DNA from: Halobacillus halophilus DSM 2266
Lineage (GTDB): Bacteria > Bacillota > Bacilli > Bacillales > Halobacillaceae
Reading direction: 5' to 3'
Assembly: GCF_000284515.1 (NCBI RefSeq)
Contig: NC_017668.1
Span: 1,178,001 to 1,242,000, forward strand
Length of the DNA stretch: 64,000 nt
Numbering within the stretch: the stretch's first letter is position 1; each line of letters begins with the position of its first letter. The position numbers and the translations under genes are program-made. The notes under the pieces are model-generated. The model did no database searches. It was given only the letters and a program-made list of their open reading frames with translations, and was not told the DNA's origin. Below, one piece after another: positions 1 through 64,000 of this stretch.

Positions 1-52
1 AATGGAAGTGAAAATTCATACCACATCTTTTATATAATGGAGTGTGAGTCGA

Positions 53-610
53 ATGGAGATTCTTGAAAAAGGGGATCGATTGCACCTAAGAGAAATTGTT
101 CCGGAAGATTGGGAAGCTTTGCACTCATACGCTTCGAATAAAGAGGCATGTAAATTCCAGCCTTGGGGACCAAATAGCGAGCAGGATTCTATTTTTTTCG
201 TTCAACAGGCGATTCGTGATCGGGAGGTTCGACATCGCAGCCGCTTTGTATTTGCCATTGTAATGAATGAAACTGGAAGCATAGTTGGAAACATTGAAAT
301 GAATATTATTGACTGGGATGGTGTGGGTGAGATCGGTTTTATTATACACCCGGAACATTGGGGTAAAGGTTACGCGACAGAAGCTGCTCTTCTCATATTG
401 AAGCATAGCTTTGAAGCATGTGACCTTCACCGAGTATCAGCCATCTGCAATCCGAACAATGTGGCTTCTCTTTATGTCCTGGAGAAAATAGGAATGGTCA
501 GAGAAGGAGTTTTGCGTCAGGATCTTCTTGTAAAAGGAAGCTGGCGGGATTCATGTGTTTACAGCATGCTTAAAGATGAATGGGCCGCAAAACATGGCTC
601 TTGTTCATAA
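53..610 (+). CDS. GNAT N-acetyltransferase, RimJ/RimL-like
   Basis: The ~186-residue protein has the fold pattern of RimJ/RimL-type GNAT enzymes, which move acetyl from acetyl-CoA to an amine, often a protein N-terminus. The acetyl-CoA-binding motif A is visible as HPEHWGKGYATEA around residue 105. It is followed by the typical NPNNVASLYVLEKIGM segment, where the Asn and Tyr shape the active site. I chose the ATG at 53 because the GGAG at 39-42 is 10 bases upstream; an in-frame GTG at 44 lies too close to it. The gene converges on the SulP gene and they share a terminator. The substrate cannot be told from sequence. Confidence 0.85.
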   Translation: MEILEKGDRLHLREIVPEDWEALHSYASNKEACKFQPWGPNSEQDSIFFVQQAIRDREVRHRSRFVFAIVMNETGSIVGNIEMNIIDWDGVGEIGFIIHPEHWGKGYATEAALLILKHSFEACDLHRVSAICNPNNVASLYVLEKIGMVREGVLRQDLLVKGSWRDSCVYSMLKDEWAAKHGSCS

Positions 611-612
611 AA

Positions 613-645
613 AAGTGATTCCCTCAGATGGGAATCACTTTTTTA
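613..645. terminator. bidirectional intrinsic terminator
   Basis: An 11-bp perfect stem (AAGTGATTCCC / GGGAATCACTT) with a 6-base loop, T-rich on both sides. It sits between the convergent acetyltransferase and SulP genes and can serve both. Confidence 0.85.
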
Positions 646-2118
646 TTAATGGTTGGACACAGAAGCATTCGGTTTATTGTGAACGGCAAGCCGTTTGACT
701 AACTGTGAACTGTCTTTATTCAAGCCAACAATGTGGACATCTTTGTCGTTTTCCCTGAACTTCAGGACCAGTTTATCAATAGCAGCTACGGCTGAATCGT
801 CCCAGATATGAGAATCTGAGAAATCAATAACCACTTCTTTAGCGTCCGCACTAAAGTCAAAGTGCTTCATAAGATTGTCAATGGAAGCGAAGAAAACTTG
901 TCCACTTACTTGATAGACGAGCCTCTTCGTGCTCTCTTCATAGGCTTCTTCAACGTGTATTTTAGATATCTTAGCTACAAAGAAGATGGCGCTTAAAATA
1001 ACACCTGCCAACACACCTTTAGACAAGTCGTGTGTTTTAACAACAGTACCTACGGTGATCACCATAACCACTGTATCTGTAATAGGCACCTTGTGGAATC
1101 GAGTAAGAGAGCTCCAGTCAAAGGTTCCAATGGAAACCATGATCATGACACCTACCAGCACCGCCATCGGGATCTGAACCAGTAAATCATTGAAGACGAT
1201 AATTAAGAGCATCATGAATACTCCTGCGACAAGTGTCGATAAACGTCCACGTCCTCCAGAAGAAACGTTTATGACCGATTGGCCAATCATAGCACATCCG
1301 GCCATACCTCCAAACAATCCGGATACAACATTAGCTGTACCCTGACCCCGTGCTTCTTTGTTTTTGTCACTGACGGTATCGGTCATATCATCTACGATTT
1401 GAGCAGTTAATAATGACTCAAGTAAGCCAACAAAAGCTAAAGCAAGGGAGATTGGGAAAATAATTTCCAATGTTTCAAAAGTCAACGGAATGTCAGGCAG
1501 CAGGAAAATTGGCAGAGTACTAGATAACTCGCCCATATCTCCGACTGTCTTCAATCCGGTTCCTGTAGTAATAGCAATTACGGTCATGACGATAATGGCC
1601 ACTAGTGGTGATGGTACAGCCTTTGAAAACTTCGGAAGAATATAAATGATGGCTAACGAACCGGCTACCATCGCGTACATAGCCCAGTTGGCCCCTTCAA
1701 AATGGGTCAGCTGAGAGGTGAAGATCAAAATAGCAAGGGCATTAACGAAACCAATCATGACAGAGCGTGGTATGAACTTCATAAACTGTCCAACTCTCAA
1801 CGCTCCTAAGACAAACTGCAGAATTCCGGTCAAAATTGTAGCTGCAAGCAGATACTCAAGACCATGATCTCTGACAAGGGTAACCATGAGCAAAGCCATG
1901 GCACCGGTGGCCGCTGAAATCATTCCAGGACGGCCGCCCAAAAAGGCAATAACGACGGCGATACAGAAGGAAGCGTACAGTCCTACCATGGGGTCGACTC
2001 CAGCGATGATAGAGAAAGCGATCGCTTCAGGGATGAGTGCCATTGCAACAACCATGCCTGAAAGCGTATCGTTTTTTACGTTTCCAAACCATTGTTCTTT
2101 AATTGTTTGTGTGTTCAA
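646..2118 (-). CDS. SulP-family inorganic anion transporter with STAS domain
   Basis: A 490-residue membrane protein of the SulP (SLC26) family, which carries sulfate, bicarbonate or other anions, usually with Na+ or H+. The N-terminal half opens with the family signature ([20 protein letters not shown]) and continues with about ten to twelve hydrophobic segments to residue ~390. The last ~90 residues form a cytoplasmic STAS domain ([20 protein letters not shown]). The TTG start at 2118 has an AGAGGTG Shine-Dalgarno five bases upstream on the minus strand. A universal stress protein gene is divergent 540 bp away, a pairing I have seen with SulP genes elsewhere. Bicarbonate and sulfate cannot be told apart here. 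Confidence 0.9.
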
Positions 2119-2353
2119 TTGCGCACCTCTTTCTGTTTATTTTAGAAGCGCACTGTCCGTAACAGTGCATATATCCGGCAAGAACGAACAGAGTATATCA
2201 TCTCTTAAATGAATTTCATAACTCCATGTAAGCGCATAAATTCGATACATACATTTATATTCTTTTATATCCTCTTATATAGACCCCGAAATCATAAAGC
2301 GTAAATTTATTACATAAATTCCTCAGACTATACTACACGGCTTCTTTTCATGA

Positions 2354-2545
2354 AAGCTCCGGTTTGTTTAAGACTCAGTTTCGAGATATTTGTTGAGCGG
2401 AAGGTCCTCCGGGAGTGAAGCGACCGAAGAGGCTTGCCAGTTCCCCCACAGGAAAGCGAGTTGTTTCCGCAGCCACCCTTATTAAATTTTTGGCAATGGA
2501 CCCTAATTATAGAAACTGAGTCTTAAACAATCCGCCCCGATTGTT
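2354..2545. repeat. intergenic repeat R1 (short form)
   Basis: Terminus TAAGACTCAGTTTCGAGATA at 2369-2388 and its inverse, partly decayed, at 2511-2525. The conserved outer flanks are also present: AAGCTCC before the left end, and ACAATCCGCCCCGATTGT after the right end. Inside is one incomplete palindromic module that includes AGGAAAGCGAGTTGTTTCC. It occupies most of the 541-bp gap between divergent sulP and the usp gene. I see no gene in the gap. Confidence 0.85.
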
Positions 2546-2659
2546 TAAGAAAGTGCTTGTGAAAGTAGCTTATTATTATGAAACAATTGTGTTTGATTTT
2601 CATGGAATTCGTCTTACGTGTTAAAATAACCGCAGATGTTATGAAAACAGGGGGATTGT

Positions 2660-3079
2660 ATGTATAAGAAAATACTATTAGCTGCAGATGGATCAGGACA
2701 TTCCGTCCGAACAGCTGAACGTGCAGCCGAACTAGCCCGTCTGCAAGGAGATGGTGAAATTACAATCATCTATGTGGTAGACGGTGAACAATCAAAATCC
2801 GATGTACTATCAGAAGGCGACAAAGGAACGATCGAACTTCGCCGTCATGAGCGGCTGAATCCAATTGAGCAGATGTTAGAAAGTAAAGGGCTGTCCTATC
2901 AGGTAGCTTTAAAACATGGTGAGCCAGGCCCTGAGATTGTTAAATTTGCAAACGATGAAGCTTTTGATATTGTGGTAATTGGAAGTCGTGGTTTAAACAC
3001 TCTACAGGAAATGGTTCTCGGAAGTGTTAGTCACAAAGTAGCGAAGCGAGCCAAATGTCCGGTTATGATTGTAAAATAA
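2660..3079 (+). CDS. universal stress protein, UspA family
   Basis: A single 139-residue Usp domain, cytoplasmic. It begins with KKILLAADGSGHS, where the Asp contacts nucleotide, and ends with VVIGSRGLNTLQEMVLGSVS. This matches the ATP-binding form G-x2-G-x9-G(S/T) of the family. Usp proteins bind ATP, often dimerise and accumulate under stress; the exact role varies. A GGGGG ribosome site lies five bases before the ATG. It is divergent from the SulP gene, with repeat R1 between them, so it may tune anion or bicarbonate handling, but that is inference. Confidence 0.9.
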   Translation: MYKKILLAADGSGHSVRTAERAAELARLQGDGEITIIYVVDGEQSKSDVLSEGDKGTIELRRHERLNPIEQMLESKGLSYQVALKHGEPGPEIVKFANDEAFDIVVIGSRGLNTLQEMVLGSVSHKVAKRAKCPVMIVK

Positions 3080-3164
3080 CTAGATAATTTCTATGCTAAA
3101 TAAAACCTCATATCCGCATATATGAATAAATAGAGGAAATATTATTAAAAACAGGAGTGTGTCT

Positions 3165-3371
3165 ATGAGCGAACGAGGTTGTATTAAATGCGGCAGTACA
3201 GATGCCGAAGAAAATCATGTATCCATGACAGGCTCAGGTCTGTCCAATATATTAGATGTGCAAAATCATCAATTTACATTGGTCTATTGTAAGAATTGCG
3301 GTTACTCTGAATTTTACAATAAAGAGGCAGCTGAAGAAGGTAACGTTTTTGATTATTTCTTTGGCAACTAA
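3165..3371 (+). CDS. small zinc-ribbon protein (DUF2082-type)
   Basis: A 68-residue protein with two Cys pairs, GCIKCGS near the N-terminus and YCKNCGYSE near residue 47, forming a likely four-Cys zinc ribbon. This spacing is that of the predicted nucleic-acid-binding zinc-ribbon family DUF2082. The ATG at 3165 is preferred over an in-frame GTG at 3159 because AGGAG at 3153-3157 is seven bases before it. No partner is evident; it lies downstream of the usp gene and converges on an ABC permease gene. Function unknown. Confidence 0.8.
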   Translation: MSERGCIKCGSTDAEENHVSMTGSGLSNILDVQNHQFTLVYCKNCGYSEFYNKEAAEEGNVFDYFFGN

Positions 3372-3383
3372 CCTTTTGGGTAT

Positions 3384-3424
3384 AAAAAAGACTTCGACCT
3401 GATTCAGGTCGAAGTCTTTTTTAG
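3384..3424. terminator. bidirectional intrinsic terminator
   Basis: Long stem AAAGACTTCGACCTG / CAGGTCGAAGTCTTT with A/T runs at both ends, between convergent genes. Confidence 0.9.
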
Positions 3425-3429
3425 ATCGT

Positions 3430-5073
3430 TCAATGGATAGAATAATACCGCTTATCACTAAGTCGTTTCAAACCTGCATGGCAGGCGGTAATCAGGATAA
3501 TCAGAAAGGTAAGCAGAACACCTGAAGTTATCCAGATTCCACTGATCGCACTCACATTCCAAAGGATTAAAATAAGGGTACCGAATACCGTTGCTTCGAT
3601 TGCCAGCATGGCGAGCCCAATAAAACGTCCTTTAAAGACTTCGCGCTCATCGGTCCAGTCAAGCTTAGGACTGTAAAGATCAATGATGAGCCCTCCTATA
3701 CTGGTAACCCAATTGGTAACTAGCGCAAGAAGCAGCCAAATGATCCAGATCATAAAGGAAACCTGAACTAGAAATAAAGCCGCGAAGCTGAGAATAGCAA
3801 TGGTGAGAAGGTTTAACGTAAAAGCTGTTACAATTTTACTTCTAAGGACGGTTTGCGGCGCTATTGGCAGATGAAGATGATTGAACCAGCTTTTTCCATC
3901 TCTTGAAATCGAGGAGAACGAGGCAGGGGTCATCCCGACAGCCAGCAGAGTAAAACCAAACAGCCCGAGCACAAGTTTCTTTCCTTCTAATTGGGTAAGT
4001 AAAGAACCAAGACTTGCTACGGAAGTATTCGATTCCATAAATAAGATGACAAGCAGAAAGACGGGGAAAAAGAGACTCTGCACCACGATTTGCGTAAAGA
4101 AGGCAGGGGTGCGGAAAATGATTCTCATCTCTTTCAGCCATAGACTGTAAATAATCGGTTTTTGCTTAATCGTCTTATGTATCTTTTTCTCATCAAAACT
4201 GCCTCGTGTTCCTCCCGATAATCCAAGCACGCCTTTGAAATAAACCTTCTGGCCGACGGTTAGAAATAAAATGGCAAAACCTATCGATAATCCCAGCATC
4301 AGCAACAGATAAAGAACTCCTGTTAGAGAACCTGGCTGAGTCAGGGCGATCGAACTAAAATAAGCGGTTGGAAAGAAACCGGTAACCAGTTCAAGCAATC
4401 CATTCTGTTCCCTGATTAAATCGGCGGCACCGCTACCGTCTCCTCCACTGTCTAACCGGATCACGACATTAATTCCAATGGCAAATATAAAGCCGAACAT
4501 GCCGACAATGATTTTTGTACGGTCTTTATTCTTGGAAATGTTGGCAAAACGCATGAGAAACATAAGCACAATCGAAAGCAGTACAAATGGAATCACTGGT
4601 GTAACCGCCCATAGCAAAATAGCGAACAAATAATAAAGCAGGCCAGCACTACTGTGTAATCCGTAAAACAACAGAACCGGCAGTAAAACTAAAGCATTCA
4701 TTCCGTACAGAGACAAAAAAGGTATGGCAGATTTCCCAAGTACAATCTGATAAGGATGAAAGGGAAGAGCAATAAATGATTCTACGTCCTCCGCAAAGTA
4801 AAAGGAGCTTAAAACCGTTCCAATGCTGGTCACAAGAAAAATAACAAACATAAGAATAAAAAATAAAGCGAGAATGACACTTTCGTTTCCAGTTGGTGCC
4901 AGGGCATTGTAAAGGTTTCCAATTAAACTGTTCAAGGAGAATAAGATTAAGGCACCAAAGGGAATAAGCGCAAGAGCCATAATCACATAGCCGACTTTTT
5001 CCGAACTGCTTTTACCCGCCCAGGAGAGCTGCATTTTCACCATGATTTTCATTAATTTCCATGCATTACTCAT
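3430..5073 (-). CDS. ABC transporter permease, ABC-2 type
   Basis: A 547-residue polytopic membrane protein with roughly twelve hydrophobic segments and no catalytic motif. It is the membrane half of an exporter whose ATPase is the gene immediately upstream; the two reading frames overlap by 8 bp (5066-5073), so translation is probably coupled. Motifs such as FYFAEDVESFIALPFHPYQI occur in the large ABC-2 permeases of Bacillaceae exporters. The substrate is unknown; related pairs export peptides or drugs or act in envelope homeostasis. Confidence 0.8.
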   Translation of the reverse strand: MSNAWKLMKIMVKMQLSWAGKSSSEKVGYVIMALALIPFGALILFSLNSLIGNLYNALAPTGNESVILALFFILMFVIFLVTSIGTVLSSFYFAEDVESFIALPFHPYQIVLGKSAIPFLSLYGMNALVLLPVLLFYGLHSSAGLLYYLFAILLWAVTPVIPFVLLSIVLMFLMRFANISKNKDRTKIIVGMFGFIFAIGINVVIRLDSGGDGSGAADLIREQNGLLELVTGFFPTAYFSSIALTQPGSLTGVLYLLLMLGLSIGFAILFLTVGQKVYFKGVLGLSGGTRGSFDEKKIHKTIKQKPIIYSLWLKEMRIIFRTPAFFTQIVVQSLFFPVFLLVILFMESNTSVASLGSLLTQLEGKKLVLGLFGFTLLAVGMTPASFSSISRDGKSWFNHLHLPIAPQTVLRSKIVTAFTLNLLTIAILSFAALFLVQVSFMIWIIWLLLALVTNWVTSIGGLIIDLYSPKLDWTDEREVFKGRFIGLAMLAIEATVFGTLILILWNVSAISGIWITSGVLLTFLIILITACHAGLKRLSDKRYYSIH

Positions 5074-5788
5074 TTTCTGTTAACTCCAGGAATAGTCGTT
5101 CCAAATTATCATCATCTTGAAACTGCTGCTTCATTTCGCTCATATTTCCTTGAAATTGTACGTGTCCATGGTTAATAATCGCTACTTCATCACATAATTG
5201 CTCGACTACCTCCAGCACGTGTGTGGAGAAAAAGACGATTTTACCTCTTTCGGCGTGTTCTCTCATCATTTCTTTTAAAGTATGAGAAGACTTAGGGTCC
5301 AGGCCGGACAAGGGCTCATCTAAAATCCATACATCGGGGTCATGGAGAAGTACGCCACTTACAACGATTTTTTGCCGCATTCCATGGGAGTACGTCTGGA
5401 TATGATCATCAAGCGCTTCATAAATACCAAAGCTCCTGGTAAGATATTCGATTTTTTCTTTCCGCTCTTCTTTTGACACTTGAAATACGTCTGCAATGAA
5501 ATTTAAGTATTCAATCCCTTTCAGACGGAGGAATATATCTGAGCGGTCAGGGACGTACCCGAAAAGATGCTTTGCCTCCATGGGATAATCGGTAATATCC
5601 ACACCATTGATCGTAATAGAGCCCTCATCAATAGGCAGGATCCCTGTCATCATTTTAATAGTAGTCGATTTCCCTGCACCGTTCGGACCGAGAAAGCCGA
5701 AGATTTTCCCGTCGGGTATCGTTAAATTCAGATTTTTCACAGCCTGCTTGCCGTTGAAGCTTTTCGATATGCTCTTTAATTCAATCAT
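5066..5788 (-). CDS. ABC transporter ATP-binding protein
   Basis: A 240-residue ATPase with every ABC motif: Walker A GPNGAGKST near residue 38, the signature YSHGMRQK, Walker B VWILDEPLSGLD, and the switch His in FFSTHVLEV. It would energise the permease encoded downstream with an 8-bp overlap. The ATG at 5788 is chosen because AAAGGGTGG lies five bases upstream; the in-frame GTG at 5797 would overlap that ribosome site. It belongs to the CcmA/NatA-like exporter ATPases. Cargo unknown. Confidence 0.9.
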   Translation of the reverse strand: MIELKSISKSFNGKQAVKNLNLTIPDGKIFGFLGPNGAGKSTTIKMMTGILPIDEGSITINGVDITDYPMEAKHLFGYVPDRSDIFLRLKGIEYLNFIADVFQVSKEERKEKIEYLTRSFGIYEALDDHIQTYSHGMRQKIVVSGVLLHDPDVWILDEPLSGLDPKSSHTLKEMMREHAERGKIVFFSTHVLEVVEQLCDEVAIINHGHVQFQGNMSEMKQQFQDDDNLERLFLELTENE

Positions 5789-5848
5789 ACGGTCCACCCT
5801 TTACTAAATAATCTGCTTTTTAAGTACGATATGGATGGACGATAAGTT

Positions 5849-6355
5849 TCACTCCGTTAAGAATAGTTCCATCAGTTCTTCGTCCAGGTAGCGATCGGCT
5901 ATTTTAATAGCTTTTCGCTCTAAACCGTAGGATTGAAATCCAACTTTCTCATAGAGTTTCTTCGCAGGAGTATTGTCCGTAACGACATTTAAGTGGAGCA
6001 CTTCTAACTCAATTGCCTTCGAAAAATTAATAACTTCTTGTAAGAGGAGGGCAGCTCCGCCTTTCCGTCGGCAGCCTGGACTTACATACATAGCTACAAT
6101 ACTCCCTTTGTGAGAAAACTTAGGATGGGTTTCTTTAACCAGGGTAGCCGTCCCGCAAAGGGTGCCGTCTTCAAATAATCCAAAAGTACGTGAAGAAGGA
6201 CTGTCCAGCCTCTCCGCTGTTTTAACAAGAGGATCGGGTCTTTGTTTTTCCTGTTCATATGTAGTAATAAAAGCATCCGGGTTGGTTAATAATGCTTCTA
6301 ACCGCAGTTCATAATAGTCTTCTGCATCTTTTCCATTTAGTTCTCTCACCTGCAT
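5849..6355 (-). CDS. GNAT N-acetyltransferase
   Basis: A 168-residue GNAT enzyme. Motif A reads MYVSPGCRRKGGAALLL and the following strand LEVLHLNVVTDNTPAKKLYEKVGFQ carries the Asn and Tyr typical of the fold. The start is the ATG at 6355, with AGGAGGGA six bases upstream; an in-frame TTG at 6382 would include the ribosome site within the coding region. It stands alone, divergent from maa. The substrate cannot be inferred. Confidence 0.85.
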   Translation of the reverse strand: MQVRELNGKDAEDYYELRLEALLTNPDAFITTYEQEKQRPDPLVKTAERLDSPSSRTFGLFEDGTLCGTATLVKETHPKFSHKGSIVAMYVSPGCRRKGGAALLLQEVINFSKAIELEVLHLNVVTDNTPAKKLYEKVGFQSYGLERKAIKIADRYLDEELMELFLTE

Positions 6356-6445
6356 GGCAGATCCCTCCTTCGGTTGTTCCAAGTCTAGTTAAAAATTGTG
6401 GTAAAGTAAAGGAAGTTGTTCAACATATAATAAGAAGGTGAGTGT

Positions 6446-7000
6446 ATGACAGAAAAGGAAAAAATGCTGGCCGGCGAACTTTATAAATCCTGGGATGAGG
6501 AATTGGTTCACGAAAGGGCAAGAGCCAGGCAGATTGTTTATTCTCTCAATCAAACGAAAGATGCAGAAATGCATTATCGAAAGCAATTGATAGAAGACCT
6601 ATTTGGTACCCTGGAAGGAGAATATGGGCTCGAGCCTCCTTTCTTTTGCGATTACGGATACAATATTCACGTAGGGGAAGGGTTTTTCGCCAATTTCAAT
6701 TGCGTTTTTTTGGATGTCTGTTCTATTCGAATCGGAAAAAGGGTGCTCATTGGTCCGAGTGTGCAGCTTTATACCGCTACTCATCCAATGGACCGTGAAT
6801 CAAGAGCGAGAGGATTGGAAGCGGGAAAACCCATTACGATAGGCGATGACGTATGGATTGGAGGAAATGCCGTTATCAATCCTGGGGTGACCATCGGGGA
6901 TAATGTCATTGTTGGTGCTGGAGCGGTCGTAACCAAAGATGTTCCTTCAAACGTTTTTATAGGAGGAAACCCTGCTAAAACGATAAAAGTAATTGAGTAA
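6446..7000 (+). CDS. maa: maltose/galactoside O-acetyltransferase
   Basis: A 184-residue acetyltransferase built on a left-handed beta-helix. The N-terminal Mac domain ([18 protein letters not shown]) is typical of maltose and galactoside acetyltransferases. From residue ~75 hexapeptide repeats follow, ending in [20 protein letters not shown] and [16 protein letters not shown]. The catalytic His is in TATHPMD. The enzyme acetylates sugars in the cytoplasm, and the family forms trimers. Single gene with a GAAGGTGAG ribosome site before the ATG. The sugar specificity is inferred only from similarity to Maa. Confidence 0.88.
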
Positions 7001-7089
7001 GTCCCAGGGGTGGTCGAACGGGAATTTTTTCGATATTATACTATAGGATGCTTAGTTAAACGTTAGAGAGATAAGGAAGGAATGGGTGT

Positions 7090-7845
7090 ATGATTAAACG
7101 TAAAAGTAAACGAGAAATTGAATTAATGCAGGAAGCCGGTAAGCTGCTGGCTAACGTTCATAAAGAATTAAGAACATTTATCAAGCCAGGTGTGACCACA
7201 ATGGAGATTGAAAATTTTGTGGAACGTTATTTAACCAAACATGGAGCGACCGGTGAACAAAAAGGGTATCAGGGTTATGAGTTTAATACTTGTGCCTCCA
7301 TTAATGATGAAGTATGTCACGGTTTCCCTCGTCATGAGAAACTCGCTGAAGGAGATATCGTTACCGTGGATATGGTGGTGAATCTCAACGGTGCGCTTGC
7401 TGACTCTGCCTGGACCCATGCGGTAGGAAACGTTAGTGAAGAAGCAAGTAAGCTGATGGATGTAACAAAAACATCTCTATATAAAGGTATTGAGCAGGCT
7501 ATACCTGGGAATCGGATCGGTGATATTGGTCATGCGATTCAATCCTATGCGGAAGGAGAAGGCTACTCTGTCGTCCGCGACTTTACAGGTCACGGGATCG
7601 GCGAAGGCATTCATGAAGATCCATATATTCCGCATTTCGGTAATGCTGGAAAAGGTGCTCGTTTGAAAGAGGGAATGGTCATTACGATTGAACCGATGAT
7701 TAACATCGGCGGCTGGAGTACTAAGATGGATGATAATAACTGGACCGCCCGTACAGTAGATGGATCATTATCTGCACAGTATGAACATACGGTAGCTATC
7801 ACAAAAGACGGCCCCGTGATTCTAACTCAGCAGGAAGAAGAATAA
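7090..7845 (+). CDS. map: methionine aminopeptidase, type I (MapB-like)
   Basis: A 251-residue metalloenzyme that removes the initiator Met from nascent proteins. The five metal ligands of the family are present: Asp in VTVDMVV, Asp in GALADSAWT, His in FTGHGIGEGIHEDP, Glu in ITIEPMI, and Glu in YEHTVAI. It starts with the usual IKRKSKREIELMQEAG. It is a stand-alone gene outside the ribosomal protein cluster, as for the second B. subtilis enzyme (MapB/YflG), so it may be a paralogue. AAGGAATGGGTGT lies before the ATG, and a strong terminator follows. Confidence 0.92.
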   Translation: MIKRKSKREIELMQEAGKLLANVHKELRTFIKPGVTTMEIENFVERYLTKHGATGEQKGYQGYEFNTCASINDEVCHGFPRHEKLAEGDIVTVDMVVNLNGALADSAWTHAVGNVSEEASKLMDVTKTSLYKGIEQAIPGNRIGDIGHAIQSYAEGEGYSVVRDFTGHGIGEGIHEDPYIPHFGNAGKGARLKEGMVITIEPMINIGGWSTKMDDNNWTARTVDGSLSAQYEHTVAITKDGPVILTQQEEE

Positions 7846-7854
7846 ATAATTGCA

Positions 7855-7886
7855 GGCAGGAGCTGGATCAGCTCCTGCCATTTTTA
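7855..7886 (+). terminator. intrinsic terminator of map
   Basis: GGCAGGAGCTG / CAGCTCCTGCC, an 11-bp stem with a 3-base loop, followed by ATTTTTAAATT. Confidence 0.9.
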
Positions 7887-7999
7887 AATTAGAGATCTAT
7901 ATGTATGTTTGGTTAGTGCAGCAAGAGGAAGATTTCTTATTAGTAAACATAGCTTCGTTAAACTTTTTTTGAGAATCTTTTATAAAAGGCTTATTACAT

Positions 8000-8590
8000 T
8001 AAAAGGCCGTAATGTGTAAGACTCAGTTTCGAGATATTTTGTAGAGAAAGGGGCTCCAGGGAACGGCTCGCTTTCCGCGGCCCTGCACTACGCAGGGTCG
8101 TTCGACGTTGCCACAGGACGTGGCGATCTTAGTATAACATCCCATGAGGTGAGCTTCCTCGGGCTTAACAGCCCTGCGGGATCTCACCAATCATGTTCAT
8201 CCCGCAGGAGTCTTCGCCGTTCCCTTCCGCCCCTTTGCGATCATGGAGCGCTCAAAATCATCTACGTATATGCCTCCATTTGAGGAGGGTGACCTATGAT
8301 CAACGTTAAATTCCGAGTCTATCCAGGGGGATAAACGCTTCTATAGAAGCATTTAAGACGATTTAAGGTTCTCCACTTGGTACGTTCACTAAATATCAGT
8401 TGGGTTGGTGGGGAAATGGCGAGACTCCCATGGGAGAAAGAACTAGGTGAGATCCCGCAGGGAGTGGAACGAGCGAGGAAGCTCGCCGTTCCCCCATAGG
8501 AAAGCGAGTTATTTCCCCACCAGCCCTCCTCCACATAGAGTAACGGACCCAAATTATCTTGAAACTGAGTCTTAAACAAACGGGAGATTA
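8000..8590. repeat. intergenic repeat R2 (full form, reverse orientation)
   Basis: Inverted termini at 8017-8036 and 8555-8574 (core 558 bp). The outer flanks are swapped relative to R3 and R7, so this copy is inserted in the reverse orientation. The right module (about 8400-8525) is the reverse complement of the left module of R7. The left module contains an extra 31-bp cassette at 8103-8133 that is identical in R9. It lies between the convergent map and csp genes. The open frames across it are by-products of the palindromes. Confidence 0.9.
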
Positions 8591-8633
8591 TCTGTAAAAT
8601 CAACAATGAGATGGAAGGGGATTTAAACATAAT

Positions 8634-8664
8634 AAAAAGACTCCCTGTTAGGGGAGTCTTTTTT
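8634..8664 (-). terminator. intrinsic terminator of the csp gene
   Basis: AAAGACTCCC / GGGAGTCTTT stem with runs of A and T on either side, directly after the csp stop codon on the minus strand. Confidence 0.85.
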
Positions 8665-8670
8665 AGGTAT

Positions 8671-8868
8671 TTATTTACGAACGTTAGAAGCTTGTGGTCC
8701 GCGTTGTCCTTCTTCGATTTCGAAAGTTACAACTTGACCTTCTTCTAGAGATTTGAAACCTTCTTCTTGAATAGCAGAGAAGTGAACGAAGACGTCGTCT
8801 TGGCCTTCTACTTCAATAAATCCAAAACCTTTTTCTGCATTAAACCATTTTACTGTACCTTCAACCAT
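8671..8868 (-). CDS. cold-shock protein, CspA/CspB family
   Basis: A 65-residue cold-shock domain protein, the usual length. Both RNA-binding motifs are clear: KGFGFIEV (RNP1) and VFVHFSAI (RNP2). It binds single-stranded nucleic acid and acts as an RNA chaperone. The ATG at 8868 has AGGAGG nine bases upstream; a TTG two codons earlier lies too close. A ~190-base AT-rich stretch upstream has room for the long 5' leader common in csp genes, and a TATACT box sits near 9000 on the minus strand. B. subtilis has three paralogues, so I give no letter. Confidence 0.93.
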
Positions 8869-9062
8869 GTACAAAAACCTCCTGTGTGGAAATATTCCAC
8901 ATTGTATTACTATTCTTGCCCTTCAAGTTCAATCAAGACGACATCTTTGAAACATCTTCTCTTGCATGAATCTGATCGAACAACAATAATTAATCCTAGT
9001 ATAGCAGATGCTCAATAAGAAAGAAAGCTTTTCAGGAAAAAACTTTCTCCTGATACCCCCGT

Positions 9063-9920
9063 TTACTCCTGAGGCTGAATAATATAGGCGTGGTTTAGTA
9101 AGGAAAAAAGGGATCGCTCCACGAAAGTATCCACATCTTCTTTAGGCACGGAAGCTAAATCTCCGACCATCCGCCCATTATCCAGGAGGTGCTTGACGAC
9201 GATCCAGCCCGTAAAGTTCGCTTCTTTTTCATATCCAGACGCGCCTGTTCCTTTTGTGAAGGAAAAAAGGGCTTCATAGTCTGTCCGACTTAAATGAGGG
9301 ATGATGTTAATCATAATGCGATTTGGCTCCCTGCTGCATTTCTCACGGCTCCACAGGAGTTCTGTTTTTACATTTGCCTGTTTACTCATTAGCTGGCGGG
9401 CTGTATGCAAGGCAATGCCTTCCTGAAAGATTAATTGCGCAAGGGTGCGAGTCTGGCTTGGCGCGAGTCCAGATTTGCAGCAATGGACGACGCGGACAAT
9501 TTCCTGGAGCAGCTTGAAATCATTCCATTCTGTTTCGATAGGAAAACAAATGGTATATTCATGGTCTTGCTCTAAAATGAATGGTTCTGTTTCAAAGGTT
9601 CCTACGAAAAACAAAAGTGTCAGTGAAATAGGCTCATCATATTGTAGAGCTTGTTTAACGGGAGTCACTAATTCCTGTAAGTTCACTTCATCCATTTCAA
9701 AGTACTTGATCCTATCATAGACGAGAGAGTATTTATCCCAGGCATAGTTCAGCATTTCTCTTTCAAATTGGTCTTTTTCATAGCCGGGAGGGACAAAAGT
9801 AAATCCGTAATGTTCCTTCCATAATTCATAACGGCGCTCAGGGTCAGCATTTTCAAGGGAGGCTTTATCATAAAAAAACAGGAAGCGGTCCAGCATTTGT
9901 TTAATTTTTAAATCATCCAC
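9063..9920 (-). CDS. uncharacterised protein resembling a degenerate zinc peptidase (DUF2268/DUF5700-like)
   Basis: A 285-residue soluble protein with no signal peptide. In the C-terminal half the order of motifs recalls gluzincin-like families: a helix where HExxH would be (VVHCCKSG), then IFQEGIALHTA, then a Gly/Tyr-containing segment GASGYEKEANFTGW before a helix. The HExxH Glu and second His are replaced by Cys and Ser, so it is probably not an active peptidase of that type. The GTG start has GAGGAGG six bases upstream. It lies 22 bp after the alpha/beta hydrolase gene on the same strand and is probably cotranscribed. The family assignment is tentative. Confidence 0.55.
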   Translation of the reverse strand: MDDLKIKQMLDRFLFFYDKASLENADPERRYELWKEHYGFTFVPPGYEKDQFEREMLNYAWDKYSLVYDRIKYFEMDEVNLQELVTPVKQALQYDEPISLTLLFFVGTFETEPFILEQDHEYTICFPIETEWNDFKLLQEIVRVVHCCKSGLAPSQTRTLAQLIFQEGIALHTARQLMSKQANVKTELLWSREKCSREPNRIMINIIPHLSRTDYEALFSFTKGTGASGYEKEANFTGWIVVKHLLDNGRMVGDLASVPKEDVDTFVERSLFSLLNHAYIIQPQE

Positions 9921-9941
9921 GATGATCCTCCTCAGTTTAGT

Positions 9942-10778
9942 TTATCGTGACAGAAACTCGAGACGCTTGTTCCAAACCTGCTGGGCGTTTTTACCAATCC
10001 AGATCAAATGACTGTCTGCATCTACTTCAAAGATTTCACAATCAGGGGCCCTGGACTTTAAAAGAAGAGCATGGGTATAAGGGACACTTTTATCTTTCTG
10101 GGAATACATCCCCAGTACAGGAACCTGGATCTTGGAGATATCCGTGGTGACGGAATGGTCAATATCAAGACTGAATCCCTTTCCTGACTGAGAGGTAGCA
10201 AGCATGTCATAAATAAACCTCCGATCATTAGGGGACAGGCGTTCTAAGTATTCTTCAGGATCTTCTGTAGTCATTTCTGAGATCAGCTGTTTCATAATAA
10301 GGTCCGGGAAGAATTTAAGCATGGTTTTCAAGCTTCCCCACACCATCCGTTCGGCAGGACCAAATAGAACTCTGGCTTTTTGCTTCACAGCCTCTTCCCA
10401 GGGTGAAGTAAGAGCAGCTTCCATTATTAATTTAGAGACCCTTGACGGATGGTTGACCGCTAAAGCAATACCTGTAGGACCAGCTGCCGAAATAGCAATA
10501 ACTTTAACTGTCTGAATGTTTAAATGATCGAGGATTTCGATAATGGTTTCGGCGAAAATCTCAGGACTTTTCCCGGTCGAAACCTCAGTGTAGTCGTAGC
10601 CGGGACGAGAGACGGTCAGAAGAGAGAAGCCCTCATAAATAAGGCTGCTGTGGGACAAATCAGTCTCTCTGGTGGAATGGCCTCCTTTTAATAGAAGCAC
10701 GGCAGGACCGGTTCCTTTATATGTATATTCAACAATTCCTTTGGAAGTATCGAGTAGTGTGGCAGTCATCGGGATCAT
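9942..10778 (-). CDS. alpha/beta hydrolase
   Basis: A ~279-residue alpha/beta-hydrolase-fold protein. The strand-turn-helix around VKVIAISAAGPTGIALA places the nucleophile Ser in an ISAAG elbow rather than the standard GxSxG. The acid Asp is in GMYSQKDKSVP and the His in DADSHLIWIG, so a triad is complete. The substrate is unknown. Two in-frame ATGs compete: 10778, with AGGAAG six bases upstream, and 10769, with AAAGGG nine bases upstream. It is divergent from the BtuF-like gene and 22 bp before the following minus-strand gene. Confidence 0.8.
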   Translation of the reverse strand: MIPMTATLLDTSKGIVEYTYKGTGPAVLLLKGGHSTRETDLSHSSLIYEGFSLLTVSRPGYDYTEVSTGKSPEIFAETIIEILDHLNIQTVKVIAISAAGPTGIALAVNHPSRVSKLIMEAALTSPWEEAVKQKARVLFGPAERMVWGSLKTMLKFFPDLIMKQLISEMTTEDPEEYLERLSPNDRRFIYDMLATSQSGKGFSLDIDHSVTTDISKIQVPVLGMYSQKDKSVPYTHALLLKSRAPDCEIFEVDADSHLIWIGKNAQQVWNKRLEFLSR

Positions 10779-10866
10779 CCCTTTCTTCCTTTTTTCATTA
10801 CTATAAATATAAGCTATAATAAAAGAAAATGAAACATCAGAGGATTCTGAAAAAAGAGGTGGAATT

Positions 10867-11637
10867 GTGAGGATTGTGTCGATATGTCCCAGTAACACTG
10901 AACTTGTAGCCTATCTCGGTCAAACGTCTCTGTTGGTTGGTGTCGACAATTATTCTGATTATCCTGAGGAGGTAAAGGATCTTCCAAAACTTGGTCCTGA
11001 CCTCTCCATAGATATGGATGCCGTCGAGCAGCTGAAGCCGGACCTGGTACTGGCTTCCCTGTCTGTTCCAGGGATGGAGAAGAATATAGAAGGTTTAAAA
11101 GAAAGAGGTCTCCCTTATATCATTTTGGATCCAAACAGTTTGAAAGAGATCGCAGAAGATTTAAAGGTAGTTGGAGAAAAGCTCGGGATGAAAGAACTCG
11201 GGGAAGAAAAAGCAGACGCGTTTCTGAAAGAGATTGATGTGTGCAGGCAGGGAGCGCTCACCCGTGGCAATCAACCTTCTCTGTACTGGGAATGGTGGCC
11301 TAAGCCTATTTTTACACCCGGTAAAGCCAACTGGTTAACTGAGATTAGTGAACTGGCCGGAGCACGGAACATCTTCGATACAGAGCCAGAAGCAAGTGTT
11401 CAGACGGACTGGGAAAATGTGAAACTGAGGAACCCGGATCACATTTGTATGGTATGGGTTGGGGTGAAGGAAGAGAAGATGAATCCCGACCTGGTGCGGA
11501 AACGTCCGGGCTGGTCTGAAATGAAGGCAGTTCAAGAAGATCATATACATGTGCTTGAGGAATCTTTATTTTGCCGACCCAGTCCAAGGCTGCTGGAAGG
11601 ATTGAAAAAGTTAACCTTTGTTTTAAGCGAAAAGTAA
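10867..11637 (+). CDS. BtuF-like periplasmic-binding-fold protein, cytoplasmic form
   Basis: A 256-residue protein of the PF01497 binding-protein family (BtuF, FhuD). The core reads RIVSICPSNTELVAYLG at the N-terminus, and LKPDLVLASLSVPG follows. Unlike transport binding proteins it has no signal peptide or lipobox; the first residues are already the first core strand. The GTG at 10867 is supported by AGAGGTGG. No BtuCD-type permease or ATPase is adjacent. Databases often label such proteins cobalamin-binding, but ligand and role are not shown here. It may act in the cytoplasm, for example in corrinoid or siderophore handling. Confidence 0.75.
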   Translation: MRIVSICPSNTELVAYLGQTSLLVGVDNYSDYPEEVKDLPKLGPDLSIDMDAVEQLKPDLVLASLSVPGMEKNIEGLKERGLPYIILDPNSLKEIAEDLKVVGEKLGMKELGEEKADAFLKEIDVCRQGALTRGNQPSLYWEWWPKPIFTPGKANWLTEISELAGARNIFDTEPEASVQTDWENVKLRNPDHICMVWVGVKEEKMNPDLVRKRPGWSEMKAVQEDHIHVLEESLFCRPSPRLLEGLKKLTFVLSEK

Positions 11638-11663
11638 GGCAGCCCAGGGCCGGGCTGCCTTAC
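11634..11663. terminator. hairpin between convergent genes
   Basis: A 12-bp perfect stem GTAAGGCAGCCC / GGGCTGCCTTAC with a six-base loop. The T runs are short, so termination may be moderate. It overlaps the stop of the BtuF-like gene. Confidence 0.7.
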
Positions 11664-11666
11664 TCA

Positions 11667-12500
11667 TTAGTGAAGTTTATTTTTATGTTTGGGAACGGCA
11701 AGTTCTTTAAAGTTTTCAGCCAGGTGATCCAGTTGATCCGCTAAAAGTTCACCTTCCATAGGCAGTCCGTGCCCTGTAATAGCTACTCGCGGCTGTAGAG
11801 CGGCAAGTTTTTTAACAGATTTTTCAGCTGCTTCCCAATTATGAGTGAAATAAGCAGGAGGTCCATGCACGTGCTGATGCTGGATGAAAACGGCCATGCT
11901 AGATTCCTGTTTAACCGTAATAAAAGCGTCACCGGAAATAAGTGTTCGATCCTCTTCTCGAAATAAAGCAACATGTCCTGGGGTATGTCCCGGGGTATGA
12001 ATGGTGCGCCATCCTTCTAAGAAGGGGATAGAACCGTCTTCGGGAAGAGGATAGATATATTGGCTCAAGTCTACGGGATCAGTTGGAAAGAACGGAGATA
12101 AAATTGAAAATAAGCCTCCGCCGACCGTAGCATCCCCAACAGGGTAGTCGCGCTTCCCGGTTACATATTCCATTTCTTTCGGATGAATGTAGATTGGAAC
12201 GTTCCAGTGGTCTGCCAATTTTTTAGCTGAGCCCACATGATCAAAGTGGCCATGCGTCAATATAATGGCCTGCGGGGGCCTGGAGCCGTAGCGTTTTTGA
12301 GCGGCTTCTATTATACGTTTGGCATAATGTCCTATGCCGCAGTCGACAAGGACCCATTCCCTTGCATCCTCTGCCCCGATAAAAATCACATTAACAATTA
12401 AAGTTCTATAGAAAGCGACGTCTGGAAGCATTTGTTCCGCCACCGCCTGATCCATGTGCCACCCATTATCCATTTCATCTTGATGTCCGTATTTATCCAC
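11667..12500 (-). CDS. MBL-fold metallo-hydrolase
   Basis: A 277-residue metallo-beta-lactamase-fold enzyme. The metal-binding residues are all present: THGHFDHVG (HxHxDH), HTPGHTPGH, SGDAFIT (bridging Asp) and TGHGLPM. The architecture suits a glyoxalase II-like or general hydrolase in the cytoplasm. The GTG start at 12500 has AGAGGTGG four bases upstream. It follows the nhaC gene by about 60 bp on the same strand and may be cotranscribed and thus share its T-box control, though no terminator test was possible. Substrate unknown. Confidence 0.85.
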   Translation of the reverse strand: MDKYGHQDEMDNGWHMDQAVAEQMLPDVAFYRTLIVNVIFIGAEDAREWVLVDCGIGHYAKRIIEAAQKRYGSRPPQAIILTHGHFDHVGSAKKLADHWNVPIYIHPKEMEYVTGKRDYPVGDATVGGGLFSILSPFFPTDPVDLSQYIYPLPEDGSIPFLEGWRTIHTPGHTPGHVALFREEDRTLISGDAFITVKQESSMAVFIQHQHVHGPPAYFTHNWEAAEKSVKKLAALQPRVAITGHGLPMEGELLADQLDHLAENFKELAVPKHKNKLH

Positions 12501-12561
12501 GTCTCCACCTCTTTTTTTATAGTTTGGTTGGAGATAAAGGTTCTATACACCAGTTGTATGA

Positions 12562-13962
12562 TTAGCTCGTCGCTTTTTGCTTTTCTTCGGTTTGCATCGT
12601 CAGTGTTTTACCGGTGAAACCAAAAATAATAGTCAGCACTGGACAGAGCAGACAGAAGAATGCAAAGGGAAGGTAATCAAGGACAGGTACACCGAGTACG
12701 TCGGATAAAAATACTCCGCAAACGCTCCAGGGCACCAACGGGTTAATCACTGTACCTGCATCTTCCAGGGTTCTTGATAAATTTTTACGTGCTAAGCCGG
12801 CCTTTTCATAAATATCCTGATAAGCTTCTCCTGTAAGCAAAATGGAGAGGTACTGTTCCCCGATCGCTAAATTAATACCGATCGCCGTTAAGGCGGTGGA
12901 AAGGGTAGCAGAACGAGCGGATTTTAACCCGGATTGAACACTAGCTAATATTGAAGGAATGACTCCAGTTTTGAAAAACAGTCCCCCTAGAGCAAGAGCC
13001 AAAATGACGAGTGCAATTGTAAACAGCATGTCGTTCATGCCTCCGCGAGTTAGCAATTCATTCACGGCATCATTGCTGGTTTCCGCTGTATATCCGTTAA
13101 ACCACGTGCTCCATAGTGCAGACCATTCCATGATTCCTCTGAAACCCGCTAACAGGATAGCAGCTAAACTGCTTACCGCAAGGGAAATAAAGGCTGGACG
13201 CTTTGAAACAGCCATGACTACAAGGATCAACAAGGGAATCCAGGAACTCCAGTGAATCACCCCAGCCTCTGTTAGACCATTTTGAAAACCGGCTAATTGT
13301 TCCGGCGAGACCTGCTGGCCAGGAGAGAGAATGATAAAGGCAAGAGCTGAAAGGATAAAGGCAGGAATGGTGGTCCAGCTCATGTTTTTAATATGATCAA
13401 ATAAATCCACTTTCACTACGGTGGAGGCGAGGTTGGTCGTATCAGACAAGGGTGACATTTTGTCACCGAAAAAGGCACCTGAAACAACCGCACCAGCGGT
13501 CATGGCCAGGGGAAGGTCCATTGTCTGGGCGGCGCCGATAAAGGCGACCCCGACGGTAGCCGCTGTTGTAAACGAACTGCCAAGAGCAACTCCGACAATA
13601 GCTGTAACAGCAAAAGCAATGGCCAAAAACCATGGTCCGCCCGCTAAGTAAAAGGCTGCATCCATCAATACGGGAATGGTGCCGCTGGCCATCCAGCTTG
13701 CAATTAGTATCCCAATTAAGAAAAATAACAGAACAGCCCCCATTCCGGTTTGGGCCCCCTGAACCATTCCATGCTGTAAATCCTGAAAACTTACTTTCTT
13801 CAGCATTCCATACGTAACCATAAGAAGAATTCCTATTAGAATAGGGATATGCGGAACGGTCTGAATTTTAATGATAAAATAACTGATGATTCCAATGACT
13901 AATAACAGGATTAAACTTGATTCTACCACTCCTGGCAGTTTTTTAGGCTGTAGGTGAAGCAT
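12562..13962 (-). CDS. nhaC: NhaC-family Na+/H+ antiporter
   Basis: A 466-residue membrane protein with about eleven to twelve hydrophobic segments. It matches the NhaC family (including B. subtilis YheL) in HIPILIGILLMVTYGML, GAVVSGAFFGDKMSPLSDTT and TVINPLVPWSVCG. Family members exchange Na+ for H+, and some exchange organic acids. AAGGAGGAATTAC precedes the ATG. Upstream on the same strand is a complete T-box leader whose probable specifier codon is UAC (Tyr). Comparative work has assigned T-box-controlled yheL-type genes as possible tyrosine transporters, so the physiological substrate may be tyrosine rather than only Na+. Confidence 0.88.
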   Translation of the reverse strand: MLHLQPKKLPGVVESSLILLLVIGIISYFIIKIQTVPHIPILIGILLMVTYGMLKKVSFQDLQHGMVQGAQTGMGAVLLFFLIGILIASWMASGTIPVLMDAAFYLAGGPWFLAIAFAVTAIVGVALGSSFTTAATVGVAFIGAAQTMDLPLAMTAGAVVSGAFFGDKMSPLSDTTNLASTVVKVDLFDHIKNMSWTTIPAFILSALAFIILSPGQQVSPEQLAGFQNGLTEAGVIHWSSWIPLLILVVMAVSKRPAFISLAVSSLAAILLAGFRGIMEWSALWSTWFNGYTAETSNDAVNELLTRGGMNDMLFTIALVILALALGGLFFKTGVIPSILASVQSGLKSARSATLSTALTAIGINLAIGEQYLSILLTGEAYQDIYEKAGLARKNLSRTLEDAGTVINPLVPWSVCGVFLSDVLGVPVLDYLPFAFFCLLCPVLTIIFGFTGKTLTMQTEEKQKATS

Positions 13963-14124
13963 CGTAATTCCTCCTTGAATAGATATGATCTTTTCATTCT
14001 CAATGTTAGTTATCGAATATACTCCCGTTTCTATAGGCGAAACATAGTTTTCCTGCCAGGGGATGAGAAAGGTTTGAATGATAACTTGTTTATTAAGAAT
14101 TAACCGAACTTTGATGTTCGTACA

Positions 14125-14376
14125 AAATAAAAAGACTTCATCCCCAAAAACACAGGGACGAAGCCTTGGCTCCGCGGTACCACCCTCGTTGGTAAGCCAT
14201 ACTTACCCACTCGTCTGGTGTATCACTGGTAAAGAATCCTGTAATTCAAAGAAAGGAAGACCTGAATTTCCACCTGTCATTCAGTCTCTGAGTGCTGTCC
14301 TTCAATCTTTTACTCCGGAATTCATGATACGAATTATTTTTCACTTGAACGCTTTTAAGTGATGAAGCATATTAGT
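14125..14376 (-). ncRNA. T-box leader, probably tyrosine-specific
   Basis: Read on the minus strand: the antiterminator core AGGGTGGTACCGCGG is at 14172-14187. The terminator CTTCGTCCC / GGGATGAAG plus TCTTTTTATTTT is at about 14125-14163. In stem I the specifier loop is opposite an AGTA (loop-E) segment; its 3' side reads GAATTACAGG. Taking the codon followed by the conserved A gives TAC at 14241-14243, that is Tyr; the overlapping TTA (Leu) would break the usual spacing. Uncharged tRNA-Tyr would pair here and at UGGU in the antiterminator and let nhaC be transcribed. Confidence 0.9.
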
Positions 14377-14382
14377 TCTATT

Positions 14383-14411
14383 ATCGTAAAAGAAGTGAAG
14401 AAAATTGTCAA
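14383..14411 (-). promoter_or_regulatory. sigma-A promoter of the T-box/nhaC unit
   Basis: Minus strand: TTGACA (-35, perfect), a 17-base spacer, TACGAT (-10). The predicted start at about 14376 gives a ~250-base leader. Confidence 0.7.
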
Positions 14412-14503
14412 TCTGTTTATTGAAATTTAGCTCACCCTCAAGACGTGCTGTTTCTTGCCCTTAAGCGTTGCCTCATTTTAACCTAAGAATTGATTTACTA
14501 AAG

Positions 14504-15040
14504 ATAAGCTCCCGTTTGTAAGACTCAGTTTCGAGATAGATCGGGTCCGTTACTCTATGTGGTGGAGGGCTGTTGGGGAAATAACTCGCTTTCCTATGGG
14601 GGAACGGTGAGCTTCCTCGCTCGTTTCACTCCCTGCGGGATCTAACCTAGTTCCTTCTCCCATGGGAGTCTCGCCATTTCCCCATCACCCCAATGCTAAT
14701 AAGGTAAACGGACCCTGCTAAGGAGGATAAGGGCACAGCATGAACTCCTCGCAAATGCTTTTTACCTGCATAGGCGGAAAGGTGACCGCTGAAAATGGCT
14801 ATTCTTTGATCATCGGCCAAGTGCTTTCCTGTTTTTTCGGAGAACCATATATCGCAAGGTCCGGAGGGGGATGATGAAGACTCCTGCGGGATAGACATGA
14901 TCGGTGAGACCCCGGAGAGCTTTAGCTCGAGGAGGCTCAGCACATTCCCGCGGAAAGCGAATCATCCCCCGCAGGACCTTCACGGTGAACCAATATCTCG
15001 AAATCGAGTCTTACAGTATCCGGCCTTATACTGGAATAAA
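14504..15040. repeat. intergenic repeat R3 (full form)
   Basis: Termini at 14519-14538 and 14994-15013 (core 495 bp), with outer flanks AAGCTCCCGTTTG and TATCCGGCCTTATA. The left module (about 14550-14710) and right module (about 14855-14985) are inverted homologues. It lies between the divergent T-box/nhaC unit and azlC. Confidence 0.9.
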
Positions 15041-15137
15041 TTATTTATAAAGAATCAACAACCAGAATTTATATCTTTCAATCACTTGGATCCATTGTGT
15101 ATAATAGTGGAAATTTAGTAGAGAGGAAGGGAAGAGA

Positions 15138-15875
15138 ATGCAGTCCCAAGCTGTTAAACAGGCTGGAACATCGAGCCGCATACATATGATTCGAAGGGGA
15201 ATGCGAGCTGGTTCTCCGATTATGCTCGGTTATTTGCCAATTGCTCTTACCTATGGGGTTCTTGCCAGTCAATCAGGTATGAGTAACTCGGAGCTGACGC
15301 TTATGAGTCTTCTCGTTTTTGCTGGTGCTGCTCAATTTTTAGCGGTCGGAATGTTGGTCGCCGGTACAGGGGTTTTTGAAATTATAGTAGCAACATTTGT
15401 ATTGAACTTTAGACATTTCGTGATGAGCTTCTCTTTTGTGAATCGATTGAAGAAAATCGCGCTCAGAGCGAAGCTTCCGATGACTCTCGGTCTTACAGAT
15501 GAAACGTTCACTGTATCTTCTCTCTATCGCAGAGAAGCAAAAGAAGATTATGGAGCTTACTTTTTCTCAGCTCTTATTATAACTGCCTATGTTTCCTGGG
15601 TCGGAGGATCCTACCTCGGAGGCGTTCTTGGAGATATTATGCCTCAAAGATTGAGCGAAAGCATGGGTGTGGCACTTTATGCTATGTTTATAGGTCTGTT
15701 AGTCCCCTCTGTGAAAAAACATTATCGAATTGCTGTAGTTGCTGTTTTAGCCATGATTATTAATTATCTAGCCCAGCAGATTGGCTTCAGTGAAGGATGG
15801 GCTATTGTTCTTGGTACGGTTGCCGGGGGATGCAGCGGCATCTGGATCTTGCCAGAAGAGGAGGAAGACATATGA
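15138..15875 (+). CDS. azlC: AzlC-family branched-chain amino acid exporter, large subunit
   Basis: A 245-residue membrane protein of the AzlC/YgaZ family with about five to six hydrophobic segments. The motifs PIMLGYLPIALTYGVLA, LVFAGAAQFLAVGML and VLNFRHFVMSFS are diagnostic. With AzlD it exports branched-chain amino acids or their analogues (4-azaleucine resistance in B. subtilis). The ATG at 15138 follows GAAGGGAAGAG. The stop overlaps the azlD start as ATGA, so the two are translationally coupled. No Lrp-type azlB regulator is next to it here. Confidence 0.92.
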   Translation: MQSQAVKQAGTSSRIHMIRRGMRAGSPIMLGYLPIALTYGVLASQSGMSNSELTLMSLLVFAGAAQFLAVGMLVAGTGVFEIIVATFVLNFRHFVMSFSFVNRLKKIALRAKLPMTLGLTDETFTVSSLYRREAKEDYGAYFFSALIITAYVSWVGGSYLGGVLGDIMPQRLSESMGVALYAMFIGLLVPSVKKHYRIAVVAVLAMIINYLAQQIGFSEGWAIVLGTVAGGCSGIWILPEEEEDI

Positions 15876-16165
15876 TCATCTGGATGATTATAGGAATGGC
15901 TCTTGTAACTGCCATTCCCAGAGTACTGCCAGCCTTTATAGTAGATATTGTGTCTTTTCCAAAATGGGTAGATCGTTGGTTGAATGCTATCCCTTATGCA
16001 GCACTTGGAGCTTTGATTTTTCCTGGTATTCTAAGCGTAAAGCCGGAAGCTCCTCAGATTGGGATAATTGCCGGTTTAACAGCCGTGCTTTTAGCGTGGC
16101 TGGATCTCCATATTATTCTGGTCGTCCTTGGAGCCATCGCATCTGTGTTTCTTTTAACATTATAA
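15872..16165 (+). CDS. azlD: AzlD-family branched-chain amino acid exporter, small subunit
   Basis: A 97-residue protein with three to four hydrophobic segments, the usual size for AzlD. It contains the conserved stretch IPRVLPAFIV and a later YAALGALIFPGIL. It pairs with AzlC to make the exporter. The ATG at 15872 overlaps the azlC stop by four bases, with AGAGGAGGAAG upstream. Confidence 0.9.
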   Translation: MIIWMIIGMALVTAIPRVLPAFIVDIVSFPKWVDRWLNAIPYAALGALIFPGILSVKPEAPQIGIIAGLTAVLLAWLDLHIILVVLGAIASVFLLTL

Positions 16166-16167
16166 TC

Positions 16168-16194
16168 ACGCCCGCCCATCCGGTGCATATCGTA
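16168..16194 (+). promoter_or_regulatory. sigma-K-type promoter
   Basis: AC at 16168-16169 in ATCACG, a 16-base spacer, then CATATCGTA at 16186-16194. This fits the sigma-K -10 consensus CATAnnnTA and spacing. It is about 30 bases before the Gly/Pro-rich gene. Confidence 0.5.
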
Positions 16195-16225
16195 TAGGGA
16201 TACTTCCGGAAAGGGATTGATCGTG

Positions 16226-16681
16226 ATGTATAGACAACAAGGATTCCCATTTGGACAAAACTTTGGAATTCCCGGGCAGGGACAGGGAGGACAGTTTGGA
16301 CCAGGCGGCCCATTTGGTGGTGGACCTCAAGGCCCGCCGTTCGGAGGAGGCCCCGGTCAGCCACCGCAAGGTCCGCCATTCGGAGGAGGTCCTGGTCAGC
16401 CGCCACAAGGTCCGCCATCTGGGGGAGGTGCACAATTACCACCGCCTCCTTCTTCACCTCCATCCCAACAAGGGGCTTCCGTGTATGCGGTAGATCCTGG
16501 ATCGCTTTTTGGATGTTTATATCGGTACACTTGGATCAGACTGGAAAATGGACGCTCTTTCTGGTTTTATCCAACGTTCATAGGAAGAACCTCTGTGGCT
16601 GGTTACCGATGGCAGCGGAGAAGACGTCAATGGGTTTACACGGGCTTCGATACAAGTTTAATTTCGAATTTTCAATGTTAA
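16226..16681 (+). CDS. Gly/Pro/Gln-rich protein with conserved aromatic C-terminus, possible spore coat protein
   Basis: A ~151-residue protein in two parts. Residues ~5-85 are low-complexity Gly/Pro/Gln, including 13-residue repeats of the type QGPPFGGGPGQPP. The last ~60 residues are ordered and aromatic (CLYRYTWIRLENGRSFWFYP, then VAGYRW), suggesting a small beta-rich domain. No signal peptide or membrane segment. A ribosome site GGAAAGGG serves either the ATG at 16226 or a GTG one codon earlier. A sigma-K-like promoter and the composition fit a late mother-cell coat or crust protein, but I do not recognise the family and this is inference. Confidence 0.7.
   Translation: MYRQQGFPFGQNFGIPGQGQGGQFGPGGPFGGGPQGPPFGGGPGQPPQGPPFGGGPGQPPQGPPSGGGAQLPPPPSSPPSQQGASVYAVDPGSLFGCLYRYTWIRLENGRSFWFYPTFIGRTSVAGYRWQRRRRQWVYTGFDTSLISNFQC
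16328..16444 (+). repeat. 39-bp tandem coding repeat
   Basis: Three consecutive 39-bp units beginning at 16328, 16367 and 16406, each starting CAAGG(C/T)CCGCC. The first two are nearly identical and the third is degenerate. They encode the 13-residue Gly/Pro repeat and could vary in number between strains. Confidence 0.8.
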
Positions 16682-16683
16682 AA

Positions 16684-16717
16684 GAAATGGTGCCCTCTCT
16701 GGCGCCATTTCTTTTTA
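16684..16717 (+). terminator. intrinsic terminator
   Basis: GAAATGG(T/C)GCC hairpin with TTTCTTTTTATA following the second arm. Confidence 0.85.
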
Positions 16718-16779
16718 TAGAATATACAGAATTATGTTACTATTAAGGATAGAGAATAAGTAGAAGGGAAGACGAGCCT

Positions 16780-17316
16780 ATGCCGGAGCTTAGATTGGCA
16801 CGTTTAGAAGATGCAGAAACGGTAGCAAATATCCATGTAGCCAGCTGGAAATCTACATACAAAGATCTCCTTGATGAACGGGATGTAAGTAATATAACGG
16901 TGGAAAATCGAATTGCTCTTTGGCAGACCATATTAAGGAAGCCTGTAAACGGACAGATTGCCTATGTCATTGAAAATGATAACCAGGAAGTGGTCGGCTT
17001 TGTGTCTGGCGGAAAAGAACGTACGAGAAACTACGGCTATGATGGTGAAATTTATGCCATTTACCTTCTCGATGAGTATCAGGGCCAGGGTTATGGAACG
17101 CTTTTGATCCGGACATTTGCAAGAGCAATGAAGGAAGCAGGATATAAATCCCTGCTTGTGTGGGTATTAACTCATAATCCTTCCAGCCAATTTTATATAA
17201 AACTGGGTGCTCATCCGGTAGAAGCAGAAAAAGTAACGATCGGGCAAGGTACCTATGAAGAAACAGCTTATGGATGGAAAACAATAGATGAATTAGCGGA
17301 AGAGGCAGCTAATTAA
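16780..17316 (+). CDS. GNAT N-acetyltransferase
   Basis: A 178-residue GNAT enzyme. It begins PELRLARLEDAETVANIHVA, as many do. Motif A is YLLDEYQGQGYGTLLI, and the C-terminal LTHNPSSQFYIKLGAH supplies the Asn/Ser and Tyr typical of motif B. AGAAGGGAAGACGAG precedes the ATG. Single gene ended by a strong shared terminator. Substrate unknown. Confidence 0.87.
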   Translation: MPELRLARLEDAETVANIHVASWKSTYKDLLDERDVSNITVENRIALWQTILRKPVNGQIAYVIENDNQEVVGFVSGGKERTRNYGYDGEIYAIYLLDEYQGQGYGTLLIRTFARAMKEAGYKSLLVWVLTHNPSSQFYIKLGAHPVEAEKVTIGQGTYEETAYGWKTIDELAEEAAN

Positions 17317-17352
17317 ACAAAGCGGTCACGATATTTTCGTGACCGCTTTGTT
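17316..17352. terminator. bidirectional intrinsic terminator
   Basis: Perfect 16-bp stem AACAAAGCGGTCACGA / TCGTGACCGCTTTGTT between convergent genes. Confidence 0.92.
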
Positions 17353-17363
17353 AATTTAAGATA

Positions 17364-18236
17364 TTAATCTTTTTCAAAAGGCTCAATGTGGATGTGGGCA
17401 TAAAGAATACGATGTTCTTTTTCTAATGTGTATTCCACATCGTCCGTGATGGTATGACCTTGTTCGATCGTGATGTGAGGATTTACGTGGATAGTGGCTT
17501 CCACAAGTGTCTGATTCCCTTGCAGTCGAGCTTTTACATCTTTAACGGCCCACACATCTGGATGTTTTGAAATGGTTTCCCGTATGCTTTCAATTTCTTC
17601 TTCATCAAATCCGTCCGTCAAACTGTGTGTGGAGTCTCTAAATATATCCCAGGCTGTCTTGCAAATGATCAGCCCAACGATCAGCCCAGCTAAAGGATCA
17701 AGCCAATAAGCCCCGAATTGAGCGCCAAATATACCTATGGCAGCTCCTATACTTACCAAAGCATCAGAGCGGTTATCCTGAGCAGCAGCGTATAAGGCGT
17801 TACTTTCTATTTTCCTGGACAGCTTCAGATTGTAACGGTATACAAAATACATAATGGCGGCGGCTGTCAGTGCGGTCCAGGCTGTAAGTAATCGAGGCTC
17901 ACTAACTTCTTGATTGATGATGTCCTGTATAGTCCCGATAATCACTTCAATCCCAACGGTCATCATAATAAAGGCCGCGACAAGGGAAGCAATCGTCTCG
18001 GCTCTGAAATGCCCGTAATGGTGGTCCTGATCAGGAGGCTTGCGGGAAATCTTAAGACCGATCAGTACAGCGACGGAAGCAATGACGTCTGTCGTATTAT
18101 TCAGTCCATCGGCTCTCAATGCTTCTGAATTACCTATGGAGGCAATCGTAAGCTTAGCTGCAGCCAGAACTAAATAGACGATGATACTGATCCAGGCTCC
18201 TTTTTCTCCCTTTTTTATATTTTGATATTCGCTCAT
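17364..18236 (-). CDS. CDF-family divalent metal exporter (MneS/MneP-like)
   Basis: A 290-residue cation-diffusion-facilitator. About six membrane segments occupy residues 12-200, followed by a cytoplasmic metal-sensing domain. Metal-site signatures are ALRADGLNNTTDVIAS in TM2 and DHHYGHFRAET after it. The C-terminal domain holds IHVNPHITIEQGH and YAHIHIEPF. The DxxxD arrangement and overall pattern resemble the B. subtilis manganese exporters MneP (YdfM) and MneS (YeaB). The metal, probably Mn2+, is inferred by resemblance. Start ATG 18236 at the end of a 335-bp gap that separates it from divergent wrbA. Confidence 0.88.
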   Translation of the reverse strand: MSEYQNIKKGEKGAWISIIVYLVLAAAKLTIASIGNSEALRADGLNNTTDVIASVAVLIGLKISRKPPDQDHHYGHFRAETIASLVAAFIMMTVGIEVIIGTIQDIINQEVSEPRLLTAWTALTAAAIMYFVYRYNLKLSRKIESNALYAAAQDNRSDALVSIGAAIGIFGAQFGAYWLDPLAGLIVGLIICKTAWDIFRDSTHSLTDGFDEEEIESIRETISKHPDVWAVKDVKARLQGNQTLVEATIHVNPHITIEQGHTITDDVEYTLEKEHRILYAHIHIEPFEKD

Positions 18237-18464
18237 CTCTTGTAACCCCCGTGTCTTCTTTGAAAGCTTGACTTAGCTTACCAAATACATTCTTGATGAG
18301 TCTAGAGAAAAAAAGCTTTCCATACGCAGATTGCTTGGTCAGGACTAGGATGTTTGCATTCATTCAAAAAAAAAGAAATTCCTTACGCTATGTAAAGCAA
18401 ACCTACAGCTTATGTTAACCAAGTGTAAGGAGTATATAAAATATCTCGAAATGAAGAATCTTTA

Positions 18465-18490
18465 GTTTGAGTTTTATTCAGGCAGGGTAT
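18465..18490 (+). promoter_or_regulatory. sigma-B-type promoter of wrbA
   Basis: GTTTGA (18465-18470), a 14-base spacer, GGGTAT (18485-18490), a near-perfect match to GTTTAA-N13-15-GGGWAT. It is ~80 bases before the wrbA start. The rest of the 18237-18571 gap is AT-rich; it contains a fragment TATCTCGAAAT at 18442-18452 that resembles a repeat R-family terminus. Confidence 0.75.
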
Positions 18491-18571
18491 ATAATTTTAA
18501 TGAATCCAAGCGGTTCGATTGGAAACCATAAGAAAATAGGTAATGAGCAACTAATCAAAGGAGAGATACTC

Positions 18572-19177
18572 ATGGCAAATGTGAAATTAGCGGTGATTTA
18601 CTACAGTTCTACAGGTACCAACTACCAAATGGCTCAATGGGCCGAAGATGCAGCTAAACAGGCAGGAGCAGAAGTAAAGCTTGTTCGTGTCCCGGAAACA
18701 GCTCCTATGGAAGCTATTGAACAGAACCCTTCCTGGAAAGAGCATTATTTAGCAACTAAAGATACTGTAACAGAAGCAAAAATCGATGATTTAGACTGGG
18801 CAGATGCTATTATTTTCAGTGCCCCGACACGATTTGGAAATGTACCTGCACAATTAAAACAATATATGGATCAGGCAGGCGGTCTATGGTTCCAGGGTAA
18901 ACTTGTCAATAAAGTTGTCAGTGCCATGACCTCCGCTCAAAACCCTCATGGCGGTCAGGAAGCTACACTTCTTAACTTTTATACCACGATGTTCCATTGG
19001 GGTGCTATTATAGCTGCGCCAGGATACAGCGACAATGCGATCTTCGGTGCAGGCGGTAACCCTTATGGAACAAGTGTAAGCGTGGACGGCGAAGGAAACA
19101 TGAAAGACGATGTTGAAGAAGCTGTCCGTCACCAAACCCGTCGTACGATTGATGTAGCCAGCAAGTTTGTTAACTAA
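18572..19177 (+). CDS. wrbA: NAD(P)H:quinone oxidoreductase, WrbA type IV
   Basis: A 201-residue flavodoxin-like enzyme that reduces quinones by two electrons using FMN, limiting redox cycling. The FMN-phosphate loop is YYSSTGTNYQMA at residues 8-19. The flavin-contact segments SAPTRFGNVPAQLKQY and AMTSAQNPHGGQE follow, as in WrbA. The ATG at 18572 has AAAGGAGA seven bases upstream. The sigma-B-like promoter upstream suggests general stress control. A strong terminator follows. Confidence 0.92.
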   Translation: MANVKLAVIYYSSTGTNYQMAQWAEDAAKQAGAEVKLVRVPETAPMEAIEQNPSWKEHYLATKDTVTEAKIDDLDWADAIIFSAPTRFGNVPAQLKQYMDQAGGLWFQGKLVNKVVSAMTSAQNPHGGQEATLLNFYTTMFHWGAIIAAPGYSDNAIFGAGGNPYGTSVSVDGEGNMKDDVEEAVRHQTRRTIDVASKFVN

Positions 19178-19184
19178 AAATACG

Positions 19185-19213
19185 AAAGTCCTCTTTAATA
19201 GAGGACTTTTTTT
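19185..19213 (+). terminator. intrinsic terminator of wrbA
   Basis: AAAGTCCTCT / AGAGGACTTT stem with a following run of Ts. Confidence 0.92.
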
Positions 19214-19613
19214 ATGGGTAAGGATCTGAAATACAGGACGTGGGTTAGGTTACTTCAGTTTTTGAGAGACAGGGTGTAAAAAAATTATCTAATCCTTCTT
19301 CCTCTTTAAAAATTGAGTTCACACTTATCTATTTATCCACAAGGGATACGTACCGGGAATCTCCTTTGAAAGAAATAATCCCACGTTTAACTGAACCAAA
19401 ATCTGGCCGTTGTTCATACCATTTCCTGTGACTGCCCTCCGTAATTCTGAAAAATCTAAAAAATTTTAATAGAGTCAAAACCCCTTCATGACAGGGCTCA
19501 ATAGGTTTAACAATCATTTAAACAGGGAAAGATATAACTAAATATTCAGAAAACTTATTGCGTTATAAGTTTAAATCCTGCATAATGAAAAAAAGCATGA
19601 AGGGGGTATTCTC
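19214..19613. other. non-coding gap without recognised genes
   Basis: About 400 bp of AT-rich sequence between wrbA and the IDEAL-domain gene. One 62-codon minus-strand frame (19329-19517) has no ribosome site and no recognisable similarity. I see no structured RNA or repeat copy; the last ~60 bases presumably hold the promoter of the next gene. Confidence 0.6.
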
Positions 19614-19856
19614 ATGAGAAAGCAAAAAATGGTCTATGTTATACGTCGCGACCCCGATTATAAAGGGAAAGAGATTACGGCTAAAAGAGAATTGTCCTTT
19701 GGTATTCAACTAGCTTCACGGTTGTTCCTTGATCAAATGAGTTTTGAGTTTAATAAGGATCGTTTAGATGAAGAAATTAATCAAGCGATTGACAATGGCG
19801 ACCGTGCAGAATTCGAACGTTTGAGCTTACAATATACACCTTATACGTGGGAATAA
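19614..19856 (+). CDS. IDEAL-domain protein
   Basis: An 80-residue protein whose C-terminal half is an IDEAL domain: LDEEINQAIDNGDRAEFERL stands for the acidic helix pair after which the family is named. The N-terminal half begins KMVYVIRRDPDYKG. IDEAL domains also occur at the end of YpiB-type proteins and are thought to mediate protein interactions; the role here is unknown. An AAGGGGG ribosome site precedes the ATG and a terminator follows, so it is a one-gene unit. Confidence 0.8.
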   Translation: MRKQKMVYVIRRDPDYKGKEITAKRELSFGIQLASRLFLDQMSFEFNKDRLDEEINQAIDNGDRAEFERLSLQYTPYTWE

Positions 19857-19870
19857 AATAAATGGTACCA

Positions 19871-19898
19871 GACCACTGCTGATGCAGTGGTTTTTTTT
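19871..19898 (+). terminator. intrinsic terminator
   Basis: ACCACTGC / GCAGTGGT stem with a four-base loop and eight Ts. Confidence 0.92.
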
Positions 19899-20096
19899 GT
19901 GCAGTCCGCCTGGTTTTAAACAGTAATGGTTAATATTTACGGGTTAGTACCGATGATAATAATACGTAAGTTACATCACTTAGATCAACAGAGTTGGCGG
20001 AAGATAAGGCCGCCTATTGATTAGAAAGATTGTACACGACAAACATTAAAAAGTGTTATAGTGGGAATATCATCAGAGTTTAGGTAGGTAATGTCG

Positions 20097-20945
20097 ATGA
20101 AACAATTATTATTCATTTCTATATCACTGCTGAGCATAATGTTAAGTGCTTGCTCGCTTACCGAAACATCGAGTGAGGGGAATGACCAGGCAGAACCAGC
20201 GCCTGCGAGTGATAAAGAGATAGATTCCAAAGAAAAACCAGCTTTTAAATCTGAAATGGAATCACCAGAGTCAGATTCCTCAGAGGAAAAAGAAAGCGGG
20301 GAATCTTCTCAGAATCAACAAGAACCGAATGAAACCAGTGAGGAAGGTCTGACAATTGTAAAGAATCCGGAAAGTATAAAGGTAGTTGTTAATAAGAACC
20401 GAAAGCTACCTGAAGGATACACTCCACCGGATTTAACGATTCCGAATGTACCTTTCTATTTTGACGAAGAGCTTCCAAAAAAGCAGATGCGTAAAGAAGC
20501 TGCAGGGGCGCTTGAAAAGCTGTTCAAGGCTGCCGATCAAGCAGGACAGGACCTAGTGGCCGCTTCTGGTTATCGTTCTTACGAGCGTCAGAAGAACCTT
20601 TTTGAGGGATATATAGAAGAGTATGGGGAAGAGAAAGCTAAAACGTTTTCCGCCCGTCCCGGCACGAGTGAACACCAGACGGGTCTTGCTATGGATGTTA
20701 CCTCTGCAAAAATGTCTTTTAAGCTGGACGAATCCTTCCGTGATACTGAGGAAGGCGAGTGGCTAGCTGAACACGCTCACGAATACGGCTTTATTATCCG
20801 TTATCCTAAAGGTAAACAGGACATTACAGGTTACACTTATGAACCGTGGCACCTAAGATATGTAGGTAAGGATATATCGTCGGATATTCATAAAGCAGAA
20901 GAAACGCTTGAAGAATTCTTTGGGCATTATCCTTCTGAATCATAA
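20097..20945 (+). CDS. VanY-type D-alanyl-D-alanine carboxypeptidase lipoprotein (YodJ-like)
   Basis: A ~282-residue secreted lipoprotein. The signal peptide ends in the lipobox LSAC at residues ~18-21. A Glu/Ser-rich linker follows to residue ~90, then a VanY/LdcB peptidase domain. The zinc ligands are in SEHQTGLAMDV (His, Asp) and EPWHLRYVG (His, with a catalytic Glu before it). It trims the terminal D-Ala or another residue from peptidoglycan stem peptides at the membrane surface. The ATG at 20097 has AGGTAGG eight bases upstream; an ATG two codons earlier is too close. Resembles B. subtilis YodJ. Confidence 0.9.
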   Translation: MKQLLFISISLLSIMLSACSLTETSSEGNDQAEPAPASDKEIDSKEKPAFKSEMESPESDSSEEKESGESSQNQQEPNETSEEGLTIVKNPESIKVVVNKNRKLPEGYTPPDLTIPNVPFYFDEELPKKQMRKEAAGALEKLFKAADQAGQDLVAASGYRSYERQKNLFEGYIEEYGEEKAKTFSARPGTSEHQTGLAMDVTSAKMSFKLDESFRDTEEGEWLAEHAHEYGFIIRYPKGKQDITGYTYEPWHLRYVGKDISSDIHKAEETLEEFFGHYPSES

Positions 20946-20978
20946 AAGATCCCCTTCCACGTATGGAAGGGGATTTTG
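20946..20978. terminator. bidirectional intrinsic terminator
   Basis: GATCCCCTTCCA / TGGAAGGGGATT stem between convergent genes, followed by TTGTT on the plus strand. Confidence 0.88.
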
Positions 20979-20985
20979 TTAGGGA

Positions 20986-21606
20986 TTAGTAACAAATTCC
21001 TACGCGATGATGACCATATTGATTTTGTAGTAATTCATGAAAAGCAAATAATGCAGTATCCCCGACGGTTACTTTTTTTCCATCTTCGGGAAGAAGATCA
21101 GCCTCAGCCCTTACTTCTCCTACAGCATCTCCATCCGGTAAATAAGTGGGACAAACAATAGTCCAGTTAAGACTACTTTTCAAAAACTGTTCATATACTT
21201 TGGCATGTTCTTCTGCTGCGAACGTTTTCTTTCGTTTGGATTCGGATGTCTGGAAGCGATACTTCCCGTGTTCATATCGACTGTCTAAGATCCCGGCAGT
21301 ACCAATCGTTACAATTCGGTCGATCTGAGATTCATTCATTCCCTTGATGATTTCCGGGACTGCTTTCGTCAGTGTATCTGTTTTGTCTGTGCTTAAACCG
21401 CTGAATACTAGATCAGCGCCGCTTAAGGTTCTCTTAATATCTTCAGGATTCATGGCATCCCCGTGGATAAAATCAGCCCCGGGAATCAACTCTTCTGCTT
21501 TGGCTTCGTCTCGGACCAGGGCACTTATTTTGAATCCTTCTGCTAAAGCTAATCTTACCACTTCCTGACCGACCCGGCCGGTGGCACCAAAAATAGCAAT
21601 TCTCAT
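20986..21606 (-). CDS. NAD(P)-binding atypical SDR oxidoreductase
   Basis: A 206-residue Rossmann-fold protein. The dinucleotide motif FGATGRVGQE lies at residues 5-14. IHGDAMNPEDIKRTLSGADL follows in the position of the adenine-contact strand. It belongs to the NmrA-like/atypical short-chain family without a clear YxxxK catalytic pair, so it may be a sensor or isomerase rather than a dehydrogenase. Substrate unknown. Confidence 0.82.
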   Translation of the reverse strand: MRIAIFGATGRVGQEVVRLALAEGFKISALVRDEAKAEELIPGADFIHGDAMNPEDIKRTLSGADLVFSGLSTDKTDTLTKAVPEIIKGMNESQIDRIVTIGTAGILDSRYEHGKYRFQTSESKRKKTFAAEEHAKVYEQFLKSSLNWTIVCPTYLPDGDAVGEVRAEADLLPEDGKKVTVGDTALFAFHELLQNQYGHHRVGICY

Positions 21607-21708
21607 AGTCTCACCTCAAAAATATTGTAAAAGTTGAATGAAATCCATCTGTTTGACGGAATAGTCTGCTAAGCTTAATTAAATAACAAAATGGCAGGGG
21701 GTACCTCG

Positions 21709-23004
21709 TTGAAAAAGAAACCTGTATTGAGCTGGATGCTTTACGATTTTGGAAATTCTGCTTTCGCAACAACGGTTATGGCTGCGGTCCTTCCCGTTTT
21801 TTATTATGATGTAGCGGCCAAAGGAGTTGACCAATCGCTTGCCACGAGTTACTGGGGGTATTCCCAATCCATTGCTGTTCTAATCGTAGCCATTCTCGCT
21901 CCCATTCTTGGAGCCATTAGTGACTATTCGGCGGCAAAGAAACGCTTTTTAATGTTCTTTGCTTTTATGGGAATGATTGCGAGTGTGCTGCTAGCCTTTG
22001 TAGGTGAAGGGGATTATTTATTAGCTTCTCTTCTTTTGATTATAGGAACCATCGGTTTTTCAGGTGGGAATGTTTTTTATGATGCTTTTCTGCCGGAAGT
22101 GTCGGATGAAGAGACGATTGATAAGGTGTCGGCATATGGTTTTGCCTTTGGGTATATAGGCGGTGGAGTACTGCTCGCTGTTAACCTGCTGATGATTATG
22201 AAATATGAGTGGTTTGGACTTCCCGACAGTTTGGCTGGTACACAGCTTGCTTTTGTGTCTGTCGGAGTCTGGTGGCTGATTTTTTCCATCCCTTTATTTA
22301 AGAATATTGTAGAAGAAAAAAAGGTCTATGAGAAACGTACAGCCTCTTATATTTCCATTGGTTTTAACCGAGTAGGGAAAACATTTAAAGAATTGAAGCA
22401 TTTCAAACAGCTGTTATTATTCCTTTTTGCTTTCTGGTTATACAATGATGGTATTTCCACTATTATAAAGATGGCTACGATTTACGGGAGAGATATAGGA
22501 ATTGATAGTACGGCTCTTATTACAGCTCTATTACTTACTCAATTTGTGGGAATTCCTTTTGCCTTTTTCTTTGGATGGCTTGCAAAGAAGATTACGGCGA
22601 AACGTGCTTTGATGCTGGCTTTGTTCATTTATCTTGCAATCGTAGGTCTTGGGTATTTCATGACCACTGCCCTTCACTTCTATATTCTGGCCGTATGTGT
22701 AGGGTTTGTGCAGGGAGGAGCTCAGTCTTTAAGCCGCTCGATCTTTGGGAGAATGGTTCCTGGCGACCGGCATGCAGAATTTTTTGGATTTTACGGAATA
22801 TCATCCAAATTCGCTGCAATTTTTGGACCTTTCGTATTTGCCCTTGTCGGCCAGCTGACAGGCTCCAGCCGCTTAGGGATTTTATCGCTTATCGTATTTT
22901 TCGTTGTCGGGATCCTTTTATTGAATAAGGTGGACATCGAAAAAGGAATGAAAGAAGCTGAAGCATACACCGATCCTGATAAAAAGCCTGTCATCCATAC
23001 GTAA
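21709..23004 (+). CDS. MFS transporter, UMF1 (Atg22/YxiO-like) family
   Basis: A ~431-residue transporter with about twelve membrane segments. The N-terminal signature SWMLYDFGNSAFATTVMAAV, the YDAFLPEVSDEE loop and SRSIFGRMVPGDRHAEFFGF are diagnostic of UMF1/Atg22-like proteins, whose fungal members release amino acids. The bacterial substrate is not established. I chose the TTG at 21709 because the GGGGGT at 21696-21702 lies just before it, whereas the ATG at 21691 has no ribosome site. Confidence 0.85.
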   Translation: MKKKPVLSWMLYDFGNSAFATTVMAAVLPVFYYDVAAKGVDQSLATSYWGYSQSIAVLIVAILAPILGAISDYSAAKKRFLMFFAFMGMIASVLLAFVGEGDYLLASLLLIIGTIGFSGGNVFYDAFLPEVSDEETIDKVSAYGFAFGYIGGGVLLAVNLLMIMKYEWFGLPDSLAGTQLAFVSVGVWWLIFSIPLFKNIVEEKKVYEKRTASYISIGFNRVGKTFKELKHFKQLLLFLFAFWLYNDGISTIIKMATIYGRDIGIDSTALITALLLTQFVGIPFAFFFGWLAKKITAKRALMLALFIYLAIVGLGYFMTTALHFYILAVCVGFVQGGAQSLSRSIFGRMVPGDRHAEFFGFYGISSKFAAIFGPFVFALVGQLTGSSRLGILSLIVFFVVGILLLNKVDIEKGMKEAEAYTDPDKKPVIHT

Positions 23005-23030
23005 GAGGGGAACCTATTCCTCTCTTTTTT
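23004..23030 (+). terminator. intrinsic terminator
   Basis: AGAGGGGAA / TTCCTCTCT stem (one G-T pair) followed by six Ts. Confidence 0.85.
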
Positions 23031-23054
23031 CATTCTATATAAGTTATTCAACAA

Positions 23055-23205
23055 ACGGGCAGGATTGTGTAAGACTCGATTTCGAGATACTGGGTAGAGA
23101 AAGGGATCCAGGGAAAGCGAGTTGTTTCCGTAGCTGCCCTCATCTATTGTTTGCAACGGCCCCCAACTATCTCGAAACTGGGTCTTCAAGTATCGGTAGC
23201 TTGTA
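23055..23205. repeat. intergenic repeat R4 (shortest form)
   Basis: Termini at 23070-23089 (TAAGACTCGATTTCGAGATA) and 23168-23186, a core of only ~117 bp. Between them remain GAGAAAGGGATCCAGGG, AAGCGAGTTGTTTCCG and the end of a module. The whole looks like an internal deletion of the kind of copy seen in R8. It lies between convergent genes. Confidence 0.85.
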
Positions 23206-23233
23206 AAGATCAATTTGGCGGTATTGCAAAGGT

Positions 23234-24145
23234 TTATACGATGGGGTTGCTGAAACGGTTGACCAGTCCTTCTGATAGAGGAGCTCCTGTGTCATACGAT
23301 CGATTGCCGATCATGTCTTTTATTTCTTTCAGGCGGCTTCTATCGGGATTCTCCCAATAAGATAAGATAAGCTGGAATAAAAGCTTTCCTTCTTCGAGCG
23401 CCTCTTCATAATGGTCAAGAAAAGAAGATGTATGCGGCTCATTAGTCGCTGGGTGATGCCAGCGGTTTTTTTGCTCATTCAGATAATCCTTGTCATCGTT
23501 AACCGGTTGATGAGAAAAAGAAGAAACTAGGGAACCGAAGTATTTGTTTTTCCATTTCCATGGGTCATACAGCACACGCTGCGCAAACTGAATATGGCGG
23601 TAGGACTGGTGAATAAAGTTATCAGGATAGTCTTCCGATAAACCTGGGAAATGCGTGTCCAGGAGCAAGTCCATTAGTTGGGCAATAGAAGGCAGCGAAC
23701 TGCTTTTTATTTCTTTATGAACTGGATTCTTCCAAGTTTTTATTGAACGGAACCGCTCAAGCATAATGGTGTCAATGATGGTCTCCAACTCCTGATGCTT
23801 ATTTGCCTCATAACCAGCATGGTAATGGATATAAGGGTGAGTGTTACGGTCAAGTATATGATGGCTGACAAATCCAAGAATGAAGGCCTGAAGGTGATTC
23901 TTATGATAAGCACCCCGCTCAATCATGTCTATTAACAGAGGACCGCATTGCTCGGTATGTAATTTCATCCCCACTTCATCCACGTGTTCGTTTTGAGAGA
24001 AAGGCAGGAAGTTATGGTAAAAGAACGGATCCGGTCCCTGTGCTCCTAAGTGAAGAGAATGGCCGGATGTCTGAATAAGATCATGTCGGTTCAGCTCGTT
24101 ACATAATTGATCGACAAATAATACATGGGTCCAAATATTTGGCAT
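23234..24145 (-). CDS. zinc-dependent phospholipase C-like protein
   Basis: A 303-residue protein matching the Zn-dependent PLC family (PF00882). The N-terminus MPNIWTHVLFVDQL supplies the Trp/His typical of the family. Metal-ligand candidates continue through HLGAQGPDPFFYH and FVSHHILDRNTHPYIHYHAG. No signal peptide is present, so it is probably cytoplasmic and not a toxin. TTGGAGG lies eight bases before the ATG at 24145. Upstream on the same strand is a promoter-leader-terminator unit that could control it. Substrate unknown. Confidence 0.82.
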   Translation of the reverse strand: MPNIWTHVLFVDQLCNELNRHDLIQTSGHSLHLGAQGPDPFFYHNFLPFSQNEHVDEVGMKLHTEQCGPLLIDMIERGAYHKNHLQAFILGFVSHHILDRNTHPYIHYHAGYEANKHQELETIIDTIMLERFRSIKTWKNPVHKEIKSSSLPSIAQLMDLLLDTHFPGLSEDYPDNFIHQSYRHIQFAQRVLYDPWKWKNKYFGSLVSSFSHQPVNDDKDYLNEQKNRWHHPATNEPHTSSFLDHYEEALEEGKLLFQLILSYWENPDRSRLKEIKDMIGNRSYDTGAPLSEGLVNRFSNPIV

Positions 24146-24193
24146 GATTCTAACCTCCAAGCTTTATTATAAAGGATTTTGAAAAGAATTCAT

Positions 24194-24341
24194 TAAAAAA
24201 GAGCCTGTACAGACAGACTCTTTTTATTCCCACCTAACTGGACCATTTGAAAAGATCGAGCAAAAACAACAATGCTTTTTACCGGGAACCTCCTTCCTTG
24301 TGGTATTAAGTACGATTGTTTCTGCCTCCTTTCTTTTATTA
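24194..24341 (-). ncRNA. unrecognised short transcript: leader/attenuator or small RNA
   Basis: On the minus strand a good promoter is followed ~150 bases later by a strong intrinsic terminator at 24194-24226 (stem AAAAAGAGTCTGT / ACAGGCTCTTTTT). Only then comes the ribosome site of the phospholipase-like gene. The RNA would contain two Shine-Dalgarno-like stretches (AAAGGAGG and AAGGAGG) with no ATG, GTG or TTG at workable distance. One frame runs open to a stop at the terminator but lacks a start. I do not recognise any known riboswitch. It may be a regulated leader of the gene or a separate sRNA. Confidence 0.4.
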
Positions 24342-24347
24342 AAATTC

Positions 24348-24376
24348 ACTATACACTAAAAACTGAAAATTGTAAA
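24348..24376 (-). promoter_or_regulatory. sigma-A promoter upstream of the phospholipase-like gene
   Basis: Minus strand: TTTACA, a 17-base spacer, TATAGT; five of six matches in each box. Confidence 0.7.
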
Positions 24377-24493
24377 TAATCTGATAATAAAATATCGAAA
24401 ATTGTTTTTTTAAATCTAAGCTTGAGATGAATGTTCAAAAGATTCTTGATACAATAATGGAGGAGCGAATGAACAAAATAAGGAGGATTTATC

Positions 24494-25882
24494 ATGGATT
24501 ACCGTATTGAAAAAGATACAATTGGTGAAATACAAGTACCGAGCGAAAAATACTGGGGAGCACAAACCCAGCGAAGTAAACAGAACTTTCCGATCGGTGA
24601 TGAAAAAATGCCGAAAGAAGTTATCGAAGGTTTTGCGATCTTAAAAAAAAGTGCTGCGCGAGCCAATTTTGAATTAGGACTATTGGAAGAAGAGAAAGCA
24701 GACGCCATTGAATACGCAGCGGACCAAATTATTTCCGGTGATCTTGAAGAGCATTTTCCTCTTGTCGTCTGGCAGACAGGGAGCGGCACGCAATCCAATA
24801 TGAACGTAAACGAAGTTATTGCTTACGTAGGTAATGAATGGCTTAAGAAACAGGAAAGCGAGACGCGCCTGCACCCGAATGATGATGTGAATAAATCACA
24901 GAGCTCTAACGATACTTATCCGACAGCTATGCATATTGGAGCTGTTCAGAAGCTTGAGGATGTGGTCCTTCCCGCATTAACTCAACTAAAAGATACCTTA
25001 AAAGAAAAAATGGAAGCGTTTGACGAGATTGTAAAAATCGGGCGTACCCATTTGCAGGACGCGACGCCTCTTACACTGGGTCAGGAAATAAGCGGCTGGC
25101 ATCGTATGTTAGTTAAGACCGAAAATATGATTATAGATAGTACGAAGTATGTAAAAGACCTTGCTATTGGCGGTACAGCTGTTGGGACAGGTTTAAATGC
25201 CCATGAAGATTTCTCTGAGCAGGTGGTCGCTAAAATCAATGAAGTTACCGGTAAAGAATTCGTTTCAGCACCGAATAAATTTCACGCGCTCACCTCCCAC
25301 GACGAGCTTGTGCATACTCATGGTGCACTTAAAGCATTAGCTGCCGATCTTATGAAGATTGCGAATGATGTTCGCTGGCTGGCGAGTGGACCTCGATGCG
25401 GGATTGGCGAAATTACCATTCCAGCTAATGAACCGGGAAGTTCGATCATGCCAGGGAAAGTTAATCCTACTCAAAGTGAAGCGGTCACTATGGTTTCCGC
25501 ACAGATTATGGGAAATGATGCGACCATTGGTTTTGCAGCGAGTCAGGGGAACTTTGAACTGAACGTATTCAAACCTGTCATAGCTTATAACTTCCTGCAG
25601 TCTGCCCAGCTTCTTGCGGACAGTATGGTTTCATTTGAAGAGCGCTGCGTACGCGGTCTCGAGCCAAACCATGAACAGATTGAAAAGAATCTGCGCGATT
25701 CGCTTATGCTCGTTACGGCACTTAATCCGCATATCGGGTATGAAAATGCAGCCAAAATTGCTAAAACTGCTTTTGAAAAGAATCAAACATTAAAAGAAAC
25801 AGCGGTGGAATCCGGTATTTTAACTGCTGAGCAGTTTGATGAATACGTTGATCCAAAGGCCATGACGAAGCCTAACGCATAG
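24494..25882 (+). CDS. fumC: fumarate hydratase, class II
   Basis: A 462-residue fumarase, the normal length, which interconverts fumarate and malate in the TCA cycle. The superfamily signature [15 protein letters not shown] is near residue 318, where the catalytic Ser is located. The second active-site region [13 protein letters not shown] and [16 protein letters not shown] carrying the catalytic His are also present. It is homologous to B. subtilis CitG. TAAGGAGGATTTATC precedes the ATG. Monocistronic as far as I can see. Confidence 0.96.
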
Positions 25883-25951
25883 AGATTTGTATGTTGTTTA
25901 GCCATGGAATGAGTCTGGTGAAACCCCTCCATTAATTTCCAGTAATTTTTT

Positions 25952-25983
25952 TGACATAAAAAATACAATACCGGCTCATACTA
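25952..25983 (+). promoter_or_regulatory. sigma-G-type promoter of the SASP gene
   Basis: TGACAT at 25952-25957 and CATACTA at 25977-25983, ~25 bases before the SASP start codon. The -10 matches forespore sigma-G promoters; the spacing is slightly long. Confidence 0.5.
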
Positions 25984-26007
25984 CTTTTACACAGGAGGTG
26001 AGACAAT

Positions 26008-26226
26008 ATGGCTAACAACAACAGTTCAAATGAGTTAGTTGTACCTGGTGTTCAACAAGCTCTAGATCAAATGAAATACGAAATCGCTCAAGAATTCGGA
26101 GTACAGCTTGGTGCTGATTCTACTTCCCGTGCTAACGGTTCTGTAGGTGGAGAAATCACTAAGCGTCTTGTACAAATGGCTGAACAGCAGTTCGGTGGAC
26201 AGCAGTACGGACAACAACAAAAATAA
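26008..26226 (+). CDS. ssp: alpha/beta-type small acid-soluble spore protein
   Basis: A 72-residue SASP that coats spore DNA, protects it and is degraded at germination. The germination-protease site is [11 protein letters not shown]. The second conserved block [18 protein letters not shown] follows, and the C-terminus is Gln-rich as usual. ACAGGAGGTGAG gives a very strong ribosome site. A sigma-G-like promoter precedes it, as expected for forespore expression. It is good evidence that the organism sporulates. Several paralogues are usual, so no letter is given. Confidence 0.95.
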
Positions 26227-26238
26227 ATACGTGTGACG

Positions 26239-26268
26239 AAGGAGGAAGGGTGCGCCCTTCCTCTTTAT
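26239..26268 (+). terminator. intrinsic terminator of the SASP gene
   Basis: GAGGAAGGG / CCCTTCCTC stem followed by TTTATTTT. Confidence 0.85.
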
Positions 26269-26323
26269 TTTGTGGGAAAAATCATATTTATTGAATAGAA
26301 ACTTGTGGAAAGAAGTGCAGCAT

Positions 26324-26560
26324 ATGCGGGAATGCGGGATTTGTAATGGCTGGGGTGAAAAAGGACACCCGTGCCCTAAGTGCAAAGGAACGATGGAGGA
26401 TCAAGGTAGAATTACCGATTTTCTAGATGATTATAGTCCGTACCTCGATCAAAAATGGACGAATCTGGTGGACGGGGATGAAGATTCTTCTATAACAGAT
26501 GAATGTATTCATCTGTTTATCTGCCGGCAATGCGGTCTTGAGGATGTTCGAAGTTCATAG
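26324..26560 (+). CDS. small protein with DnaJ-like zinc motifs
   Basis: A 78-residue protein. Residues 3-21 read CGICNGWGEKGHPCPKCKG, the CxxCxGxG...CPxCxG pattern of the DnaJ zinc-binding region. A second Cys pair, CRQCGLED, is near the C-terminus, and the middle is acidic. The likely ATG at 26324 has GGAAAG about ten bases upstream; in-frame codons further up have weaker sites. Function unknown; it may bind zinc and a partner protein. Confidence 0.7.
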   Translation: MRECGICNGWGEKGHPCPKCKGTMEDQGRITDFLDDYSPYLDQKWTNLVDGDEDSSITDECIHLFICRQCGLEDVRSS

Positions 26561-26562
26561 AG

Positions 26563-26598
26563 AAAGCGCAGCTTGAGAGCTGCGCTTTCTCTATTATA
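26563..26598. terminator. bidirectional intrinsic terminator
   Basis: GAGAAAGCGCAGCT / AGCTGCGCTTTCTC stem between convergent genes. Confidence 0.9.
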
Positions 26599-26602
26599 GC
26601 TA

Positions 26603-27700
26603 TTAGCGGATACGTAATTCAGAATCTTTATCGAAGAAGTGAACTTTGTTCATATCAATAGCAAGTTCGATGTCTTCACCGCCGTTAATATCCGTACGGG
26701 AGTCTACACGAGCGATAAATTCCTGATCATTAAGACGAGAGTAAAGGTAAGATTCAGAACCCATCATTTCAGCGACTTCGATATGGGCTGTAATCTTCTT
26801 GTCCTGGTTAGCATCAATGAAAACCGGCTCATCGTGCATGTCTTCCGGACGAACACCAAGAATCAGTTCTTTACCTATATAGTTCTGATCACGAAGGGTT
26901 TTCATTTTTCCTTCTGGAACCGTAATCTTAACGGTGCCAAGATCAATTTGCCCTTCTTCTAATGTACCTTGCAGGAAGTTCATGGCTGGTGAACCGATAA
27001 ATCCGCCTACGAAAACATTCTCAGGTTTGTCATAAACATCTTTTGGCTTACCGACTTGCTGAATGAGGCCGTCTTTCATAACGACCAGTCGAGTGGCCAT
27101 CGTCATGGCTTCTGTCTGGTCGTGTGTTACATAGATCGTTGTAGTTTGGAGACGCTGGTGAAGCTTTTGAATTTCTGCACGCATCTGTACACGAAGTTTA
27201 GCATCCAGGTTAGAAAGCGGTTCGTCCATCAGGAATACTTTGGCGTCACGAACAATGGCACGTCCGAGCGCGACACGTTGACGCTGACCACCTGATAGCG
27301 CTTTCGGTTTACGATCAAGTAAAGCTTCCAGGCCAAGAATGTTGGCTGCATTGTTTACGCGCTGCTCAATTTCTTTTTTGTCCATTTTACGAAGCTTCAA
27401 TCCGAAAGCCATGTTGTCATAAACGTTCATGTGCGGATAAAGGGCATAGTTCTGGAAAACCATTGCGATGTCCCTGTCTTTAGGAGCAACATCATTCATA
27501 CGTTTATCATCAATTAGAAAGTCGCCGCCGGTTATTTCTTCAAGTCCTGCAATCATTCTTAGCGTTGTAGATTTACCGCACCCGGATGGTCCTACGAATA
27601 CTACGAATTCTTTATCGTTAATATCTAAATTAAAGTCTTCAACCGCTTTTACATTCTTATCATAAACTTTTTCAATATTGTTCAGTTTTAGTTCTGCCAT
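26603..27700 (-). CDS. msmX: multi-sugar ABC transporter ATP-binding protein MsmX
   Basis: A 365-residue ATPase of the MsmX/UgpC/MalK type that can energise several sugar importers. All motifs are present: Walker A GPSGCGKST, Q-loop VFQNYALYPHM, signature LSGGQRQRVALGRAI, Walker B VFLMDEPLSNLD, and switch His VTHDQ. The C-terminal TOBE regulatory domain starts near residue 240 and holds GVRPEDMHDEP. No permease or binding-protein genes lie beside it, which is the hallmark of MsmX as a shared ATPase. A cre-like box is ~25 bases upstream. Confidence 0.93.
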   Translation of the reverse strand: MAELKLNNIEKVYDKNVKAVEDFNLDINDKEFVVFVGPSGCGKSTTLRMIAGLEEITGGDFLIDDKRMNDVAPKDRDIAMVFQNYALYPHMNVYDNMAFGLKLRKMDKKEIEQRVNNAANILGLEALLDRKPKALSGGQRQRVALGRAIVRDAKVFLMDEPLSNLDAKLRVQMRAEIQKLHQRLQTTTIYVTHDQTEAMTMATRLVVMKDGLIQQVGKPKDVYDKPENVFVGGFIGSPAMNFLQGTLEEGQIDLGTVKITVPEGKMKTLRDQNYIGKELILGVRPEDMHDEPVFIDANQDKKITAHIEVAEMMGSESYLYSRLNDQEFIARVDSRTDINGGEDIELAIDMNKVHFFDKDSELRIR

Positions 27701-27724
27701 TATGTCTCACTCCAATGTAATTTT

Positions 27725-27738
27725 TGAAATCGCTTTCT
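27725..27738. promoter_or_regulatory. cre-type catabolite-control site
   Basis: TGAAATCGCTTTCT matches WTGNAANCGNWNNCW, the CcpA box, located 25-38 bases upstream of the msmX start. This suggests carbon catabolite control. Confidence 0.6.
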
Positions 27739-27781
27739 TTACTGTTTACAGTGTAGCGAATTCTGAAAAATGGGTAAATGG

Positions 27782-27824
27782 ACAAAGTGCACAAAGATTC
27801 GTCATTCATCTTTGTGCACTTTGT
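27782..27824 (-). terminator. intrinsic terminator-like hairpin
   Basis: Perfect 17-bp stem ACAAAGTGCACAAAGAT / ATCTTTGTGCACTTTGT with a nine-base loop, at the stop of the PucR-type gene. The T tract is weak, so some read-through to msmX is possible. Confidence 0.75.
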
Positions 27825-28720
27825 TATTGATCCAGAGTGAGCAAGGCAAGATACGTAATCATGGCGCCTTCAAACTGTTTTACATCTATACCGGTTTTCT
27901 CAATAAATTTATCTACCCGGTATTGAAGGCTGTTGCGGTGCATGTAAAGGGTTTTAGCTGCCAGGGTCGCATTTGAGCCGGATTGAAGAAACACTTTAAT
28001 AGTCTGAAGCAGGTCTTTATCCTTTTTAATATCCTGGAAGATAGAACGATGAATATGTTCCCATTGGTGCTCAGGAATAGCTTCAATAAATAGATAAGGC
28101 ATGACTTCCTTGTAGGTGACAGCTACACCAATTCGGTATTTCATGGCAATCGTATGACAGTAGTCCGCCCACTTATAGATGGATGGAGAGGAAGGTATAT
28201 CGTCTGAGAATTCGCTGATATAGAACTGAATATTGGTATAAAAATCGCTCATCAGTACATCGACAATGCCCTGGAAGGATAATGGCTCCTGGTTCTTTTC
28301 ATGAATTTCTTCAATAATAAATCCTTCTCCGTTTGTTTCCCATATAATTGGCATTCTTCTCGGAAAAAGAGATTGGAACGCTTCTTGAAAGGATTCTTTA
28401 TCTTCAGGAAGATTCGCTATTGAAAAGAACACAAATCGGTATTGAATTGGCCACTGAATCGGCAGTTGATCCTGACTCCCTTTTAAGAAGTCATTCCAGG
28501 CCGTCTCCCGTTCCGTTTCTGTCGGAAGACCCACTGGTGCTGGAGTGAGAAAAACGGAAAGCAGTTCAGTATCTCGTGCCTCCGTTTCCTCTTTCAGAAT
28601 ACCGATGGTGTCCATCGAAGGGGTCAAATACCAAGCATAGGCGTCGGAATGGTCGGTTTCTTCAGGATCTGATATAATTAATGAAGGGTAGATCGTTTTA
28701 AGCTCGGCAATAATGGGCAT
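27824..28720 (-). CDS. PucR-family transcriptional regulator (YxkF-like)
   Basis: A 298-residue protein. The C-terminal ~60 residues form the PucR/CdaR helix-turn-helix (LAAKTLYMHRNSLQYRVDKF). The N-terminal ~230 residues are a variable sensory region without obvious cofactor motifs. It sits directly upstream of msmX on the same strand, as I recall for yxkF in B. subtilis. That suggests, but does not prove, a link to sugar uptake. Confidence 0.8.
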   Translation of the reverse strand: MPIIAELKTIYPSLIISDPEETDHSDAYAWYLTPSMDTIGILKEETEARDTELLSVFLTPAPVGLPTETERETAWNDFLKGSQDQLPIQWPIQYRFVFFSIANLPEDKESFQEAFQSLFPRRMPIIWETNGEGFIIEEIHEKNQEPLSFQGIVDVLMSDFYTNIQFYISEFSDDIPSSPSIYKWADYCHTIAMKYRIGVAVTYKEVMPYLFIEAIPEHQWEHIHRSIFQDIKKDKDLLQTIKVFLQSGSNATLAAKTLYMHRNSLQYRVDKFIEKTGIDVKQFEGAMITYLALLTLDQ

Positions 28721-28851
28721 GAATATCTTCCTTTTTTATAGATTCTTTACTATTATAGTAGTACATTGGACAATAAACTTAAAATCACCACGCCGCAACT
28801 GGGTTTATGGTATAGATCCTATTTATAGGTACAGAAGGGAGTCGTTTCTCT

Positions 28852-29133
28852 ATGGAACAAGTGAAAGACAGTAACTTATATGGTCAGGAAACAAAAAACC
28901 GTTTGAAACGGATTGAAGGACAAGTTAGAGGCGTATTGAAAATGATGGATGAAGATAAAGATTGTAAGGATGTCATAACTCAATTGTCAGCTGCCCGTTC
29001 AGCTATGGATCGTGCAATCGGATATATTGTAGCAAAGAACCTGGAAGGCTGCATTCGGGAAGCCCATGAAGAAGGCGAATCTGCAGAGGATTTAATTAAT
29101 GAAGCTGTACAAATGATTGTAAAAAGCAGATAA
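28852..29133 (+). CDS. CsoR-family regulator, CstR-like persulfide sensor
   Basis: A 93-residue all-helical repressor of the CsoR/RcnR family (DUF156). Copper-sensing CsoR uses Cys-His-Cys. Here the positions are Cys38, Asn63 and Cys67: the His is lost while the two Cys stay 29 residues apart, as in CstR (Cys31/Cys60 in Staphylococcus aureus). The helix DKDCKDVITQLSAARS and the end LINEAVQMIVKS also resemble CstR. So it probably senses sulfane sulfur rather than copper. The expected targets (rhodanese, persulfide dioxygenase, TauE) are not adjacent. AGAAGGGAG is upstream of the ATG. Confidence 0.85.
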   Translation: MEQVKDSNLYGQETKNRLKRIEGQVRGVLKMMDEDKDCKDVITQLSAARSAMDRAIGYIVAKNLEGCIREAHEEGESAEDLINEAVQMIVKSR

Positions 29134-29135
29134 CA

Positions 29136-29173
29136 CAAAGCCGGAGATGTGCGAAGCATCACCGGCTTTTTTT
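29136..29173 (+). terminator. intrinsic terminator
   Basis: AAAGCCGG / CCGGCTTT with an inner GATG / CATC stem and eight Ts after it. Confidence 0.88.
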
Positions 29174-29188
29174 TCATCTTTGCGATCG

Positions 29189-29365
29189 TTAACGCTTTGG
29201 ATCTCTTTTGGGCTGCTCAGGAATTTCGTGTACTTCGCCAAGTTGCTCATATCCATGCACGGGTTTCACAGTTCCTCCGGCCATTCCTTCGTTGATCATG
29301 CGATCGACATCCAGTTCATACTTATCTTTTCCTTCAGGAACTCGATTGTTTTCGCTTTTCTTCAC
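29189..29365 (-). CDS. small hypothetical protein
   Basis: A 58-residue hydrophilic protein rich in Glu, Lys and Pro (for example GGTVKPVHGYEQLGEVHEIP). No signal peptide, Cys or membrane segment. Its reality is supported by a strong ribosome site, GGGAGGTG, six bases before the GTG at 29365. I do not recognise the family. Confidence 0.65.
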   Translation of the reverse strand: MKKSENNRVPEGKDKYELDVDRMINEGMAGGTVKPVHGYEQLGEVHEIPEQPKRDPKR

Positions 29366-29529
29366 GTTATTCACCTCCCTGTAATAGTTTGTCCCGTAAT
29401 GAATAGAACCATGAAGGTTTCACACGATGACCTTTGGATTTTCATATTTCTTATAAGCGGAACTATTCACATCAACAGTTAAGTTCTGTTAAATACTATT
29501 TGATTCTTATAAGAGGCTTATTTAAGAAA

Positions 29530-30060
29530 AAGGCCGGATTGTGGAAGATTCAGCTTCGAGATAACTTGGGTCCGTTGCTGATATAGAGAGGGGCTGGCTA
29601 CGGAAACAACTCGCTTTCCTGCGCGGGAACTGGCAAGCCTCCTCAGTCGTTATCACTCCTTGTGGGGTCTCGCCTAGCTCCTTCTCCCGCGGGAGTCTCG
29701 TCGTTTCCTCCGCCACCCTATGATGGAAGAGTGAACGGACCCTTCTATAGACGATAGAGGGGTTCTTGATCCGCCTTAAATGCTTCTATAGCGGGAATGA
29801 TCTACACGTACACGCTTATTGTTAGAAGTTTATCTCCATCATAAAACGGCGCGTTTCGAGCAGAGATTTCGAGCTCCATATATCGCAAGGTCCGGAGGGG
29901 GACGATGAAGACTTCTGCGGGATGAACATGATCGGTGAGATCCCACAGGGCTGTTAAGCCCGAGGAAGCTCAGCACATGCCCGCGAAAAGCGAAATCGTC
30001 CCCCGCAGGACCAAATTCTCACAAAAGTCTCGAAATCAAGTCTTCAAGAAACGGGAGCTT
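29530..30060. repeat. intergenic repeat R5 (full form, reversed ends)
   Basis: Termini at 29544-29563 (GAAGATTCAGCTTCGAGATA) and 30027-30045, core ~502 bp. The outer flanks are swapped: GGCCGGATTGT is on the left and AACGGGAGCTT on the right, so the ends are reversed relative to R3. Yet the two inner modules are in the same left-right order as R3, R6 and R7, which points to recombination between copies. It fills the gap between the small hypothetical gene and yheB. Confidence 0.88.
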
Positions 30061-30138
30061 TACTTTAAGAGCAATAAAGGGATTTAGCAGCGTAAAGAAT
30101 GAAAGGAAACGAAAAACGGCGGTTTTTTTACATAAAAA

Positions 30139-30167
30139 TTGGCACAACCCTTGAAATGTCTTATACT
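30139..30167 (+). promoter_or_regulatory. sigma-A promoter of yheB
   Basis: TTGGCA, a 17-base spacer, TATACT; ~33 bases upstream of the yheB ATG and just outside repeat R5. Confidence 0.75.
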
Positions 30168-30199
30168 TGGGTGAGATTAAATAAAGAGAGGTTGTACCC

Positions 30200-31336
30200 A
30201 TGAATCCTGTATTGCTCGTATTAATGATGATAGGAATCGGTGCGTTAATTGGAGGATTGACCAATTCCCTTGCTATAAAGATGCTTTTTCGGCCCTATCG
30301 TGCGTTGTATATAAAGAATTTCCGCCTGCCTTTCACCCCCGGGTTAATTCCAAAAAGACAGAAAGAACTCGCGAGACAACTGGGGCGAATGGTGGTCGAG
30401 CATTTACTAACCGCAGAAGGTCTGCGTCGTAAACTGGAAAGACCAGCTTTTCAAACCCAAATGACGGAATGGGCTCAGGAAGAAATTGAGAAAATACTTA
30501 ACCATCCTGCCACTCTTAAAGAGATGCTGGAGGAACTTGACCTGGATATGAATACGATCCATCTTGAGCAATCGATTTCCAGCTGGGTGGAGAACCGGTA
30601 TCATTCTGTAATGGATAACTACCGGGATGAAACCTTAGAAAATCTCCTCTCCCACGAATGGAAAGAAAAAATTGAAGTGGGGGCTGATCAGCTCGCTGAC
30701 CATATTCAAGAGCAGGTTACCTTGTATTTTCAAAGTCCGGAAGGCAGATATAAAGTAACTGCACTAATTGATAATTATCTTGATAACCAAGGGTTTCTTG
30801 GAAATATGATTTCGTCTTTTATGGGTCCGGATGGCATTACCGAACGAATCTATCCTGCGATTATTCGGTACGTTTCAGATAAAGAAATGACTTATTGGCT
30901 GAGAGGCATGCTTCAGTCTGAACTTCAGCGGGCTATGAATCAGCCTGTTGGATTTTACGAGGATAAGATCGGTCGAGACGCTGTTGGCCATACATTAGGA
31001 CAAGCCGTCGCGAAAGCACTTCCGCTTGAAGAATGGCTTCAGAAAACGGTAGCGGAATGGTCCAGACCTTATCAGAATAAGATTCTTCAGGAATTCGTGC
31101 CTCTTCTCGTTAAGAAAGCGAGCGTACTATTATCCGGCAAGATAGAAAGTATGATGGAATCCATGCACCTTTCAGAAATTGTGAAGGAAGAAGTGGAAGC
31201 TTTCCAGGTTGATCGGCTGGAGGAAATGGTCCTTGGAATCTCCCGACGGGAATTCAAAATGATTACCTATCTAGGGGCATTGCTTGGCGGTCTGATTGGA
31301 TTGCTGCAGGGTTTAATTGTTTTATTTCTCGGATAA
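30200..31336 (+). CDS. yheB: DUF445 family membrane-associated protein YheB
   Basis: A 378-residue protein with one hydrophobic segment at each end (residues ~3-22 and ~355-377) and a long helical middle, the DUF445 layout. The N-terminal GALIGGLTNSLAIKMLFRPY and FTPGLIPKRQKELARQLGRMV are conserved in the family. Gene order with yheA downstream follows B. subtilis. The function is not established; YheB was linked to spores or the membrane in surveys. AGAGAGGTTGTACCC lies before the ATG. Confidence 0.9.
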   Translation: MNPVLLVLMMIGIGALIGGLTNSLAIKMLFRPYRALYIKNFRLPFTPGLIPKRQKELARQLGRMVVEHLLTAEGLRRKLERPAFQTQMTEWAQEEIEKILNHPATLKEMLEELDLDMNTIHLEQSISSWVENRYHSVMDNYRDETLENLLSHEWKEKIEVGADQLADHIQEQVTLYFQSPEGRYKVTALIDNYLDNQGFLGNMISSFMGPDGITERIYPAIIRYVSDKEMTYWLRGMLQSELQRAMNQPVGFYEDKIGRDAVGHTLGQAVAKALPLEEWLQKTVAEWSRPYQNKILQEFVPLLVKKASVLLSGKIESMMESMHLSEIVKEEVEAFQVDRLEEMVLGISRREFKMITYLGALLGGLIGLLQGLIVLFLG

Positions 31337-31421
31337 ATAGGGATTCCTATACATCACATCTTCAGTTTGTTATAGTGGGGTAGGAGTCAAAGAAGGAAAC
31401 CATTTAGGAGGCTTTTAATTT

Positions 31422-31781
31422 ATGTCTAATATCTATGATCACGCGTATGATCTTGAAAAAGCAATTAGAAACAGTGAGGAATTCACAAGCTTGAAAGAAG
31501 CTTATGAAGCAGTAATGAACGATGAAGCTGCTAAAAAAATGTTTGAAGATTTCCGTCAGACACAAGTAACTCTTCAACAGAAACAAATGCAAGGCGAAGA
31601 GATTTCTGAAGAAGAAGTAGAAGAAGCTCGTAAAGTTGTTGAACTTGTTCAGCAGCACCCTCAGATTTCTAAACTGATGGAAGAAGAGCAGCGCTTGAAC
31701 ACGGTTATCAATGATGTTAGTAAAATCATCACTAAACCGCTGGAAGAGCTTTACGGAAACCCGGAAGAGCCACAGCAATAA
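31422..31781 (+). CDS. yheA: YlbF/YmcA-family protein YheA
   Basis: A 119-residue all-helical protein of the Com_YlbF family. Members YlbF, YmcA and YaaT form a complex affecting RNA processing and development; YheA itself is uncharacterised. The sequence is helical and acidic throughout (EEISEEEVEEARKVVELVQQ) and lacks the Cys residues that ligate Fe-S in YmcA/YlbF. It follows yheB by 85 bp, as in B. subtilis, and is ended by a terminator. Confidence 0.9.
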   Translation: MSNIYDHAYDLEKAIRNSEEFTSLKEAYEAVMNDEAAKKMFEDFRQTQVTLQQKQMQGEEISEEEVEEARKVVELVQQHPQISKLMEEEQRLNTVINDVSKIITKPLEELYGNPEEPQQ

Positions 31782-31785
31782 TAAG

Positions 31786-31815
31786 GAAAGCCATCCTCCT
31801 CGAGGGTGGCTTTTT
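31786..31815 (+). terminator. intrinsic terminator of yheA
   Basis: AAAGCCATCCTC / GAGGGTGGCTTT hairpin followed by Ts. Confidence 0.92.
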
Positions 31816-31967
31816 TTCTTTTTATTGGTGGTTCATCAATAAGACCAGGAGATAGAGGTCTCCAAAAAACTTGTGTCTCTATCGCTAGTTTTATGTCGGT
31901 TCGTGCAGGGAAAATTCTTACAAATGGAGAAATAGAATATAGAGAATTATTATAAAGGGGTTTGAGA

Positions 31968-32738
31968 ATGAAACATTTCCTTATTGAAGAAATAGACAAT
32001 GTCGTCCATTTAAAGATAGCCCGTGGTGAAAAATATAATGCCCTGGATGCAGAAATGCTGAAAGAATTCGCTGAAGCGATTCAACAGGTGAAAGAATATG
32101 AAGGCCAGGTAGTCGTCCTTTCCGGAAAAGGAGATGGCTTCTGCGCTGGCGGAGATCTTAGCATGATGGACACAGTGAGTGATGCAAAGCAATATGACGA
32201 GGTAATGAATCATATCGAAACGATTGTGTCATCCATCTATACCATGCCGAAAATCGTGGTTTCGGCTATTCACGGTCCTGCCGTAGGACTTGGATTAAGC
32301 ATTGCACTTGCAGCGGATTACGTAGTAGCGGAGCCGGATGCTACGATTTCAATGAATTTCATTGGCATTGGCCTTATTCCTGACGGAGGGGCTCACTTTT
32401 GGCTCCAGCAGCGTCTAGGGACTCACCAGGCGAAGCAATTTGCCTGGAAAGGAGAACAGATGAGAGCGAAAGAGGCCTATGACCACAAACTGGTGGATAT
32501 CGTGGTGAACGGATCCGTGCAGGAAGAAGCTCATGAACTCGCTAAAAAATGGAGCAGGCGTCCGTTAAAATCCATGATCGCGACGAAGGAGATTTATCAT
32601 CAGTATGGACTTGATCAATTAATGCTTTATCTTTCAAAGGAACGAAAAGCCCAGTGGGATATGAAGCAGACTCATGATCACCATGAGGGTGTAAAAGCTT
32701 TCAAAGAAAAAAGACAGCCTCATTTTAAAGGAGAGTAA
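31968..32738 (+). CDS. yhaR: enoyl-CoA hydratase/isomerase family protein
   Basis: A 256-residue crotonase-fold enzyme. The CoA/oxyanion-hole segments are GDGFCAGGDLSMM and IHGPAVGLGLSIALAADY. The usual first catalytic Glu after the second block appears as GIGLIPDGGAHFWL, so the general base at that spot is Asp rather than Glu. It hydrates or isomerises acyl-CoA. The ATG at 31968 has AAAGGGG seven bases upstream. The neighbourhood matches yhaR of B. subtilis, which is why I use the symbol; the true substrate is unknown. Confidence 0.85.
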   Translation: MKHFLIEEIDNVVHLKIARGEKYNALDAEMLKEFAEAIQQVKEYEGQVVVLSGKGDGFCAGGDLSMMDTVSDAKQYDEVMNHIETIVSSIYTMPKIVVSAIHGPAVGLGLSIALAADYVVAEPDATISMNFIGIGLIPDGGAHFWLQQRLGTHQAKQFAWKGEQMRAKEAYDHKLVDIVVNGSVQEEAHELAKKWSRRPLKSMIATKEIYHQYGLDQLMLYLSKERKAQWDMKQTHDHHEGVKAFKEKRQPHFKGE

Positions 32739-32740
32739 AA

Positions 32741-32768
32741 AAAGCCGCGCAGATAAGCGCGGCTTTAT
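32741..32768 (+). terminator. intrinsic terminator
   Basis: AAAGCCGCGC / GCGCGGCTTT stem with a 6-base loop. Confidence 0.9.
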
Positions 32769-32820
32769 TACGTGAGATCGTTAAGGTCATTACAGGCTTA
32801 AGCCAGTAGGGCGAAATTTG

Positions 32821-33006
32821 TTATCGGTGAAACAGTACCAGGTGCCCTTCAGGTGCAACACAGCGATGAGTCTGTTCACTGTACCCTTCCTCTGCTAACC
32901 TTTCCCGCCCAATTGTTTTTGCTTCATTATCATTCTCCGCCTGGAATGTCTCATCCAGAACGTTCGTACCATCACTTTTAAATACGGTTAAAAAATACGT
33001 CTTCAC
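32821..33006 (-). CDS. yhzD: YhzD-like small protein
   Basis: A 61-residue soluble protein, KTYFLTVFKSDGTNVLDETF at the N-terminus, with a likely beta-beta-alpha-beta pattern. It resembles the YhzD family of Bacillaceae, which in B. subtilis maps to the same region. Function unknown. AAGGAGGAAAAAGTT precedes the ATG on the minus strand. It is divergent from the yhaQ-like ATPase gene. Confidence 0.65.
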   Translation of the reverse strand: MKTYFLTVFKSDGTNVLDETFQAENDNEAKTIGRERLAEEGYSEQTHRCVAPEGHLVLFHR

Positions 33007-33155
33007 AACTTTTTCCTCCTTGAACTGAATAAGTGTTCATTATTTTACATTGGCGATTGATGAATGAAATTCCTGCCTTCTAGAAAATTTTTTAATTAAA
33101 TGAAACTAAACAGTAGCCTTTTCGTAGTAGAATTAGAAGGAAAGGGGTGCAGAGG

Positions 33156-34055
33156 ATGACTTTACGACTAGAGAATGTAACCAAGAAATTCGGATCGTTT
33201 ACAGCGGTCGATGATTTATCGCTGGAGATTCCTGAAAAACAGATTTTTGGCTTTTTAGGGGCTAATGGGGCAGGGAAAACCACGACCTTTCGTATGATTC
33301 TGGGGCTTATGGATCAAACAAAAGGATCCATCTCCTGGAACGAGGGATCGATCGGATATGACCAAAGCCATTTGATTGGTTACTTACCAGAGGAAAGAGG
33401 GCTGTATCCGAAATTAAAAGTACAGGAACAACTTATTTACTTAGCTAAACTAAGAGGGATGAACAAGTCGGAGACGGTAAAAGAACTGGACTATTGGCTG
33501 GATCGATTTAAAGTACCTGAATATAAAAATAAAAAAGTGGAAGAGCTGTCCAAGGGGAATCAGCAAAAGATTCAATTTATCTCAGCTGTGTTACATAAAC
33601 CTAAATTGCTCATATTGGATGAGCCTTTTTCAGGCCTTGATCCAGTAAATGTGGAAATGTTGAAGAAAGCGGTTGTGGACTTGAAAGACGCGGGAACCTC
33701 CATTGTTTTTTCTTCTCACCGGATGGAGCATGTGGAAGAACTCTGCGAGTATCTATGTATACTTCATCACGGAACACCGGTGGTTCGTGGACGTTTGAAA
33801 GATATTAAGCGTTCCTTTGGCAAGAAAAATATTCGGGTACATGCCGATTTCGACACTGCTTACCTGGAGCAAATTCCCGGCGTAACCAAATATAAGCCTG
33901 TGCAGGACGGTTGTGAACTGGAAGTGGAATCTGAAAACATTTCACAGGAAGTTTTTCGAGAACTGCAAGGAAAAGGCTTTGTCCGCACGTTTGACCTGGA
34001 AGAGCCGACATTGAACGATATCTTTATTGAGAAGGTGGGGGCTTCCTATGAATAA
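33156..34055 (+). CDS. yhaQ: ABC exporter ATP-binding protein YhaQ (NatA-like)
   Basis: A ~299-residue ATPase with Walker A GANGAGKTT, signature LSKGNQQKIQ, Walker B LLILDEPFSGLD and switch FSSHRMEH. The C-terminal ~90 residues form the extension found in NatA-type exporters. It pairs with the permease gene that starts inside its last codons (8-bp overlap). By position it is YhaQ. NatAB-type pumps export Na+ or drugs; cargo not known here. The ATG at 33156 is eight bases after AAAGGGG; a GTG at 33147 overlaps that site. Confidence 0.88.
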   Translation: MTLRLENVTKKFGSFTAVDDLSLEIPEKQIFGFLGANGAGKTTTFRMILGLMDQTKGSISWNEGSIGYDQSHLIGYLPEERGLYPKLKVQEQLIYLAKLRGMNKSETVKELDYWLDRFKVPEYKNKKVEELSKGNQQKIQFISAVLHKPKLLILDEPFSGLDPVNVEMLKKAVVDLKDAGTSIVFSSHRMEHVEELCEYLCILHHGTPVVRGRLKDIKRSFGKKNIRVHADFDTAYLEQIPGVTKYKPVQDGCELEVESENISQEVFRELQGKGFVRTFDLEEPTLNDIFIEKVGASYE

Positions 34056-35301
34056 ATTCTTCATTATGATGGGGCACACCTATAGAAACAGGGTGAAATC
34101 AAAATCATTTCTAATTACCACGATCATTACAGTGCTTATTATTTTTGGACTAACAAATTTACAGCAAATTATTAATTCTTTTAGTGGTGATGAGGAAGAG
34201 AAAACGGTTGCCATGATTGCTGAGAACGAAGAATGGATTGAATCCATTAAACAGCAGATGGGGGCAAATCAGGAAGTGGCTGTTGAAGACTACAGCGGAA
34301 GTCTGGAAGATGCAAAGGAGAGAGTGGAAGCGGGAGATTTTCAATCCGTTACGGTTCTTGAAGAAGCAGAGAATGGTCTGCCTCAAGCTGATTATTATGC
34401 CAACCAGGTTGCCAATACAGGAACGAGTGAACCGATCAGGCAGGCTCTCCAGCAGCTTAAAGTTCAAATTATTACAGAAAGAGCGAACGTGAATGATGAA
34501 GTCCTTCAACAGATTTCTGCTCCTGTTGCCTTTGAATTAAACGCACTTGAAGAAAGTGCGAAAACGGCGGAGGAGCTAAATCAGACACGAGGTCTCGTTT
34601 ACGTTATGCTGTTTTTTATGTATTTTGCTGTGATGATGTATGGCAATATGATTTCAACTGAAGTGGCCACTGAAAAATCAAGCCGGGTTATGGAAATCCT
34701 GATTTCGAGTGTATCTCCTGTAAGTCAGATGTTTGCCAAAATTATCGGCATTGCTCTGGTTGGGTTAACACAGTACGGGATTTTTATCCTGGTGGGTTAT
34801 TTAGGGATTCAGCAAAGTAAAAACTCCGGAAGCGGGTCATTGCTTGAATCATTTGGTTTGACGAATGTAGATCCGTTAACTGTTGTATATGCCCTCGTAT
34901 TCTTTGTGCTTGGTTATTTGCTGTATGCAACGCTCGCAGCCACACTGGGTTCGCTCGTAAGCCGGCTTGAAGATGCCCAGCAAATCGTAGCCCCTATGAT
35001 GATGCTTGTTATTGCTGCATTTCTTATTTCCATGTATGGCCTTGCGCAGCCGGATGCTGCTTTTATTACCATCAGTTCCTACTTTCCATTCTTTGCTCCC
35101 CTGACTATGTTCCTGCGTGTGGGGATGCTCGATATACCGATATGGGAAGTGCTGCTTTCGATCGGAATATTAATTGGTTCCATTGCTCTGCTTGCCTTCC
35201 TGGGAGCGCGCATTTATCGTGGCGGAGTACTGATGTATGGGAAATCTTCATCCTTAAAGGATTTGAAAACAGCTTTGCAGCTTTCTAAAAAGGAAAAATA
35301 G
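34048..35301 (+). CDS. yhaP: ABC exporter permease YhaP (NatB-like)
   Basis: A 417-residue ABC-2 permease. One membrane segment at residues 20-38 is followed by a large extracytoplasmic domain (~residues 40-180) and then five or six membrane segments. STEVATEKSSRVMEILISSV is the typical NatB/YhaP motif before TM3. The start overlaps yhaQ by 8 bp with GGTGGGGGC as ribosome site. It forms the exporter with YhaQ. Confidence 0.88.
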   Translation: MNKFFIMMGHTYRNRVKSKSFLITTIITVLIIFGLTNLQQIINSFSGDEEEKTVAMIAENEEWIESIKQQMGANQEVAVEDYSGSLEDAKERVEAGDFQSVTVLEEAENGLPQADYYANQVANTGTSEPIRQALQQLKVQIITERANVNDEVLQQISAPVAFELNALEESAKTAEELNQTRGLVYVMLFFMYFAVMMYGNMISTEVATEKSSRVMEILISSVSPVSQMFAKIIGIALVGLTQYGIFILVGYLGIQQSKNSGSGSLLESFGLTNVDPLTVVYALVFFVLGYLLYATLAATLGSLVSRLEDAQQIVAPMMMLVIAAFLISMYGLAQPDAAFITISSYFPFFAPLTMFLRVGMLDIPIWEVLLSIGILIGSIALLAFLGARIYRGGVLMYGKSSSLKDLKTALQLSKKEK

Positions 35302-35304
35302 AAC

Positions 35305-35341
35305 CAATCCGCGTTTCCAAACTGGGAGCGCGGTTTTTCTA
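35305..35341 (+). terminator. intrinsic terminator of yhaQP
   Basis: AACC...CCGCG / CGCGGTTTTTC hairpin with an inner CCA / TGG pair. The 282-bp gap to yhaO holds nothing else I can recognise. Confidence 0.75.
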
Positions 35342-35583
35342 TTTCCTTCGCTAGCCATACACTTCTGGGCAGGATAGAACGGCCGCTACTAGCATTATGC
35401 AGGGTGCGTTGAACGCTTGAAAAGAAGATTCACATTACAAATATCCCTCTTTATGTTACGAAATAGGCAGGTTAACTGTAAAAGCGGCACCTAAATGAAA
35501 CAGAATCTTAAAAAGGCGAACGTGCATTCGAAATACACCTTTGTTAAAATAAAGGAAAACAAAAGAAAAAAAGGGGTGGGGCT

Positions 35584-36834
35584 ATGCCAGAAAAGCTGCG
35601 ATTTATTCATGCGGCAGATTTGCATCTGGACAGTTTGTTTAAAAGTAAAAGCCATGTATCTAAAGCGCTGTTGGAACGTTTAAGAATGAGCACCTTCGAA
35701 GCTTTTGACCGACTTATTGATGCCGCTATCCGGTATCAGGTAGATTTCGTTTTAATCGTTGGTGATTTGTTCAATGAGGAAATGAGAAGCTTGAAAGCTC
35801 AAATACACTTGAGAAAAGGCTTTGAACGACTGGCCGATCATGCTGTGCAGGTGTATGTCAGTTATGGTAACCATGATTTTTTACAAGGGGCTCATTACCC
35901 GATTGATTTTCCAGAAAATGTACATATATTCACCTCCCAGGATGTAGAAGCTTTTACATATAAGAAAAAGGGAGAGGCACTAGCCAATCTATATGGCTTC
36001 AGTTACGTGGAGAAGAAGGTCACAGATCGTAAGGTGAATGAGTACAGTCGTAAAGGAGGGGCTCCTCTGCATATTGCCATGCTTCATGGAAGTCTCGATA
36101 CAAATACCGAACATGACGTGTATGCCCCGTTCCGTCTGGAAGAATTGTACGAGAAGCAGATGGATTATTGGGCTCTTGGTCATATCCATAAGCGTCAGTT
36201 CTTATCGGAAGATCCGCCTATTGTCTATCCAGGAAATATTCAAGGTCGTTCAAGGAAGGAATCGGGGGAAAAAGGCTGTTACCTGATTGATTATGATAAC
36301 GGAGAGTGGAAAGAAACATTCCTGTCTTTGCAAAGTTTCGTGTATGAAACGATATCTCTTTCTGGTGAGCATCTGGATACGCCTCAGGAGCTTGAAAGGA
36401 TCCTGGATGAAGCCAAATCATTGGTACAGCGAAATGATGGGGGCGTCATGCTGGAAGTTATCCTCACTTCTACGCATGGGCGACTTAAGAAGTGGCAGTC
36501 TGAGGGACTGCTTGAAGATTGGATAGAGCTCTTGAATGAAGATGAAGGAGAAGAAGATCATTGGGTGTGGATCGATCGCGTCCGCATTGAAGATAAGCCT
36601 CTCCTGGATGAAGAAGACCTTAGGAAAGGTCAGCATTTTACTGGTGAGCTGCTTAGAGAGATCGAGGGGCTGGAAGATGGAGAGTTAGAAAATTGCCTGT
36701 CCCCTTTATTTCGCCACCGGAAAGCTTCCAGATTCTTAGAGACACTTTCCGTCGAAGAAAAGCAGGAAATCATTGAGGCAGCAAAAACGCTCACACTGAA
36801 TCAGCTGTTAACAAAAGAGGGTGAGCATTCATGA
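35584..36834 (+). CDS. yhaO: SbcD-like DNA exonuclease subunit YhaO
   Basis: A 416-residue metallophosphoesterase of the SbcD/Mre11 class. Phosphoesterase motifs appear in order: FIHAADLHLDSLF, VGDLFNE, YGNHDF, AMLHGSL, and GHIHKRQ. They supply the di-metal site. It probably forms a nuclease complex with YhaN, encoded next with a 4-bp ATGA overlap, acting on DNA ends. AAAGGGGTGGGGCT precedes the ATG. Confidence 0.92.
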   Translation: MPEKLRFIHAADLHLDSLFKSKSHVSKALLERLRMSTFEAFDRLIDAAIRYQVDFVLIVGDLFNEEMRSLKAQIHLRKGFERLADHAVQVYVSYGNHDFLQGAHYPIDFPENVHIFTSQDVEAFTYKKKGEALANLYGFSYVEKKVTDRKVNEYSRKGGAPLHIAMLHGSLDTNTEHDVYAPFRLEELYEKQMDYWALGHIHKRQFLSEDPPIVYPGNIQGRSRKESGEKGCYLIDYDNGEWKETFLSLQSFVYETISLSGEHLDTPQELERILDEAKSLVQRNDGGVMLEVILTSTHGRLKKWQSEGLLEDWIELLNEDEGEEDHWVWIDRVRIEDKPLLDEEDLRKGQHFTGELLREIEGLEDGELENCLSPLFRHRKASRFLETLSVEEKQEIIEAAKTLTLNQLLTKEGEHS

Positions 36835-39731
36835 AAATTAAAGAGATCCATATTTACGGATTTGGAAAATGGAAGGACCATTCCATAAAGCTTGAGAACG
36901 AGCAGGTTACTCTCATAACCGGCCAGAATGAAGCTGGCAAATCAACGCTATATCAGTTTATTCTCTTTATCCTCTTTGGCCTCCCGCCAAAGGAACGTGA
37001 ATTTTACCGTCCTAAAAGCGGGGGGACGGTAGGTGGAAAGCTGATCGTATCTACTCTCGAGTACGGAGAGGTAGGGATTGAACGGCTGCATGAAAAAGAG
37101 AACGGCAAAGTAGTCTGCTATATGCAGGACGGCAGGGAAGAAGGAGAAGAGTGGCTTAAGTACCAGCTTGGCAGAATGAACCGCGATGTTTACGATTCCA
37201 TTTATAGTTTTAATGCCGAAGATTTAACAAACCTGAACCAATTAAGAGGCAGTGAGATTGGGGAAGTGCTTTTAAATATAGGGCTGACTGGCTCGGAACA
37301 GATTTACCAGACGGAAAAATGGCTGGATAAAATGAGTCAAGATCTTTTTAAACCAAAGGGCAGAAAGCCGGAAGTTAATCAGCAGCTTCAAGTTGTTGAG
37401 GATCTATATCGGAAACAGGCTATGGCAGAAAAAGAAGAAGGCTCTTACCAGAAATTGAAATCAGACTTGATAAAATGGACCGAACAAGTGAAGGAAACGA
37501 GTGAAGAGATCTCAGATAGAAGAAGCGAGCAGTACAGTTTAGAACAAATGATTAAAGCACTCCCGCTTGTCCTTGAATTCCATCAACTGAAAGCCGAAAT
37601 GAAGGAGGCTGATGGGGATGATTCATTTCCGGAAGAAGGCCGTGAGCGCTATCAGCAGGTTAAAGAAGCCATTCTTCCATTGGAAAGTGAAAAACAGGTA
37701 ACGAAGACAAAGCAGGAGGAATGGTTATCCAGGCAGCAAGCTATCAAGCAGCAGCTCGTTTCAGAAGAGGATTGGAAGGAAGCGGAATCTCTTCTTGAAA
37801 AACAAGCAGGCTTTGAGCGTGCCTCTCATGAAATAGAGCAATGGAAAGAGAGGAAAGCTGAGCTTCAGGAGAAAATTGAATACGATCGTAAGCAGATGCA
37901 TGTTCCAATTCAAGATGACGAGTGGAATGATTATTCTTTTCCTTTTTATATAGAAGAAACATGGAGCAGCTTAAAACAGGAAGCGAAAACGATTGATCAG
38001 GAAGAGGCACGCCTGGATGAACGGGAGTCTGAGCTGAAAGTGGATAAGCATTCCATTCAGAAACGTAAGGAATCCCTGGCACAAAAGATGATGGATGAAG
38101 ACAAAGTGAGAAGCTATACAGAGCAGTTGACTATGCACGGTCAGACTGGAGCTTCTTCTCATGATGAGACACCGGCACAGTTATTGAAAGTATATCGGCT
38201 GATGTGGATTCTATTTACTATGATCTTGTTTACAGCCGGATGGACGATCGCCCTGCTTTCCTCCCTTATGGTAATTGGTCTCATAGCTACTCTTATGAGT
38301 GGAATAACGGCTTTTTGCGCTTTTTGGAGCCATCGATCTTTGCAGAAGGTAGTACCAGTAAAAGAGCATCCTTCCGCACCTGTCCATTCCGTATCGGAAA
38401 TTCAGCAAAAGTTGTCTGAGTATGAAAAAGATAAAGCTGAACGTGCTCATCTGGAAGATCAGGAGCGAAACGTCAGCCAGGAGGAAATACGCCTGGAAGA
38501 AAGAAAGAGACACCTGAATCAGCGGAAAAAAAGGCTTGAAGCTGGCATACAGGAACAAGAAACCCTCTATCCATTTTTAACATCTCTATCTATTGATCAT
38601 TGGGAGAAATTATACCACTGGCTAACGCAGGCTAAGCAGAAGTGGTCGGAAATTGAAAAGCTGGAACAATCCATTAAGGAACATGAGGAATGGATACATC
38701 GTGTTCTTCATGACTTGAAAAGGTTTTATGAGCGTCTGAATTGGGAATCGGAATCCAAAGAGCCACTTGTGATCTGGAGCGGCCTGAGAAGCTGGGCGAA
38801 CCAGCATCAGCAACTTCAAAAAGAACTGTCATCCGTAAACGAACAAATCTCCCAGACAGAACAACAGCTGAAAGAAATCAACGCTAGACTTGATGTCTAC
38901 TATGAAAAGCGTCAGGATCTATTCAATCAAGCTGGTGTTCCCTCAGAAGAAGCATTTTACCTTCGACTAAAGCAGACTGAAACATTAAATGAACAAAATG
39001 CTCGGCGCCATTCACTTATTCAGCAGACCCACCGGCTTCTGTCTGAAAAAGAGCAGAAGCAGTTTGCTGTCTGGCAGCATCCTCCCGATGAATCCAAGTT
39101 ACAGGTGCAATGGAATGCAACCAAAGAAAAGATGCAGGATAAAGAGAAGGAGCAGAGGGAGTTGCAGCAGCAGGTGGCCGATGCAAAAAGCAAATTGAGG
39201 ACTTTAGAAAGTTCCGGGCAATATTCTGAGCTGGTTCACTATTACGAAGCGGAACGGTCGAAGCTCAAAGACCTCGCTATCGAATGGGCTAAATACCAGC
39301 TCGCCGGCCATGTGGTTCACAAAACAAAAGAAAAGTACAAACAAACCTACTTACCTCAAGTTTTGGAGCAGGCAGGAAAGTATTTTTCCCGTTTGACTAG
39401 CGGCAAATATCCAGCTGTACACCTGCTTGAGGATCGTGAAGCGTTAAGGATAGAAGACTGTGAAGGTAAGGTTTATGAGGTGTTTGAGCTTTCCCGGGGA
39501 ACGAGGGACCAGTTATATGTATCCTTACGCTTAAGCTTAGGAAAAATAATGGCCGAAACTGTCCGACTTCCCTTCCTTTTAGATGATGCGTTCGTACATT
39601 TTGACCAGCAGCGGCTCCCGGTCATGCTGGAGATCATAGAAGAGATGTCTAATGACCACCAGACTATTCTTTTTACATGGAGAAGCGACCTCGCCAGCAG
39701 TTTCCAAAAGGTAGAGGAGCATAAACTTTAG
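36831..39731 (+). CDS. yhaN: SbcC/Rad50-like ATPase YhaN
   Basis: A 966-residue SMC/Rad50-like protein. Walker A is TGQNEAGKSTLYQFI at residues ~30-44. Two long coiled coils (about residues 180-440 and 510-850) flank an unusual hydrophobic pair near residue 455-500 (LYRLMWILFTMILFTAGWTI) instead of a plain zinc hook. The ABC signature region ELSRGTRDQLYVSLRLSL and Walker B LPFLLDDAFVHFD are at the C-terminus. It partners YhaO. The mid-protein hydrophobic segments suggest membrane attachment. Overlaps yhaO by four bases. Confidence 0.92.
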   Translation: MKIKEIHIYGFGKWKDHSIKLENEQVTLITGQNEAGKSTLYQFILFILFGLPPKEREFYRPKSGGTVGGKLIVSTLEYGEVGIERLHEKENGKVVCYMQDGREEGEEWLKYQLGRMNRDVYDSIYSFNAEDLTNLNQLRGSEIGEVLLNIGLTGSEQIYQTEKWLDKMSQDLFKPKGRKPEVNQQLQVVEDLYRKQAMAEKEEGSYQKLKSDLIKWTEQVKETSEEISDRRSEQYSLEQMIKALPLVLEFHQLKAEMKEADGDDSFPEEGRERYQQVKEAILPLESEKQVTKTKQEEWLSRQQAIKQQLVSEEDWKEAESLLEKQAGFERASHEIEQWKERKAELQEKIEYDRKQMHVPIQDDEWNDYSFPFYIEETWSSLKQEAKTIDQEEARLDERESELKVDKHSIQKRKESLAQKMMDEDKVRSYTEQLTMHGQTGASSHDETPAQLLKVYRLMWILFTMILFTAGWTIALLSSLMVIGLIATLMSGITAFCAFWSHRSLQKVVPVKEHPSAPVHSVSEIQQKLSEYEKDKAERAHLEDQERNVSQEEIRLEERKRHLNQRKKRLEAGIQEQETLYPFLTSLSIDHWEKLYHWLTQAKQKWSEIEKLEQSIKEHEEWIHRVLHDLKRFYERLNWESESKEPLVIWSGLRSWANQHQQLQKELSSVNEQISQTEQQLKEINARLDVYYEKRQDLFNQAGVPSEEAFYLRLKQTETLNEQNARRHSLIQQTHRLLSEKEQKQFAVWQHPPDESKLQVQWNATKEKMQDKEKEQRELQQQVADAKSKLRTLESSGQYSELVHYYEAERSKLKDLAIEWAKYQLAGHVVHKTKEKYKQTYLPQVLEQAGKYFSRLTSGKYPAVHLLEDREALRIEDCEGKVYEVFELSRGTRDQLYVSLRLSLGKIMAETVRLPFLLDDAFVHFDQQRLPVMLEIIEEMSNDHQTILFTWRSDLASSFQKVEEHKL

Positions 39732-39820
39732 TAAAATAGGGAATAAGGTCGCAAAGTACTGGCATTAGTGATAAAATGTTTTAAGATTATAAAGAGGAAA
39801 TAGCAAATGGAGGGTTTCCA

Positions 39821-40384
39821 TTGCCAAACACACAAAACGAAGAATGGAATAAATACGAAGAGACAATCGAACAATTCATACAAGTGATTGCTAAAAACAT
39901 GACTTTGTACGGGATCACTCCTTCAATCGGCCGTTTATACGGGGTTTTATATTTTGCGGAGGAGCCTATGACCCTGGATGACATGAGGGAAGCTCTGGCA
40001 ATGAGTAAGACCAGTATGTCCACTGGTGTCCGGGCCCTTTCGGATATGAAGATGGTGGAACCGTCTTTTAAAAAAGGGGTACGCAAAGACTTGTATAAAT
40101 CAGAAGAAGATTGGTACAAGTCATTTACCTCTTTATTCAGCAGCCGGTGGAAACACCATACTGAAACCAATATTGAAGAAGCTGATGAAGCTCTTGAAGA
40201 ATTGAGAGAATTGAAAGAGAATACTGATGATCAGGAACTTCAGGAGAAAATTGATCAGGACATTTTCAGACTGGAATATGCCCAGGATTATTACCGCTGG
40301 TTAATTAAATTTATTCACGTGGTGGAATCCGGTGAAATTTTTAAATATGTTCCAAAGATTGATCAGCGGGAAAAAAAGAAATAA
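39821..40384 (+). CDS. GbsR/OpcR-family MarR-like regulator
   Basis: A 187-residue winged-helix protein of the GbsR family, whose members respond to choline or glycine betaine and repress osmoprotectant genes. The DNA-binding core is EPMTLDDMREALAMSKTSMS, followed by TGVRALSDMKMVEPSFKKGVRKDLY. A helical, acidic dimerisation tail follows. The TTG start has TGGAGGG six bases upstream. No osmoprotectant gene is next to it, unlike the paralogue at 46.8-47.3 kb. Target unknown. Confidence 0.85.
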   Translation: MPNTQNEEWNKYEETIEQFIQVIAKNMTLYGITPSIGRLYGVLYFAEEPMTLDDMREALAMSKTSMSTGVRALSDMKMVEPSFKKGVRKDLYKSEEDWYKSFTSLFSSRWKHHTETNIEEADEALEELRELKENTDDQELQEKIDQDIFRLEYAQDYYRWLIKFIHVVESGEIFKYVPKIDQREKKK

Positions 40385-40386
40385 AG

Positions 40387-40462
40387 AACAGACAGAAGCT
40401 GGCCTATCATTCCATTAGCTAACAATCATATGCTGAGGGAAAGGGTCCAGCTTCTTTGTTAT
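40387..40462 (+). terminator. possible terminator with large loop
   Basis: AGAAGCTGG at 40395-40403 pairs with CCAGCTTCT at 40448-40456, followed by TTGTTAT. The large loop makes it weaker evidence than the other terminators. Confidence 0.45.
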
Positions 40463-40499
40463 AGGCTCTATTCAACCTTCGCCTTGACTATTAAAGATA

Positions 40500-41032
40500 A
40501 CCTCCCATTACTTGAAGACTCAGTTTCGAGATAAATGGGTCCTTTACGTTAGATGGACAAGGGCTGGTGGGGAAATAACTCGCTTTCCTATGGGGGAACG
40601 GTGAGCTTCCTCGCTCGTTTCACTCCCTGTGGGATCTCACCTAGTCCCTTCTCCCATGGGAGTCTCATCATTTCCCCACCACCCCAACTATAATGTTGCG
40701 AACGGACCCTTCCAGAAGAGAATGGTTCTCCTCTGTAATCTGTAGGGAATGCTATCATGACGGGCTGTGTGGGTCGTTATATCCTAACTACATGGTCTAA
40801 TACTTCATTATGCAGGTGATGGTTGAAGTGGTTTCGAGCTTCTGATTTGGCCAGGTCCGGAGGGGGGATGATGAAGACTCCTGCGGGATAAACATGATCG
40901 GTGAGACCCCGGAAGTCGAAGACTGAGGAGGCTCAGCACATGCCCGCGGAAAGCGAATCATCCCCCGCAGGACCTTTCTTGTCATAAAAGTATCTCGAAA
41001 TCGAGTCTTACACAATCCGGCCCTTTAGTGAA
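40500..41032. repeat. intergenic repeat R6 (full form)
   Basis: Termini at 40514-40533 and 40991-41010, core ~497 bp, with outer flanks ACCTCCCATTAC and ACACAATCCGGCCCT. Left module ~40560-40690; right module ~40853-40978. The inner modules are nearly identical to those of R7. It lies between the GbsR-like gene and yhaM, both on the plus strand. Confidence 0.9.
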
Positions 41033-41100
41033 ACAATCTCTTTAAGAAATATCGATGTTAATGATAACTTGTAAAATAAAAAAGAAAGGAAGTGGGAGGA

Positions 41101-42048
41101 TTGAAAAAGGGAATAGCACACTATCAAATCGGGGATTCATTTGATTACTTTCTATTGATAAAAACGGCAGTAAAAGGAGTAGCCAGCAATGGCAAGCCAT
41201 TCTTAACCCTCCTACTTAAAGATCAGACCGGCGAAATTGATGCCAAACTCTGGGAAGCAAGCTCGGAAGATGAGAGGGTATTCCAGCAGGGAGAACTAGT
41301 GAAGGTGACCGGGGAAGTAGGGCAGTTTCGCAATAAACCTCAACTGAAAATCCACAGTATTCGTCCCTCCCAGCCGACAGACGGTGTCTTTCACAACGAT
41401 TTTATTGAAAAAGCACCTGTGGAGAAGGAAGAGTTGATGGAGCGGATTACAGAAGCCATCTTCGAAATGAAAAATGCCAATTTTCAGCGCATCACACGCC
41501 AGTTTGTAAAACAGTACCAGGAGGATCTGCTCAGTTATCCTGCAGCTGTCAGAAACCATCATGAATATGTATCGGGACTCGCCCATCATATTGTCAGCAT
41601 GCTGAACATAGCGAAGGAAATGAGTAAGCTCTATCCAGATATTGATAAAGATTTGCTGTACGCTGGAATTATTCTGCATGATCTCGGCAAAATAAAGGAA
41701 TTCTCCAATGCCGTGGCCCCGTCTTATACCACGGAAGGAAAATTAATTGGTCATATCTCGCTTATGGCAGAAGAGGTCCGTATCGTCGCTAATGATTTGC
41801 AGATTGAAGGGGAAGAAGTCACGGTGCTGCAGCATATGATCCTCTCCCATCACGGAAAAGGCGAATGGGGTAGTCCAAGGCCGCCTTTAATTAGAGAAGC
41901 CGAGCTTTTACATCACATTGATATGCTGGACGCGAGAATGAATATGTTGGACAGAGCTTTGAAAAAAACAGCTCCGGGGGAGTTCACCGAGAAGATTTAT
42001 CCCATGGAACAGCGTGCTTTTTATAAACCTTCCTTTGAAGATAAGTAG
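41101..42048 (+). CDS. yhaM: 3'-5' exoribonuclease YhaM
   Basis: A ~315-residue nuclease that degrades RNA (and ssDNA) from the 3' end. It consists of an N-terminal OB-fold (LIKTAVKGVASNGKPFLTLL) and a C-terminal HD domain (NHHEYVSGLAHHIVSM, GIILHDLGKIKE, LSHHGKGEWGSP). The His/Asp pairs bind metal. The end RAFYKPSFEDK matches the YhaM C-terminus. Start choice is uncertain: TTG at 41101 or GTG at 41092, each with an imperfect distance to AAAGGA or GGGAGG. Confidence 0.92.
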   Translation: MKKGIAHYQIGDSFDYFLLIKTAVKGVASNGKPFLTLLLKDQTGEIDAKLWEASSEDERVFQQGELVKVTGEVGQFRNKPQLKIHSIRPSQPTDGVFHNDFIEKAPVEKEELMERITEAIFEMKNANFQRITRQFVKQYQEDLLSYPAAVRNHHEYVSGLAHHIVSMLNIAKEMSKLYPDIDKDLLYAGIILHDLGKIKEFSNAVAPSYTTEGKLIGHISLMAEEVRIVANDLQIEGEEVTVLQHMILSHHGKGEWGSPRPPLIREAELLHHIDMLDARMNMLDRALKKTAPGEFTEKIYPMEQRAFYKPSFEDK

Positions 42049-42108
42049 AATGATTTGGCTTGTCCTGAAAGTTTAATAGAATAAATAGAGATGAAACTCT
42101 AAGCTTGT

Positions 42109-42137
42109 TCATATTTTTCAAACGCTGCTCATAGAAT
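42109..42137 (+). promoter_or_regulatory. sigma-E-type promoter of yhaL
   Basis: TCATATT at 42109-42115, a 14-base spacer and CATAGAAT at 42130-42137, close to the sigma-E consensus (TCATATT / CATACAAT). The start site would be ~25 bases upstream of yhaL. It fits mother-cell expression of a sporulation protein. Confidence 0.65.
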
Positions 42138-42167
42138 GGATACAAATGGAATAGGGAGGAAACAACC

Positions 42168-42362
42168 ATGTTGTTCGGAATTCCAATTTGGGTCTTCTTT
42201 TGTATCGTGTTTATATTTATAAGTGGTTATATGGCACTGCGGGCAATGCGAGCGGAACATCATCTGGAACAGCAGCATATTGAGCAGGAAGGACAAGTTT
42301 ATTTAACGCGTATGGAAGAAGAAAAAGAAAGACGCAATCAACACAGAAAAGTGATGATGTAA
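42168..42362 (+). CDS. yhaL: sporulation protein YhaL
   Basis: A 64-residue protein with a single N-terminal membrane segment (residues 3-22, PIWVFFCIVFIFISGYMALR) and a charged helical tail. It matches the Spore_YhaL family, sporulation proteins of unknown mechanism. ATAGGGAGG precedes the ATG. A sigma-E-like promoter is just upstream. Its 3' neighbour was prsA on the opposite strand; an IS element now separates them. Confidence 0.88.
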   Translation: MLFGIPIWVFFCIVFIFISGYMALRAMRAEHHLEQQHIEQEGQVYLTRMEEEKERRNQHRKVMM

Positions 42363-42432
42363 GTGAATCATATAAAAAAGTCCCTGATGTTTATAATGGA
42401 GTGCCACAGTAAAATAAGACTCAATAAAACAC

Positions 42433-43287
42433 CTAGGCTGCCATTACTCTGAATTCAATTGGAGTTTGGCAGTTTAGTTTTTGAAAAGGTCGACAATAAT
42501 TGTAGTAATACATGTACGTATCGATTTTTGAGCGTACGGTATGATGATCTATTTTTCCTCGGTCCAGAGGACTGAATTCTTCCGATTTTATCGTGGAGTG
42601 GAAGGATTCGATGACGGCATTATCAAAGCAGTTCCCCCGTCGGGACATGCTTGTGATAATGCCTCTTTTTTTGGCCTCTTCTTGAAATTCATAGGACGTG
42701 TACTGCGAACCTTGATCGCTATGAAGGATCACTTCATAGACGTCACGTCCTTCGCAAGCTTTCCTCAACGTATCTAATACGAAGGACGTATCTTGTTTAT
42801 CACTGATCGTGTACGCGAGGATTTCGTTGTTGTATAAGTCCATAATCGTTGATAAATATAACATTTTCTCTCCGTAAGGAAGATAGGTAATATCTGTTAC
42901 CCATTTTTCATTAGGTCTCGTAGACGTAAAGTTTCTCTCTAAATAATTCGGTACCACAATCTTACTTTCCCCTGCGATATAACACTGTCTCTTTGGTTTT
43001 ACGCGACATTGAATATGGTATTTCTGCATGATTTTTTGAACGGTATTTCGATTGAGTTTGATTTGGTATTCCTTACGTAAGAGGTCACGGACCATACGGT
43101 GTCCCACTCTAAATTTTAGATCTTCACATAGCTCAATGATCTTCTTCTCCAGGACCGACGGTCCCCATGACTTTCCCCGCCAGCGATAATAGGTGGCTTT
43201 AGCTATACCAAAGCATTCACAAATATCTTTCACAGGATACTTGTGCTTAAATGTTTCTACGATTTGGATGAATACTTCTGGAACCAC
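42433..43287 (-). CDS. IS3-family transposase OrfB (DDE integrase)
   Basis: A 284-residue frame with an N-terminal HTH_21-like region (GHRMVRDLLRKEYQIKLNRN) and an rve integrase core. The catalytic Asp is in WVTDITYLPYG, the second Asp in LHSDQGSQYTS, and the Glu in NAVIESFHSTIKSE, spaced as in IS3. The frame overlaps orfA by 31 bases in -1 phase, so the active OrfAB transposase is probably made by frameshifting; the GTG at 43287 may merely mark the frame. The C-terminus YNYCRPFQKLNCQTPIEF is typical. Confidence 0.9.
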   Translation of the reverse strand: MVPEVFIQIVETFKHKYPVKDICECFGIAKATYYRWRGKSWGPSVLEKKIIELCEDLKFRVGHRMVRDLLRKEYQIKLNRNTVQKIMQKYHIQCRVKPKRQCYIAGESKIVVPNYLERNFTSTRPNEKWVTDITYLPYGEKMLYLSTIMDLYNNEILAYTISDKQDTSFVLDTLRKACEGRDVYEVILHSDQGSQYTSYEFQEEAKKRGIITSMSRRGNCFDNAVIESFHSTIKSEEFSPLDRGKIDHHTVRSKIDTYMYYYNYCRPFQKLNCQTPIEFRVMAA

Positions 43288-43592
43288 TTCCTTTCGATTT
43301 CCTGGTACTTTTCCAACAGTTCTTCTCTCATATCATAATAGGCAATCTTTTTCTTCAGTTGGGTCATTTCATCCTCGTCTTCCGGCCCTTTCCCGTGAGA
43401 ATATTGTTTCCCTATAGGCTGAGCAAACCGGTGGTTTTCCCCATTTCTAAACCATTTCATCCACGTTTTAATCTGGGACTTATTCTTAATTCCAAACATG
43501 TCCATCAACTCTTGATTCGTGTGATTCCCTTCTAATTTTAATTGAACTACTTTCTTTTTTACTTCTTCGGGATAGTGAACTTTTTTACCCAT
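43257..43592 (-). CDS. IS3-family transposase OrfA
   Basis: A 111-residue protein with a helix-turn-helix near the N-terminus (EEVKKKVVQLKLEGNHTNQE, then MFGIKNKSQIKTWMKWF) and a leucine/charged coiled coil at the end (LKKKIAYYDMREELLEKYQE). OrfA of IS3 elements binds the IS ends and dampens transposition; with OrfB it makes the transposase. CTTGGAGGTG lies before the ATG at 43592. Confidence 0.9.
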   Translation of the reverse strand: MGKKVHYPEEVKKKVVQLKLEGNHTNQELMDMFGIKNKSQIKTWMKWFRNGENHRFAQPIGKQYSHGKGPEDEDEMTQLKKKIAYYDMREELLEKYQEIERKWFQKYSSKS

Positions 43593-43703
43593 AAGAAAAA
43601 CACCTCCAAGTGTAGTATTACAACTTTGAAGGTGTTTTATTACGTCTCATTTTTCTAGGTCACTCTAATAAACATTAGGGACTTTTTTTCGTTGCCGGAT
43701 GAT

Positions 43704-44621
43704 TTATTCTTCAGAAGAACTGTTCTCCTCTGAAGAGCCGTTTTCAGCTTGTGCAGGTTCTGCCTGCTGTTTAAACAGATCCTTGTACTCATCAAGCTTC
43801 ACATCAATTTCAGCTTCCTGCATCATGGTATTCATTTTTTCTTGTAGTTTGGCCTGATCTACGTTTTGGCTGACTAGTGTACGTTTGATTTCTTCTTTAG
43901 CTTCTTCGTATGACTTCACATCTTCAGCGTCACGTTTGTCGGTCACTTTAATAATATGGAAGCCGAACTGCGTTTTTACTGGTTCGCTTACCTCACCTTT
44001 TTCAAGACCATAAGCTGCTGCTTCAAATTCCGGAGCCATCTTGCCAGGTCCGAACCATCCGAGTTCGCCACCTTGCTGAGCAGATCCGTCAGATGAATAT
44101 TCTTTGGCAAGTTCCGCAAATGAGCCGCCATCTTCAAGCTGCTGTTTTACTTCTTTCGCCGTTTCTTCATCTGAGACTAAAATGTGGCTCGCTTGTACTT
44201 CGGTCTTCATGCGTTCATAATACTGTTTCATTTCTTCTTCTGAAATCTCTACATCCTCAGCTGCAGCTTTTTCCTGAAGCAGGCTGAATCGAATAGTTTC
44301 TTTAAATTGTTCTTCACTGGAAAATCCGCTTTGTTGCAGAACCATTTCAAACTGGTCACCATATTGTTCTTTTAATGATTCAAGTTCCTGGTTCACAGCT
44401 TCATCGGATACTTCATATTTTTCGGCAAGAACTTCTTTCATCACAAGTTGCTGGAGCACTTGTTCACCGTTCTTGCTTTTCAATTCCTGGTAAAATTCTT
44501 CTTTTGTTACGTTTCCACCGCTCGTTTCTACTACGGTTTCTGAATCATCCGCATTGGAAGAGCAGGCAGATAAAGTGAATACGCTAGCCGCAAGAGCCGC
44601 TGTAATTACTATTTTCTTCAT
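43704..44621 (-). CDS. prsA: foldase lipoprotein PrsA (parvulin-type PPIase)
   Basis: A ~305-residue lipoprotein that helps secreted proteins fold at the outer face of the membrane. The signal peptide ends with lipobox LSAC (residues ~17-20). Helical N- and C-terminal chaperone parts flank a parvulin domain at ~residues 132-225 (VQASHILVSDEETAKEV, GGELGWFGPGKMAPEFE, FGFHIIKVTD). A Glu/Ser tail ends the protein. The ATG at 44621 has AGGAG ten bases upstream; longer in-frame extensions would bury the signal peptide. ScoC, which represses protease genes, is encoded nearby as in B. subtilis. Confidence 0.94.
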   Translation of the reverse strand: MKKIVITAALAASVFTLSACSSNADDSETVVETSGGNVTKEEFYQELKSKNGEQVLQQLVMKEVLAEKYEVSDEAVNQELESLKEQYGDQFEMVLQQSGFSSEEQFKETIRFSLLQEKAAAEDVEISEEEMKQYYERMKTEVQASHILVSDEETAKEVKQQLEDGGSFAELAKEYSSDGSAQQGGELGWFGPGKMAPEFEAAAYGLEKGEVSEPVKTQFGFHIIKVTDKRDAEDVKSYEEAKEEIKRTLVSQNVDQAKLQEKMNTMMQEAEIDVKLDEYKDLFKQQAEPAQAENGSSEENSSSEE

Positions 44622-44770
44622 TTCACGTACACTCCTATAAAACATTTTATTATTGTTGACGTAGAGGTATTCTGAACAGCCCATGAGTAAATATAACACA
44701 GAATGACTAGCGACTGCCATATTCTTCATTAAAAATTTGTGACAGGCTGATTACGGCCGGCAGAATCTAA

Positions 44771-44808
44771 AAAACAGGCCGGGCTGTATGGGCAACCTGG
44801 CCTGTCTG
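44771..44808 (-). terminator. intrinsic terminator
   Basis: AACAGGCC(G/A)GG / CCTGGCCTGT hairpin; on the minus strand it is followed by GTTTTTTAG. It ends the small membrane protein gene. Confidence 0.85.
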
Positions 44809-44809
44809 T

Positions 44810-44992
44810 TTAAAGTGTTATAAGCACTTCTACATATGAAGATATGAGTAATATCGTAATGAGGACATTGATAGTCCGGAATACGCGAGTTTGCTTTTCA
44901 TTCGACATCTTTGTTTTCAAGCATAAGGAATGAGTGAGTGAATTGAATACGAATAAAATAACGAGCGCATACAAGATGAATCCGAATGCCAT
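44810..44992 (-). CDS. small membrane protein
   Basis: A 60-residue protein with two membrane segments (GFILYALVILFVFNSL and TINVLITILLISSYVEVLI) joined by a short polar loop (KTKMSNEKQTR). AAAGGAGGT lies eight bases before the ATG, and a terminator follows, so it is a credible single-gene unit. B. subtilis also has small genes between prsA and scoC, but I cannot assign this one. Function unknown. Confidence 0.75.
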   Translation of the reverse strand: MAFGFILYALVILFVFNSLTHSLCLKTKMSNEKQTRVFRTINVLITILLISSYVEVLITL

Positions 44993-45067
44993 GACGATGT
45001 ACCTCCTTTATTCCCTATGAAACTACTCTATCAAAATTTCCAGTAATTGAACAGAAGAAAGGCGTGA

Positions 45068-45108
45068 AAAATAAAAAGCAGCTGTTACACAGGGGTACAA
45101 GCTGCTTC
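45068..45108 (-). terminator. intrinsic terminator
   Basis: AAGCAGCT / AGCTGCTT stem with an inner TGTTACAC / GGGTACA partial pairing. On the minus strand TTTTTATTTTT follows. Confidence 0.8.
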
Positions 45109-45118
45109 ATAGCAAGGG

Positions 45119-45670
45119 TTACGCTTCTCTTTGACGAATTAAAATATCGTAGCCATCTTTAGCGTTTTCGATTACACATTTTCTAGGTGCTCTTGCAAAA
45201 TAGTTTAAATATAGAAAGTCAGGAAATGATAATCCAATATTGACCGCTGCAAAGATTACCAAATAAGCAAAGTAATTAGGGAATACACAGCTCATGATGA
45301 GTGTTGGAATCGTAATAAAGAAAGTCGGCGCTAAGGCCATCATCATAGAAGTCTGTTTTGAAAGTTTAGATTTGCATTGGTAAGTGAACGTCGGCAGCAT
45401 TCTTCTTCTGAATTTAAATTTTACACTGAAACGCTTGTAAAGCAGTACTAAAGGTAAGATATGCATTAGCCTATGCAAAGCTGGCAAAAAGAATAAAATA
45501 ACGATTAATGGCAGAAAGCCATGATCTTTCATATCATGCGTGCCATGCAGCATGGAAAATGGCAGATATAATATCAAAAAGGACAGTAGTCCTGTTAAAA
45601 ATGACATCAGATAAACACGATTGAGACCGAATTCTTTATTGATGTTCACTGATTTCCAGCAATTCATCAT
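45119..45670 (-). CDS. DUF3267-like membrane protein
   Basis: A 183-residue protein with about four membrane segments. The pattern resembles DUF3267 putative membrane zincins, but the expected HExxH reads ALHRLMH, lacking the Glu, so peptidase activity is doubtful. The C-terminal YLNYFARAPRKCVIENAKDG is also of the DUF3267 type. AAAGGGGG lies before two consecutive ATGs (45670 and 45667). Location between prsA and scoC is conserved for genes of this type in relatives, in my recollection. Function unknown. Confidence 0.6.
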   Translation of the reverse strand: MMNCWKSVNINKEFGLNRVYLMSFLTGLLSFLILYLPFSMLHGTHDMKDHGFLPLIVILFFLPALHRLMHILPLVLLYKRFSVKFKFRRRMLPTFTYQCKSKLSKQTSMMMALAPTFFITIPTLIMSCVFPNYFAYLVIFAAVNIGLSFPDFLYLNYFARAPRKCVIENAKDGYDILIRQREA

Positions 45671-46058
45671 AGAATCCCCCTTTACTGCAGAAATTGGTGT
45701 GAATAAGTTACGAATATTTATAGAAAATTAGTATTTGTAATACGTTCTTATTTGACTTGCACATTTGGAATAATAGTACCTTTACAAGGAAAAAGCAATA
45801 GGTTTTTCGTAAAAAAAATAATTGCTTTATAAACCGCCATGGTGGGGCTGAACCTGATGAGGATTATAGAGAGATGAAAGAATAAAGTAGGAAAATTGTG
45901 AAAAATTAAGTAACAGAATAGGAAAGGCATAGTGACAGGAGGTTTAGGAGGGGAAGGAAGTCTAAAGGGGGAGGCGGACTGCCGCGGGGCCTGTAAAAAG
46001 AGACTACTTCTTAGGAAAGAAGAAAAAAGTTTTTGAAAATTTCACCAGACACACAAAA
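45671..46058. other. gap between scoC and the DUF3267-like gene
   Basis: About 390 bp. It is AT-rich near 45700-45900. There is an unusual purine-rich, G-rich stretch at 45937-45990 (AGGAGGTTTAGGAGGGG, then AAAGGGGGAGGCGG) with no start codon in range. No gene or known RNA is visible; the region probably contains the promoter for the minus-strand gene at 45670. Confidence 0.5.
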
Positions 46059-46095
46059 AATCCCTTCCTGAAGTGGTGACTTCATGGAAGGGAAA
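46059..46095 (-). terminator. intrinsic terminator of scoC
   Basis: CCCTTCCTGAAGT / ACTTCATGGAAGGG hairpin. On the minus strand GGATTTTTTGTG follows. Confidence 0.88.
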
Positions 46096-46098
46096 ACA

Positions 46099-46674
46099 TT
46101 AGGAAGATTTAGATTGATTTTTAAAATCATCGAGATCAGCAGGCTTTTCTTGAACAGAAGCTTCATCTTCAATGTTTTCTAAGGAACGTTCAAGAATTTC
46201 CATATATTCTTCTCCGTAAATTTCCTTTATGAGAGCAGATAAGTCTAGAAATTCCGGTAATTTACCGTACATTTCCGTCATTGGAAGTGAACCGCGAAGA
46301 ACCGAATTATCTTCCGGGTTGTATTCGCTTAAGGTAGCCTCAAGAAGCTCGTTACCATCATCCGTAAGTTCTATATACGTATTTCTTTTATCGTTTTCAC
46401 GTTTAGAAAATTGAAGGAGACCGCGTTTTTCTAGTTTCTTTGAGAAGTTAAACGCTGTAGAGACATGCATGACTCCAAACTTGGAAATTTCAGAGATGCT
46501 GGCCCCTTTCAAATGATAGGCAATCCATAGAATATGGTGTTCATTGATGTTGAGCTCAAAAGGCTTTGCCCATTCTTGCCAATCTTTTTCGATGGCTTTC
46601 CAAAGCGCCTTGGATAGTTGAGCCATTTTATGACTATAAAAAATAGCTTCTCGCTTAGAAATTTTTTCCTTCAT
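46099..46674 (-). CDS. scoC: transition-state regulator ScoC (Hpr)
   Basis: A 191-residue MarR-type regulator that in B. subtilis represses extracellular protease, oligopeptide-transport and sporulation genes. The N-terminus [20 protein letters not shown] and the wHTH core [20 protein letters not shown], then [18 protein letters not shown], are those of Hpr. The C-terminal acidic tail is longer than the DNA-binding part. The ATG at 46674 has AGAAGGTG upstream. Its gene order (prsA, scoC, yhaH, trpP, hit, ecs) matches B. subtilis except for inserted opuA genes. Confidence 0.94.
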
Positions 46675-46816
46675 ACATCTCACCTTCTTTACGTATTGGT
46701 TACATCCATTGTGACAGGTTTGTTGACATATTGAAAGTGATAATGCGCAAGAATACTATTTTTGTAAAACAATCTGAATATTTTCCGTCCTGTTTAGTGG
46801 CTCATAACAAAAAAAC

Positions 46817-47323
46817 TTATTCGGGGTCCAATTTGTGGAATGTTTTCAATATATTTTCATGAAATCCAATCATTTGTTCCAGCCTTTGATATAAAAGATC
46901 AGCATCTTCCATCTGTTTCTCACTGGAAAACTCGCGATACCGATTTTTCAGCTGATTTTCGACTTTTTTTAAATTCGTTTCCTGTTCATTGGCTGCCGTC
47001 TGCCATTTTCTAATATAGGAAGACATGAAATTTTTATAGATGCTTTTATTAGCTTGAAATAAGTCTTTTCGAACCCCTTTTTTCCATACACGGTTCACCA
47101 GCCCCTGATCTATCAAGGAACGGACACCTGTACTCATGGAGGTTTTGCTCTTTCCGAGAGCCTGACTCATTTCATCGAGGGTCATAGGATGAGGATGAAT
47201 ATAGATCGTAACGAATAATCTCGCTTCAGCAGGTGTCAAACCAAACATTTCTAAGGTTTTAGAGAATTCAGTTATGACTTTTGTATGAATATCTTCTAGC
47301 GATTGATGATCTTTTAATACCAT
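46817..47323 (-). CDS. OpcR/GbsR-family regulator, probable repressor of opuA
   Basis: A 168-residue winged-helix protein of the GbsR/OpcR family. The wHTH core HPMTLDEMSQALGKSKTSMS is followed by TGVRSLIDQGLVNRVWKKGV, nearly the same as in the paralogue at 39821-40384. The ATG at 47323 has AAGGAGG five bases upstream. It is divergent from opuAA with a 283-bp shared control region that contains an inverted repeat, so control of opuA by choline or glycine betaine is the natural reading. OpcR in B. subtilis controls other Opu systems, so the exact target is inference. Confidence 0.85.
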   Translation of the reverse strand: MVLKDHQSLEDIHTKVITEFSKTLEMFGLTPAEARLFVTIYIHPHPMTLDEMSQALGKSKTSMSTGVRSLIDQGLVNRVWKKGVRKDLFQANKSIYKNFMSSYIRKWQTAANEQETNLKKVENQLKNRYREFSSEKQMEDADLLYQRLEQMIGFHENILKTFHKLDPE

Positions 47324-47473
47324 AAGATCCTCCTTCAAATCATTGCTACACTTACATTACTATTAATTGGATAAAAATGAAAATTAACTATAAGCAAGTA
47401 AATTGGAGTATTTCGTAGTAATTCAAAATAAATAACCTAAATCATTCTGTAAAGTTTATACTGTACGTAATTT

Positions 47474-47505
47474 TTAAACTAAAACAAATGTATTTATAGT
47501 TTGAA
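47474..47505. promoter_or_regulatory. candidate operator between opcR-like gene and opuA
   Basis: Inverted repeat TTAAACTA (47474-47481) and TAGTTTGAA (47497-47505), 15 bases apart, in the divergent control region. A TTGAAC / TACAGT promoter (spacer 18) overlaps its right half and reads toward opuAA. Confidence 0.4.
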
Positions 47506-47606
47506 CTATTTATTACAAATAGGTTACAGTTATAAGGTGGAAAGATGAGTGCGGATAAAATTTCGACATAGACGTACCATAATAATAAAAACTAGAGGTG
47601 ATAGAC

Positions 47607-48809
47607 GTGCCGATTATTCAAGTAGAGAACTTGTCCAAAATCTTCGGTAAGCAGGCTAAGAAAGCCACCAAGTATTTGGATGAAGGTTTATCCAAGGAAG
47701 AAATCCTTGAGAAGACTGGAAATACAGTAGGGGTCAACCGGGCTTCCTTTGATGTTGAAGAGGGAGAAATCTTCGTAATTATGGGACTATCCGGAAGTGG
47801 TAAATCCACGCTTGTTCGTTTAGTCAATCGACTGATCGAGCCAACAGAGGGCAGTGTTTACATTGACGGACAGGACTTAGCCAAAATGGATAGTAAAAGT
47901 CTCAGAGAAGTCCGCCGCCAAAAATTAAGTATGGTATTTCAGCGATTTGCTTTATTTCCGCACCGTACAATCCTTGAAAACGCTGAGTTTGGTTTAGAGG
48001 TACAGGGCATCGATAAAGAAGAGAGACAGAAAAAAGCAAAAGAGTCATTAGAAATGGTGGGACTTGGCGGATACATTCATCAGTTCCCTTCCCAACTATC
48101 TGGCGGTATGCAGCAGCGTGTTGGACTAGCCCGTGCTTTGGCCAACGAGCCTGAAGTTCTACTTATGGACGAAGCCTTTTCGGCATTGGACCCATTAATT
48201 AGAAAAGAAATGCAGGATGAGCTGCTGGAACTGCAGCAAAAAATGAAGAAAACCATCCTATTCATTACACATGATTTGGATGAGGCGCTTCGGATTGGAG
48301 ATCGAATCGCCTTGATGAATGATGGTAAAATTGTCCAGATCGGTACGCCGGAAGAAATTCTTGTCAACCCGGCGAATGATTATGTTGAAAAATTCGTAGC
48401 AGACGTAGATCGCTCCAAAGTATTAACGGCCGAACACATTATGAAACGTCCAGAAACCGTTGATGTTGAGAAGCATGGGCCAAGAACAGCACTTGAGCGC
48501 ATGCGTAAGGAAGGTCTTTCAAGCATTTACGTTACTGATGCCAATCGTAAGCTGTATGGATACGTACTGGCCGATGATGTGGCTAAGGCTGTTAAAAATG
48601 ATCAAAAAGATCTGAAAGAAATTATGCGGACGGATATTCTGAAAGTTGAAAAAGACACATCCATGTCAGAAATCTTCAACCTGATCCATGATGCACCGGT
48701 CCCTGTCGCCGTAGTTGAAAACGACAGATTATTAGGCATTATTGTGCGAGGAGCAGTAATTGCCGCACTAGCCGGAAATGAGGTGAATCTAAATGGAAGT
48801 GATTCCTAA
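47607..48809 (+). CDS. opuAA: glycine betaine ABC transporter ATPase OpuAA
   Basis: A 400-residue ATPase. Walker A GLSGSGKST, signature LSGGMQQRVGLARAL, Walker B VLLMDEAFSALD and switch ITHDLDEAL are present. Two CBS domains (residues ~275-395, for example AEHIMKRPETVDVE and DAPVPVAVVEN) may sense ionic strength, as in lactococcal OpuA. It energises osmolyte uptake with OpuAB and OpuAC. The GTG at 47607 has AGAGGTG six bases upstream; an in-frame GTG at 47598 overlaps that site. The opuAB start lies inside its last codons. Confidence 0.95.
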   Translation: MPIIQVENLSKIFGKQAKKATKYLDEGLSKEEILEKTGNTVGVNRASFDVEEGEIFVIMGLSGSGKSTLVRLVNRLIEPTEGSVYIDGQDLAKMDSKSLREVRRQKLSMVFQRFALFPHRTILENAEFGLEVQGIDKEERQKKAKESLEMVGLGGYIHQFPSQLSGGMQQRVGLARALANEPEVLLMDEAFSALDPLIRKEMQDELLELQQKMKKTILFITHDLDEALRIGDRIALMNDGKIVQIGTPEEILVNPANDYVEKFVADVDRSKVLTAEHIMKRPETVDVEKHGPRTALERMRKEGLSSIYVTDANRKLYGYVLADDVAKAVKNDQKDLKEIMRTDILKVEKDTSMSEIFNLIHDAPVPVAVVENDRLLGIIVRGAVIAALAGNEVNLNGSDS

Positions 48810-49638
48810 AATACCTGTGGCTGAATGGGTATCTTCTTTTACTGAATGGGTTACCGACACATTTGAGCCTTTATTTGATTTTATAAAAAATGATTTTGGC
48901 GATTTTATTGAAATGTTTGCTGAAGACTGGCTAATGAGTATTCCGATTTGGTTATTTATTATTGTTGTAGGTGCTATTGCTTTCTTTATCTCCGGTAAGA
49001 AACTGGGCTTGACCGCATTTTCGGTTGTAGGCCTGTGGTTCATTTCCAACCAGGAGCTATGGGAAGAATTGATGAATACATTTACGCTTGTCATATTCGC
49101 CAGTTTGATCTCGGTCATTATTGGTGTCCCTTTTGGGATATGGATGGCCAAGAGCGGAACCGTGGAGAAAATTCTGACTCCTATTTTGGACTTTATGCAG
49201 ACGATGCCGGCTTTCGTTTATCTAATCCCGGCTGTAGCCTTCTTTAGTATCGGAATGGTGCCAGGGGTGGCTGCATCTGTTATTTTCGCTACACCGCCTA
49301 CGGTCCGTTTTACCAATCTGGGGATCCGTCAGGTGTCTCATGAATTAATCGAAGCATCCGATTCATTTGGTACAACGAACACGCAGAAATTATTTAAAGT
49401 TCAATTGCCAATGGCTAAGAAAACGATTATGGCAGGAATTAATCAGACGGTTATGCTTGCTTTGTCTATGGTTGTTATTGCTTCCATGATCGGTGCCAAA
49501 GGTCTGGGGCAGACGGTTATTACCGGACTGCAGCGTGCTGATGTGGGAACAGGTTTTGTGGCCGGTCTTGGAATTGTAATTCTGGCTATTATTATTGATC
49601 GCTTTACGCAGAATTTGAACACCCAACGTGGTGAATAA
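48793..49638 (+). CDS. opuAB: glycine betaine ABC transporter permease OpuAB
   Basis: A 281-residue permease with about seven membrane segments and a periplasmic-facing amphipathic N-terminus. The ATPase-coupling EAA-like loop is ELIEASDSFGTTNTQKLFKV at ~residue 190. It overlaps opuAA by 17 bp, with GAGGTGAATCTAA upstream. In some genera AB and AC are fused; here they are separate as in B. subtilis. Confidence 0.95.
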   Translation: MEVIPKIPVAEWVSSFTEWVTDTFEPLFDFIKNDFGDFIEMFAEDWLMSIPIWLFIIVVGAIAFFISGKKLGLTAFSVVGLWFISNQELWEELMNTFTLVIFASLISVIIGVPFGIWMAKSGTVEKILTPILDFMQTMPAFVYLIPAVAFFSIGMVPGVAASVIFATPPTVRFTNLGIRQVSHELIEASDSFGTTNTQKLFKVQLPMAKKTIMAGINQTVMLALSMVVIASMIGAKGLGQTVITGLQRADVGTGFVAGLGIVILAIIIDRFTQNLNTQRGE

Positions 49639-49700
49639 TGGTTTTAAATGAGGGCTGGAAGGCCAGTCCTCATCTAATAAATAAAAAAGGAGCAAATAAC

Positions 49701-50648
49701 ATGTTTAAATTTGATTGGAAACGTCTTAGTGTAGCAGCTGGTCTTTCGTTGACTCTTGTAGCAGCAGGCTGTGGATCGTCTGATGAAGGTTCTGAAGGAA
49801 CAAGTGGCGACAGCAATGAAGGTGGAGAGTCTACTTCAGAAGAAGTGAACTACGGAGAAGAAATGAGCTATGAAATTACAGGTATCGAGGCTGGAGCAGG
49901 TGTTGTTAAGGCTGCTCAAAGTGCTGTAGAAGAATATGAAAACCTGGCCGGGTGGGAAGTTTCTACCTCCTCTTCAGGTGCTATGGCTACAGCATTAGGA
50001 CAGGCTGTTGAGAATGAAGAACCTATCATCGTAACAGGCTGGACACCGCACTGGAAATTCGCTAAATATGACTTGAAGTATCTTGAAGATCCTAAAGAAG
50101 TTTTCGGTGGAGAAGAGCAAATTAAAACCATGGTACGTAAAGGGTTGAAAGAAGAAAAACCAAATGCTTACAAAATTTTAGATCAGTTTAATTGGACAGC
50201 CGCTGATATGGAAGAGGTTATGCTTGAAATCAATGATGGTGCTGAACCTGCCGAGGCAGCGAAAAACTGGATCGAGAATAACCAGGAAGCTGTAAGTTCT
50301 TGGACAGAAGGTACAGAAGAAGTGGACGGCACAGAAGTTGAACTTGTGTTTGTAAACTGGGATTCAGAAATTGCTTCTACGAACGTTGTGGCAGAAGTTA
50401 TGAAACAGCAAGGTTTTAATGTGACCATTACGCCGCTTGACAATGGACCAATGTGGGAATCTGTTTCAGAAGGAGAAGTGACCGGAATGGTAGCTGCATG
50501 GCTTCCAGCAACACACGGTGACCTTTATGAACAGCATAAGGATAACCTTGAAGACCTTGGTGCGAATCTAGAAGGCGCTAGAGTTGGATTGGTTGTTCCG
50601 AAGTATATGGAAGTTGACTCCATTGAAGATTTAAAACCAGCTGAATAA
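49701..50648 (+). CDS. opuAC: glycine betaine-binding lipoprotein OpuAC
   Basis: A 315-residue binding lipoprotein that delivers glycine betaine (and perhaps proline betaine) to OpuAB. The signal peptide ends with lipobox VAAGC. An acidic Gly/Ser linker follows. Trp residues in TGWTPHWKFAKY, FVNWDSE and AAWLPATHGDLYE are placed as in the aromatic cage of OpuAC. The acidic composition fits a salt-adapted outer surface. The ATG at 49701 has AAAGGAG; the frame is open further upstream but without a ribosome site. Confidence 0.95.
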   Translation: MFKFDWKRLSVAAGLSLTLVAAGCGSSDEGSEGTSGDSNEGGESTSEEVNYGEEMSYEITGIEAGAGVVKAAQSAVEEYENLAGWEVSTSSSGAMATALGQAVENEEPIIVTGWTPHWKFAKYDLKYLEDPKEVFGGEEQIKTMVRKGLKEEKPNAYKILDQFNWTAADMEEVMLEINDGAEPAEAAKNWIENNQEAVSSWTEGTEEVDGTEVELVFVNWDSEIASTNVVAEVMKQQGFNVTITPLDNGPMWESVSEGEVTGMVAAWLPATHGDLYEQHKDNLEDLGANLEGARVGLVVPKYMEVDSIEDLKPAE

Positions 50649-50652
50649 TATA

Positions 50653-50692
50653 AAAAACCGGAAGGCGGGAAACCGCCTTCCGGTTTTTTTAA
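50653..50692. terminator. bidirectional intrinsic terminator
   Basis: AAAAACCGGAAGGCGG / CCGCCTTCCGGTTTTTTT between opuAC and yhaH. Confidence 0.93.
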
Positions 50693-50695
50693 TGG

Positions 50696-51103
50696 TTATT
50701 TCGCTTCATCATTGGGTGGATTACCATCCTCGGCATCATTTCCCTGCTCGGCTTTTGCCTTTTCTTCCAATTCCTTTAGACTTTCTTCAATCTGTTCTAA
50801 GTATTTCTGGATGTTTTTTTGGTGCGGCTCTACGGTTTTTTTCCAGCTTTCAATAGATGTTTTTACATCTTCAGATAGTTCTTTGATCAAATCAGCTCCC
50901 TCTTTGGAAGTCTGAGCAATCTGATCCTTCAACTGCATGCCATCTTCCCGCAGACTTAGTACGGTGTTTTTTAGACTTTCGCTTTTTAAGCGGGCGCCTT
51001 CTCTAAATTCACGTCCAGATGAAGGGGCACTGAGCAGTGTATAAGCAGCTCCTGCGATCCCGCCCACGATGATACCTAAAGTTAAGGATTTTGCATTTGG
51101 CAT
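50696..51103 (-). CDS. yhaH: YtxH-family protein YhaH
   Basis: A 135-residue protein. A Gly-rich membrane-associated segment (residues 7-27, LTLGIIVGGIAGAAYTLLSA) is followed by PSSGREFRE, the YtxH signature, and a long charged coiled coil. YtxH proteins are small stress or sporulation-linked proteins of unknown action. AAAGGAGA precedes the ATG. Position next to trpP and scoC matches B. subtilis yhaH. Confidence 0.85.
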   Translation of the reverse strand: MPNAKSLTLGIIVGGIAGAAYTLLSAPSSGREFREGARLKSESLKNTVLSLREDGMQLKDQIAQTSKEGADLIKELSEDVKTSIESWKKTVEPHQKNIQKYLEQIEESLKELEEKAKAEQGNDAEDGNPPNDEAK

Positions 51104-51236
51104 AAAAAATCTCCTTTCCTATCTCCTGCTTTATTATTTTCTCTTATAATGAATGAACCAAACATAAAATAATAAATAAAAAATAGAGTACGATGAAGAT
51201 AACCTGAAAGTGATTTCTTTGGTGATAGTAAACAGA

Positions 51237-51264
51237 AGGCACTACATCTGATGCAGTGCCTTTA
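51237..51264 (-). terminator. hairpin downstream of trpP
   Basis: AAGGCACT / AGTGCCTT with inner CATC / GATG pairing, 28 bases after the trpP stop; the T tract is short. Confidence 0.7.
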
Positions 51265-51291
51265 ACTTCTTATAATTCTTCCAATAACCCT

Positions 51292-51846
51292 TCAGTTCCC
51301 TTTGGAAATGGAAGGGGAAGAAACGGGGAGAACTTCATTTATGCTGGATCTTCTTAAAATGGAAACAGCAATTGGATATATAATCGCCATGAACGCGAGG
51401 TTCAAGGCAGCAGTTGGTAAAACAACTGTTAGGAACATGACAGAAAAGCTTGCTTGCATTAAACCGATAACATACAGTACAAGGCTTAAAAAGATAGTCC
51501 CGCTGATTACGGTCCCCACAGCTGCCAATGCAGGTGCGCCCCACTTGGAATGGCGTAAAGGACGAATCATTAAGACAATTCCAAACACGAGTAAGCCTGT
51601 TACAGGTTTATCAATTAAATTCGCTAACTGACCTCCCGGAACCGTCGTAGTTAATGCGGAAATAAAACCGGTAGCAATCGATAAGATGAGCACATACGGA
51701 AGCTTAGGGAATAATAAAATACCTAAGAACATCATGGCAAGCATCATATCCGGCCTCATTCCCAGGAAGAACGGGGGCACAATTGCGTGCAGAACTGCTC
51801 CAATTCCAACAAATAAAGATAGCATGACTAACACTCGAGTATTCAT
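51292..51846 (-). CDS. trpP: tryptophan transporter TrpP
   Basis: A 184-residue membrane protein with five to six hydrophobic segments, of the TrpP (YhaG) family; it imports tryptophan. The N-terminal GIGAVLHAIVPPFFLGMRPD, then MMLAMMFLGILLFP, is characteristic. The ATG at 51846 has GAGGAGA seven bases upstream. A run of GAG/TAG triplets across the ribosome site suggests translational repression by TRAP (MtrB) when tryptophan is abundant, as in B. subtilis. Adjacent to hit, as in that species (serC is absent here). Confidence 0.93.
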   Translation of the reverse strand: MNTRVLVMLSLFVGIGAVLHAIVPPFFLGMRPDMMLAMMFLGILLFPKLPYVLILSIATGFISALTTTVPGGQLANLIDKPVTGLLVFGIVLMIRPLRHSKWGAPALAAVGTVISGTIFLSLVLYVIGLMQASFSVMFLTVVLPTAALNLAFMAIIYPIAVSILRRSSINEVLPVSSPSISKGN

Positions 51847-51877
51847 TTGTACATCTCTCCTCAACTAAACTAGTCTC
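51828..51877 (-). promoter_or_regulatory. TRAP-binding triplet array over the trpP start
   Basis: Minus strand: GAG, TAG, TAG, GAG, GAG at 51877-51875, 51872-51870, 51867-51865, 51862-51860 and 51857-51855, each separated by exactly two bases. The last two form the Shine-Dalgarno. GAG (51836-51834) and TAG (51830-51828) follow inside the first codons. This is the (G/U)AG-N2-3 pattern bound by TRAP. Confidence 0.75.
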
Positions 51878-51932
51878 TTTTTAATTTACAATCCAAACGT
51901 GCCCTCGTGGCCGCTTGCGAATGCATAGCTGT

Positions 51933-51962
51933 ATTATACCAAAATGAGTGTTTAAAAATCAA
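51933..51962 (-). promoter_or_regulatory. sigma-A promoter of trpP
   Basis: Minus strand: TTGATT, an 18-base spacer, TATAAT; just downstream of hit. It gives a leader of ~80 bases containing the triplet array. Confidence 0.65.
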
Positions 51963-51974
51963 AGCATCGCACCG

Positions 51975-52409
51975 TTATTTAGGAATATTCTGGTTGATTT
52001 CTCCGGCAATACTTTGTAAATCTTCCGGGGCATAGTCATCGGCATGTGTTTCCCATTTGGCTTCAAATCCATCTTGATCACCGTATCTCGGCAGCAGGTG
52101 GATATGTAAATGATAAACAGATTGACCAGCCGGGGCTTCGTTATTATTTAAGACATTCATCCCAATTGGGTCGTAGGTTTCTTTAATGGCATTCGCAATC
52201 TTTGGAATGCGGGAAAATAATTTCTCCGCCACATCCGGGTGCGTATGATAAATGTCTTTGGAATGCTGCTTAGGAATTACCAGCGTGTGGCCTTTCGTCA
52301 CTTGACTGATATCAAGAAACGCATAAACGTCTTCATCCTCATAAACTTTGGCTGATGGAATATCTCCATCCAGGATTTTGCAGAAAATACAATCTTGTGC
52401 TTCAGACAT
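51975..52409 (-). CDS. hit: HIT-family hydrolase Hit
   Basis: A 144-residue HIT-domain protein that hydrolyses or binds nucleotide conjugates. The catalytic triad motif is HLHIHLLPR (HxHxHxx). Cys residues in CIFCKIL with His in TKGHTLVIPKQH belong to the zinc-binding form of the family. The ATG at 52409 has AAGGAG upstream; a GTG at 52418 is the alternative. It is divergent from ecsA, as in B. subtilis. Confidence 0.93.
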   Translation of the reverse strand: MSEAQDCIFCKILDGDIPSAKVYEDEDVYAFLDISQVTKGHTLVIPKQHSKDIYHTHPDVAEKLFSRIPKIANAIKETYDPIGMNVLNNNEAPAGQSVYHLHIHLLPRYGDQDGFEAKWETHADDYAPEDLQSIAGEINQNIPK

Positions 52410-52557
52410 ATCCAACACTCCTTTAACTTTTGTTCTATTGTATCACAAAAGCAGCGGTCACCTCGACGGCTCAGCATCCTTTCTTCGTCTATGCAAGTTA
52501 TGAAGGAATTGTGGTAGAATTTGATATGAATGTATGCTTATGAAATGAGGGATCAAG

Positions 52558-53301
52558 TTGAGTTCGTTACTTCAAGTGAATAACCTTCACGGAGGTTATA
52601 CCCATAAAAATGTACTGCACGGAATTTCATTTCAAGTACAGGCTGGTGAAATTGTTGGACTAATTGGATTAAATGGAGCGGGGAAAAGTACAACGATTAA
52701 ACACATCATTGGCATGATGCAGGCGAAGGATGGAGAAGTTTCCATTAATGGAACATCATTCGAGAAAAACCCCGAAGAATACCGCCAGCAGCTTGGCTAC
52801 ATACCCGAAATGCCGATTCTGTATGATGAATTGACGTTATTTGAACATCTTGAGTTAACAGCTATGGCTTACAACGTACCGGAAGACTTGTTTAAGAAAC
52901 GTCTGGATCCATTGCTCAAAGAGTTTCGAATGGAGAAGAAGCTCAAGTGGTTTCCCGTTCATTTTTCCAAAGGGATGCGACAAAAAGTAATGATCATGTG
53001 TGCCTTTTTAATTGAGCCGGAACTATATATTGTCGATGAACCATTCGTGGGTCTTGACCCTCTCGGAATCCAGTCCTATTTACAACTGATGGAGGATATG
53101 AAAGACAAAGGAGCCGGTGTGCTTATGTCGACACATATTCTGGCTACCGCTGAAAAATACTGCGATCGCTTCATTATTCTTCACGATGGAAAAATCCGAG
53201 CGATGGGGACACTGGAGGAATTGAGGCAATCCTTTAAGCGCCCGCGTGCATCTCTAGATGAAATATACGTTCAACTGACAAAGGAAGACGATCATGATTA
53301 A
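52558..53301 (+). CDS. ecsA: ABC transporter ATP-binding protein EcsA
   Basis: A 247-residue ATPase with Walker A GLNGAGKST, Walker B LYIVDEPFVGLD and switch STHILATAE. The signature is atypical (HFSKGMRQK). Ecs affects secretion, sporulation and intramembrane proteolysis in B. subtilis; its cargo is unknown. TTG start with GAGGGAT four bases upstream. It overlaps ecsB by 8 bp. Confidence 0.94.
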   Translation: MSSLLQVNNLHGGYTHKNVLHGISFQVQAGEIVGLIGLNGAGKSTTIKHIIGMMQAKDGEVSINGTSFEKNPEEYRQQLGYIPEMPILYDELTLFEHLELTAMAYNVPEDLFKKRLDPLLKEFRMEKKLKWFPVHFSKGMRQKVMIMCAFLIEPELYIVDEPFVGLDPLGIQSYLQLMEDMKDKGAGVLMSTHILATAEKYCDRFIILHDGKIRAMGTLEELRQSFKRPRASLDEIYVQLTKEDDHD

Positions 53302-54508
53302 TGCCAAAGAGCTTTGGAATCGCAGGGTTTCGGAACATTTGAAAGAGACAAGCCGCTACTTAAAGTACATCTTTAACGAACACATTGGTATAGCCTTATT
53401 CTTCTTTCTAGCGACTCTTGCTTATTATTATCAGCAATGGCTGGCTGATCTTCCAGCGTCATTTCCGACCGCATGGATAGTAGGGATTGCTTTTGGGTTG
53501 ATTACAAGCTATAGTCCCGTACGGACTCTCCTGAAAGAACCGGACCTGGTGTTCCTGATGCCAGCTGAATACCAGCTGGATACGTATTTTAAGAGAAGTC
53601 TATATTACAGCTTCATCGTGCAGATTTACACAGTTCTTCTTGTGGCAGCAGCCCTTGGCCCGCTTTATTTCGCCTCCTTTCCTGATCTTGGAAGCCGCCA
53701 TTACCTTATGATGATCGCGGTCCTCTTTGTTATCAAAATATGGAACATGCTTTCCAACTGGTGGATGCTGAAAGAAAGAAATGCAAGGATCCGGAATACT
53801 GATCAAGTTGTAAAGATCGCCTTGAACATCATGATCTTTTATTTCCTTTCTCAAGGAGAATGGCTGTTTGCAAGTATCGTAACGATTCTGCTAGCTGCAC
53901 TGGTGCTGTACACATACAGCCTTTCGAGCAAAAAAGCCGGACTCGCCTGGGATCTACTGGTTGAAAAAGACCAACAGAGAATGAGGACGTTTTACCGCAT
54001 TGCGAACATGTTTATCGATGTACCGCATCTGAAAAATACTGTGAAGAAGCGTCATTCGCTCGTCCGGGTATTGCTTCAACCGGTTACGTACAAACAAAGC
54101 CGCACCTTTACGTATCTGTACCGGATTACGTTTATCCGGAGTAGTGATTATCTAGGAATGTATCTTCGTTTGATGGTTATTGGCGGACTTGCGATCTGGT
54201 TCGTACCGAATATATGGGTGAAAATTGCCTTTGCCATTTTATTTTTGTATTTGAGTGCTTTCCAGATGATGACTCTCTGGAATCACCACCGTACGAACAT
54301 ATGGCTCGATTTATATCCGATTAAAAGAGAGTGGAAGCAGGGAGCATTACTGGAATGGCTGCGTCAGATTATGCTGTTTCAAACGTTTGTATTTGGGGTG
54401 CTGTTTATTATTCAGTGGAACCTTTTGGGGCTGCTGATCGTATGGATTGGAGGAAGTGCCTTCAGCGTTGCCTTTATCCAGGGTTATGTCAAACAGAAGT
54501 TAACGTAA
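53294..54508 (+). CDS. ecsB: ABC transporter permease EcsB
   Basis: A 404-residue membrane protein with about eight to ten hydrophobic segments, the EcsB length. Typical stretches are SYSPVRTLLKEPDLVFLMP and RTFTYLYRITFIRSSDYLG. The start at 53294 lies within ecsA (8-bp overlap), so the two are coupled. A strong terminator follows, which separates it from ecsC. Confidence 0.94.
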   Translation: MINAKELWNRRVSEHLKETSRYLKYIFNEHIGIALFFFLATLAYYYQQWLADLPASFPTAWIVGIAFGLITSYSPVRTLLKEPDLVFLMPAEYQLDTYFKRSLYYSFIVQIYTVLLVAAALGPLYFASFPDLGSRHYLMMIAVLFVIKIWNMLSNWWMLKERNARIRNTDQVVKIALNIMIFYFLSQGEWLFASIVTILLAALVLYTYSLSSKKAGLAWDLLVEKDQQRMRTFYRIANMFIDVPHLKNTVKKRHSLVRVLLQPVTYKQSRTFTYLYRITFIRSSDYLGMYLRLMVIGGLAIWFVPNIWVKIAFAILFLYLSAFQMMTLWNHHRTNIWLDLYPIKREWKQGALLEWLRQIMLFQTFVFGVLFIIQWNLLGLLIVWIGGSAFSVAFIQGYVKQKLT

Positions 54509-54545
54509 TAAGAAAGGGGCGCAGATTGGTGCGCCCCTTTCTTAT
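54508..54545 (+). terminator. intrinsic terminator of ecsAB
   Basis: AATAAGAAAGGGGCGCA / TGCGCCCCTTTCTTATT, a 17-bp stem. It lies between ecsB and repeat R7. Confidence 0.93.
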
Positions 54546-54639
54546 TACGTTTTGATCATAATTAATGAATTGCTTTAAAAGAATACCTTGAATTAGTGCC
54601 TTTATTTCTTATGAGTTACAAAATTGAGTCTTACAGATA

Positions 54640-55182
54640 AGCTCCCTTTTCTGTAAGACTCAGTTTCGAGATAGTTTGGGTCCGTTACTCTATGTGGAAG
54701 AGGGTTGGTGGGTAAATAACTCGCTTTCCTATGGGGGAACGGTGAGCTTCCTCGTTCGTTTCACTCTCTGCGGGATCTCACCTAGTCCCTTCTCCCATGG
54801 GAGTCTCGCCATTTCCCCACCAACCCAACTATAATTTTGTGAACGGACCCTTCTTTAGAAGGGCAGGTTGTTGGACTTAATCCTTTCTAAATCCAGTGGT
54901 ATCAAACCTTTTCTATCAAAATTTAGAGAAAACAGGACTCATGGCATGATTTTATCTTTCCTATCCAAGTGATTTTTGCCAATGTTTCGAGCCTCTCATT
55001 TCAGCAAGGTCCGGAGGGGGATGATGAAGACTCCTGCGGGATAAACATGATCGGTGAGACCCCGGAAGTCGAAGACTGAGGAGGCTCAGCACATGCCCGC
55101 GGAAAGCGAATCATCCCCCGCAGGACCTTTCTTCTCATAAAGATATCTCGAAACTGAGTCTTCAACTAGCCGGCCCTATTGT
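54640..55182. repeat. intergenic repeat R7 (full form)
   Basis: Termini at 54654-54673 and 55144-55163, core 510 bp, with outer flanks AAGCTCCCTTTTCTG and CCGGCCCTATTGT. Left module ~54690-54850, right module ~55005-55130, central spacer ~150 bp. The best-preserved copy. A loose end-like fragment AATTGAGTCTTACAG at 54622-54636 lies just outside. It separates ecsB from ecsC. Confidence 0.92.
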
Positions 55183-55309
55183 TAAATAAGAGGTAGAGAG
55201 AAGGGTGAGTAATATTATGTTTTTTAAATTTGTGGATGTTTTGCTTTAGAGGCTTTCTAGTGTGTTTCATTGTATGATGAAGATATTCGAATAAAGAGGG
55301 GTGTTACTT

Positions 55310-56017
55310 GTGAACTATGAAGAAAAAGCGCTTAAGGAAGCTTTACGCTGGAGACGTTCTTTAGAAAAAAGATCATCTTTAATGCAGAGGCAATCGAAAA
55401 GAGTCCAGGCGGCTGTTAATAACAAAATCCCGGACAAAGTTCATAACGTGGTGACAGAAAGTATTCGAAAGATGATTGAAACAGCACTTACAACTTCTGA
55501 GTATGTTCGTCCATTGGAAGTAAATCCTGAATGGACCCTAGAGGAAAGAGAACAAAGGTTAGAGGGAATTTTAAAGCAGTATAAACAGACTGCAGCTTTT
55601 GAAGGAGCAGGAACGGGTTTCGGCGGTTTTTGGCTTGGTTTGGCAGATTTTCCATTGTTCCTTAGTATCAAGATGAAGTTCTTGTTTGATGCAGGACAGC
55701 TTTATGGGTTTAACGTAGATTCATATGAAGAAAGGGTATATTTACTGCATATATTTATGCTGGCTTTTTCCAGTGATGATGCCCGGAGGTCTATGAAAGA
55801 TGTGGTATTGGACTGGGACAAGATTCCACAAAGCCGTAAACAAATTGATTGGAAAACGCTGCAGATTGAATACCGGGATACATTGGATTTCGTGAAATTG
55901 CTACAGCTCTTTCCGGGAATCGGAGCTGCTGTGGGGTATATCGCAAATGGAAGGCTGCTTCAGCATTTAGGGGAGACGACTAAGAATGCCAGCCGCCTCC
56001 GCTTGCTGAATAATTAA
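55310..56017 (+). CDS. ecsC: EcsC family protein
   Basis: A ~235-residue protein of the EcsC family. A helical N-terminus (NYEEKALKEALRWRRSLEKR) leads to a Gly-rich hydrophobic region GAGTGFGGFWLGLADFPLFL and a C-terminal GIGAAVGYIANGRLL. Function unknown; in B. subtilis it follows ecsB. The GTG at 55310 has AGAGGGG eight bases upstream. Its stop overlaps the stop of yhaA on the other strand by three bases. Confidence 0.9.
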   Translation: MNYEEKALKEALRWRRSLEKRSSLMQRQSKRVQAAVNNKIPDKVHNVVTESIRKMIETALTTSEYVRPLEVNPEWTLEEREQRLEGILKQYKQTAAFEGAGTGFGGFWLGLADFPLFLSIKMKFLFDAGQLYGFNVDSYEERVYLLHIFMLAFSSDDARRSMKDVVLDWDKIPQSRKQIDWKTLQIEYRDTLDFVKLLQLFPGIGAAVGYIANGRLLQHLGETTKNASRLRLLNN

Positions 56018-57198
56018 GAATTTTGGTGCTTTTCCTGGTAACTTCGATAAGCCTGCAATAAAGTTTTTGCGGCATGGTTCATCGCTTTTTCATCAAAATC
56101 AAACTTCGGATGATGGTGCGGATAATAATGATCGGAAATTTGAGCGCCGGTAAAGTAGAAAGCGCCGGGCTTTTCCAGCAGATAATAAGCGAAGTCTTCA
56201 CCAGCCATCACTGGCTCCACCTCTTGCGTGCGGAGACTGCTGTCTGCTTCATGAGAACGCTGAAGGACAAGTTCGGCCTCTGCTTCGTGGTTGACTACTG
56301 GCGGATAGCCTTTTTCATAATTAAAGGAATAGTCGGCTTCATAGCCCGTACACGTACCTTTTATGATTTTTTCCATTTCTTCCATGATCAGCTGTTGTAC
56401 TTCAGGATCAAACGTTCTGACTGTACCAGTCAACTTAGCCGAATCGGCAATAATGTTAAAGGTATGGCCTGCTTCAAATGTCCCTACAGATAAGACAGCT
56501 GTTTTAAGTGGATCCACTCTTCGGCTGACTATCTGCTGTAAAGAAGTGACGAGCTGAGAGGCAATGACAATTGCATCTTTCGTCTGGTGCGGCTGAGCTC
56601 CATGCCCGCCCTTACCTTGAATTACAATTTCAAAACGGTCGGCTCCGGCCATGAAGGGTCCTTTTGCTGTTTCAATGACATTAGTGGGCGTGTTGACCCA
56701 TAAATGAGTGCCGAATACAGCATCGATATGATCGAGTTTTCCGGAATCCACAATTGGCTTGGCTCCCCCGGGTGCATACTCTTCGGCGTGCTGATGCAGA
56801 AAGATCACTGTGCCCGGCAGGTCGTCTTGAAAAGGGACAAGTGCTTCGGCGAGCCCCAGCAGAGCTGCAGTATGGCCGTCGTGACCGCATGCATGCATAG
56901 CGCCGTCGTTTTGGGATTTGAATTCAAGATGATCGTTTTCTTCCTGTATCGGAAGAGCGTCAAAATCCGCTCTTAAGGCTACTGTCTTTCCAGGTTTTCC
57001 GCCTTCAAGTGTAGCGAGCACTCCATTACCGCCTACTTTTTTTTCGTAGGGAACCCCTAAGCGTTTATATGTATCTGCAATGTACTGGGCAGTTTCTTCT
57101 TCATAGAAAGAAACTTCAGGGTGCTGGTGCAGGTGTCTGCGTGTTTGAACCATTTGTTCATATTGTTCATCAATTGCTTGAAAGACGTCATTCCACAT
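56014..57198 (-). CDS. yhaA: M20-family amidohydrolase YhaA
   Basis: A 394-residue aminoacylase-like enzyme (M20D, hippurate hydrolase/IAA-amino-acid hydrolase type). Metal-ligand motifs are HACGHDGHTAALLG, HQHAEEYAPGG and GEDFAYYL; the lid domain lies in the middle. It removes acyl groups from amino acids in the cytoplasm. AGGAGG lies before the ATG at 57198. By position and family it corresponds to yhaA; the substrate is not known. Confidence 0.9.
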   Translation of the reverse strand: MWNDVFQAIDEQYEQMVQTRRHLHQHPEVSFYEEETAQYIADTYKRLGVPYEKKVGGNGVLATLEGGKPGKTVALRADFDALPIQEENDHLEFKSQNDGAMHACGHDGHTAALLGLAEALVPFQDDLPGTVIFLHQHAEEYAPGGAKPIVDSGKLDHIDAVFGTHLWVNTPTNVIETAKGPFMAGADRFEIVIQGKGGHGAQPHQTKDAIVIASQLVTSLQQIVSRRVDPLKTAVLSVGTFEAGHTFNIIADSAKLTGTVRTFDPEVQQLIMEEMEKIIKGTCTGYEADYSFNYEKGYPPVVNHEAEAELVLQRSHEADSSLRTQEVEPVMAGEDFAYYLLEKPGAFYFTGAQISDHYYPHHHPKFDFDEKAMNHAAKTLLQAYRSYQEKHQNS

Positions 57199-57339
57199 TC
57201 GTAACTTCCTCCTATGGTTTCTATAGATTGCATAAAGTGTAATATAAGTAACCCTAATTCTCAAACAAATTAGATTAGTCTAAAAAATGAGAGGTCTATT
57301 CTTTACAAAAAGACTCTGCTAAATCTCTAGTGTTTTTCA

Positions 57340-57545
57340 AGAAAGCTCCCTTTTCTGTAATACTCAGTTTCGAGATAACTCGGGTCCGTTGCCAAAAAAT
57401 GGTGAGGGCGGCTACGGAAACAACTCGCTTCCTACGACCCTGCGTCGTGCAGGGCCGCGGTAAGCGAGCCGTTCCCTGGAGCCCCTTTCTCCACACAATA
57501 TCTCGAAACTGAGTCTTCAACAATCCGGCCCTATTGTGTAGTATC
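57340..57545. repeat. intergenic repeat R8 (short form)
   Basis: Termini at 57358-57377 and 57499-57518, core ~161 bp; outer flanks AAGCTCCCTTTTCTG and ACAATCCGGCCCTATTGT. One palindromic module with inner stem CCCTGC / GCAGGG. Its reverse complement matches the left part of R2. It is between yhaA and the ferritin-like gene, both on the minus strand. Confidence 0.88.
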
Positions 57546-57576
57546 TCTTTTGAATAGATAACGCTCATCAGGTACA

Positions 57577-57604
57577 AAAAAACCGCTGCTTAAGCAGCGG
57601 TTTT
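57577..57604 (-). terminator. intrinsic terminator of the ferritin-like gene
   Basis: Perfect palindrome AAACCGCTGCTTAAGCAGCGGTTT flanked by A and T runs. Confidence 0.9.
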
Positions 57605-57612
57605 GAATTCGT

Positions 57613-58050
57613 CTATTCAGCTAATCGAGAATCCTGTAGCATACGACCGATTTCTTCATAGTGACCTGTTTCATCAGAGATTAAGTCATCGAGTTTAACT
57701 GCAAGTTCAGTAAGGCCAAGTTCTTCTGCCTGAACTTTACGCTCTTCATAACGCTTGATGGTTTGACGTTCAGCTTCTCTTGCTTCTTCAAGCATCGGTT
57801 TCACTTCTGTATGCTGCTTCACCTCTGCTGGAGTTGTAGTAGGCGTGCCGCCAAGTATGCTGATTTTCTCGGATAAGTAAAGAGCATGTGCTTGTTCATC
57901 AGCCACTTCGCTTTCGAAGAATGGTTTCAGTACAGAACGATATAGACCTGAAACAACCGCTGCGTTATACGTGTACATGATTGAAGCGGCATATTCGTTG
58001 GCCAAGTCTTCATTTAGTCCGTCGATTAATACCTTCATTTTTTCATCCAT
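57613..58050 (-). CDS. ferritin-like protein (Dps/bacterioferritin class)
   Basis: A 145-residue four-helix protein. Di-iron ligand candidates are spaced as in ferritins: Glu in LANEYAASIMY, Glu and ExxH in EVADEQAHALYL, Glu in EEAREAERQTI, and ExxH in ISDETGHYEEI. It probably oxidises and stores iron or protects DNA from iron-driven oxidation. A sigma-B-like promoter upstream suits general stress expression. AAAGGATG precedes the ATG. Not classical Dps in detail, so no symbol. Confidence 0.85.
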   Translation of the reverse strand: MDEKMKVLIDGLNEDLANEYAASIMYTYNAAVVSGLYRSVLKPFFESEVADEQAHALYLSEKISILGGTPTTTPAEVKQHTEVKPMLEEAREAERQTIKRYEERKVQAEELGLTELAVKLDDLISDETGHYEEIGRMLQDSRLAE

Positions 58051-58091
58051 ATGACAACATCCTTTCTATAAAAAAGTTGCACAGTTTAGGT

Positions 58092-58116
58092 ATTCCCTGA
58101 GAGTTGCTGTTTAAAC
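58092..58116 (-). promoter_or_regulatory. sigma-B promoter of the ferritin-like gene
   Basis: Minus strand: GTTTAA, a 13-base spacer, GGGAAT, an exact match to the sigma-B consensus, ~40 bases before the start codon. Confidence 0.8.
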
Positions 58117-58241
58117 CCCACCTCAATATTTTCTAACTCCGACTTAAGACGGAGAATAAACCCACCTTCCGCTTGTTTCTAAGTGGTAGGAAAAAGGCTA
58201 AAGTAAGGATATTAAACGTTTCTTTTATTAAGAAGGGATTC

Positions 58242-59066
58242 ATGGAAGAAATAGAGAATAACTCATCGCAGGATGAAAAAAGGGTGATTCAATTGAGGAA
58301 AAGAGCAGCAAATATTTTATTAGCGACAGGATTGGTTGTGATTGGAGCCATCCTTCTATTGGCCAACCTCGGGATTATTTCCTTGGAAATAGAGTTTTCG
58401 TGGTCTACGATTTATCCAGTTCTGTTAGCCGGAATTGGTTTGAAATTGTGGGGAGATTCTCTCTTGAAACAAGGAGGTTCCTGGACGTTAGGCTCCTTTC
58501 TTACAGTGTTTGGAGTCCTTCTCATTATGGATCGTTTTGAAGTGATCTCATTTCAGTTTGCGGATGTCCTGCGTTTGTGGCCGTTGTTATTTATATATAT
58601 CGGTTTCAGTATATTTCTTGGCGGACAAAAAACGAAAAAATTTCAATTCGATACAAATGGAGCTGATTCCTACCACCAACCTTCTTTAGGCAAGAAGAGA
58701 AAATCAACTAAGATGCTTATTGGAGATCATTCCTATAATGATGAGAACTGGAAGGTCGAGCCAATGGATTTATGGAATGGCATAGGGGATTACAAGTTTG
58801 ATTTCACCAGAGCGTTCATTCCTGATGGGGATACTCCGATCATTGTAAGAGGGTGGATTGGTGATGTGAAAATGATTATTCCGAATAACGTTCCGTTTCG
58901 TGTCGAAGCGAGGATTAAGACCGGGGATATAAAAGTGGCCGGCCAGACAGCCGATGGTTTTCGAAGAGAGATTGTTTATGAAACGGAAGATTACCAATTG
59001 GCTGACAGGAGATTATCTTTATGGATTGATTTCAATGTAGGTTCAATTAAGGTCGAGCGTGTGTAG
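58242..59066 (+). CDS. liaF: LiaF-like envelope stress membrane protein
   Basis: A ~274-residue protein. Residues ~20-130 contain four membrane segments with the repeated form of LiaF (WSTIYPVLLAGIGLKLWGDS). The C-terminal domain is soluble (GDYKFDFTRAFIPDGDTPII, IIPNNVPFRVEARIKTGDIK), the cell-wall-active antibiotic response domain. LiaF holds LiaS inactive until envelope damage by bacitracin-like agents. AAGAAGGGATTC lies before the ATG at 58242. It leads a three-gene operon with liaS and liaR. Confidence 0.88.
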   Translation: MEEIENNSSQDEKRVIQLRKRAANILLATGLVVIGAILLLANLGIISLEIEFSWSTIYPVLLAGIGLKLWGDSLLKQGGSWTLGSFLTVFGVLLIMDRFEVISFQFADVLRLWPLLFIYIGFSIFLGGQKTKKFQFDTNGADSYHQPSLGKKRKSTKMLIGDHSYNDENWKVEPMDLWNGIGDYKFDFTRAFIPDGDTPIIVRGWIGDVKMIIPNNVPFRVEARIKTGDIKVAGQTADGFRREIVYETEDYQLADRRLSLWIDFNVGSIKVERV

Positions 59067-59077
59067 GGGGGAGCAGA

Positions 59078-60142
59078 ATGTTTAAGCAGTTGAACAGTAT
59101 CCGATATATGTATATTCGTTCGCATTTGTACGGGCTTATCTTGAATATATTTATTATGCTTGCGCTGCTTCTCTCTGTTCATGTGTGGTTTAATCCTAAT
59201 TGGCTTCACCCCGGTGCGATCTTGTTTTTTATCGCTTCTTATCTCTTAGTAGGATTTGTAATGGCGGTCTATGCCGGCTTCAAGTCAAGCGGGGATATGA
59301 AACAACGTATGGACTATATTTCTACGATGATTACCAGGCTTGCCCGCGGCGAACTGTCATCACGATTATATTTTAATGAGGATGATGAAATTTCAGGAAT
59401 CGCTGACGAGCTGAACACGCTTGGGGAGAAGCTGCACCAGCAGCGGGAATCTCTTCTGAAACTTGCGGATGAAAAAGGTGAACTGGCGCGTACTGCACAC
59501 AAGGCGGCGACCATTGAAGAGCGGCAGCGGCTGGCAAGAGATCTTCACGATGCGGTCAGTCAGCAGCTGTTTGCTTTAACTATGATGGCTCAGGCGGCTG
59601 GTCGTGTAATTGAAAAGAAACCCGAACAAGCCAAAAAACAGCTGAAGGAAATTACTCAAATGGCTTTGCAGGCTCAAACAGAAATGAGAGCGCTGCTTCT
59701 ACATTTGCGGCCGGTTCACTTATCAGGTGAACCCCTGGGGCAGGGGATTGCTTCGCTCATTGAAGAACTGAAGCAAAAATGTTCTCTTGATTTCAAGGTT
59801 CAATTGGAAGACGTTACAGATTTGTCGAAAACGACGGAAGAACATCTTTTCAGAGTGGTCCAGGAAGCACTATCGAACATTCTCCGGCATGCAAACGCTA
59901 AGGAAGTCAAGGTGGAAATGACGAGCTCCAGCCGTGAAGTTTTTTTACATATTGCTGATGACGGCTCGGGATTTCATGCAGAAGACAAACAGGATAATAA
60001 AGCATCTTATGGATTAAAAACGATGAGAGAACGCTGTGAAGAGGTGGGTGGCGAGTTCACGATCCGTTCCCGCGTAGGAGAAGGGACTCACATTGACCTT
60101 CGAGTTCCTAAACAGCTATCTATTAAGGAGGCAGAAGAGTGA
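59078..60142 (+). CDS. liaS: LiaS-like sensor histidine kinase
   Basis: A 354-residue NarL-class (HPK7) kinase. Two membrane segments in residues ~15-70 with a short loop (HVWFNPNWLHP) mark an intramembrane-sensing kinase. HAMP follows, then the phospho-acceptor His in RLARDLHDAVSQQLF. ATP-binding motifs are VQEALSNILRHANA (N box), DDGSGF (G1) and GLKTMRERCEEVGG. GGGGGGAG lies before the ATG; the stop overlaps liaR as GTGA. Confidence 0.92.
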   Translation: MFKQLNSIRYMYIRSHLYGLILNIFIMLALLLSVHVWFNPNWLHPGAILFFIASYLLVGFVMAVYAGFKSSGDMKQRMDYISTMITRLARGELSSRLYFNEDDEISGIADELNTLGEKLHQQRESLLKLADEKGELARTAHKAATIEERQRLARDLHDAVSQQLFALTMMAQAAGRVIEKKPEQAKKQLKEITQMALQAQTEMRALLLHLRPVHLSGEPLGQGIASLIEELKQKCSLDFKVQLEDVTDLSKTTEEHLFRVVQEALSNILRHANAKEVKVEMTSSSREVFLHIADDGSGFHAEDKQDNKASYGLKTMRERCEEVGGEFTIRSRVGEGTHIDLRVPKQLSIKEAEE

Positions 60143-60771
60143 TACGTGTCGTAGTTATTGACGATCATGAAGTGGTTCGTAAGGGAGTCATCGCTTATCT
60201 AAATACGGAAGAGGAGCTTGAGATTGTCGGAGAAGCTTCAGACGGTCATACAGGAGCAGCGCTTGTAAAAGAGTTAAAACCTGATGTGGTATTAATGGAT
60301 TTAATTATGGAAAATGGGACGGGGATTGAAGCTACGGAAGAAATAATGAAGTCAGAGATATGCAGAATTATTATTCTGACGAGCTTTTATGATGATGAAA
60401 AAGTGTTTCCGGCACTAGAAGCTGGAGCATTCAGCTATATGCTGAAAACTTCTTCTGCTGACGAAATTGCCGAGGCGATCAAGAAAGCTTACCGCGGTGA
60501 AAACGTGATTGAGCCGAAAGTGGCTACCAAGATGATGACTCGTTTCCGTCAGGATAAGAAACCTCATGAAGAATTGACCAATCGTGAGCGGGAAGTTTTA
60601 TTATGTATTGGAGAAGGGATGACCAATCAGGAGATTAGTGACAACCTTTTCATCGGAATTAAAACGGTAAAAACGCATGTAAGCAATGTGCTCAGCAAGT
60701 TAGAAGTACAGGATCGTACTCAAGCGGCTGTCTATGTCCATCGCAATGGTCTGTTGAAAAAAGATTCATAA
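60139..60771 (+). CDS. liaR: LiaR-like response regulator
   Basis: A 210-residue NarL-type regulator. Receiver residues are Asp8 and Asp9, phospho-acceptor Asp54 (VVLMDLIME), and Lys in YMLKTSS. The C-terminal LuxR-type HTH reads ELTNREREVLLCIGEGMTNQ, then FIGIKTVKTHVSNVL. GTG start overlaps the liaS stop by four bases. No liaIH target genes are present in the window, so the regulon lies elsewhere or is different. Confidence 0.92.
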   Translation: MIRVVVIDDHEVVRKGVIAYLNTEEELEIVGEASDGHTGAALVKELKPDVVLMDLIMENGTGIEATEEIMKSEICRIIILTSFYDDEKVFPALEAGAFSYMLKTSSADEIAEAIKKAYRGENVIEPKVATKMMTRFRQDKKPHEELTNREREVLLCIGEGMTNQEISDNLFIGIKTVKTHVSNVLSKLEVQDRTQAAVYVHRNGLLKKDS

Positions 60772-60799
60772 GATCAAGTTCTTTACACAGGCATTGGTT

Positions 60800-61412
60800 C
60801 AAGAAAAGCTCCCGTTTGTTTAAGACTCAGTTTCGAGACAATTGGGTCCTTTACGTTAAATGGAGGAGGGCTGGTGGGGAAATAACTCGCTTTCCTATGG
60901 CCCTACACGACGTGGGGTCGATCGACGTTGCCACAGGACGTGGCGATCTTAGTCGATCCTCCTTTTTACGTTGAGCTTCCTCGCTCGTTTCACTCCCTGC
61001 GGGATCTCACCTAGTTCCTTCTCCCATGGGAGTCTCGTCATTTCCCCACCAATCAACTCTAATTTTGCGAACGGACCCTTCTTTAGAAGGGCAGGTGTTG
61101 GACTTAATCCTTTCTAAATCCAGTGGTATCAGACCTTTTCTATCAAAACTTAGAGAAAACAGGAACTCATGGCATGATTTTTATATATCCTTTCCAAGTG
61201 ATTTTTGCCAATGTTTCGAGCCTCTCATTTCAGCAAGGTCCGGAGGGGGACGATGAAGACTCCTGTGGGATAAACATGATCGGTAAGATCCCGGAAGGCG
61301 AAGCCTGAGGAAGCTTACCACATGCCCACGGAAAGCGAAATCGTCCCCCGCAGGACCTTCACTGTGAACCAATATCTCGAATTCGAGTCTTCAACTATTC
61401 GGCCCTATTGTT
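60800..61412. repeat. intergenic repeat R9 (longest, with cassette)
   Basis: Termini at 60821-60840 and 61373-61392, core 572 bp; outer flanks AAGCTCCCGTTTG and TTCGGCCCTATTGT. The left module carries the cassette at 60923-60953 that is identical for 31 bases to R2 8103-8133. The central spacer (~61070-61230) is nearly identical to that of R7. It lies between liaR and bdbC. Confidence 0.9.
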
Positions 61413-61519
61413 CAATAACTTTTATGAAAAGTAAACAGTAACGTTTACAATGCCAGGCAAGTAAAAAAAGAAATATTAAGCTTTTATAGAGTACGAGTTG
61501 ATACGTTCTCGACACCCGT

Positions 61520-61545
61520 AAAGCCACTTCGTGTGGCTTTTTTGC
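61520..61545 (+). terminator. intrinsic terminator upstream of bdbC
   Basis: AAAGCCAC / GTGGCTTT around TTCGT, followed by TTTTG. It has no gene immediately upstream except liaR beyond repeat R9, so it would end a transcript that has crossed R9. Confidence 0.8.
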
Positions 61546-61593
61546 GTTTCTGTGACAACTTTGTGATAAGTGCAGATTAGAGGTAAAACTATT

Positions 61594-61621
61594 TTGTTTT
61601 CGAAACAATCCCTAGTATAAT
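61594..61621 (+). promoter_or_regulatory. sigma-A promoter of bdbC
   Basis: TTGTTT, a 16-base spacer, TATAAT, ~34 bases before the bdbC start. Confidence 0.65.
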
Positions 61622-61654
61622 ATCAAGTTAGAGAGGTAGAAAGGAAAATGACGA

Positions 61655-62062
61655 ATGAAGGCGAATCATGAAAATCGATTGTTTATCATTTGGGCGGCCG
61701 CGCTTACCGCCACAGCAGGAAGCTTATTCTTTTCAGAGGTTCTTGGCTATGAACCTTGTGAGCTATGCTGGTACCAGCGTATCCTCATGTATCCACTTGT
61801 GATTATATATGGGGTCGGACTGGTTAAGAAAAATTCAGCTATGACACTGCCGGGGCTCATTCTCAGCGGGATTGGGGTCATTGTTTCGCTGTATCATTAC
61901 TTAATGCAGAAAGTTCCCGCGATAGGAGCAGGGGATGCTTGTGGACTGGTTCCGTGTAATGTACAGTACATTAATATTTTTGGCTTTATTACCATTCCAT
62001 TTCTGGCAGGAACCGCATTTATTATTATTTTTATCACACATCTATTGATGGTAAGGAAGTAA
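61655..62062 (+). CDS. bdbC: thiol-disulfide oxidoreductase, DsbB/BdbC family
   Basis: A 135-residue membrane protein with four hydrophobic segments. The first redox pair is EPCELCW near residue 35; the second pair lies in DACGLVPC near residue 100. This is the BdbC arrangement: it reoxidises an extracytoplasmic thiol-disulfide partner and passes electrons to quinone. The partner is presumably the thioredoxin-like protein encoded 13 bp downstream. AAAGGAAAATGACGA precedes the ATG. Confidence 0.92.
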   Translation: MKANHENRLFIIWAAALTATAGSLFFSEVLGYEPCELCWYQRILMYPLVIIYGVGLVKKNSAMTLPGLILSGIGVIVSLYHYLMQKVPAIGAGDACGLVPCNVQYINIFGFITIPFLAGTAFIIIFITHLLMVRK

Positions 62063-62075
62063 AGGGGAATTTAAT

Positions 62076-62573
62076 ATGAAGAAAAAAATGGTCATTTTTG
62101 GTACAGGCTTGGCTGTATTGATCGCTGTATTGATCTTTGTAGTGAACTACCAAAATAGTCAGAAGACAGCCGACAATCCTTATGGTAAGGACAACCTCAA
62201 TCAAGCAACGATTGATCAGCTGGATAACGAGAATTATCAAAACCAAATTCAACCTGACGAACTAGAAGAACAAATAGAATCAGGCGAAGAAACAACCGTT
62301 TATTTTTATAGCCCTACTTGTGTTCATTGTCAGCGTACGACCCCTGTCGTTGTGCCGATGACTCAGGAGCTTGGCGTTGATATGAAGAAAATGAATCTGC
62401 TTGAGTTTGAAGATCAATGGGACAAATATGGCATTGAAGGAACGCCGACCATCGTTCATTTTGAGAATGGTGAAGAAGCGGCACGGATTTCAGGCGAACA
62501 GCCCGTAACCACTTTTGATAACTTTTTCCGTCAAGAAGTTTTAGATGAGGAGTCCGGACAGGCAGGAGAATAA
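62076..62573 (+). CDS. membrane-anchored thioredoxin-like protein, likely BdbC partner
   Basis: A 165-residue protein. One N-terminal membrane anchor (residues ~5-24, VIFGTGLAVLIAVLIFVVNY) and a linker lead to an extracytoplasmic thioredoxin fold with active site TCVHCQRT; the cis-Pro is in EGTPTIVHF. It occupies the place of BdbD in bdbDC pairs but is a simple thioredoxin rather than DsbA with a helical insert. It may help disulfide formation in pseudopilins, competence or secreted proteins. AAGGGGAATTTAAT precedes the ATG. Confidence 0.87.
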   Translation: MKKKMVIFGTGLAVLIAVLIFVVNYQNSQKTADNPYGKDNLNQATIDQLDNENYQNQIQPDELEEQIESGEETTVYFYSPTCVHCQRTTPVVVPMTQELGVDMKKMNLLEFEDQWDKYGIEGTPTIVHFENGEEAARISGEQPVTTFDNFFRQEVLDEESGQAGE

Positions 62574-62605
62574 AAAAAGTGAGCGGCACTGTCCGCTCAC
62601 TTTTC
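62573..62605. terminator. bidirectional intrinsic terminator
   Basis: AAAAGTGAGCGG / CCGCTCACTTTT stem with an eight-base loop, between convergent genes. Confidence 0.92.
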
Positions 62606-62607
62606 GT

Positions 62608-63111
62608 TTATTCCTCTAACTGAAGCATTTGATACTTGGTAATGTAGGCCTCTCCATCAATAAATGAAGGTTTTTTCTCGTGCTTTGGTCCTGAATTTTT
62701 GTGGGCTTGTTCGAAGGATTGAGAGTTCTTCCAATCTTCAAAGTCCTGAGCATTGCGCCATTGAGTCAGCACCACGTACGTATTGCCTTTGACAGGTCTC
62801 AGAATTCGGATCGCTTGAAAGCCTTCCATATTCTCAACATTCCCTGCACGATTTTTGAAGCGGTCCTCAAATACAGGACGTCCTTCGTCAGCTACAGGAA
62901 TATTATTCATAACGACGTATCCCTTAGGTTGAAGGCTGCCAACGGAGTCTACAATTTCGTACTCGCGTCCTTCTTCAAAAATTGAATTATCTCCTTCGTA
63001 ATAAGCCACTGTTTTATCCTGGTCCTGCATAAATAAGAGGTGAGCATCTGGGTGTTGTTTGTCTAATTTAGCTAAGTAATTCAAAGTGCCATTTGTCATC
63101 GAAACTTTCAT
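62608..63111 (-). CDS. hmoB: heme-degrading monooxygenase HmoB-like
   Basis: A 167-residue protein. The C-terminal half is an antibiotic-biosynthesis monooxygenase (ABM) fold, ending FEQAHKNSGP with the His that ligates heme in IsdG/HmoB. ENMEGFQAIRILRPVKGNTY and VVLTQWRNAQDFEDWKNS are family-typical. The N-terminal half is a second, degenerate ABM-like domain as in HmoB (YhgC). It opens heme to release iron. Neighbour of pbpF, as in B. subtilis. Confidence 0.88.
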   Translation of the reverse strand: MKVSMTNGTLNYLAKLDKQHPDAHLLFMQDQDKTVAYYEGDNSIFEEGREYEIVDSVGSLQPKGYVVMNNIPVADEGRPVFEDRFKNRAGNVENMEGFQAIRILRPVKGNTYVVLTQWRNAQDFEDWKNSQSFEQAHKNSGPKHEKKPSFIDGEAYITKYQMLQLEE

Positions 63112-63208
63112 AATGGATGTCTCCTTTCCAACATTAATTTCAGTTTAGCAATTGAAATGGTGAACCCGCAAGTTTGAAAGAGATTGCACAAGAAAGGGTG
63201 CATATAAG

Positions 63209-64000
63209 TTGAAACAATATGATTATCTTAAGCCAATCCAGCGTGCGGCAAGACGTGTGCGATGGGCTGGCATAATCCTCGCTATCCTGGTCATGGCCGG
63301 TGTGTTAGGTTATATAACCATCTTGTTTGGAGGACGTTTAGTCGTTAGTGAAGAAGATCTGGTATTAGACGAAAAAACGTTTGTCGAAACAAAAGATGGA
63401 GAGGTCATTGAAGAGATTTACACGAAAAACAGGGAAATTATCGATCTATCCGATGTACCTGACCACGTGCAGCAAGCGTTTGTGGCGATTGAAGACAGTC
63501 GCTTCTACGAACATTCCGGAATTGATTTTAAATCGATTGTCCGGGCCGTCTATAAAGACATCATCGCTATGGCGAAGGTCGAAGGAGCCAGTACCATTAC
63601 ACAACAGCTGGCCAAAAATATATCTTTATCCAATGATAAGACGTGGATGAGAAAGACGAAAGAAGTTATGGCCGCTATTTATCTGGAGCGGAATTTTACA
63701 AAAGATGAAATTTTGGAACTTTACCTAAATCGGATCTATTTTGGAGAAGGTGTTTATGGAATTGAGGCCGCTGCCGAGCATTATTTTCAAAGTCCAGCTT
63801 CAGAACTTACAGTAGCTGAAGGCGCGCTGCTTGCTGGTATGCCGAAAGCTCCGAATTCTTATTCCCCTTTTGACAATCCGGAAGAAGCGAAAGAACGGCG
63901 CAACCTTGTTCTTTCGCGGATGAACGACACAGGAAGTATATCGGCTGCCGATATGAAGAGCTATCAGGGTGCGACTCTGGGAGCCGAAGAAGATGAATCT
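63209..64000 (+). CDS. pbpF: penicillin-binding protein, class A (PbpF), partial
   Basis: The reading frame is open to the window end (264 codons seen). A cytoplasmic tail and one membrane segment (residues ~22-45, GIILAILVMAGVLGYITILF) lead to the glycosyltransferase domain: AIEDSRFYEHSGID with the catalytic Glu, GASTITQQLAKNISLS, and LNRIYFGEGVYGIEAAA. The transpeptidase domain would lie beyond the window. TTG start, with GAAAGGGTG ~9 bases upstream. Gene order after hmoB supports PbpF. Confidence 0.9.
   Translation, partial: MKQYDYLKPIQRAARRVRWAGIILAILVMAGVLGYITILFGGRLVVSEEDLVLDEKTFVETKDGEVIEEIYTKNREIIDLSDVPDHVQQAFVAIEDSRFYEHSGIDFKSIVRAVYKDIIAMAKVEGASTITQQLAKNISLSNDKTWMRKTKEVMAAIYLERNFTKDEILELYLNRIYFGEGVYGIEAAAEHYFQSPASELTVAEGALLAGMPKAPNSYSPFDNPEEAKERRNLVLSRMNDTGSISAADMKSYQGATLGAEEDES

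What the first reader, a model, noticed from the sequence alone, without database searches (positions are those of the whole stretch)
2354..61412. Nine copies of an intergenic repeat family with common inverted termini
TAAGACTCAGTTTCGAGATA and its inverse TATCTCGAAACTGAGTCTTA bound nine segments: R1 2369-2525, R2 8017-8574, R3 14519-15013, R4 23070-23186, R5 29544-30045, R6 40514-41010, R7 54654-55163, R8 57358-57518, R9 60821-61392. They sum to ~3.6 kb, 5-6% of the window, and every copy is between genes: three divergent, two convergent, four tandem. No transposase is inside. The ends, size and orientation changes suggest a MITE-like element or a mobile structured RNA. I recall similar G+C-rich strings in other Bacillaceae but know of no named family.
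Basis: partly seen in the sequence, partly recalled or inferred. Interest (0 to 1): 0.78.

Follow-up and report, generated by a model that had tools for sequence, protein, structure and literature searches.

The report
IS1595-type MITEs with swapped interiors
The nine repeats look like remnants of a small non-coding transposon that mostly sits at the same places in sister species while its palindromic interior is replaced by that of other copies, so the frame is inherited but the filling is not.

Summary
Confirmed: nine intergenic copies of a family with 190 motif matches per strand genome-wide. The 20-bp motif is not the terminus. In related copies the ends are GGCTCTRTTAAA...TGTTGATTTT, about 49 bp outside one motif and 65 bp outside the other, flanked by an 8-bp target duplication (31 of 142 copies testable; identity 0.76 against 0.41 shuffled, z 10.5). 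An IS1595 transposon of Pontibacillus has the same ends and duplication. A Halobacillus sp. A1 transposase, 91% identical, has one such end upstream and the motif as a hairpin downstream. So these are IS1595-type MITEs, though the window's own outer ends are eroded. The interior is two opposed hairpins of an order-wide motif (44 of 120 genomes), at times holding Rfam's Bacillaceae-1 as a module. Unexpected: 17 of 19 sites are occupied in G001 too, but with other interiors. The orthologous interior ranks 9.6 of 19 on average (random 10); flanks rank first in 18 of 18. Near-identical interiors in unrelated frames suggest ectopic gene conversion bounded near the motif; a recombinase is not excluded. 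No function, and no selection for an RNA, was shown.

The parts
2369..2525 (+). R1: motif-bounded interior, short form B..A (X side left). With outer ends about 2320-2590 (extrapolated by 49/65 bp)
8017..8574 (-). R2: interior C..A with Bacillaceae-1 module (X side right). About 7952-8623 with outer ends (extrapolated)
8082..8148 (-). Bacillaceae-1 (RF01690) module inside R2
   Evidence: 51.4 bits
14519..15013 (+). R3: full two-hairpin interior A..B (X side left). About 14470-15078 with outer ends (extrapolated)
23070..23187 (-). R4: short form C..A (X side right). About 23005-23236 with outer ends (extrapolated)
29544..30045 (-). R5: full two-hairpin interior A..B (X side right). About 29479-30094 with outer ends (extrapolated)
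40514..41010 (+). R6: full two-hairpin interior A..B (X side left), 98% identical over 525 bp to a copy 1.87 Mb away (L139); left outer end at 40464 matches 17 of 25 positions
54654..55163 (+). R7: full two-hairpin interior A..B (X side left); site absent in G001. About 54605-55228 with outer ends (extrapolated)
57358..57518 (+). R8: short form A..C (X side left). About 57309-57583 with outer ends (extrapolated)
60821..61392 (+). R9: full interior A..B with Bacillaceae-1 module (X side left); site absent in G001. About 60772-61457 with outer ends (extrapolated)
60902..60968 (-). Bacillaceae-1 (RF01690) module inside R9
   Evidence: 68 bits

Best explanation
The nine copies are old, non-autonomous derivatives (MITEs) of an IS1595-family transposon. 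A complete copy reads: 8-bp duplicated target, GGCTCTRTTAAA...TGTTGATTTT, a 20-bp loop of type X, the 20-bp motif, an interior of two opposed long hairpins with a linker, the inverted motif, a loop of type Y, the inverted outer end, and the same 8-bp target. They were placed by an IS1595-type transposase acting on the outer ends (inferred from ends and duplications), which is probably now absent from this genome (no PF12762 match). Since then most frames have stayed put, while the interiors have been overwritten by those of other copies. The most likely route is ectopic homologous recombination (gene conversion). The 20-bp motif plus the half-conserved loops serve as homology arms, and breakage of the long palindromes perhaps starts the event. 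Shown here: ends, target duplications, IS1595 partner, conserved sites, non-orthologous interiors, near-identical interiors in unrelated frames. Inferred: the conversion mechanism and the breakage.
For: Outer ends at fixed distances (49 and 65 bp commonest) on both sides in 31 of 142 copies; 8-bp duplication identity 0.762 against 0.412 in shuffled pairings, z 10.5; next best are 7 bp (z 4.3) and 9 bp (z 3.4). Of 17 facing pairs of outer ends in 2.2 Mb of held DNA, 9 have a perfect 8/8 duplication. A Pontibacillus IS1595 transposon of 2204 bp with GGCTCTGTTAAAGTT...TGTTGATATTT at both ends and a perfect 8-bp duplication. A Halobacillus sp. A1 transposase, 349 aa, 91% identical to that one, with one such end held upstream and the 20-bp motif as a hairpin behind the gene. 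Sites occupied in 17 of 19 in G001. Interiors scrambled: the orthologous interior ranks on average 9.6 of 19, first in 2 of 18, whereas flanks rank first in 18 of 18. Identity falls from 0.64-0.70 outside to 0.44-0.46 just inside the motif, no better than 0.48-0.50 for non-orthologous pairs. At 14 of 15 sites a paralog is closer than the ortholog. Eleven pairs with 95% or more identical interiors have outer sequence at baseline (0.41 against 0.44) and keep orientation to the frame.
Against: The window's own outer ends are eroded (best 17 of 25 positions, no clear duplication), so the MITE assignment rests on copies elsewhere. 111 of 142 copies did not show both outer ends at up to 3 mismatches. 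PF12762 was found in none of 22 genomes of the genus; Halobacillus sp. A1 may not be among them. The Pontibacillus transposon has no 20-bp motif, and only 4 of 26 stand-alone motif hairpins have a detectable transposase tail. The 11 recent pairs come from only four groups of copies, and unrelated pairs share orientation in 435 of 699 anyway. Homology of 20-40 bp is short for RecA-type conversion. Flips such as A..B to B..A at one site are not explained by conversion that keeps orientation.
Confidence: 0.65

Rival explanations
1. The interior is a cassette with its own recombination sites: the inverted 20-bp motifs are recognised by an unidentified recombinase or transposase that inverts it and swaps it between frames (recombinase-mediated cassette exchange).
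For: Orthology is lost at the motif on both sides; orientation flips between species occur and one site looks like an inversion in place (inverted score 353 against direct 32); the motif is the best conserved of the flanking parts (0.84-0.86 in orthologous and non-orthologous pairs).
Against: Pairs with recent transfers keep orientation in 11 of 11 at 95% or more and 13 of 13 at 90-95%, though from few groups of copies, and at 95% part of the loop seems to move too (loop 0.83 against 0.72), as homology-driven transfer would. Near-empty frames are rare: 1 of 125 in-facing motif pairs had under 60 bp between motifs. No search for a recombinase gene was made.
Confidence: 0.2
2. REP/BIME-like repeats moved by a RAYT (Y1 HUH) transposase.
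For: Opposed hairpin pairs resemble BIMEs; PF01797 matches are in 17 of 22 genus genomes, and four of the five genomes without one have few motif copies.
Against: In 20 regions around RAYT-like genes only matches at 4-6 mismatches to the motif were found. A genome with 8 inner-hairpin hits has no Y1 match (G108). Y1 is widespread in the order, 102 of 120, so presence says little. HUH transposition leaves no target duplication (recalled), and an 8-bp one is present.
Confidence: 0.05
3. A conserved structured RNA: the copies are transcribed and kept for their RNA fold.
For: Strong predicted folds (R7 z -8.1 and -6.6 on the two strands, R1 -2.8, R8 -4.0); an Rfam sRNA family matches inside two copies; G-T pairs outnumber A-C mismatches 52 to 25 on one strand.
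Against: Folds are about as strong on the other strand (80 of 144 lower); interiors are replaced or inverted at the same locus; mixed gene context; Bacillaceae-1 had no match in four genomes rich in the hairpin.
Confidence: 0.06

Closest known systems
IS1595-family insertion sequences and transposons (NF033547, PF12762)
   Same: Same outer end over 24 bp (GGCTCTGTTAAAGTTTAATGTTGA in G000 copies, and beside the Halobacillus sp. A1 transposase), 8-bp target duplication
   Different: No transposase; interior of palindromic non-coding DNA; high copy number
RUP element of Streptococcus pneumoniae (proposed MITE of IS630-Spn1)
   Same: High-copy intergenic MITE sharing ends with an IS (PMC2229807, passages read)
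   Different: 107 bp, TA target; no exchange of interiors mentioned in the passages read
bcr1 repeats of the Bacillus cereus group (named in PMC3733652, passage read); BOX elements of pneumococcus (recalled)
   Same: Intergenic repeats with mobile character; BOX is modular (recalled)
   Different: No sequence comparison with either was run here
Bacillaceae-1 RNA (RF01690)
   Same: 67-bp module inside R2 and R9
   Different: It covers about a tenth of those copies; here it is an optional insert in a larger repeat
IS inversions by recombination between terminal inverted repeats in Wolbachia (PMC3004938)
   Same: Short inverted repeats of one element recombine; inversion and conversion in place (abstract and passages read)
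   Different: There the true TIRs recombine; here an internal motif, and interiors move between loci

Membership tests
MITE of the IS1595 family | Terminal inverted repeats shared with an autonomous IS | tested here: met
   Ends equal to those of an IS1595 transposon in related copies; weak in the window copies
MITE of the IS1595 family | Target-site duplication of 8 bp (length for the family recalled) | tested here: met
   z 10.5 at 8 bp in 31 of 142 copies; not visible in the nine window copies
MITE of the IS1595 family | No transposase inside | tested here: met
   Nine window copies: no ORF with a Pfam match
MITE of the IS1595 family | Moved by the partner transposase | not testable with these tools
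   Needs a transposition assay; PF12762 in 0 of 22 genus genomes
REP/BIME with RAYT | RAYT gene flanked by its own repeats | tested here: not met
   20 RAYT regions, matches at 4-6 mismatches only
REP/BIME with RAYT | Short palindromes of 20-40 bp (PMC3733652, start of abstract) | tested here: not met
   Hairpins of R7 are about 120-170 nt
Bacillaceae-1 RNA | Match above gathering score | tested here: met
   R2 and R9 only, 67 nt each
Bacillaceae-1 RNA | Independent sRNA gene | tested here: inconclusive
   30 loci checked: G000 and G001, 14 of 14 have a 20-bp motif within 800 bp, 11 on both sides; G019, 7 of 7 have one, 1 on both sides (6 are short contig ends); G141 0 of 6; G108 0 of 3. Transcription not testable
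Structured RNA | Pairing kept on one strand by G-U | tested here: inconclusive
   52 against 25 cells at pairs predicted on both strands; MFE 80 of 144

The most novel reading that the evidence does not exclude
A non-coding homing system: fixed, dead transposon frames act as docks, and palindromic cassettes invade dock after dock by breaking at their own hairpins (or through a dedicated recombinase acting on the 20-bp motif), so that a genome-wide set of perhaps 190 loci shares one recombining pool of interiors while each dock is inherited vertically.
Probability: 0.25. Interest if true: 0.8.

Novelty: new variant of a known kind. Interest (0 to 1): 0.6.

Why it matters
Bacterial repeat families are usually taken to spread by transposition or to decay in place. 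Here position and content are uncoupled: the frame follows the species while the filling follows a pool inside the genome. If it holds genome-wide, ectopic recombination between short repeats becomes measurable at some 190 natural loci, and the origin of mosaic hairpin repeats is explained. It also warns that an Rfam 'sRNA' family (RF01690) may in part annotate a module of mobile repeats, and ties an abundant Bacillales hairpin, for which I found no name, to a transposon family.

Tried and rejected
The 20-bp motif as true terminus: rejected, because conserved sequence continues 48-67 bp outward and the target duplication lies beyond it.

IS200/IS605 or RAYT mobilisation: three Y1 loci (L203-L205) and 20 RAYT regions show only 4-6 mismatch matches to the motif.

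IS256 (Transposase_mut) as partner: 4 of 22 genomes match, 8 matches in all; four of those loci were checked and none shows an outer end at up to 1 mismatch.

IS6: one opened plasmid hit (Priestia flexa, chance-level E-value 7) has an IS6-family gene about 0.9 kb away; whether it has facing ends was not tested.

rRNA-operon link (recalled for Bacillaceae-1): 7 rRNA operons located; not pursued.

A gap in copies at 1.69-3.02 Mb suggested is probably a listing artefact (minus-strand hits of the window are missing from that list); searches show family pieces there.

Replication-strand bias: read by eye from the capped list, none seen.

Clean empty sites: R7 and R9 are absent in G001, and one G019 element (c36538) in both others, but flanks are too diverged for exact joins.

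Papers: no held paper contains any of five short sequence strings of the family. Searches on Halobacillus repeats and genome, bcr1, REP in Bacillaceae, Bacillales palindromes, Bacillaceae-1, and IS1595 with MITE listed nothing that, by title and start of abstract, describes it. Five papers were opened, none whole: PMC2864571, PMC3733652, PMC9029176, PMC2229807 (passages) and PMC3004938 (abstract and passages).

Plasmids and phages: a 631-base query around R7 matched 6 of 72,556 plasmid records, at most 16% of the query, and no phage record.

Full report
WHAT WAS CHECKED. The 20-bp motif is in the window 15 times at up to 3 mismatches (0.01 expected). The nine segments are as described, between genes, with no ORF that matches Pfam. 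The genome (4,170,008 bases in 3 contigs) has 190 matches on each strand. From its contig sizes I believe it to be Halobacillus halophilus DSM 2266 (recalled, not from a call). Contig lengths tie G001 to H. halophilus AcN7-4 and G019 to H. alkaliphilus FP5. At up to 2 mismatches the motif occurs in 26 of 41 genomes searched: 21 of 22 of the genus, 3 of 3 others of the family, 2 of 16 others of the order; both strands together, genus counts run from 0 to 358.

THE REAL ENDS. Sequence outside the motif is also conserved: a 20-bp loop of type X on one side and type Y on the other, then more. Copies with well-kept flanks show an outer inverted repeat, GGCTCTRTTAAA followed by TGTTGATTTT, mostly 48-50 bp outside the X-side motif and 62-67 bp outside the Y-side motif. 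Of 142 distinct copies in the held sequence, 31 have both outer ends at up to 3 mismatches within 44-70 bp. Their 8-bp flanks agree at 0.762 against 0.412 for shuffled pairings (z 10.5); 7 and 9 bp give z 4.3 and 3.4, the other lengths tried (3-11) less than 3. With ends at up to 1 mismatch, 8 of 11 have 7 or 8 of 8 duplicated bases. In 2.2 Mb of held DNA 17 facing pairs of outer ends (up to 1 mismatch each, 150-3000 bp apart) were found and 9 have a perfect duplication. In the window itself the outer ends are eroded: the best is 17 of 25 positions (R6 left, R9 right) and no clear duplication remains. The nine are therefore assigned through their relatives.

THE PARTNER. A 42-base query of the end found eight plasmid records, all weak (E 0.1 or more). 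I opened five. In one, Pontibacillus sp. ALD_SL1, the match is one end of a 2204-bp insertion between two pieces annotated as glutamine synthetase. It carries a gene annotated as IS1595-family transposase. Both ends read GGCTCTGTTAAAGTT...TGTTGATATTT and the duplication TTTCGAAT is perfect. The protein matches NF033547 at 209 bits and PF12762 at 51 bits. A search of the loci held by then found a 91% identical, complete 349-aa transposase in Halobacillus sp. A1 (L037) and fragments in L014, L088 and L121. In L037 the outer end lies upstream of the gene, and the 20-bp motif lies just downstream as a 60-bp hairpin (inverted motif, 20-bp loop, motif). The other end of that transposon was not found in the held stretch. 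Such stand-alone hairpins were seen at 26 distinct places, 4 with a detectable transposase tail. So the motif belongs to at least some of this transposon group in Halobacillus, although the Pontibacillus member lacks it. PF12762 was not found in 22 genomes of the genus, G000 among them.

THE INTERIOR. The commonest interiors are 494-513 bp with motifs: hairpin, linker, opposed hairpin. Longer forms carry inserts and shorter forms look like internal deletions. R7 folds at z -8.1. The hairpin core (GACTCCYGYGGGA...GTGAGAYCCC) is in 44 of 120 genomes of the order, 29 of 73 genera, with no control hits in the listing. Of six loci viewed from other genera, at least three (L254, L256, L259) show a single hairpin and two (L257, L258, one family) show signs of the paired form. 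Three outer-stem types, A, B and C, were told apart by short motifs. Bacillaceae-1 (RF01690) is an optional insert. It matches R2 and R9 and at least 97, 78 and 97 places in G000, G001 and G019 (150 of about 500 candidates scored each), 8 in G141, 3 in G108 and none in four hairpin-rich genomes; among the controls it rings in Bacillus subtilis. In two G141 loci that I printed it sits in a different GC-rich repeat.

SITES STAY, INTERIORS CHANGE. I compared the window and a further 160 kb of G000 with the matching stretches of G001 and G019; long alignments outside are 85-95% identical, mostly 91-94%. Of 19 G000 elements, 17 have an insert at the same site in G001, 15 of them with a detected motif pair; R7 and R9 are absent. 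R7 is present in G019. The four G000 sites of the 160 kb that could be mapped in G019 are all occupied, but one of four G019 elements there is absent from G000 and G001. The arrangement of half-types is the same in only 3 of 14 fully typed G000-G001 pairs; three further pairs were only partly typed. Over 20 orthologous pairs, identity is 0.64-0.70 outside, 0.71-0.75 in the loops, 0.85-0.86 in the motif and 0.44-0.46 in the next 40 bp. Non-orthologous pairs give 0.38-0.42, 0.58-0.59, 0.84-0.86 and 0.48-0.50. Ranking the 19 sampled G000 interiors by likeness to the G001 or G019 interior puts the orthologous one at mean rank 9.6 of 19 (random 10.0) and first in 2 of 18; flanks rank first in 18 of 18; loops first in 6 and first or second in 11 of 18. 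At 14 of 15 sites some other G000 interior, from 47 sampled, is closer than the orthologous one in either orientation. The exception looks like an inversion in place. G001 and G019 are drafts, but the compared contigs run through these copies and the motif is shorter than assembly words, so chimeric assembly is an unlikely cause (inference).

HOW INTERIORS MOVE. Among 46 distinct G000 elements, the full-length ones give 11 pairs with interiors 95% or more identical, from four groups of copies. All keep orientation to the X/Y frame (unrelated pairs: 435 of 699); their motifs are 0.97 and loops 0.83 alike, while outer sequence is at baseline (0.41 against 0.44). Recent whole-element transposition would have copied the outer sequence too. 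The pattern fits gene conversion using motif and loops as homology. Recombination between short terminal repeats of an IS, with inversion, is on record in Wolbachia at 9% of loci examined (PMC3004938, abstract and passages read). That long palindromes start the process by breaking is my inference from knowledge of hairpin cleavage by SbcCD (recalled). The sample of G000 copies was partly drawn by likeness to R7, so type counts are biased; the site comparisons do not depend on that draw, except for the 47-copy comparison.

ALTERNATIVES. RAYT mobilisation is disfavoured. Selection for an RNA is not shown. A recombinase acting on the motif is not excluded and was not searched for.

NOVELTY. MITEs of IS families are known, and so are modular repeats. 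I found no paper naming this family (open-licence library only). The uncoupling of frame and interior is the unusual part.

Noticed in passing
L192 1-305 (G019, site orthologous to R5): A group II intron (RF00029 at 209-305) lies directly beside the hairpin sequence of the element, as if inserted in it.
   Followed up: partly
L004 1501-2306, L062 4280-5129, L266 1373-2443: A further module (AAAAGCGGAAGC...GCTGGATAGC) is inserted in the hairpins near their CTCCYGCGGGAG palindrome; it resembles a dispersed Bacillus repeat that I recall.
   Followed up: no
L260 and L282 (G141 contig C18): Bacillaceae-1 copies lie within repeats of another GC-rich kind (GAGCTGGACA in L260, a similar ending in L282).
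   Followed up: partly
L215 3009-3563 and related regions: RAYT-like genes without flanking repeats of this family; in L220 and L234 an ORF that looks like comM (by eye) lies beside one.
   Followed up: partly
L258 (G098, another family of the order): A diverged inner motif with an X-like loop beside the hairpin, so the frame may be wider spread than the 2-mismatch search shows.
   Followed up: no
window 16324-16401: A 39-bp tandem repeat within an ORF, coding a proline- and glycine-rich stretch by the look of its sequence.
   Followed up: no
L311 3501-5704: The Pontibacillus IS1595 transposon carries a DUF6176 gene and a small hypothetical gene as passengers and lies between two pieces annotated as glutamine synthetase.
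   Followed up: partly
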